Source: a virus. From it: a DNA stretch of 20,002 nucleotides. The notes under the pieces were generated by a model that was not told where the DNA came from, ran no database searches, and worked only from the letters and a program-made list of their open reading frames with translations. The translations under genes were made by a program, and so were the position numbers. The DNA is taken from the IMG/VR virus record IMGVR_UViG_3300021165_001687, positions 1 to 20,002 of that record. One strand, given 5' to 3'. Positions 1 through 20,002 of this stretch are shown piece by piece (the first letter of the stretch is position 1; the number at the start of each line of letters is the position of its first letter).

Positions 1-43
1 CCTGACTGCTCTATCAGCTTTACATCTACGCTACTATAATAAT

Positions 44-694
44 ATGTTTGAGAGTACACATCAAATCATGGTTAAAAGACATTCTGATGTAATAATTGTG
101 GGCGGTGGAGCATCCGGCTGTGCAGCTGCTTATTATTTGGCGCTTGCTGGTGTGGATGTCGCACTTTTGGAACAATTTGATCTAAATACACAAGCCTCTG
201 GGAGGAATGCTGGAAGTCTGCATGGACAAATCCAATTTGAACCATTTGATGAACTAGGAGATGAGTGGGCAAAAAAATTTTTACCCGGGCTTGATTTTTT
301 AGCAGAGTCATTAAAGATTTGGAAAAATCTATCAAAGCAACTGGACACTGATTTAGAGGTTGGCGGTAGTGGTGGTTTGATGGTGGCTCAAACTGCATCT
401 GATATGAAAGCGCTGGCTAGAAAAGTAGCACTTGAAAATGAGATTGGTATCAAGTCACGCTTGATTGATCGTACTGAACTAAATGAAAAAGCTCCGTACA
501 TCTCTAAAAATATGTTGGGGGCTGCATATTGCCCTATTGAAGGGAAAGCAAATCCCCTGATAACGGCACCTGCATTTGCTGCGCGAGCTCAAGATTTAGG
601 AGCCAGTATTTTTACTGGTGTTGAAGTTTTTGAAATTTTAAAAGAACCGAATTGGATAAGGGGGATTACCCCTTTTCACCAGGTTTTGGTATGA
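44..694 (+). CDS. FAD-dependent oxidoreductase (DAO family), 3'-truncated
   Basis: This is the N-terminal part of a bacterial DAO-type flavoprotein, which would oxidise an amine or amino-acid substrate; the substrate cannot be read from this fragment. Just after Met-68 comes the FAD-binding Rossmann motif VIIVGGGASG with the downstream acidic residue in LLEQ, then an SGRNAGSLH motif typical of the family. The ATG at 68 places the Rossmann strand about seven residues from the start and is the likelier start; the ATG at 44 adds eight residues. Family-like sequence continues to about nt 650-655 (KEPNW). The remaining codons to the stop at 694 are phage DNA read out of frame, so only about 195 of an expected 370 or more residues are present. 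The fragment has GATC, AGCT and CATG sites, which the rest of the window lacks. It is probably from another genome. Confidence 0.75.
   Translation: MFESTHQIMVKRHSDVIIVGGGASGCAAAYYLALAGVDVALLEQFDLNTQASGRNAGSLHGQIQFEPFDELGDEWAKKFLPGLDFLAESLKIWKNLSKQLDTDLEVGGSGGLMVAQTASDMKALARKVALENEIGIKSRLIDRTELNEKAPYISKNMLGAAYCPIEGKANPLITAPAFAARAQDLGASIFTGVEVFEILKEPNWIRGITPFHQVLV
640..674. other. Junction between bacterial and phage DNA
   Basis: Coding content switches here from the interior of an oxidoreductase gene to the interior or start of a phage tail-completion gene in another frame. A small inverted repeat lies at the switch: AAGGGG (658-663) and CCCCTT (669-674) around a 5-nt loop. No integrase, att-like direct repeat or transposon end is visible. 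A chimeric assembly or amplification artefact is the simplest reading; a real recombination event is possible. Confidence 0.6.
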
Positions 695-1140
695 ATAGAC
701 CAGGTCAACCAAAATACACAGGGAACAAAAACGCATCAGGTGGATTAAGAGATAGTATTGAATTTCAGGTAGTAGGTGATGAAAAAAGTGGATGGGGTAT
801 TGAACTTTATATGAACAACTATTGGAGGTATGTTAACGATGGTGTATCCCCATCAAAAAAATATCCATCAAGTGGTTACATAAGTGGTGGGGGAACAAGT
901 CCGTTCATTAGTTCTTTAGTTCAATGGTTCAGTGATAAATTAGGTATCACAGGTAAAGAAGCATTGGGTAGAGCGTTTGGAGCCAGATATAATATTTGGA
1001 GATATGGGGTAGCCCCATCATATTTTTATTCAAACGCATTGGAAGAAATTATACCAGAAATGGAAGAACAATTTGGAGACCAATACTTTGAAATATTACA
1101 ACAAATAATTACAAGCAGAGTGATAAAAGACATAGTATGA
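652..1140 (+). CDS. Tail-completion / neck protein (HK97 gp10-like), probably 5'-truncated
   Basis: The 162-residue product resembles the small head-tail joining or tail-completion proteins of siphophages. Visible features are an N-terminal GFGMNRPGQPKYTG stretch, a central YWRYVNDGVSPSKKYP segment (the 'Y..v..G..P' signature of gp10-like proteins), then GGGTSPFISSLVQWF and a helical C-terminus. The only available start is a TTG at 652, inside the suspected junction, and the same frame is closed by a TGA at 631. The true N-terminus is therefore probably missing. Its stop overlaps the next start in an ATGA arrangement, which indicates translational coupling to the tail gene at 1137. The family assignment is from pattern recognition only. 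Confidence 0.6.
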   Translation: MDKGDYPFSPGFGMNRPGQPKYTGNKNASGGLRDSIEFQVVGDEKSGWGIELYMNNYWRYVNDGVSPSKKYPSSGYISGGGTSPFISSLVQWFSDKLGITGKEALGRAFGARYNIWRYGVAPSYFYSNALEEIIPEMEEQFGDQYFEILQQIITSRVIKDIV

Positions 1141-3026
1141 GTATAACGATTAATCAACAACCTTTAGGATTAACCCCTTCAAATGCGTATCATATTTACA
1201 ACGCATCTTCAACCCTAACAGGACAAACAGATTTTAGGTATGTGTTTGATGTATGGGTAAACCCATTTCAATCTACAGCAGTAAAATTAGCCCGACTAAA
1301 AGTTCAACCAAATACAAGTGGTAGGGGTATAATCAATATTGAAACCATACTACAATCTTGGGTAGTTGGAAACGCAAGAAGTGAATACCCCCAAGTAATA
1401 TCAGGGGGCACTAATTCATCAGTTACAATACCAACAGGATTTATTGCCAACAACTACAATTTTAGTTTTTCCAACGCATTTAATACCAATTCAAACTATG
1501 AATTACAACCCCATATTTTGGATTACAGAGTGTTAGTAGGTGAGCAGTATAGTGTATCAGGTGTAACGACTTTATCTATCCCCACAAACCCTTCTTTACC
1601 CACATCAACTTTTTCTACATCAGGTTCAACACAAGCATCCACTTATTCGGGAACACCAAATACAATTAACTGGTCTAACGCTGGTTCAAACGCAAGGAAC
1701 TATTCAAGTGGTATTACACAGGGGGTTACTTTTACACACACGCAGTCAGGTGGAACATTAATACAATCAGGTTCAACAACAGGTACAAGTGGTTCATACT
1801 TAGCATCCGTATCCCCATCCACAGGTGATTACTTTGTAGTCACTGAAAAATATAGTGGGGTTCAATTTGTTTGGAGATGGAATGTTGACAACACAGGTTG
1901 GACATTACTTTCAACAGTATACCCAAATAACGCAGCGAGCATTTATCAACCAACAGATATTACTATTTGGCCTGGCGTTCAGGATGTTAATAAAAATTGG
2001 AATTATTACCAAACACTTTCATCACAGTCAACAAACCCTAATGGTTTAGATAACCACCAATATTGGGAAGCATATCAATTCAAATTATTACCATATTCAC
2101 AGTTAAATAGTTATACACCTGGTAGATTTTTACAACCCTTTGGACCTGAAATAGAACAATCGGTTTTGAACGATGCTGTAACACAAGAGTTTTTCAGTGC
2201 GGAAACAAGGTATAGATGGTATCACCCTGATTGTCCATTATTAGTTTCAAATATCATAGGTCAAAACCAACTTTACAATAATCCAATATCGGGGGTTACT
2301 GTATCTTTTAGAATACCAAATCAACAATTTTTAGATGTTAGTTATTTACCTACAAGTTCAGGGGTTACACCATTGGATACTTCAGTTTACCAAGACCCTA
2401 AAACAAGAATTGGTTATTGGAATTTACACCCCCTATTCAAGGATATTCAATCACTTTACGCTGAAGATTTTACAGACATTTTTGTGAACCCTTATGGAAC
2501 AGGAGACGAACTTTCAATAACTGGTAGTGGTGTTGGTGAGATTGTAAGATACAAAATATTACCTGCTAATTGTTTGAGTGACCCTATACATTTCTTTTAC
2601 CTTACAAGAAGTGGTAGTTGGGATACATATACTTTTGACAGAAAAAATGTTAGAAAACTGAACCAGAAAAAAGATACATATTCACAAGGGGGTATTAGAA
2701 ATAACTCTATATTCAATCCATTTGATAACACCCAAAGAAAAGTAATATATGACAATGATTTAATTGAAACAGTTACGGCTCAAACGAATTGGGTAGACCC
2801 TAATGAAACCCCCATTATAGAAGAGATTTTTAATTCAACAAGAGTTTATATTATTAAGGACTATAGTTTCAATTATGATGTATCAATACCGTATCAACCT
2901 TACTTAATTCCTATTAATATTTTAGACAATTCATTTGAAGAGTTTACTGGTAGGTATGGTAAAGTATTTCAATACACTTTCAACTTTGAATATAATCCTT
3001 TCCAAATGTATAGAACCAATTTGTAA
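1137..3026 (+). CDS. Putative tail/baseplate structural protein
   Basis: The 629-residue protein resembles large structural proteins encoded before the tape measure gene in Bacteroidota phages. The N-terminal 100 residues are beta-rich (YRYVFDVWVNP-like strand, then a GRGIINIETILQSWV segment). Residues about 150-240 form a Ser/Thr/Gly-rich low-complexity insert (repeated SGST and GTSG), which may be an exposed loop. The C-terminal third is rich in aromatic residues and polar strands. There is no signal peptide, membrane segment or enzymatic motif. It starts inside the previous gene's stop (ATGA) and its own TAA overlaps the next ATG, so the three genes are translationally coupled. The exact position in the tail (hub, distal tail or wedge) is not known. 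Confidence 0.55.
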   Translation: MSITINQQPLGLTPSNAYHIYNASSTLTGQTDFRYVFDVWVNPFQSTAVKLARLKVQPNTSGRGIINIETILQSWVVGNARSEYPQVISGGTNSSVTIPTGFIANNYNFSFSNAFNTNSNYELQPHILDYRVLVGEQYSVSGVTTLSIPTNPSLPTSTFSTSGSTQASTYSGTPNTINWSNAGSNARNYSSGITQGVTFTHTQSGGTLIQSGSTTGTSGSYLASVSPSTGDYFVVTEKYSGVQFVWRWNVDNTGWTLLSTVYPNNAASIYQPTDITIWPGVQDVNKNWNYYQTLSSQSTNPNGLDNHQYWEAYQFKLLPYSQLNSYTPGRFLQPFGPEIEQSVLNDAVTQEFFSAETRYRWYHPDCPLLVSNIIGQNQLYNNPISGVTVSFRIPNQQFLDVSYLPTSSGVTPLDTSVYQDPKTRIGYWNLHPLFKDIQSLYAEDFTDIFVNPYGTGDELSITGSGVGEIVRYKILPANCLSDPIHFFYLTRSGSWDTYTFDRKNVRKLNQKKDTYSQGGIRNNSIFNPFDNTQRKVIYDNDLIETVTAQTNWVDPNETPIIEEIFNSTRVYIIKDYSFNYDVSIPYQPYLIPINILDNSFEEFTGRYGKVFQYTFNFEYNPFQMYRTNL

Positions 3027-6000
3027 TGCTTCAATTAAGAGTAATATTAGACGGAACAATAGATTTTGTAGACCTGTATGGGGATGAAGGTATTAATTTC
3101 AATTATTCATTCGCAGAGATACAGGATATAACAAAGAAAAATTCTAATTTTTCACAGAGTTTTTCTGTACCAGGTTCAAAGAAAAATAACCAAATCTTTA
3201 ACCATTTTTATGACTTAAATAGTGTCAATCTTGACTATGATGTTAGAAGGGCTATTGACGCTACTTTGGTGTTTCAGGGACAAGAGATTTTTCAGGGATA
3301 CATAAGGCTTAATAGTGTAACCACACAAAAAAGAAAGATAGTTTACAACATCACTTTCTATGCTAATGTCGGTAAAGCAATTACAAACATTGGGGATAAG
3401 TTTTTGTTTGATTTGAACTATAGTGATTTGGCACACCCCTACAATGAACAAGTAATATTAGACAGTTTATATGATACTGACTTTAGTGGTGGAACTGAAC
3501 CATATAATGATGGTAGGGTCTATTTCTTATTAGCCCAATACGGATATGAATATGATGACAACGGAAATGTTCAAACAAGTTCAACCCCCATTATTGATTA
3601 TAGAAACGGAATTGAACCTGGTTATTTTGACAGTATCAGTACACCCTTAAGATATTACTACCTAAAGCCAGCAATCCAAATTAAATGGATGTATGAACAA
3701 ATTTTCTATGAGGCTGGTTTTGATATTAATAGTGATTTTTTTAATACCGCATATTTTGAAAGGTTCTTTTTACCCTTAACATTTAATAAAGATAGTTTGT
3801 ATCTTTCACAAGCCGTTAAACCCTGTTTCGCTTTTGATAACGACAACCAATCGGGGGGTACACAAATTAATCTATCGGCTGTCACTTGGCAAGGAGCACC
3901 ATTTACAGGTGTAACTCAAAACCTTTATAGGGTAGAACAATTACCAGAAACTTGTAATAATATAAATGCTCACCAATTTAGTAACTATACTTTTAGAGTT
4001 GAAAGCGATGGTTTCTACAGGATTAAATTTACTGCTAAAGGTTTCAACAGTGAGCAGTATAGGGATAGTATAAATTTAGATGCTCTTTACAGAATTAACC
4101 TAAATGAAATTGTGACAGGTCCAAATGGTCTATCTGGTTCAACAATATTCGCATACCCAAGTATCAATACTTATTCAACACTTGGTGCTGGTTTTTCTTT
4201 TCAAGCAGGTAGAGTTTTTACAGTATATCTTTCAAGTTTGTATGATTATTCTTGGGATTTAGATATTGACCAGGGAATTGGAACAGCAATTTTTACACAA
4301 TTCGGTATGGAAATACTTGATGGTCCAAGATTTATTCTTGGTAATGTAGATTACAAGCAGGAATTTCCCCCTGATGAAATAAAACAAATTGACTTTATTA
4401 CTTCAATAAATAAAGCATTCAATCTTATTGTTGTAGAAGACAAGACAAAAGAAAATACCTTTAGAGTTGAACCATTAATTGATTTTATTGGTAAGGGGGA
4501 AACATTAGATTGGACTTACAAAGTTGATAGAGATAGTAACATACAACTTGAACCAACAACCAATATATTCAACGGAACATTAAATTACTTAAATTCACTT
4601 GACAGAGATTACGGTAATAACGAGTTTAATAAACGCTCTAATAAGATTTTTGGAACAAGACAAATTAACCTTGACCAGGACTTTAAGAACAATGATATAA
4701 CTTTTAATTTTATTACAGGAAACAGGGTTGATATAACTTTGAATAACCTGTCAGTCCCAAATGTAACAATACCTGTTTATTTTGTGACTATTGAAAATGA
4801 CAATGAAGGAATTGTTGAGTTATCTTTTAATGCGAGAAAAACTTTACCTAATTTGTCTTTTAGGGGATTAAACTTACCTGCTAAAAATGTAGGGTTTATT
4901 AACGCAAGTGGAACTACAACTGTTAATAATTTTTACCTTGAGCAGAACCTTGTTAATATGTTTCCAATATCAAATAGATATACAACATATCCATTTGGTA
5001 TAACTGGTTTTACACACGCTATCAACTTTGACAAAAGAGACAGGTTTGATTTGGTTGAGTATGACTTTACACAGAGTGAAGATTTTTATGACATTTACTA
5101 TAATGAGTATAAAGAAGATTTAACCAATGAAGAAAATAGAGTTTACAGAGCGGTGGTATATCTAACCCCCCAAGAAATTCAAAACCTTGTTGGTAACGAA
5201 AAAATCTTAATTGACAATACCCCTTTCCGTATTAATAAAATTACGAATTATTCATTATTGAAACCATCAAAAGCCAATGTTGAATTAATTAAGTTGACTG
5301 TAGATTATAGCCCCCATAGAAAAAAATGTTACACCTTAACTGCTTGTGATGACCCTGCGGATATTATTTATACAAACACTGACTTAAATTATACCATTTG
5401 GGCTTATGTAGGTAAGAAGGTAAAAATTGGGGAATTTTGTTATGAGATTGAAGAAGTAACCTGTGATGATAGTTACCCCTATGAAAGAATAGAAGTACCT
5501 TTTCAAAACAATAGTTTTATTCCTTTGTTTTATGACGATTGTGACTGTTTAATACCGATAGATGATGTTGATATTACCAATGACTTTGTAACCCCACCAG
5601 TCCCTACGCCCACACCTTCATCAGGTTCAACTTTCTACTATTACATTATTGAAAGTTGTGAGATAGCAGAACAAGCACTTATTCGTTCAACCATATTACT
5701 TCAAATCGGTAGTGGTATATTTTATAGAGGTGAGTGTTGGTTTGTATTCGCTCAAACAAGTTTGGTTAATACCAATGACTATTTCGGTCCTTATTTTGAC
5801 GACTGTGTTGATTGTATTAATAATCCGCCAACACCAACCCCCACGGCATCCATAACACCAACACCCACGCCCACAACATTGGGTTGTCCTTGTATAGAAT
5901 ATTTGGTTGAAAATAGAGAAGCATTTTCTACAAATGTTGATTATACAGATTGTTATGGAATACCACAAACAATAACTTTATTACCTGATTTTTCAATTAA

Positions 6001-6439
6001 CATTTGTTGTTGTGAAGGCACTATAACAAGTGATTGGGGAACAATAAGTGAACTTGGACCTGATGCTTGTCAACCTGTTCCAACACAAACATTAACACCA
6101 TCGGTAACAAGCACACCAAACCCAACTCCTACCCCAACCAAAACACCTGGTTTACCAACACCAACCCCGTCTGTAACCCCTACTTGTGGATTTAAGTTAT
6201 GGGTAATTCAGGTATGTAATTTCACTTGTGTTGGTGGTATATGTGCTTGTGAGGATAGCACAACAGAAATAGTTTACACAAAATGTAATGTGACTGACTT
6301 GACTGACCAATTCACAGAAATATATGATACACCAAATCTTATTTCACCTTGGCTTGGTGATTTTCAAAGAAACGGAAGTATATGGAACAGTTATGGTTCA
6401 GGTGTAAGTTTGGTTTGTAATATTGGAGGACCTTGTTAA
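3026..6439 (+). CDS. Large tail/baseplate protein with C-terminal Cys-rich display modules
   Basis: This 1137-residue protein has two parts. Residues 1 to about 760 form a beta-rich tail protein. Its N-terminus (FVDLYGDEGINFNYS, then SFSVPGSKKNNQIFNHF) is a pattern I recognise from Bacteroidota phage tail/baseplate proteins. From about residue 770 there are at least four small cysteine-bearing modules: a CYTLTAC...GEFCYEI...FYDDCDC module, a related IIESC...GECWFVF...YFDDCVDC module, a module with VDYTDCYG and CCCEGT, and a terminal module framed by cysteines. Three Pro/Thr linkers separate the later ones (near residues 855-868, 932-952 and 1016-1054). The start overlaps the previous stop (TAATG). 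The C-terminal part is probably exposed and used for host binding or decoration, but no ligand can be named. Confidence 0.6.
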   Translation: MLQLRVILDGTIDFVDLYGDEGINFNYSFAEIQDITKKNSNFSQSFSVPGSKKNNQIFNHFYDLNSVNLDYDVRRAIDATLVFQGQEIFQGYIRLNSVTTQKRKIVYNITFYANVGKAITNIGDKFLFDLNYSDLAHPYNEQVILDSLYDTDFSGGTEPYNDGRVYFLLAQYGYEYDDNGNVQTSSTPIIDYRNGIEPGYFDSISTPLRYYYLKPAIQIKWMYEQIFYEAGFDINSDFFNTAYFERFFLPLTFNKDSLYLSQAVKPCFAFDNDNQSGGTQINLSAVTWQGAPFTGVTQNLYRVEQLPETCNNINAHQFSNYTFRVESDGFYRIKFTAKGFNSEQYRDSINLDALYRINLNEIVTGPNGLSGSTIFAYPSINTYSTLGAGFSFQAGRVFTVYLSSLYDYSWDLDIDQGIGTAIFTQFGMEILDGPRFILGNVDYKQEFPPDEIKQIDFITSINKAFNLIVVEDKTKENTFRVEPLIDFIGKGETLDWTYKVDRDSNIQLEPTTNIFNGTLNYLNSLDRDYGNNEFNKRSNKIFGTRQINLDQDFKNNDITFNFITGNRVDITLNNLSVPNVTIPVYFVTIENDNEGIVELSFNARKTLPNLSFRGLNLPAKNVGFINASGTTTVNNFYLEQNLVNMFPISNRYTTYPFGITGFTHAINFDKRDRFDLVEYDFTQSEDFYDIYYNEYKEDLTNEENRVYRAVVYLTPQEIQNLVGNEKILIDNTPFRINKITNYSLLKPSKANVELIKLTVDYSPHRKKCYTLTACDDPADIIYTNTDLNYTIWAYVGKKVKIGEFCYEIEEVTCDDSYPYERIEVPFQNNSFIPLFYDDCDCLIPIDDVDITNDFVTPPVPTPTPSSGSTFYYYIIESCEIAEQALIRSTILLQIGSGIFYRGECWFVFAQTSLVNTNDYFGPYFDDCVDCINNPPTPTPTASITPTPTPTTLGCPCIEYLVENREAFSTNVDYTDCYGIPQTITLLPDFSINICCCEGTITSDWGTISELGPDACQPVPTQTLTPSVTSTPNPTPTPTKTPGLPTPTPSVTPTCGFKLWVIQVCNFTCVGGICACEDSTTEIVYTKCNVTDLTDQFTEIYDTPNLISPWLGDFQRNGSIWNSYGSGVSLVCNIGGPC
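5590..6180 (+). repeat. Pro/Thr linker repeats in the tail protein gene
   Basis: Three runs of ACN-CCN codons (about 5590-5632, 5821-5880 and 6070-6180) encode PTPTP-type linkers between cysteine modules. The 18-mer CCTACGCCCACACCTTCA at 5603-5620 recurs exactly at 13955-13972 in another gene. Confidence 0.8.
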
Positions 6440-6458
6440 TAATATTTCATAATAGGAT
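6438..6458 (+). promoter_or_regulatory. AATAATATTT box before the tape measure gene
   Basis: AATAATATTTCATAATAGGAT ends directly at the ATG at 6459. It shares its first ten bases with the boxes at 8584 and 17110. It also contains a purine-rich AGGA close to the start, which may assist ribosome binding. Whether it is a promoter or a translation-initiation element cannot be decided from the sequence. Confidence 0.35.
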
Positions 6459-8573
6459 ATGGCACAAAAAGAATTAGTTTTCAAAGTAAAAGTAGTCAAC
6501 GAAAGCGGGGACATTGTAGAACAAACCGCTAAGTCGTTTGAGGACTTAAATAAGTCAGCATCGTCCCTGAAAAAGGAATTAGAAAAAAGTGACTTGGGTA
6601 GTGAGAAATTTAACAAACTACAAAAGGAACTTAAGAATACTGAAGGGGCTATAGAAAGCGCTAAAAATAAAACAACCCCCCTATTACAAAGGTTCAGTGA
6701 AATGCCAGGTCTTCTTGGAACTGTATCACAATCTTTACAGGGTTTAGGTCAGGGGTTCAAGGCTTTAATTGCTAACCCTGTAGGTGCTGTCATAGCGGCT
6801 ATCGCTGTAGTGTTTGGCGTGTTGTATAAGGCGTTAACTCGTACCGATGAAGGTATGGATAAGGTCAACCGAATAATGGCTAAATTTGGGGCTATTTTAG
6901 ACCCCGTTATGGAGGCTATTGGTGCGGCTGCGTTATTGATTGCTGACTTTGTTGAAACAGCACTTGACGGGTTCACATCTTTAATTCAACTTATACCAGG
7001 TATGGGTGAAGAGATGAAGGCTGCGGCTGAAGAGGGGGGTAGATTGGCGGATGAACTTGATAGTATCCAAGAAGCGGAAAGAGACCTTGCTGTGGCTCGT
7101 AGTGAACAAAACAAACAACTCGCTAAGGCAAGGGAATTATTAAGTGATAGTAATGCGTCATTAGCAGAAAGAAAAGCGGCTCTTGCTGAAGTAAGAGCGG
7201 GTGAAGAAAAACTGGCTAAACTTGAAGAAAATACGGCTCGTAGAAAACTACAGGCTATCAAAGATGAAATTAAACTCAAAGGTGCGAGTGAAGAAAGATT
7301 AAACGCTCAGGCTCAGGCTGAAATAGCATTGAACCAAGCACAGGAAAATACCGCAGCGGTAACAAGGAAACTTAACAAACAGGATGAGCAGTTAGATAGG
7401 GAAGCAGAACAAAGACAAAAAGAACTGGCTGAAAAAAGAAAACAAAGAGTAGAGGAAAGAAAGAAACAGGCTGAAGAGGCTGCGTCTTTTGAAAAGGCTT
7501 TAGATTTAGCAGTAATCACAGACAAGTTTCAAAGAGACCAACAGATATTGGCTAATGAAAAAGCGGCACAACAAAAACAATTAAGTCAGTTAAAAGTTAC
7601 CGCAGATAAAAGGGCTGAATTACAACTACAAATAGAACAGGTTTATCAAAACAAACTGAAGGAATTACAAGATGCTAAAAAGGCTGAAGATGATAAAAAG
7701 GCTGAAGAAGACAAGAAAAAAGAACAGGAAAAAACTGCTGAAAAAATTGACGCAAGAAAAAGAGAATTAGATGCCTTACTTCAATTATCAAGTGAAAAAG
7801 GTATAGAGGGTTTAGAAGATACAAAAAGATACCTTGATGAGTTAATGGCTATTGAATTGTCTGCGGCTAATATAAGTGAGGCTGAAAAACAGGTAATAAG
7901 GGACAAATACAATAAAGCAGAAATAGATGCGGAGAAAAAGGTTTTTGATGAAAAAAAGGCACTTAATCGTAAACTTATAGATGAAGAAATTAAGATGGTT
8001 CAAGCGGCTGCTCAAGGAGCCAGTGATTTAGCAGTAATTTTTGGAGCAGAAACCGAGGCGGGTAAAGCAGCCGCAACGGCTGCTGCCATCCTTAACACCT
8101 ATGCTGGTGCGGCTAAGGCTCTTAATGATGAAACAATCCCCAATACTTTCTTGCGTATTGTAGCCGCAGGTGCGGTCATCGCAACTGGTCTAAAGCAGGT
8201 CGCTACTATTAATAAAGTTTCCACATCAATACCTACACCAAATATCAGTAGAAAACTTGCTTCAGGGGGTTATGTATCAGGTAATGGTAGTGATACAAGT
8301 GATAGTATCACAGCGTCTTTATCCAATGGTGAATTTGTAATGAATAGTCAATCCACAAGTTTGTTCCGTCCTTTACTTGAAACTATGAACCAACAGGGTA
8401 GACAATTTTCAACAGCATCTACAGGGGTTCAGGGAATATCTACTATTGATGCGGCTATGATGGGTTCATTAGGTAGTATAGGTCAAACCCCCATTAAAAC
8501 TTATGTTGTAGCCAGTGAGGTTACAACAGTCCAACAGATTGAAAGACAAAATATGTCAAGGTCTGTGATGTAA
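6459..8573 (+). CDS. Tape measure protein
   Basis: This 704-residue protein would span the tail lumen and set tail length. It has a short beta N-terminus (LVFKVKVVNESGDIVEQTAKSFEDL), a hydrophobic segment near residues 103-125 (ANPVGAVIAAIAVVFGVLY), and a second hydrophobic region around 145-165. A long charged heptad-rich coiled coil full of Ala, Glu and Lys runs roughly from 190 to 530, followed by another Ala-rich hydrophobic stretch near 565-590. It ends in a Gly/Ser region with SGGYVSGNGSDTSDS and LSNGEFVM, a C-terminal pattern common in tape measure proteins. Using the usual rule of about 0.15 nm per residue, it would fit a tail near 100 nm. At 704 residues it is a mid-sized family member. 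Confidence 0.88.
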   Translation: MAQKELVFKVKVVNESGDIVEQTAKSFEDLNKSASSLKKELEKSDLGSEKFNKLQKELKNTEGAIESAKNKTTPLLQRFSEMPGLLGTVSQSLQGLGQGFKALIANPVGAVIAAIAVVFGVLYKALTRTDEGMDKVNRIMAKFGAILDPVMEAIGAAALLIADFVETALDGFTSLIQLIPGMGEEMKAAAEEGGRLADELDSIQEAERDLAVARSEQNKQLAKARELLSDSNASLAERKAALAEVRAGEEKLAKLEENTARRKLQAIKDEIKLKGASEERLNAQAQAEIALNQAQENTAAVTRKLNKQDEQLDREAEQRQKELAEKRKQRVEERKKQAEEAASFEKALDLAVITDKFQRDQQILANEKAAQQKQLSQLKVTADKRAELQLQIEQVYQNKLKELQDAKKAEDDKKAEEDKKKEQEKTAEKIDARKRELDALLQLSSEKGIEGLEDTKRYLDELMAIELSAANISEAEKQVIRDKYNKAEIDAEKKVFDEKKALNRKLIDEEIKMVQAAAQGASDLAVIFGAETEAGKAAATAAAILNTYAGAAKALNDETIPNTFLRIVAAGAVIATGLKQVATINKVSTSIPTPNISRKLASGGYVSGNGSDTSDSITASLSNGEFVMNSQSTSLFRPLLETMNQQGRQFSTASTGVQGISTIDAAMMGSLGSIGQTPIKTYVVASEVTTVQQIERQNMSRSVM

Positions 8574-8583
8574 AATTTAGAAA

Positions 8584-8601
8584 AATAATATTTAGAATAA
8601 G
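8584..8601 (+). promoter_or_regulatory. AATAATATTTAG box before the head protease gene
   Basis: AATAATATTTAGAATAAG abuts the ATG at 8602. It matches the box before the portal gene (17110-17127) at 16 of 18 positions, with the same zero distance to the start codon. This suggests a shared late promoter or translation-initiation signal. Confidence 0.4.
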
Positions 8602-11163
8602 ATGCGTATTGTTGAACTTGTAATTGAAGATGAACAGGGATTTGTTGATGGGATAGCCCTTGTACAGAGACCCGCACACGAAAGTAATTGGTTGACCTTC
8701 GCAGAAGAGCAGTTGACTGAATATAGATACATTAATGAAGAATTAGGTAGTGAAAAAGGTGCTGAACTTGCGGAGTTACTTGTTCAAATTGGTGAACCTG
8801 AAGAAGACCTTTTAGACCAGGGATTTGAAATTTATAGGGTTGAAGAAATTGACCCAAAATATAGGTTCGCATCTGGTAAAGTTACAAAGTCAGTTCCAAC
8901 AGAAAACGGACCTGTAAGAATTATTAGTGACCCTAACAACACAACTGCTGACCCAATACAGGGGGCTGTTGGTGTTGAATTAGTTAGATACAAATATGTC
9001 GGTCCAAGAGATAACAAAAACAGAGATTTTTGTAGAATAATGTTGGAAGAAAATAGGGTGTTTAGAAAAGAAGATATAGACCAAATGACTATTGAAACTG
9101 CTAACCCCCAATTTGGAAATTATGATATATTCACCTGGCGTGGTTCTTTTAATTGTAGACATAAGTTCGTTAAGGTAATATACAGACCTAAAGCAGGTGA
9201 AGGTATATTGAACGATGCGTCTGTTAGAAGGGGTAGAATTGGACAGGAAGAAATACCAACAGAAAGCACTACAACCATCGCAACGGCTAACGCACAAAAT
9301 GTGGGTTATGTTAGAGAACAAATTAAAAGAAGATTAGCCAAAGGTATACCTGTTCCTGGTGTAACAATCAGTAGTGATGTTGATAACCTAACATCACAAC
9401 AAGTTTTAGATATTGGATTACAACTTGGTATTACCTTATTATTCGCAGAGGTTGGTGAAAGGGGTGCTATCAAGGATAGTAAAAAGGCTCCAAAAAGTGA
9501 TACTGCCAATAAGAGACCCACAGGTCAGGGTACTGCTCGTGGGGACGCATCGGGTAAAAGGGGTGCTGAAGTGAGTGAGGCTGTTGAAAACAACTTAAGA
9601 GAAAAAGTAAAAGAATTTAACGATAGATACGCTGATAAAGTGAAGTGGGGAAAACTTACTTTAGGAATGCTCAAGTCAGTTTTTTTAAGGGGTAAGGGAG
9701 CGTATAATGTTTCACACAGTCCTGTAGTAAAAAGTGCTGACCAATGGGCGTATGCCAGAGTCAACGCATTTATCCTATTATGGCGTTCGGGCAGACCTGG
9801 CAACGAGAAGTATGTAGGTGACAATGACCTATTACCAGCAGACCATCCAAAGTATACAACCAATTCTAAAATGGGTTTTGAAACCACAAGACAATATTGT
9901 TCAACTACACCTTGTGAACAAATGGGACAAGCACAAAAAAATTCCTGTAAGAAACAAGGGTTTAGAAATTGTTACAAGGCGGAGTTTGGTATACTTGATG
10001 TTATAGATGGTATTCCGTTGTTTGATAACTTACCAGACGCTCTTAAAATGGGTGAATTGATAGGTTGTGAAGGTTATCATACACACGACTACAACGGAGT
10101 AACAGGATATATGCCTTGTTTCACACACCCTGTAGATTTATCAATCAGTATTTCAGGTGTTGATGGTAATGGTAGTTCAGGTTGTGGATGTATGAGTGAT
10201 GATGTTGAAGCAGAATATTTTGTTGACTACCCTTTTGATGAGTGTCTAAAAGACCAAATTAAAAGATATGGTTCAAAGGAGATAGCCCAAAAAGTATGTG
10301 GGAAAATAAAAGCGTTATATGGTTCTAAATTAGAGTTTGAAACTTATGATGACTACCCCCAATATATTGTAGAAAATGCTAAAAAGGCTTTGAAGTATAT
10401 TGAAGAAACAGGAAACCCACAGGATTGTTTAACCCCCGTTGGAAGACGAAGGGTTAGTGATTTAGCATCGGGTAAACCCATATCAGGGGACATACTTAAA
10501 AGGATGAAAGCCTACGCTGACAGACACAAAAAAGATTTGTTAGCATCAAAAAGTTTTGATGACGGGTGTGGACTGCTCGCTTGGTATTCTTGGGGATTAG
10601 ATGAAACAGGAAGGGTTGAAGAATACCTTGAAAGAAAATTAAAACAAATTGAAGAAGAGTTTGAAATTCAGGTTTCAGGTTTATCCCCTTATGTAGACCA
10701 AACAGGGTTGGAAAAAAAACCAACTATTGTAGAAAGGAAATTTAATTACGACTACGAAAAACAGGAAATAACAGGTGCGGCTATTATACCAAATAAGTTC
10801 ATCTTACGAAGAGATGAAATGGGAAACCCCTACTATGTATATTTTAGTGAAGAAACAACAAAGAAATTAGCAGAGGGTTTTTTCAAACAAAAACAGGTAT
10901 CCCTAAAAGAGGCTTTGAATATTGAACACACAGATGAAAAAGCAGAAGATGCTTTTATTGTGGAAAGTTGGATAGTCAATGACCCTGAAAAGGATAAGTC
11001 AAAATCTTTAGGTTTAGATTACCCTATTGGTACTTGGGTAATAACAGCCAAAATTGATAACCCCCAATTATGGAAAGACATTAAGAACGGAAAGTATAAT
11101 GGTTTTTCAATTGAAGGTTATTTTTTAGAAAAAATAATATTTAATAATATAAACAAACAATAA
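8602..11163 (+). CDS. Multidomain capsid morphogenesis protein with XkdF-like protease domain
   Basis: The 853-residue protein strings together several head-associated segments. Residues 1-35 (VELVIEDEQGFVDGIALVQRPA) match the N-terminus of phage XkdF-type proteins. Residues about 125-195 (YVGPRDNKNRDFC, then WRGSFNCRH) resemble a Cys/His segment seen in phage minor head and protease proteins. Residues 345-395 (KWGKLTLGMLKSVFLRGKGA, then WAYARVNAFILLW) match a conserved phage domain of unknown function. Residues 480-570 are Cys-rich (GCEGYHTHD, GCGC, DECLKDQIKRYGSKEIAQKVCG). Residues 585-685 hold a helical segment with CLTPVGRRRVSDLASGKPIS. Residues 705-845 form the protease-like domain, with His775 in NIEHTD and Ser836 in GFSIEG as likely catalytic residues. 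It lies directly before the scaffold-like and capsid genes, as expected for a prohead protease. Confidence 0.72.
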   Translation: MRIVELVIEDEQGFVDGIALVQRPAHESNWLTFAEEQLTEYRYINEELGSEKGAELAELLVQIGEPEEDLLDQGFEIYRVEEIDPKYRFASGKVTKSVPTENGPVRIISDPNNTTADPIQGAVGVELVRYKYVGPRDNKNRDFCRIMLEENRVFRKEDIDQMTIETANPQFGNYDIFTWRGSFNCRHKFVKVIYRPKAGEGILNDASVRRGRIGQEEIPTESTTTIATANAQNVGYVREQIKRRLAKGIPVPGVTISSDVDNLTSQQVLDIGLQLGITLLFAEVGERGAIKDSKKAPKSDTANKRPTGQGTARGDASGKRGAEVSEAVENNLREKVKEFNDRYADKVKWGKLTLGMLKSVFLRGKGAYNVSHSPVVKSADQWAYARVNAFILLWRSGRPGNEKYVGDNDLLPADHPKYTTNSKMGFETTRQYCSTTPCEQMGQAQKNSCKKQGFRNCYKAEFGILDVIDGIPLFDNLPDALKMGELIGCEGYHTHDYNGVTGYMPCFTHPVDLSISISGVDGNGSSGCGCMSDDVEAEYFVDYPFDECLKDQIKRYGSKEIAQKVCGKIKALYGSKLEFETYDDYPQYIVENAKKALKYIEETGNPQDCLTPVGRRRVSDLASGKPISGDILKRMKAYADRHKKDLLASKSFDDGCGLLAWYSWGLDETGRVEEYLERKLKQIEEEFEIQVSGLSPYVDQTGLEKKPTIVERKFNYDYEKQEITGAAIIPNKFILRRDEMGNPYYVYFSEETTKKLAEGFFKQKQVSLKEALNIEHTDEKAEDAFIVESWIVNDPEKDKSKSLGLDYPIGTWVITAKIDNPQLWKDIKNGKYNGFSIEGYFLEKIIFNNINKQ
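11133..11150 (+). promoter_or_regulatory. AATAATATTT box inside the end of the protease gene
   Basis: AATAATATTTAATAATAT lies in the last codons of the 853-residue gene, 28 nt before the scaffold-like gene's ATG. It shares its first ten bases with the other boxes. Here it also encodes protein, which weakens the case. Confidence 0.3.
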
Positions 11164-11178
11164 ACAAAAAAATTATTT

Positions 11179-11967
11179 ATGACCCGTGAAGAAATAAAAA
11201 ATAGAATTGCTAACCTGTTAGGTTTCAATTCTTACACATTTGGTTCATACAAAACGACTGAAGGAGTTGAATTGAAAATGGAAGGTGAATTAGAAATTAA
11301 CCGTCCAATTTATGTAATCACGCCAGAAGGCGAGTTACCAGCACCAGAGGGAGATTATGAATTAGAAAATGGTATGACCGCTAAAGTCAAAGAAGGTATG
11401 TTAGCAGAAATAATCCCTTCAATGAAAATAGAGGTTGAAGAAAACGAAGACGAAGTAGAACAGATGGCTTCCGCTACATTAGCAGATGGTACAAAAATCA
11501 CCAATAAACAAGGTGATGCTATACCTTTTGAAGTAGGTCAGGTTCTATATGTTATCACTGATGAAGGACAAGAAATTTTAGCACCTATGGGGCAACACAC
11601 TACCGATAGTGGTATCGTGTTGACTATCGCTGCTGAAGATGGAGTTATCACAGGATTAAAAAGACCTGATGAAGAAGGTGAAGGCTCATTATTTGAACAA
11701 GCAGAACATCCTGATACAGAAATGGGAAAAGACCCAGAAATGAAGATGGTTGATTTTGTGGAAGAGTTAATGGGGGCTTTAGAGAAAATGACTGAAGAGT
11801 TGAAGAAAATGAAAAGTAAGCAAGAAGAAATGGAAATGAAATTTTCTAAATTTTCTGCTCAACCAGCAGGTGAAAAAGTATACGAAAGAAAAAATCTTTC
11901 AGCAGTTTCAACTTTAGGTTTCAGTAAGGCTGAAGCAATCTTAAAATTAAGACAACAATATCAATAA
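11179..11967 (+). CDS. Putative capsid scaffold or decoration protein
   Basis: The 262-residue acidic protein sits immediately before the major capsid gene, the usual place for a scaffold. Its N-terminal two thirds hold two versions of one beta motif. Around residues 27-80 is IYVITPEGELPAPEGDYELENGM; around 98-160 is LADGT..., then LYVITDEGQEILAPMGQHTTDSG. Residues about 195-235 are a Met/Glu/Lys coiled coil (EELMGALEKMTEELKKMKSKQ-like), and the basic C-terminus (KAEAILKLRQQYQ) could be the capsid-binding helix of a scaffold. No catalytic motif is seen. Position and coiled coil favour a scaffold; a head decoration role remains possible. Confidence 0.62.
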   Translation: MTREEIKNRIANLLGFNSYTFGSYKTTEGVELKMEGELEINRPIYVITPEGELPAPEGDYELENGMTAKVKEGMLAEIIPSMKIEVEENEDEVEQMASATLADGTKITNKQGDAIPFEVGQVLYVITDEGQEILAPMGQHTTDSGIVLTIAAEDGVITGLKRPDEEGEGSLFEQAEHPDTEMGKDPEMKMVDFVEELMGALEKMTEELKKMKSKQEEMEMKFSKFSAQPAGEKVYERKNLSAVSTLGFSKAEAILKLRQQYQ

Positions 11968-12003
11968 TAAAAAAAAACAACTAAATAAAACACCCAAAAC
12001 AAT

Positions 12004-12963
12004 ATGGAAAAAAAATTAAAAAAACACGGCTTTTCTTTTGATTTGAGCGGGTTAAGCACCTATACTGATGAAGTAGGGGGTTTACTCCTTGCTGAAGCAA
12101 TCACAAAGGCTAAAACCGTTGAACTTGGATTTGTTCAACAGGGTATTCAAGGAACACAGGCGATGAACTTATTGTCATCTACTTTGAATGTTCAAAATGG
12201 AACTTGCGGCTGGAATAGTTCAGGTTCAACAATTTTCACACAAAGAAATTTGGCTATCTGTCCGTTCAAGGTAAATGAGGCACTTTGTCCCCAAGACCTC
12301 GCGTCTTATTGGGCTGGTCAGTTCTTAAACAAAGGGTCTTACCACGAGGAAGTTCCCTTCGCTGAACAAATCGCATCACTTAAGGTGGAACAAATCAAAC
12401 TTTTCGTGGACACGACGCTTTGGACCGCTTTACCAGCGTCTTCAGGTGGAACGGCTTGTTTCACAGGATACAAATACATCTTCAACAATGTATCAGGTAA
12501 CACAGGTGTGAATATCGTTTCATCACCAACAACTGCTTTCACATCATCAAATATGTTACAAATTGTAGACGAGGTTATCGCTGCTGTACCTGAACCTATT
12601 CAGGAATACACTGACCTTCTTTGTATGATGAGCATCGCTAACTACAGAAAGTACACTGTAGGTCTTCGTCAGGCTAATTTCTTCCACTTTGGAACTGAAA
12701 CTGCTGAAGCGGCTACAGAATTTATCACTTTCCACCCTGGTACTAACATCCGTGTGGTAGGTGTTCCTGGTATGGTTTCAACTAACCAAGTAGTAGTAGG
12801 TCCAGCAAGTGAACTTATCATCGGTGTAACTCTTTTGGAAGACACTGAAAGATTAGAAATGTTCTACTCAAAGGACTTTGATGAAGTTCGCATTCGTGCT
12901 AATTTCGGTTTCGGCGGAAATATTCCGTTCCCTGAAAACTGGGCTTCAAACGGATTGTCCTAA
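12004..12963 (+). CDS. Major capsid protein (HK97-like)
   Basis: The 319-residue protein follows the Bacteroidota-phage major capsid pattern. It has a short basic N-terminus, then YTDEVGGLLLAEAITKAKTVELGFVQQGI, a CGWNSSGSTIFTQRNL segment, and the hallmark CPFKVNEALCPQDLASYWAGQFL. These are followed by GSYHEEVPFAEQIASLKVEQI and a C-terminal domain with PGTNIRVVGVPGM. Its length is within the family range and no long N-terminal propeptide is evident. Codon choice differs from neighbours: many C-ending codons (ATC, TTC, GAC, AAC) and CTT for Leu, as expected for the most highly expressed virion gene. The A-rich leader with almost no purine-rich Shine-Dalgarno fits a Bacteroidota host. Confidence 0.88.
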   Translation: MEKKLKKHGFSFDLSGLSTYTDEVGGLLLAEAITKAKTVELGFVQQGIQGTQAMNLLSSTLNVQNGTCGWNSSGSTIFTQRNLAICPFKVNEALCPQDLASYWAGQFLNKGSYHEEVPFAEQIASLKVEQIKLFVDTTLWTALPASSGGTACFTGYKYIFNNVSGNTGVNIVSSPTTAFTSSNMLQIVDEVIAAVPEPIQEYTDLLCMMSIANYRKYTVGLRQANFFHFGTETAEAATEFITFHPGTNIRVVGVPGMVSTNQVVVGPASELIIGVTLLEDTERLEMFYSKDFDEVRIRANFGFGGNIPFPENWASNGLS

Positions 12964-12991
12964 TAAACTTTAACAAATATAATATACAAAG

Positions 12992-13534
12992 ATGAGTAAT
13001 TATTCAGCGTGTTTACAGACGGCATCCATCAATTTAGGATGTGCTTCAAATGTTGGAGGAATTGTTAAGGCTTACTTCGGTGGTAATATTACAGGTGTAA
13101 CAACTAACTCCGCTGGTGCGGTTACAGGGGTTACTGGAACAGGTACTATCTACACCTACGAAGTACAAAAACAAACCTCGTCTTTGGCAGAAACTTTCAA
13201 TAGTTCCCTTGAAAATGGGACAGTATTTTATCAACAGGACTTGACCCTTGTTTTCCACAAGATGGACCAAGACAAGAGAAACCAGTTGAAATTACTATCC
13301 GTTAATCGTGGATTGATTGGATTTGTTGAAGATAACAACGGAACAATTTTTATGTTAGGTGAGGACAGTATAATTGGAGGAGGTTACCTTTCTGCTGGTT
13401 CTGGCGCAAGCGGAACAGCATTTGGGGACAGTAACTCTTATTCTGTAACCTTGACATTTTTCAGTAGCGACCCTATGACTACTGTCAGTGGTTCATTAAG
13501 TTCAGTAGTATCTGGATTAAGTATTAACCCATAA
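12992..13534 (+). CDS. Putative major tail tube (virion structural) protein
   Basis: The 180-residue protein resembles tail-tube-like structural proteins of Bacteroidota phages. The pattern includes IYTYEVQKQTSSLAETFNSS, ENGTVFYQQDLTLVFHKMD, a KRNQLKLLSVNRGLIGFVEDNNGTIFMLG core, and GGYLSAGSGASGTAFGDSNSYSVTLTFFS near the end. It has no enzymatic motif. It lies 28 nt after the major capsid gene and directly before the strong terminator, so capsid and tube protein would be produced as one abundant unit. Its codon use is intermediate between the capsid gene and the rest. A head decoration role cannot be excluded. Confidence 0.6.
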   Translation: MSNYSACLQTASINLGCASNVGGIVKAYFGGNITGVTTNSAGAVTGVTGTGTIYTYEVQKQTSSLAETFNSSLENGTVFYQQDLTLVFHKMDQDKRNQLKLLSVNRGLIGFVEDNNGTIFMLGEDSIIGGGYLSAGSGASGTAFGDSNSYSVTLTFFSSDPMTTVSGSLSSVVSGLSINP

Positions 13535-13551
13535 AAACAACTTGAACAAAG

Positions 13552-13575
13552 TGGGGGGGAAACCCCCCATTTTTT
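13552..13575 (+). terminator. Rho-independent terminator after the capsid / tail-tube unit
   Basis: TGGGGGG (13552-13558) pairs with CCCCCCA (13563-13569) around a GAAA tetraloop and is followed by six T. This is a textbook intrinsic terminator 17 nt after the stop at 13534. Only 16 nt separate its T run from the next ATG at 13592. Confidence 0.9.
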
Positions 13576-13591
13576 AGCCTAAAAATCAATT

Positions 13592-14815
13592 ATGCCAAAA
13601 AGAGGTATTGGAGCAAGAATAACTTGGGGACACCCACAAAAGGGTATCAAAAAATATACGCACGGACTTTTCAATGAAACACCTGAATTGTCTAAAGAAG
13701 ATAGGATGCGTATCATCGCTGAAAAGATGAGACCCTATGATAGTGAAAAAGCACTTGAAAAAGTTAATTTCATCGCAGTTGGAGCACCCTTTCAGGCATT
13801 GACCCCAACACCTTCACCAAGTGGGGGTAATGTTAGTCCCACACCCACACCCACGAGTACTCCAACACCATCGGTTGGATTTAACTGTATTTGGAATACA
13901 CAACAAAGTTTGTGGGAAAATAACAACAATGAATGGCAGGATTGTAACCCATTACCTACGCCCACACCTTCACCATCACCAAGTAGTTCGTCAACCACAC
14001 CTACGCCCACCCCTACGCCAAGTTCAACACCATTACCTGGTTACGCAGAAGCGTTGACCTATATGGACGCAGTCCTTGCTGAGGGAGGTTATTTGGATGC
14101 GTCTATGAGTGCTGCTACGATACAATTATTTACTGACTTAAATAGTGATAATTCGTTTTCTAATTTAGATGTGTTCTATCCGTTTATGGGTTCAAATATA
14201 AATGCTTTCAAGGTAAATGGTAAAAATCCTGGTACTCACAATCTAACTTATTCAGGTGGTATCGCAATAAATCCATCAGGTATTACAGGTAATGATATTA
14301 ACGGTTTCGCTGATACAAATTACAATGAAAACAACCACGCTCAGGTAAATAATTTACACATTGGTGTATATTGTAGAACAAACTTTGATGAAAGTGGATT
14401 TGATATGGGAGCGGTATCCACAGGTGTTGGAAATGATAGTAAAACATTATTAGGTCTTCGTGATGGTGATAACATATATGGTTCTGTTGAAATTTCAAAT
14501 GTTACTACTGTTCCCTCACTCACGGCTAATACTGATAGCACTGGTCATTATATTATTTCAAGGACAGGTTCTACTTCTACAACCCTATTCAAAAATGGTT
14601 CAACATTAGATACTGATACTACTGTAAGCACAGGGGAAAAAGGAACAAGAAATTACTATATCTTGGCAAGAAACAACGCAGGAACTGCTGACCTATTCAC
14701 AAAACGACAACTTACATTTGTCCATCTTGGTAAGGGTCTTACGACAACAGAAGCATCTAACCTTTCAACACACATTAACACTTTCTTAACAAGCCTAAAC
14801 AGAAACACATATTAA
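13592..14815 (+). CDS. Putative fibre/adhesin with Pro/Thr linkers and LamG-like C-terminus
   Basis: The 407-residue protein has a basic N-terminal segment of about 65 residues (MPKRGIGARITWGHPQKG), possibly a virion-attachment part. Then come a Pro/Thr linker (about 70-94), a mini-module with two cysteines (FNCIWNTQQSLWENNNNEWQDC), and a second Pro/Thr/Ser linker. The C-terminal region of about 255 residues looks like a concanavalin/LamG-type beta-sandwich found in phage adhesins: VFYPFMGSNINAFKVNGKNP, then GIAINPSGITGNDINGFADT, VYCRTNFDESG, and a final LTTTEASNLSTHINTFL helix. It is probably a receptor-binding or carbohydrate-binding surface protein. Domain identity is by pattern only. Transcription must read through the upstream terminator or start inside it. 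Confidence 0.55.
   Translation: MPKRGIGARITWGHPQKGIKKYTHGLFNETPELSKEDRMRIIAEKMRPYDSEKALEKVNFIAVGAPFQALTPTPSPSGGNVSPTPTPTSTPTPSVGFNCIWNTQQSLWENNNNEWQDCNPLPTPTPSPSPSSSSTTPTPTPTPSSTPLPGYAEALTYMDAVLAEGGYLDASMSAATIQLFTDLNSDNSFSNLDVFYPFMGSNINAFKVNGKNPGTHNLTYSGGIAINPSGITGNDINGFADTNYNENNHAQVNNLHIGVYCRTNFDESGFDMGAVSTGVGNDSKTLLGLRDGDNIYGSVEISNVTTVPSLTANTDSTGHYIISRTGSTSTTLFKNGSTLDTDTTVSTGEKGTRNYYILARNNAGTADLFTKRQLTFVHLGKGLTTTEASNLSTHINTFLTSLNRNTY
13802..14042 (+). repeat. Pro/Thr linker repeats in the fibre gene
   Basis: Two low-complexity ACN/CCN/TCN tracts (about 13802-13875 and 13947-14042) encode PTPTP linkers around a 23-residue W/C-rich module. They share the exact 18-mer at 13955-13972 with the tail gene at 5603-5620. 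Confidence 0.8.
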
Positions 14816-14816
14816 T

Positions 14817-15053
14817 ATGGAAGTAGGATTATTAACACAAGAACAAAAAGATTTATTAGTTGGAAACTGGTTACGACCTGATTGGTATTTTAATCCAGTA
14901 CAAGATGGGGAAACACCCCCAAATTGGATTATTTCAACTATTGAAATGTATGAGAATACTAACCCCGATTTTAGTTGGGTAAGTGAATTACCTATTATTG
15001 AATATGTAAAACCAAGACCTGAAAGTCATTTTGACCAGTTCTTCCTTAAATAA
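14817..15053 (+). CDS. Small conserved phage protein (LTQEQ...YFNPVQD type)
   Basis: The 78-residue product has a pattern I recognise from small proteins next to virion fibre genes in many environmental phages: GLLTQEQKDLLVGNWLRPDWYFNPVQD, followed by WIISTIEMYENTNPDFSWVSELPIIEY. Its function is unknown to me. It starts one base after the preceding stop, so it is very likely co-translated with the fibre gene, and it could be a fibre chaperone or a small virion component. It is soluble, with no signal peptide or membrane segment. Confidence 0.6.
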   Translation: MEVGLLTQEQKDLLVGNWLRPDWYFNPVQDGETPPNWIISTIEMYENTNPDFSWVSELPIIEYVKPRPESHFDQFFLK

Positions 15054-15066
15054 TATCTAAATAAAA
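15049..15066 (+). promoter_or_regulatory. AATAATATCTAA box before a fibre gene
   Basis: AATAATATCTAAATAAAA lies 11 nt before the ATG at 15078, followed by an A-run. It is one base different from the AATAATATTT core. The minus-strand leader upstream of 19499 has a similar ATATCTAAACTAAAAAAAA string. Confidence 0.3.
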
Positions 15067-15077
15067 AAAACATAACA

Positions 15078-15890
15078 ATGTCTTCATTAACATCCACACA
15101 AATTAACAACACATATCCTTCTTTGTTGAAACTTTCAACATCAACAACGGGTATAACCAGCACCCTTCAATCCGTTGAAGATGGATTAGGGGGAGATACT
15201 GGTCTAAAAATAAAACAGGACTACATCGGTGGTTCTTCACTACTTCCTTTCAAGAAACAGGATACTCAATATACTATGGGTTATGGAACGGGAACTATTA
15301 CTAGTGGTGGTGGAACTGCTTTTCCTGCTGGTTCACATAATTTAACTTTCGGTATGTTTTACTATGACAGAGGGGATATATCTTATTCCGCATTTTCATA
15401 TACCATAGGAACAACAACATCAACAAATGATGTTATTGAAATGGGTCTTTATACAACTGATTATAGTCCATACGGTTTAGTTCCAAAAGACCAACTTATT
15501 TCTTGGACATTGAGTGGTAGTGAACTTAACGCAACATTTCAAAAAAAGGTTTTACCATCAAATGTAACTTTAGAGGAAGGTGGAATTTACTATGTGATGT
15601 ATGTAATAACAAACCCAACACTTGTAACCCCTACAGTTAGATTTAGAAACACTGGTACCTCTCAAATTGGTTTTTTAAGTGCTATTTTTGCTGGTTGGGC
15701 TTTAGATACTACAAACAATGGTTATTTGAACAGTATCAAAGGACCAACATCTTTATCACAAGGTAATGTGTATTTTCAGGGAATATCAGGACCACTTCCA
15801 AGTTCATATAGTGCGGCAAGTTTTAATGGAACTATAGCGACAAGCGGTGCCCCTACTATTGGTTTTGTTTTTAACCCTGCTTATATCTAA
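15078..15890 (+). CDS. Putative fibre / virion surface protein
   Basis: The 270-residue protein begins with a motif I associate with phage structural proteins: LTSTQINNTYPSLLKLSTSTTG, then LQSVEDGLGGDTGLKI. A DGLGxDT element of this kind usually precedes fibre domains. The remainder is beta-rich with many Tyr, Gly, Ser and Thr residues and no cysteine, compatible with a jelly-roll or fibre head (FGMFYYDRGDISYSAFSYTI, YYVMYVITNPTLVTPTVRFR). No enzymatic motif is seen. It lies among the fibre genes and probably forms part of the host-recognition or capsid-surface set. Confidence 0.5.
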   Translation: MSSLTSTQINNTYPSLLKLSTSTTGITSTLQSVEDGLGGDTGLKIKQDYIGGSSLLPFKKQDTQYTMGYGTGTITSGGGTAFPAGSHNLTFGMFYYDRGDISYSAFSYTIGTTTSTNDVIEMGLYTTDYSPYGLVPKDQLISWTLSGSELNATFQKKVLPSNVTLEEGGIYYVMYVITNPTLVTPTVRFRNTGTSQIGFLSAIFAGWALDTTNNGYLNSIKGPTSLSQGNVYFQGISGPLPSSYSAASFNGTIATSGAPTIGFVFNPAYI

Positions 15891-15896
15891 AATCAA

Positions 15897-17093
15897 ATGT
15901 TATACATTAAGAGGGGACAAACCAATAATATGGTTGTGAGTGTTTCACAACACAAAACGCTTGCTAACCCCTTTTATTTATTTTCATTTCAAAATATTTT
16001 GTCTAATACCTTTGTAAGGTTTTATCCACAAAATACTTCCACAAATACAGACAGGTATGACCAGTTCACCTTTGTGGAAACAGCCACCCCACTATCGGGT
16101 CAAACACCACCACAAGAAACTTTTGAATACGAGGGACAATACTATTATTCAATTTATGAAATGGTTAGTTCAGCAACGACAAATCCCCAATATGCTACGA
16201 GTAAATTAGAAGAGGGTAGAGCATTTGTTTCGGGTCAAACAGTCGGTAGTTTTTACCCTGATACTTTTATCAGTGACAATGAAATTAATGAAAACTATAT
16301 CTTCTTAAGTGACCCTGAAGAGCGTTTGTTTGTAACCCCATCAGTAACCCCTTCACCAACCCCCACGCCTTCTATAACCCCGACAATAACAAGTACACCC
16401 ACAACCACTCCAAGCCACACACCAACAACAACACCAACAACAACCTTGACAAGCACCCCAACACATACACCAACACCTTCACCTACCACACCAGTTTCAT
16501 TACTTACTTTCAATGTTTTTTCAGGTCAAAGTCAGTATTTGGCTTGTAATAGTGGAACATCTGTTACAATATACGCACAAGATTTAGGTAACTGTGGGGG
16601 TTGTGCTCCACTGACCTGTTGGGCTTGTCTTACAACAAGTCAATTTGTTTACGCTAATTCAGGTTTGACTGAATATGTGACTGATGGTTTCTATATGAAT
16701 TATATGAGCCCACCTTCAAGTAACCCTGGTATTTGGAGAATATATGACAGTAAACCACAGGGTGGTGGATTTGCTGGTGGTTGTGTTCCGTCGCCTTCAC
16801 CAACTCCTTCATCACCTGCTAACCATCCATACTCTTGGACAGGTTATGTTTCACCAGACAGTTATTGTGAGGCCTTCAGTGGAACAAATAGGTCTGTTGT
16901 AACCCTTTATGGTAATGACAGTTGCTTTGATAACAATCTCGTTTTCTTTGATAGTCCTTCAGGTGGTAATTCAACTAACTTGTTTGGAAACTACGCATTT
17001 CAGGGATGTGGTGGTGGTAACCCTTGGCTTGGTATGATAGCAGATTATGACGGTAGGGTTCAGGTATATGCGTTAATTAGTGCTTTTTGTTAA
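15897..17093 (+). CDS. Virion protein with Pro/Thr linkers and two Cys-framed modules
   Basis: The 398-residue protein has a conserved phage N-terminal domain (residues 1-145: YIKRGQTNNMVVSVS, NPFYLFSFQN, RYDQFTFVE, YYYSIYEM) that I recognise from structural proteins of environmental phages. It is followed by a 55-residue Pro/Thr linker (146-200). Module B (about 201-296) carries LACNSGTSVTIYAQDL, several Cys, LTEYVTDGFYM and a closing GGC. A short PSPSPTPSSP linker leads to module C (about 311-398), with YCEAFSGTNRSVVTLYG, LVFFDSPSGG, LFGNYAF and a final AFC. Modules B and C share an outline with the last module of the 1137-residue tail protein. It is likely a surface-displayed binding protein; the ligand is unknown. 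Confidence 0.55.
   Translation: MLYIKRGQTNNMVVSVSQHKTLANPFYLFSFQNILSNTFVRFYPQNTSTNTDRYDQFTFVETATPLSGQTPPQETFEYEGQYYYSIYEMVSSATTNPQYATSKLEEGRAFVSGQTVGSFYPDTFISDNEINENYIFLSDPEERLFVTPSVTPSPTPTPSITPTITSTPTTTPSHTPTTTPTTTLTSTPTHTPTPSPTTPVSLLTFNVFSGQSQYLACNSGTSVTIYAQDLGNCGGCAPLTCWACLTTSQFVYANSGLTEYVTDGFYMNYMSPPSSNPGIWRIYDSKPQGGGFAGGCVPSPSPTPSSPANHPYSWTGYVSPDSYCEAFSGTNRSVVTLYGNDSCFDNNLVFFDSPSGGNSTNLFGNYAFQGCGGGNPWLGMIADYDGRVQVYALISAFC
16332..16496 (+). repeat. Pro/Thr linker repeat
   Basis: This low-complexity run of ACN and CCN codons encodes 55 residues that are almost only Pro, Thr and Ser. It is the longest such linker in the window. Slippage or recombination among these tracts could change linker length. 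Confidence 0.85.
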
Positions 17094-17109
17094 GTGTAAA
17101 AGTCAAAGA

Positions 17110-17127
17110 AATAATATTTAGAAATAG
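17110..17127 (+). promoter_or_regulatory. AATAATATTTAG box before the portal gene
   Basis: AATAATATTTAGAAATAG abuts the ATG at 17128 and matches the box at 8584-8601 at 16 of 18 positions with identical spacing. Confidence 0.4.
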
Positions 17128-18216
17128 ATGAGTACAGAAATAAAAAGTTTCCAATTTGAGACAGTTCAATTACCTACTTTTGAAGAAATAATTAAAAGTA
17201 GAGATTGGGTATTTTTTGGTGGGGATAACTTATGGCCTCAACATAGTGTTCAATTATACAATTATTCAAGTATCAACAGAGCCTGTATAAACGCTAAAAG
17301 AGATGCGGTATGGGGAAAACAACTTTTGGTTGACGGTGTTGATGCTAATTTGGTGATGGCTAATTCAAGTCAAACCTTAAGAGAAGTATACAACAAAGCC
17401 GCTATGGATTTGGTATTACACAATGGATTTTCATTGAATACCGTATTAAGACAAGACAGGGAAGGTATTAGTGAATTTTACCACATTGACTTTACCAAAA
17501 TTAGAAGTGGTAAGACAGACATTTTTGACCTTGTAAAAGATTTTTATTATTGTACTGATTGGAGTAACATTAGATTATACAAGCCAAGGATTTTACCAGC
17601 CTTTAATCTTAACGCTGAAGAACCATCACAAGTTTGGTATTACAAAAATTACCAACCCGCTCAAACTTACTATCCTATTAACGATTGGATTGGTGCCAGA
17701 GTTTCTTGTGAAATTGATATTAACATCAAAAACTTTCACCTACAAAACTTACAGAACGGATTTTTCGGTTCTGTATTAATCGCTATGAATAATGGTATTC
17801 CAAGTGAAGAAGAGCGTGAAATGATATACAGACATTTGGTTGACAAGTATGGTGGAAGTAACCACGCTGGTTCAATTTATTTGACCTTCAGTGATGATAA
17901 AGAACACGAGCCAACAATAACCCCCATTGGAATAAATAATAGTGATACTTTTTATTCTGTATTAGATGAACAGATTAGAAATGTCGTGTTAACATCTCAT
18001 AGGATAACCAGCCCAAAATTAGTCGGTATTGAGACGCCAGGACAATTAGGCAGTAAAGATGAAATTATGGAAGGTTGGGCACACTTTTTAGCAACGGTTA
18101 TTGTTCCACTACAGGAACAGATTATTGTAGAGTTTGAAAAGATATTATTTTTAAGGGATAAAAGACCCCATAAAATTACTGTTGTTCAAAACGACATTTT
18201 ATTACCAGGAGAATAA
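17128..18216 (+). CDS. Portal protein
   Basis: The 362-residue protein would form the dodecameric ring at the capsid vertex through which DNA enters and leaves. Portal-like features are FGGDNLWPQHSVQLYNYSSINRACINAKRDAVWGKQL near the N-terminus, a central YKNYQPAQTYYPINDWIGARVSCEIDI, then NGIPSEEEREMIYRHLVDKYGG, a central SDTFYSVLDEQIRNVVLTSHRITSPKL (typical of the clip/stem region), and EIMEGWAHFLATVIVPLQEQI. It is on the short side for a portal but has both wing and stem-like segments. Its TAA overlaps the ATG of the adaptor gene (TAATG), coupling the two neck components. Its position after the capsid and fibre genes, not before them, is unusual. Confidence 0.78.
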   Translation: MSTEIKSFQFETVQLPTFEEIIKSRDWVFFGGDNLWPQHSVQLYNYSSINRACINAKRDAVWGKQLLVDGVDANLVMANSSQTLREVYNKAAMDLVLHNGFSLNTVLRQDREGISEFYHIDFTKIRSGKTDIFDLVKDFYYCTDWSNIRLYKPRILPAFNLNAEEPSQVWYYKNYQPAQTYYPINDWIGARVSCEIDINIKNFHLQNLQNGFFGSVLIAMNNGIPSEEEREMIYRHLVDKYGGSNHAGSIYLTFSDDKEHEPTITPIGINNSDTFYSVLDEQIRNVVLTSHRITSPKLVGIETPGQLGSKDEIMEGWAHFLATVIVPLQEQIIVEFEKILFLRDKRPHKITVVQNDILLPGE

Positions 18217-18806
18217 TGGGAGTTTTACTTGTATCATCCGCCAAATTAAAAGCGTTCAGTCAGGTTAACGACAATGTAGATGATGCCCTGCTTTTGAGCA
18301 GCATTCAGGTTAGTCAGGACATAGGCTTGCAAACTCTACTCTCAACGACCTTCTACCAACATATCTTAAATGCGGTTCAAACAAACACACTGACAAACGC
18401 TGAAGATACATTGTTACAAGATTACATACAACCTTACTTATTGTGGAGAAGTGTTTGGGAAGCACTACCTACCATCTTTATGCGTATAATGAATAAGTCA
18501 GTTATAGTTGGACAAACAGAACAGGGAAACCCTATAGACCAAAGACAACTTACTTATTTAAGAAATGTTCATCAGGATAGATGGGGTTTTTACGCACAAA
18601 GATTGATGGATTATATTAAAAATAATCCTGCTGATTTTCCATTATATTTTTCTTGGAACAGCACAGACGGAATGCCCCCATCCAAAGAAAACTATTTTGG
18701 TGGTATTCATATCAGTCCTGGTAGAAGAAGATTACCGCCAGTTGGTGTTAGAGGTTGGGCTGACCCTACAGGTCCTAACTGTTGTAGTGACGATGTAAGT
18801 TATTAA
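18216..18806 (+). CDS. Head-tail adaptor / connector protein
   Basis: The 196-residue, mainly helical protein fits the head-tail adaptors of Bacteroidota phages. It has an N-terminal SSAKLKAFSQVNDNVDDALLLSSIQVSQDIGLQTLL segment and a DYIQPYLLWRSVWEALPTIF helix typical of these adaptors, then QLTYLRNVHQDRWGFYAQRLMDYIK. The C-terminal tail (FGGIHISPGRRRLPPVG) is Gly/Pro/Arg-rich and may contact the portal. The start overlaps the portal stop and has AGGAG a few bases upstream, one of the few good Shine-Dalgarno sequences here. Translational coupling to the portal agrees with a role in the neck. Confidence 0.65.
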   Translation: MGVLLVSSAKLKAFSQVNDNVDDALLLSSIQVSQDIGLQTLLSTTFYQHILNAVQTNTLTNAEDTLLQDYIQPYLLWRSVWEALPTIFMRIMNKSVIVGQTEQGNPIDQRQLTYLRNVHQDRWGFYAQRLMDYIKNNPADFPLYFSWNSTDGMPPSKENYFGGIHISPGRRRLPPVGVRGWADPTGPNCCSDDVSY

Positions 18807-18809
18807 AGT

Positions 18810-19109
18810 ATGGATTTGATAGAAACAATTATTTTAGGATTAGTAAGTAGTGTCACGGGTTTTGTGACTTACTTTGTTGGATATAATAGAAGTAAGAAAG
18901 AAACTGAAACGGTACATCTTGACAACTTACAAAAAAGTATTGAAATTTATCAAACAATTATAGAGGACTTAAAAAAGGAATTGACTGACCTAAATGGTAA
19001 GGTTGATAGTTTAAGTAAAAAAGTTGATGAATTGTTACTTGAAAACCACAATCTTAAATTAACCATTAGTAAAACCACTCGTGCCAATACCAAAACCAAA
19101 ACCGACTGA
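18810..19109 (+). CDS. Small membrane-anchored coiled-coil protein
   Basis: The 99-residue product has one N-terminal hydrophobic segment (residues about 3-25, LIETIILGLVSSVTGFVTYFVGY), a short basic patch (NRSKK), a heptad-rich coiled coil from about residue 35 to 85 (LKKELTDLNGKVDSLSKKVDELL), and a basic tail with TKTKT. Inner-membrane anchoring with the coiled coil on the basic, cytoplasmic side is likely. It could be a holin-like or i-spanin-like lysis component, or an assembly factor at the membrane; none of these can be proven. It begins 3 nt after the adaptor gene, and its end overlaps the next small gene by 29 nt. Confidence 0.5.
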   Translation: MDLIETIILGLVSSVTGFVTYFVGYNRSKKETETVHLDNLQKSIEIYQTIIEDLKKELTDLNGKVDSLSKKVDELLLENHNLKLTISKTTRANTKTKTD

Positions 19110-19221
19110 AGACCAAAGAAGGTTTATTTCCCGCTGTATCAAAGAAATTCACAAGGAATATGATAGAGCACAAACAATAGCAATTTGTTATACTAATTGG
19201 AGGGAAAGAAATAAGAAATAA
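19081..19221 (+). CDS. Microprotein with phage FISRC...AICY motif
   Basis: This 46-codon gene starts at GTG, the only plausible start, since a TAA closes the frame at 19060-19062. The product begins PIPKPKPTEDQRRFISRCI and ends QTIAICYTNWRERNKK. This 'P.PKP.E...FI.RC......AICY..W' pattern is one I know as a short conserved segment associated with phage head proteases and portal neighbourhoods. Here it stands alone. The two cysteines (19 and 36) are well placed for metal or disulfide pairing. It overlaps the upstream gene by 29 nt in another frame. The function is unknown; the conserved motif makes real coding likely. Confidence 0.65.
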   Translation: MPIPKPKPTEDQRRFISRCIKEIHKEYDRAQTIAICYTNWRERNKK

Positions 19222-19247
19222 CCCCCTTTATTTCAATTCTAAAGGAC

Positions 19248-19499
19248 TTAAATGTCCCTACCATATCTTTCCTTCACCCGCTCCCTGAACTGTTCGTATA
19301 CGGGTTTTTCAATATCATACCCAAGTTCGTGTAATATAAGTTTTGAATATGCTTCAAAGTGAGCATCTTGTGGCAACCAAGTACCGTTGTTTCTTAATTC
19401 CAAACAGGGTAAACATCTTTTTGTTATACCTTTAGCATTTTCCTTAAATTCCTGTTCTGGTTTTAGTTCACCACAGGTTATACAAATACGATAGTTCAT
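19248..19499 (-). CDS. Small zinc-ribbon protein, unknown function
   Basis: This is the only clear minus-strand gene. The 83-residue product has two CxxC pairs (Cys6/Cys9 and Cys29/Cys32) in CITCGELKPEQEFKENAKG...CLPC, the zinc knuckle found at the N-terminus of many phage HNH-type or DNA-binding proteins. The C-terminal half is helical (FEAYSKLILHELGYD, then YEQFRERVKERYG). No HNH catalytic triad follows, so it is not evidently a nuclease; a DNA-binding regulator is possible. Its A-rich leader (19500-19530) drives transcription away from the nucleotidyltransferase gene. It converges on the microprotein with 26 nt between stop codons. Confidence 0.6.
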   Translation of the reverse strand: MNYRICITCGELKPEQEFKENAKGITKRCLPCLELRNNGTWLPQDAHFEAYSKLILHELGYDIEKPVYEQFRERVKERYGRDI

Positions 19500-19598
19500 C
19501 TTTTTTTTAGTTTAGATATATTTATTAAATAGGGGGGTAAGGTTATTTATTCTATTCTTATTGGTTTTCTTTTCAGTGAGCCCCCCTTTTATTAAGTT
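19500..19598. promoter_or_regulatory. Divergent intergenic region with long-loop G/C inverted repeat
   Basis: This 99-bp region separates the divergent zinc-ribbon and nucleotidyltransferase genes and must carry start signals for one or both. AGGGGGG (19531-19537) can pair with CCCCCCT (19581-19587) across a pyrimidine-rich 43-nt loop, followed by TTTT. The paired arm ends 11 nt before the ATG at 19599. It could act as a terminator/attenuator for rightward transcription or as a leader structure. No clear -7/-33 Bacteroidota promoter is seen. Confidence 0.4.
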
Positions 19599-19988
19599 AT
19601 GACATTACTACCAGAATATCTACAATTAAAAGGTCCTTTACAAATAAGGAAAAAACCAAATAATCCTAATATTCTTAATTTGTATAAGTGGTATGATGAA
19701 AATAGTCACTTACCTTTATTCCAATACTACGATGTGTTTTTAGTGGGTTCTATGTTACAAGATATAGATTACCCCAACGACATAGATATAATCGTTCAGG
19801 GGTCAAATAAATACCCAAATTACATATACCTTGACCTTGTTGAAGCAGCCAAGATTGGTATGATAGATTATGGACTACCATTGGATATTCTTTATTGTCC
19901 TGATATAAGTTTTTTTGACCTTGAAGTGATTAAAGAAAACCAAAGGGAATTTAAGGCTTATAGTTTTTATGACTTTGCCCAAATGTAG
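19599..19988 (+). CDS. Nucleotidyltransferase-fold protein
   Basis: The 129-residue protein carries the pol-beta-type nucleotidyltransferase signature: VFLVGSMLQDIDYPNDIDIIV gives G-S, nine residues, D-I-D, and a third candidate metal-binding acid follows in LPLDILY. The size and single domain fit a minimal nucleotidyltransferase. Such enzymes transfer nucleotides to proteins, RNA or small molecules; the substrate here is unknown, and no HEPN partner is adjacent. It follows a divergent control region and is outside the structural operon, so it may act in host takeover or defence interaction. Its stop codon lies in the loop of a perfect inverted repeat. Confidence 0.68.
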   Translation: MTLLPEYLQLKGPLQIRKKPNNPNILNLYKWYDENSHLPLFQYYDVFLVGSMLQDIDYPNDIDIIVQGSNKYPNYIYLDLVEAAKIGMIDYGLPLDILYCPDISFFDLEVIKENQREFKAYSFYDFAQM

Positions 19989-20002
19989 TCAAAGTCATAA
20001 AA
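19965..20002. repeat. 13-bp perfect inverted repeat at the end of the window
   Basis: TTTTATGACTTTG (19965-19977) is exactly complementary to CAAAGTCATAAAA (19990-20002), with a 12-nt loop that contains the nucleotidyltransferase stop codon. On the minus strand the stem is followed by at least one more T, so it could terminate transcription arriving from the right. The last base of the window is the last base of the arm. Confidence 0.8.

Follow-up and report, generated by a model that had tools for sequence, protein, structure and literature searches.

The window, by which we mean the whole stretch of DNA that was analysed, comprises 20,002 bases and is the whole of an IMG/VR virus record. 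Its features are collected in Table 1. Judged by its predicted genes (portal, protease, and tape measure in the window, and terminase in relatives), it is a tailed phage. The window probably covers the greater part of the structural half of a Bacteroidota phage genome of roughly 28 kb. The left end of the record encodes the first part of a bacterial oxidoreductase and has a normal content of the motifs that are avoided in the rest of the window, and about 20-30 residues present at the N-terminus in three relatives are missing from the first viral gene. The occurrence of a bacterial fragment with normal site content beside a truncated viral gene indicates that the junction near position 655 is most likely an assembly chimera. 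The site avoidance marks the position of this junction independently: 25 sites of the 15 motifs described below are found in positions 1-655 and four in the next 19,347 bases, so that the boundary set at position 656 in the original prediction is sharp. Runs of Thr-Pro repeats (TPTPTP) are present in three open reading frames of the virion region (3026-6439, 13592-14815, and 15897-17093).

Table 1. Features of the window, with coordinates, strand, and the basis of each assignment or further details.
Feature	Position	Strand	Basis or details
Bacterial FAD-dependent oxidoreductase fragment, cut at junction	1..655	+	Domain match: DAO, PF01266, E = 4e-37
Viral tail-region gene, 5'-truncated by junction	652..1140	+	Start codon shown is not genuine
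Viral part with eliminated motifs	656..20002	.	AGCT, GATC, TGCA, CTAG, ACGT, TCGA, CATG, CCGG, GANTC, GANNTC, TCNGA, AGWCT, TTTAAA, TATATA, TTATAA
Large tail-region protein, 1137 aa	3026..6439	+	N-terminus of a relative's equivalent gene matches phrog_38559
Tail tape-measure protein	6459..8573	+	phrog_25241, E = 7e-14
Head protein with C-terminal XkdF-like protease domain (Peptidase_S78_2)	8602..11163	+	
Lone surviving GANTC	9758..9762	.	
Probable major capsid protein	12004..12963	+	phrog_11320 (function not annotated); inferred from position
Lone surviving GANNTC	12295..12300	.	
Lone surviving CTAG	15301..15304	.	
Portal protein	17128..18216	+	Basis of the family tree
DUF6712 protein	18216..18806	+	PF20459, E = 9e-16
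Lone surviving TGCA	18328..18331	.	
Small HNH / endonuclease VII-like protein	19248..19499	-	Antisense to its neighbours

The original prediction held that GATC is absent from the viral part. An exact count bears this out: the only GATC sites of the window are at positions 179 and 467, and none is found in 656-20002, where 64 are expected from base composition, 41 under a maximal-order Markov model, and 46 under a shuffle of synonymous codons that retains every protein and its codon usage. In the viral genes, Asp before a codon starting with C is encoded 40 times by GAC and never by GAT, whereas before A, G, or T there are 89 GAC and 215 GAT codons (Fisher P = 1e-19). The codon pattern had thus been recognized correctly, although several of the Asp coordinates given for it are a few bases off and there is no GAC at 4264. 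The nearest relative (G001) retains GATC and shows no such effect for Asp (56 GAT and 25 GAC before C).

GATC is one of about 15 palindromic motifs that have been eliminated from 656-20002. Under a null model that preserves proteins and codon usage, four sites remain versus about 510 expected, the latter being the sum of the motifs' separate expectations. Observed and expected numbers under the codon shuffle are 0/72 for AGCT, 1/47 for TGCA, 1/41 for CTAG, 0/37 for ACGT, 0/34 for TCGA, 0/27 for CATG, and 0/19 for CCGG. The gapped palindromes GANTC (1/39), GANNTC (1/46), and TCNGA (0/46) and the AT-rich hexamers TTTAAA (0/17), TATATA (0/13), and TTATAA (0/11) are similarly affected. These motifs were found in a greedy search that keeps previously picked motifs absent from the null while seeking the next one and that takes palindromes before asymmetric words. 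The search returned 16 palindromic motifs, of which 15 were counted; YCYRGR (2/31), a composite seen in several phages, was set aside because of the overlap of its components with CCGG, CTAG, and others. The same search returned no motif from six codon-shuffled copies of the window. The 15 or so motifs have observed-to-expected ratios below 0.1 at expectations of 11-73. A published survey of phages regarded a site as avoided at a ratio of 0.1 with an expectation above 15 (PMC6286503), and TATATA and TTATAA fall short of this on expectation. The asymmetric words ATKATC (2/23) and MGCAAA (2/22) are too weakly depleted in the window to be claimed. GTAC (24/76), CTNAG (8/44), and TCNNGA (13/51) are partly depleted in 656-20002, with no obvious patch; these could be losses that are under way or relaxing.

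The breadth of the loss bears on the cause that was first proposed, a single GATC-specific system, either restriction at GATC or avoidance of a Dam-like methylation signal. GATC is wholly absent, its effect on the Asp codons is strong, and no other motif has been eliminated as often in the family (45 of 79 testable relatives). However, under this explanation GATC should be depleted with other palindromes at normal levels, and no fewer than 14 other motifs are equally depleted in the window; moreover, the nearest relative has GATC at the expected level. Because the other motifs are missing, the GATC system is already refuted as the single cause, and we consider it highly improbable; the more general part of the proposal, restriction evasion, remains the best explanation. 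The chimeric left end of the contig might suggest that the losses arose artificially, through assembly, library preparation, or composition. However, the 25 sites mentioned above lie in the foreign 655 bases, the codon-shuffled copies show no loss, and relatives from other metagenomes show similar yet different losses. As these relatives stem from independent samples, an artefact is already excluded, and its probability is vanishingly small.

The portal searches in IMG/VR yielded 84 related loci, which were placed on a tree together with the window. The relatives, with portals 53-74% identical to that of the window, are similarly depleted but in different sets of motifs. In the clade of the window, all members long enough to be judged are palindrome-depleted, and the set is specific to the lineage. 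The nearest relative (G001, portal 74%) lacks or nearly lacks GTAC (0/89), GTNNAC (0/78), CANTG (1/74), CTNAG (1/69), and GGCC (0/22). A second relative, G003, is without TCGA, TGCA, ACGT, GATC, AGCT, CTAG, CATG, CGCG, CTWAG, and TCSGA, and a third, G005, without TTAA, GTAC, and ACNGT. Near-identical phages from different samples, such as L005 and L006, have most of the missing set in common. In the more distant relatives G011, G012, G013, and G014, one, two, or no motifs are eliminated, with at most one in G012 and G014; several of the distant relatives show no loss. In G013 (L110 and L111) the one eliminated motif is very degenerate (GWWWWC, 0/86), and GANNTC is also depleted (3/52). The motif GAKMTC in G004 was dropped from consideration, as GATC and AGCT account for it.

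The losses follow exact recognition sequences, including the centre base and the spacing. In the window, AGWCT is absent (0/28) whereas AGSCT is found 31 times with 17 expected; in G003, CTWAG (0/33) contrasts with CTSAG (48/35), and TCSGA (0/32) with TCWGA (37/35). When half-sites separated by gaps of 0-12 were surveyed in 29 sequences, split palindromes were depleted only at gaps of 0, 1, 2, 6, and 7 and never at 3-5 or 8-12; the long-gap motifs are GAN6TC, CAN6TG, and GAN7TC. An alternative explanation is a general aversion to palindromes, caused by hairpins, cruciforms, or a structure-specific nuclease and independent of specific enzymes. It would account for the observations that the window is depleted of most 4-bp palindromes with G or C and that the highest-scoring depleted 4-mers are palindromes. 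However, AATT, ATAT, TATA, TTAA, and GTNAC occur in the window at normal levels, close relatives differ in their sets, and the asymmetric words GAAGA and RGGATG, among others, are lost in some relatives as well. A depletion based on structure would also need to track exact sequence and spacing, with centre bases discriminated and some gaps never hit. We therefore regard a general aversion to palindromes as very unlikely.

The elimination of sites extends to the protein sequence. Met followed by His or Gln is encoded by ATGCA, so that every choice of codon gives TGCA; likewise, Thr-Val forces ACNGT, Val-Thr forces GTNAC, and His or Gln before Trp or Cys forces CANTG. In phages that lack the respective motif, the forced pairs M[HQ], TV, VT, and [HQ][WC] are observed 1, 2, 1, and 2 times with 53, 61, 40, and 29 expected from composition, although it is the lack of the motif that defines these groups, so that the scarcity of the forcing pair follows. 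In relatives that keep the motif the pairs reach 0.7-0.9 of expectation. Composition alone would demand dozens of sites that are removable only by changing an amino acid. The numbers for the window alone are small: Met-His/Gln is not found versus 4.5 expected, and the reversed pair occurs five times. The reversed pair is likewise reduced in the cases of GTNAC and ACNGT, because some phages are without both motifs. The original prediction attributed the absence of GATC to codon choice, which holds for Asp but is too narrow for the family, where elimination has gone further and amino acid pairs have been lost.

Phages often drift toward the word usage of their host, and the phage could mirror a host whose own genome lost these words to its restriction systems. 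In line with this, restriction sites are reported to be under-represented in host genomes as well (PMC4687349). However, in the phages the words have fallen to near zero, the site-forcing dipeptides have gone too, which a drift in word usage could hardly bring about, and close relatives differ sharply. Mirroring of the host thus appears unlikely, if less far-fetched than a structural or an artefactual origin.

Several properties point to Bacteroidota as the likely hosts. Only one of 16 starts in the window has a strong Shine-Dalgarno site, and the A fraction of the leaders is 0.50; this pattern resembles that of Flavobacterium phage 11b and Nonlabens phage P12024S, unlike that of T7, phi29, and phage K. 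The nearest cultured relative of the window by portal is also P12024S (Inhavirus; 25% identical, E = 2e-25), which provides a homologue in a phage of a known Bacteroidota host. It is the paucity of Shine-Dalgarno sites and the A-rich leaders, together with this portal match, that make a Bacteroidota host likely from sequence. P12024S has, like the family, a sigma-like gene upstream of the terminase and nearly no Shine-Dalgarno sites; in relatives of the window, the gene (L090:5558-6058 and similar genes) encodes a small sigma-factor-like protein (phrog_1740). P12024S differs in having only two eliminated motifs (GGCC and CTSAG), and it has a methyltransferase gene. Among the relatives, G002 has an N6_N4_Mtase DNA methyltransferase gene directly before the terminase (L093:3715-4707), and G008, G009, and G010 also carry a DNA methyltransferase gene. 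The metagenomes behind several relatives belong to a study of freshwater bacterioplankton, and the window is probably from a freshwater Bacteroidota phage. Searches of genome contigs with the portal alignment or with the methyltransferase of a relative found no host genome. The portal gave two weak matches (26%) to plasmids, the listed records contained no Bacteroidota-specific match for the terminase of a relative, a small gene of a relative had no match in phage records, and no tRNA genes that could indicate the host were found.

Applied to cultured phages at the same length, the same test identified two eliminated motifs in Nonlabens P12024S, two in H. pylori phage KHP30, six in phi29, five in T7, one in phage K, and none in Microcystis phage Ma-LMM01 or Flavobacterium phage 11b. 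Some of the motifs that the finder recovers are recognized by known Type II enzymes, namely GATC (phage K and T7), CCWGG (T7), and GGCC (phi29). In T7 (GATC, CCWGG, and others), phi29 (GGCC, CGCG, and others), and phage K (GATC) the depletion has the same sign and concerns the same kind of motif under the same test, but one to six motifs are affected in these phages versus 15 or more in the window. Non-temperate dsDNA phages show the same near-complete, strand-symmetric loss of short palindromes, most of them sites of orthodox Type II systems, largely through codon choice (PMC6286503). Compared with the avoidance surveyed there, the window is distinguished by about 15 motifs in 19 kb, versus 0-6 in the reference phages that we tested, and the family by sets that turn over among close relatives and by the loss of forced dipeptides. 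A literature search, incomplete in coverage, returned no paper on phages with avoidance this broad. Avoidance of restriction sites is a known strategy; its extent here is extreme and without a reported equal in the literature searched.

We consider it very probable that the losses reflect evasion of many orthodox Type II restriction systems encountered in Bacteroidota hosts, and we infer that restriction enzymes are the agent and that the missing set is the sum over several hosts. Orthodox Type II systems are suggested because the losses are exact in sequence and spacing and vary between lineages, and because in a survey of phages elimination concerned almost only the sites of orthodox Type II systems (Rusinov et al. 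2018, PMC6286503). Many such endonucleases, met over time in different host strains or species, would select on the phage, and recognition sites would be removed one specificity after another: by a synonymous codon where possible and, where two amino acids force the site, by loss of the pair. The missing set of each lineage would then be a record of the restriction repertoires of its hosts. In one Flavobacterium species, strains have about 10 methyltransferases each, and 17 strains have 55 in total, with a nuclease as partner for 50 of them (PMC11837570); by passing from strain to strain, a phage could therefore encounter more specificities than are present in one cell. Three points count against restriction evasion: at least 15 simultaneous specificities exceed the 0-6 of the reference phages, with two in the phage of restriction-rich H. 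pylori; the host searches found no genome in which an enzyme could be matched to any missing motif; and for AGWCT, GANNTC, TATATA, GAN6TC, CAN6TG, and GAN7TC we know of no matching enzyme.

A phage has usually been shown to avoid one or a few sites; here the avoidance of many motifs is near total, sister phages differ in the motifs they lack, and the proteins that can be encoded are visibly limited. This limit on protein sequence is a measurable cost of restriction evasion. On balance, we favor the broader notion that the small Bacteroidota phages of an entire clade each purge the recognition sites of some 8-27 restriction specificities, up to the point of banned dipeptides, and that the missing words may amount to a list of the enzymes of uncultured hosts, including specificities for which no enzyme is known to us, such as GAN6TC, CAN6TG, GAN7TC, and AGWCT. 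Metagenomic phage sequences could become a read-out of the restriction enzymes of uncultured bacteria, known and unknown, and comparing the missing words with host methylation motifs could provide a route for matching phages to their hosts.

Follow-up and report, generated by a model that had tools for sequence, protein, structure and literature searches.

How do genes for different parts of one virus particle come to carry the same kind of appendage, and what would such appendages do? The question arises from the window analysed here, which is an IMG/VR virus record in full (20,002 bases) and in which a tail protein (3026), a fibre (13592) and a protein at 15897 all bear Pro/Thr linkers and small modules behind their N-terminal parts.

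The structural cassette of a phage occupies the window from about base 642 rightwards. It begins with a truncated neck protein (652), followed by two tail proteins (1137 and 3026) and a tape measure gene (6459) that adjoins the second of them. The prohead protease (Peptidase_S78_2, 853 aa, 8602–11163) is separated from the major capsid protein (12004, assigned by position and by homology in relatives) by a 262-aa open reading frame at 11179 that is scaffold-like by position. A phrog_19091 protein (12992), the fibre, a 270-aa protein (15078–15890), the 15897 protein and the portal (17128) complete the order. The N-terminus of the 3026 tail protein matches Nonlabens phages P12024S/L, and this likeness suggests a host among the Bacteroidota.

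A truncated FAD-dependent oxidoreductase (DAO) fills bases 1 to about 641 and is fused to the truncated neck gene (1–694, with the join near 642). Over the 3337 bases that run rightwards from 1137, the window has the same sequence as contig L008, and the identity also extends leftwards to about 642, beyond which L008 runs into an intact neck gene and a terminase-side region. The left end of the window is therefore most likely a chimeric assembly join near 642. A separate peculiarity concerns the prohead protease, which has a long N-terminal part. Its residues 94–206 match the C-terminal end of portal family phrog_33693, apparently a domain common to, or transferred from, portals of other phages.

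Linkers and modules of the three carriers

The first-pass annotation had claimed PTPTP linkers in three genes with unrelated N-termini. All three open reading frames are present as it gave them, and the claim holds: the motif [TSNV]P[TSNV]P occurs 9 times in the 3026 protein, 11 times in the 13592 protein and 8 times in the 15897 protein, against means of 0.35, 0.28 and 0.47 and maxima of 5, 3 and 4 in 2000 shuffles of the same protein. The remaining genes of the window contain the motif zero times, and the three proteins show no similarity to one another in BLASTP with low-complexity masking. The Pro and Thr codons of the linkers include all four synonymous codons, with a diversity like that elsewhere in the genes, which indicates that the linkers are not merely a DNA microsatellite and are kept at the protein level. 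Shuffles and codon diversity together rule out a chance or low-complexity artefact, and codon usage rules out microsatellite slippage as the whole story. No account of PTPTP or TPTPTP linkers in phages was found in the literature searched, which does not imply that they are absent elsewhere.

All features of the three carriers lie on the plus strand. The core of the tail protein (ancT, aa 1–767, 3026..5326) matches phrog_38559 (E=7e-16) and is 49.6% identical to its homologue in the relative L002. It is directly continued by the Cys-bearing module A (aa 768–842, 5327..5551). Beyond this, a first Pro/Thr linker (aa 854–869, 5585..5632), of low confidence in the AlphaFold model, leads to the Cys-bearing module B (aa 869–932, 5630..5821), a second (aa 931–955, 5816..5890) to module C (aa 953–1017, 5882..6076), which has a conserved Cys pattern, and a third (aa 1017–1055, 6074..6190) to the Cys-bearing terminal module D (aa 1054–1137, 6185..6436). 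AlphaFold models, built with alignments of relatives, show four beta-rich modules between low-confidence linkers, of which A (pLDDT ~75), C (~85) and D (~88) are ordered and B (~60) is weaker. Matches to the module A HMM are confined to ancT proteins. Since module A abuts the core and was seen only there, the exchangeable part of the protein begins after aa 854.

The fibre starts with a short anchor (ancR, aa 1–66, 13592..13789) that is kept in L002 and L040/L044. Two Pro/Thr linkers (aa 68–96, 13793..13879, and aa 118–151, 13943..14044) flank module W, a 25-aa segment (aa 96–120, 13877..13951) of the pattern NCxW...W..DC, and the protein ends in a C-terminal domain of aa 154–404 (14051..14803). 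That domain is matched by tblastn in Sinorhizobium and cyanobacterial phages and has no sequence match in the PDB. By eye it looks LamG- or lectin-like, a resemblance that no family supports. The annotation had described all the modules as small and Cys-bearing. Most are indeed Cys-rich; the description fits the fibre poorly, where cysteines mark just the 25-aa W/C motif and the large domain at the C-terminus is not rich in them.

The anchor of the 15897 protein (ancP, aa 1–143, 15897..16325) is beta-rich, with pLDDT mostly 80–93 over aa 1–112. A Pro/Thr linker (aa 145–203, 16329..16505), disordered in the model over about aa 115–196, connects it to module F (aa 202–296, 16500..16784), which is ordered over about aa 200–295 (pLDDT ~83). 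Module F contains a near-invariant core, YAQDLGNCGGCAPLTCWACLTTSQ, whose cysteine spacing (CX2CX4CX2C) could accommodate a metal or disulfide cluster. A Pro/Ser/Thr linker (aa 295–311, 16779..16829) with a similar counterpart in L050/L051 joins F to module G (aa 310–398, 16824..17090), which is not confidently modelled and which accompanies F in L050/L051 as well. Structure prediction thus agrees with the proposed architecture, giving an anchor, a disordered linker and F in the 15897 protein and four modules with intervening linkers in the tail protein. Each carrier has a conserved N-terminal part, one or more Pro/Thr linkers, seen in the sequence and as disorder in the AlphaFold models, and C-terminal modules.

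The modules form at least 3–4 sequence families. Profiles group F with H and I (HHalign 85–94% for F–I and H–I) and B with E (HHalign 77%, E=2e-5), and the other modules A, C, D and G are isolated or have at most weak links, such as A–B and D–I. Grouping by profile is thus limited to some of the families, and a single module family is ruled out. Modules of the L062 contig, labelled M, appeared B-like by eye and received no support from profile comparison. The modules of the window match no Pfam family, the three full proteins are likewise without a Pfam match, no known CBM, lectin or LamG family is matched in Pfam, and a PDB sequence search with the window modules gave nothing credible. By tblastn, modules A–C and F–G have no match in 50,697 phage records, nor do module C alone and the 15897 anchor in annotated phages, and a scan of genome contigs found no relatives.

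Gain, loss and exchange of modules among relatives

Relatives were gathered by pattern-seeded scans; many are fragments and none is complete. Their tail proteins vary at the C-terminus. The terminal module is D in the window and L009, and E takes the same place in L002, L012, L014 and L038; the L002 protein retains A, B and C and ends in E, not D. Copies of C number one in most relatives, two in L012 and in L040 and three in L059, and the L060 tail protein contains up to six module C matches. Among the relatives, A, B and E were seen on no carrier other than the tail protein, so that on present evidence not every module is mobile.

The 15897-type anchor varies in what follows it. L002 has a capsid protein 65% identical to that of the window; its anchor is 59% identical, and the protein ends at aa 143, without linker or module. 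The anchor is also bare in L007/L047, L040/L044 and L050. It carries a tag only in L042, an extra domain, linker and tag in L006, a linker and a DUF5122 propeller in L045 and L046, a linker and F in L049 and L054, and a linker followed by W, F and the fibre domain in L048 and L053, with the same order in the L055 fragment. The neighbouring 270-aa protein is kept in L002, L048 and L053 and was never found with a linker.

A fourth linker-bearing gene of the relatives lies upstream of the neck gene and outside this contig. Its 171-aa-type product is bare in L008, which is the same phage as the window, and in L009, L010, L015 and L016. Elsewhere it bears a linker and tag (L011–L013), a linker, H and tag (L014), a linker, a region without assignment and a tag (L038), a linker, propeller and F (L052) or a linker and the fibre domain (L072). 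A C-terminal peptide of about 25 aa (for example, YILDETGDILETEGGDLIEYEH) recurs in L011, L012, L013, L014, L038, L006, L042 and L050, mostly after Pro/Thr linkers and on at least two unrelated anchors.

The proposed arrangement of anchor, flexible linker and exchangeable module is therefore borne out, both by the disordered linker in the AlphaFold model and by relatives that gain, lose and swap modules. Such variation could also come about without benefit to the phage, if Pro/Thr-repeat DNA were a recombination hotspot and the modules were in-frame passengers without strong function. Linkers flank many module junctions, their length on one and the same anchor ranges from 28 to 297 residues among relatives, and bare forms are viable in nature, all of which this selfish or neutral spread would explain. 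Several observations make it very unlikely nonetheless. The window, L048 and L049 share every residue of the 24-aa core of F although 7–12 codons have changed synonymously, and outside the core the F modules of L048, L049 and L050 are only 37–51% identical to that of the window; the six cysteines of module C are invariant in a seven-sequence alignment; and the linker codons are diversified. Each of these points to selection on the protein level. In addition, some arrays of C (L057, L064) occur in genes without Pro/Thr linkers.

Exchange between genes had been set beforehand as the test on which the first-pass proposal would fail or survive, and it survives. Module W and the fibre C-terminal domain sit on the 15897-type anchor in L048 (E=3e-35) and L053, with E<=1e-12 for module W. 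F occurs on three unrelated anchors, namely the 15897-type, the 171-aa-type (L052) and a third anchor (L050/L051), and the PF17164 propeller on two, the 15897-type (L045, L046) and the 171-aa-type (L052). C is found inside 1137-type tail proteins as well, in L057 (at least six copies), L064, L070 and L071, the L057 carrier being homologous to the 1137 protein of the window (E=1e-22). In another phage group (L062, L066, L069), C ends the major tail protein after poly-Thr linkers; the L062 carrier matches the PHROG major tail protein phrog_1407 (E=1.4e-14) over aa 2–180. Relatives thus gain, lose, duplicate and replace modules and move them between structural genes. Poly-Thr linkers (TTTTTT) are an alternative linker type, present in L062:3345-5189, L066, L069 and L067, where they connect Cys-bearing modules of a major tail protein and of other proteins in different phages.

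The most instructive example is the L050 phage, whose L050, L070 and L072 are one contig. Portal, major capsid and 12992 proteins of this phage are 28, 28 and 30% identical to those of the window, whereas its F and G are 60 and 59% identical. It carries C, C and D on the 1137-type protein and F and G on the third anchor; its 171-aa-type anchor bears the fibre domain (E=1.1e-46), and its 15897-type anchor is bare. Homologues of five window modules are therefore all present, on different carriers. The F–G arrangement recurs in L051, a contig from another metagenome, which argues against an assembly artefact. Some payloads are more conserved than core genes between distant phages, and from their sequences F and G, conserved beyond the core proteins between the window and L050, are read as having spread horizontally. 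In L070:1897-4089 the 1137-type protein is split, with a front open reading frame that ends in the linker-borne C, C and D and a remainder that forms a separate 178-aa open reading frame.

Exchange between genes also bears on the view that these are ordinary modular receptor-binding proteins, each swapping its tip independently, with Pro/Thr linkers as convergent spacers and no common repertoire. A conserved N-terminus with a variable C-terminus is usual for such proteins (PMC8262889, PMC10684548). The fibre has this form: its N-terminal anchor is conserved, the end domain differs among the window, L002 and L040/L044, and the L002 fibre retains anchor, linkers and W in front of its different terminal domain. 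For the set of genes as a whole, this view is weakened by the sharing of modules across genes. The same modules occur on different unrelated carriers, including a major tail protein, bare carriers occur, single carriers bear several modules, and one phage may have more than one loaded carrier. Independent tip swapping is accordingly an unlikely account of the whole.

A probable shared repertoire of display modules and its known counterparts

The reading that probably accounts best for these observations is that the three genes carry accessory modules for display, most likely adhesive, drawn from a mobile repertoire that they share. Adhesion or display heads are suggested because the anchors persist bare, the linkers are long and disordered, and the payloads are probably of several folds yet alike in their attachment. 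A location on the virion is supported by gene context for the tail genes and by protein family for the L062 carrier. The modules would provide low-specificity extra adhesion to host surface glycans or to particles, with several sites adding up to avidity, and the linkers would keep them at a distance from the particle and allow in-frame fusions to differ in length. This supposes that each carrier is exposed on the virion, that the modules bind a ligand and that infection may benefit.

The major tail protein of phage lambda without its Ig-like C-terminal domain is about 100-fold less active, and tails still form (PMC8718954). The modules here could by analogy be structural clamps or a particle-stabilising decoration instead of adhesins. 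Disordered linkers of up to about 300 residues suit clamps poorly, however, and related carriers without modules exist, leaving clamps the least probable of the alternatives weighed. A bolder form of the repertoire idea is rather doubtful: a payload economy extending over the whole virion, in which uncultured phages of this sort would keep a common pool of modules whose inheritance is largely separate from that of the particle proteins, Pro/Thr or poly-Thr linkers would act as universal in-frame adaptors, and module F, through its CX2CX4CX2C pattern, would perhaps bind metal and so exploit host metal uptake.

The first-pass annotation knew of no described system with this exact arrangement. 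A claim that none exists would be too strong, in that promiscuous Ig-like domains, BACON repeats and domain mosaicism embody the same idea with other modules. Ig-like domains are reportedly spread over several virion proteins, and low-affinity surface binding is said to have been proposed for them. Promiscuous domains of this kind (Fraser et al. 2006, doi 10.1016/j.jmb.2006.03.043, cited in PMC8718954) are reportedly small accessory fusions to a variety of structural proteins that come and go between close relatives, in which they resemble the present modules. Both features are found here: C occurs on two kinds of tail protein and on a major tail protein, F occurs on three anchors, and presence varies among relatives. 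The modules differ in that they are largely Cys-bearing, belong to families of their own, are joined by Pro/Thr linkers and are exchanged among at least five carrier genes, and no Ig-like Pfam family matches the 3026, 13592 or 15897 proteins above the cut-off.

On tail proteins of gut phages, BACON domains form tandem repeats that move horizontally (PMC6949934), and they resemble the present case in being tail-associated, in their partly horizontal spread and in belonging to phages of Bacteroidota. Pfam finds no BACON domain (PF13004) in the window, and in the tail protein homologue from Nonlabens phage P12024S a BACON match at the C-terminus stays below threshold; the modules and linkers here differ from those of BACON-bearing tail proteins. 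Domain mosaicism, in which fragments are common to otherwise unrelated phage proteins (Smug et al. 2023, PMC10684548), is not known to include this linker-borne set, and what is seen here is one definable repertoire scrambled over virion carriers of uncultured phages. Modular Ig-like adhesins of gut phages conferred binding when displayed on another phage (PMC13370021). Their modularity is alike and their domains differ, and binding was shown there, while for the present modules it is an expectation. The payload of L045 and L052 belongs to a known family, the DUF5122 beta-propeller (PF17164), of which the window has none. By analogy, the present modules, which lie outside Pfam, would act in the manner of promiscuous Ig-like and BACON domains.

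These findings take the promiscuous-domain idea beyond single fusions of Ig-like or BACON domains. Here a definable repertoire, mostly Cys-rich and unclassified, passes between five or more structural genes, and also between phages with core proteins barely recognisable as kin. They give names and profiles to protein families that are absent from Pfam and without PHROGs annotation, and they raise the testable question of whether phages vary their adhesion by attaching one set of heads at several sites of the particle. Binding studies could, besides, use the modules and linkers directly as display parts.

One further open reading frame of the window runs opposite to the rest of the cassette. 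It lies on the minus strand at 19248–19499, encodes 83 aa with a CxxC...CxxC pattern and is possibly a zinc-ribbon protein.
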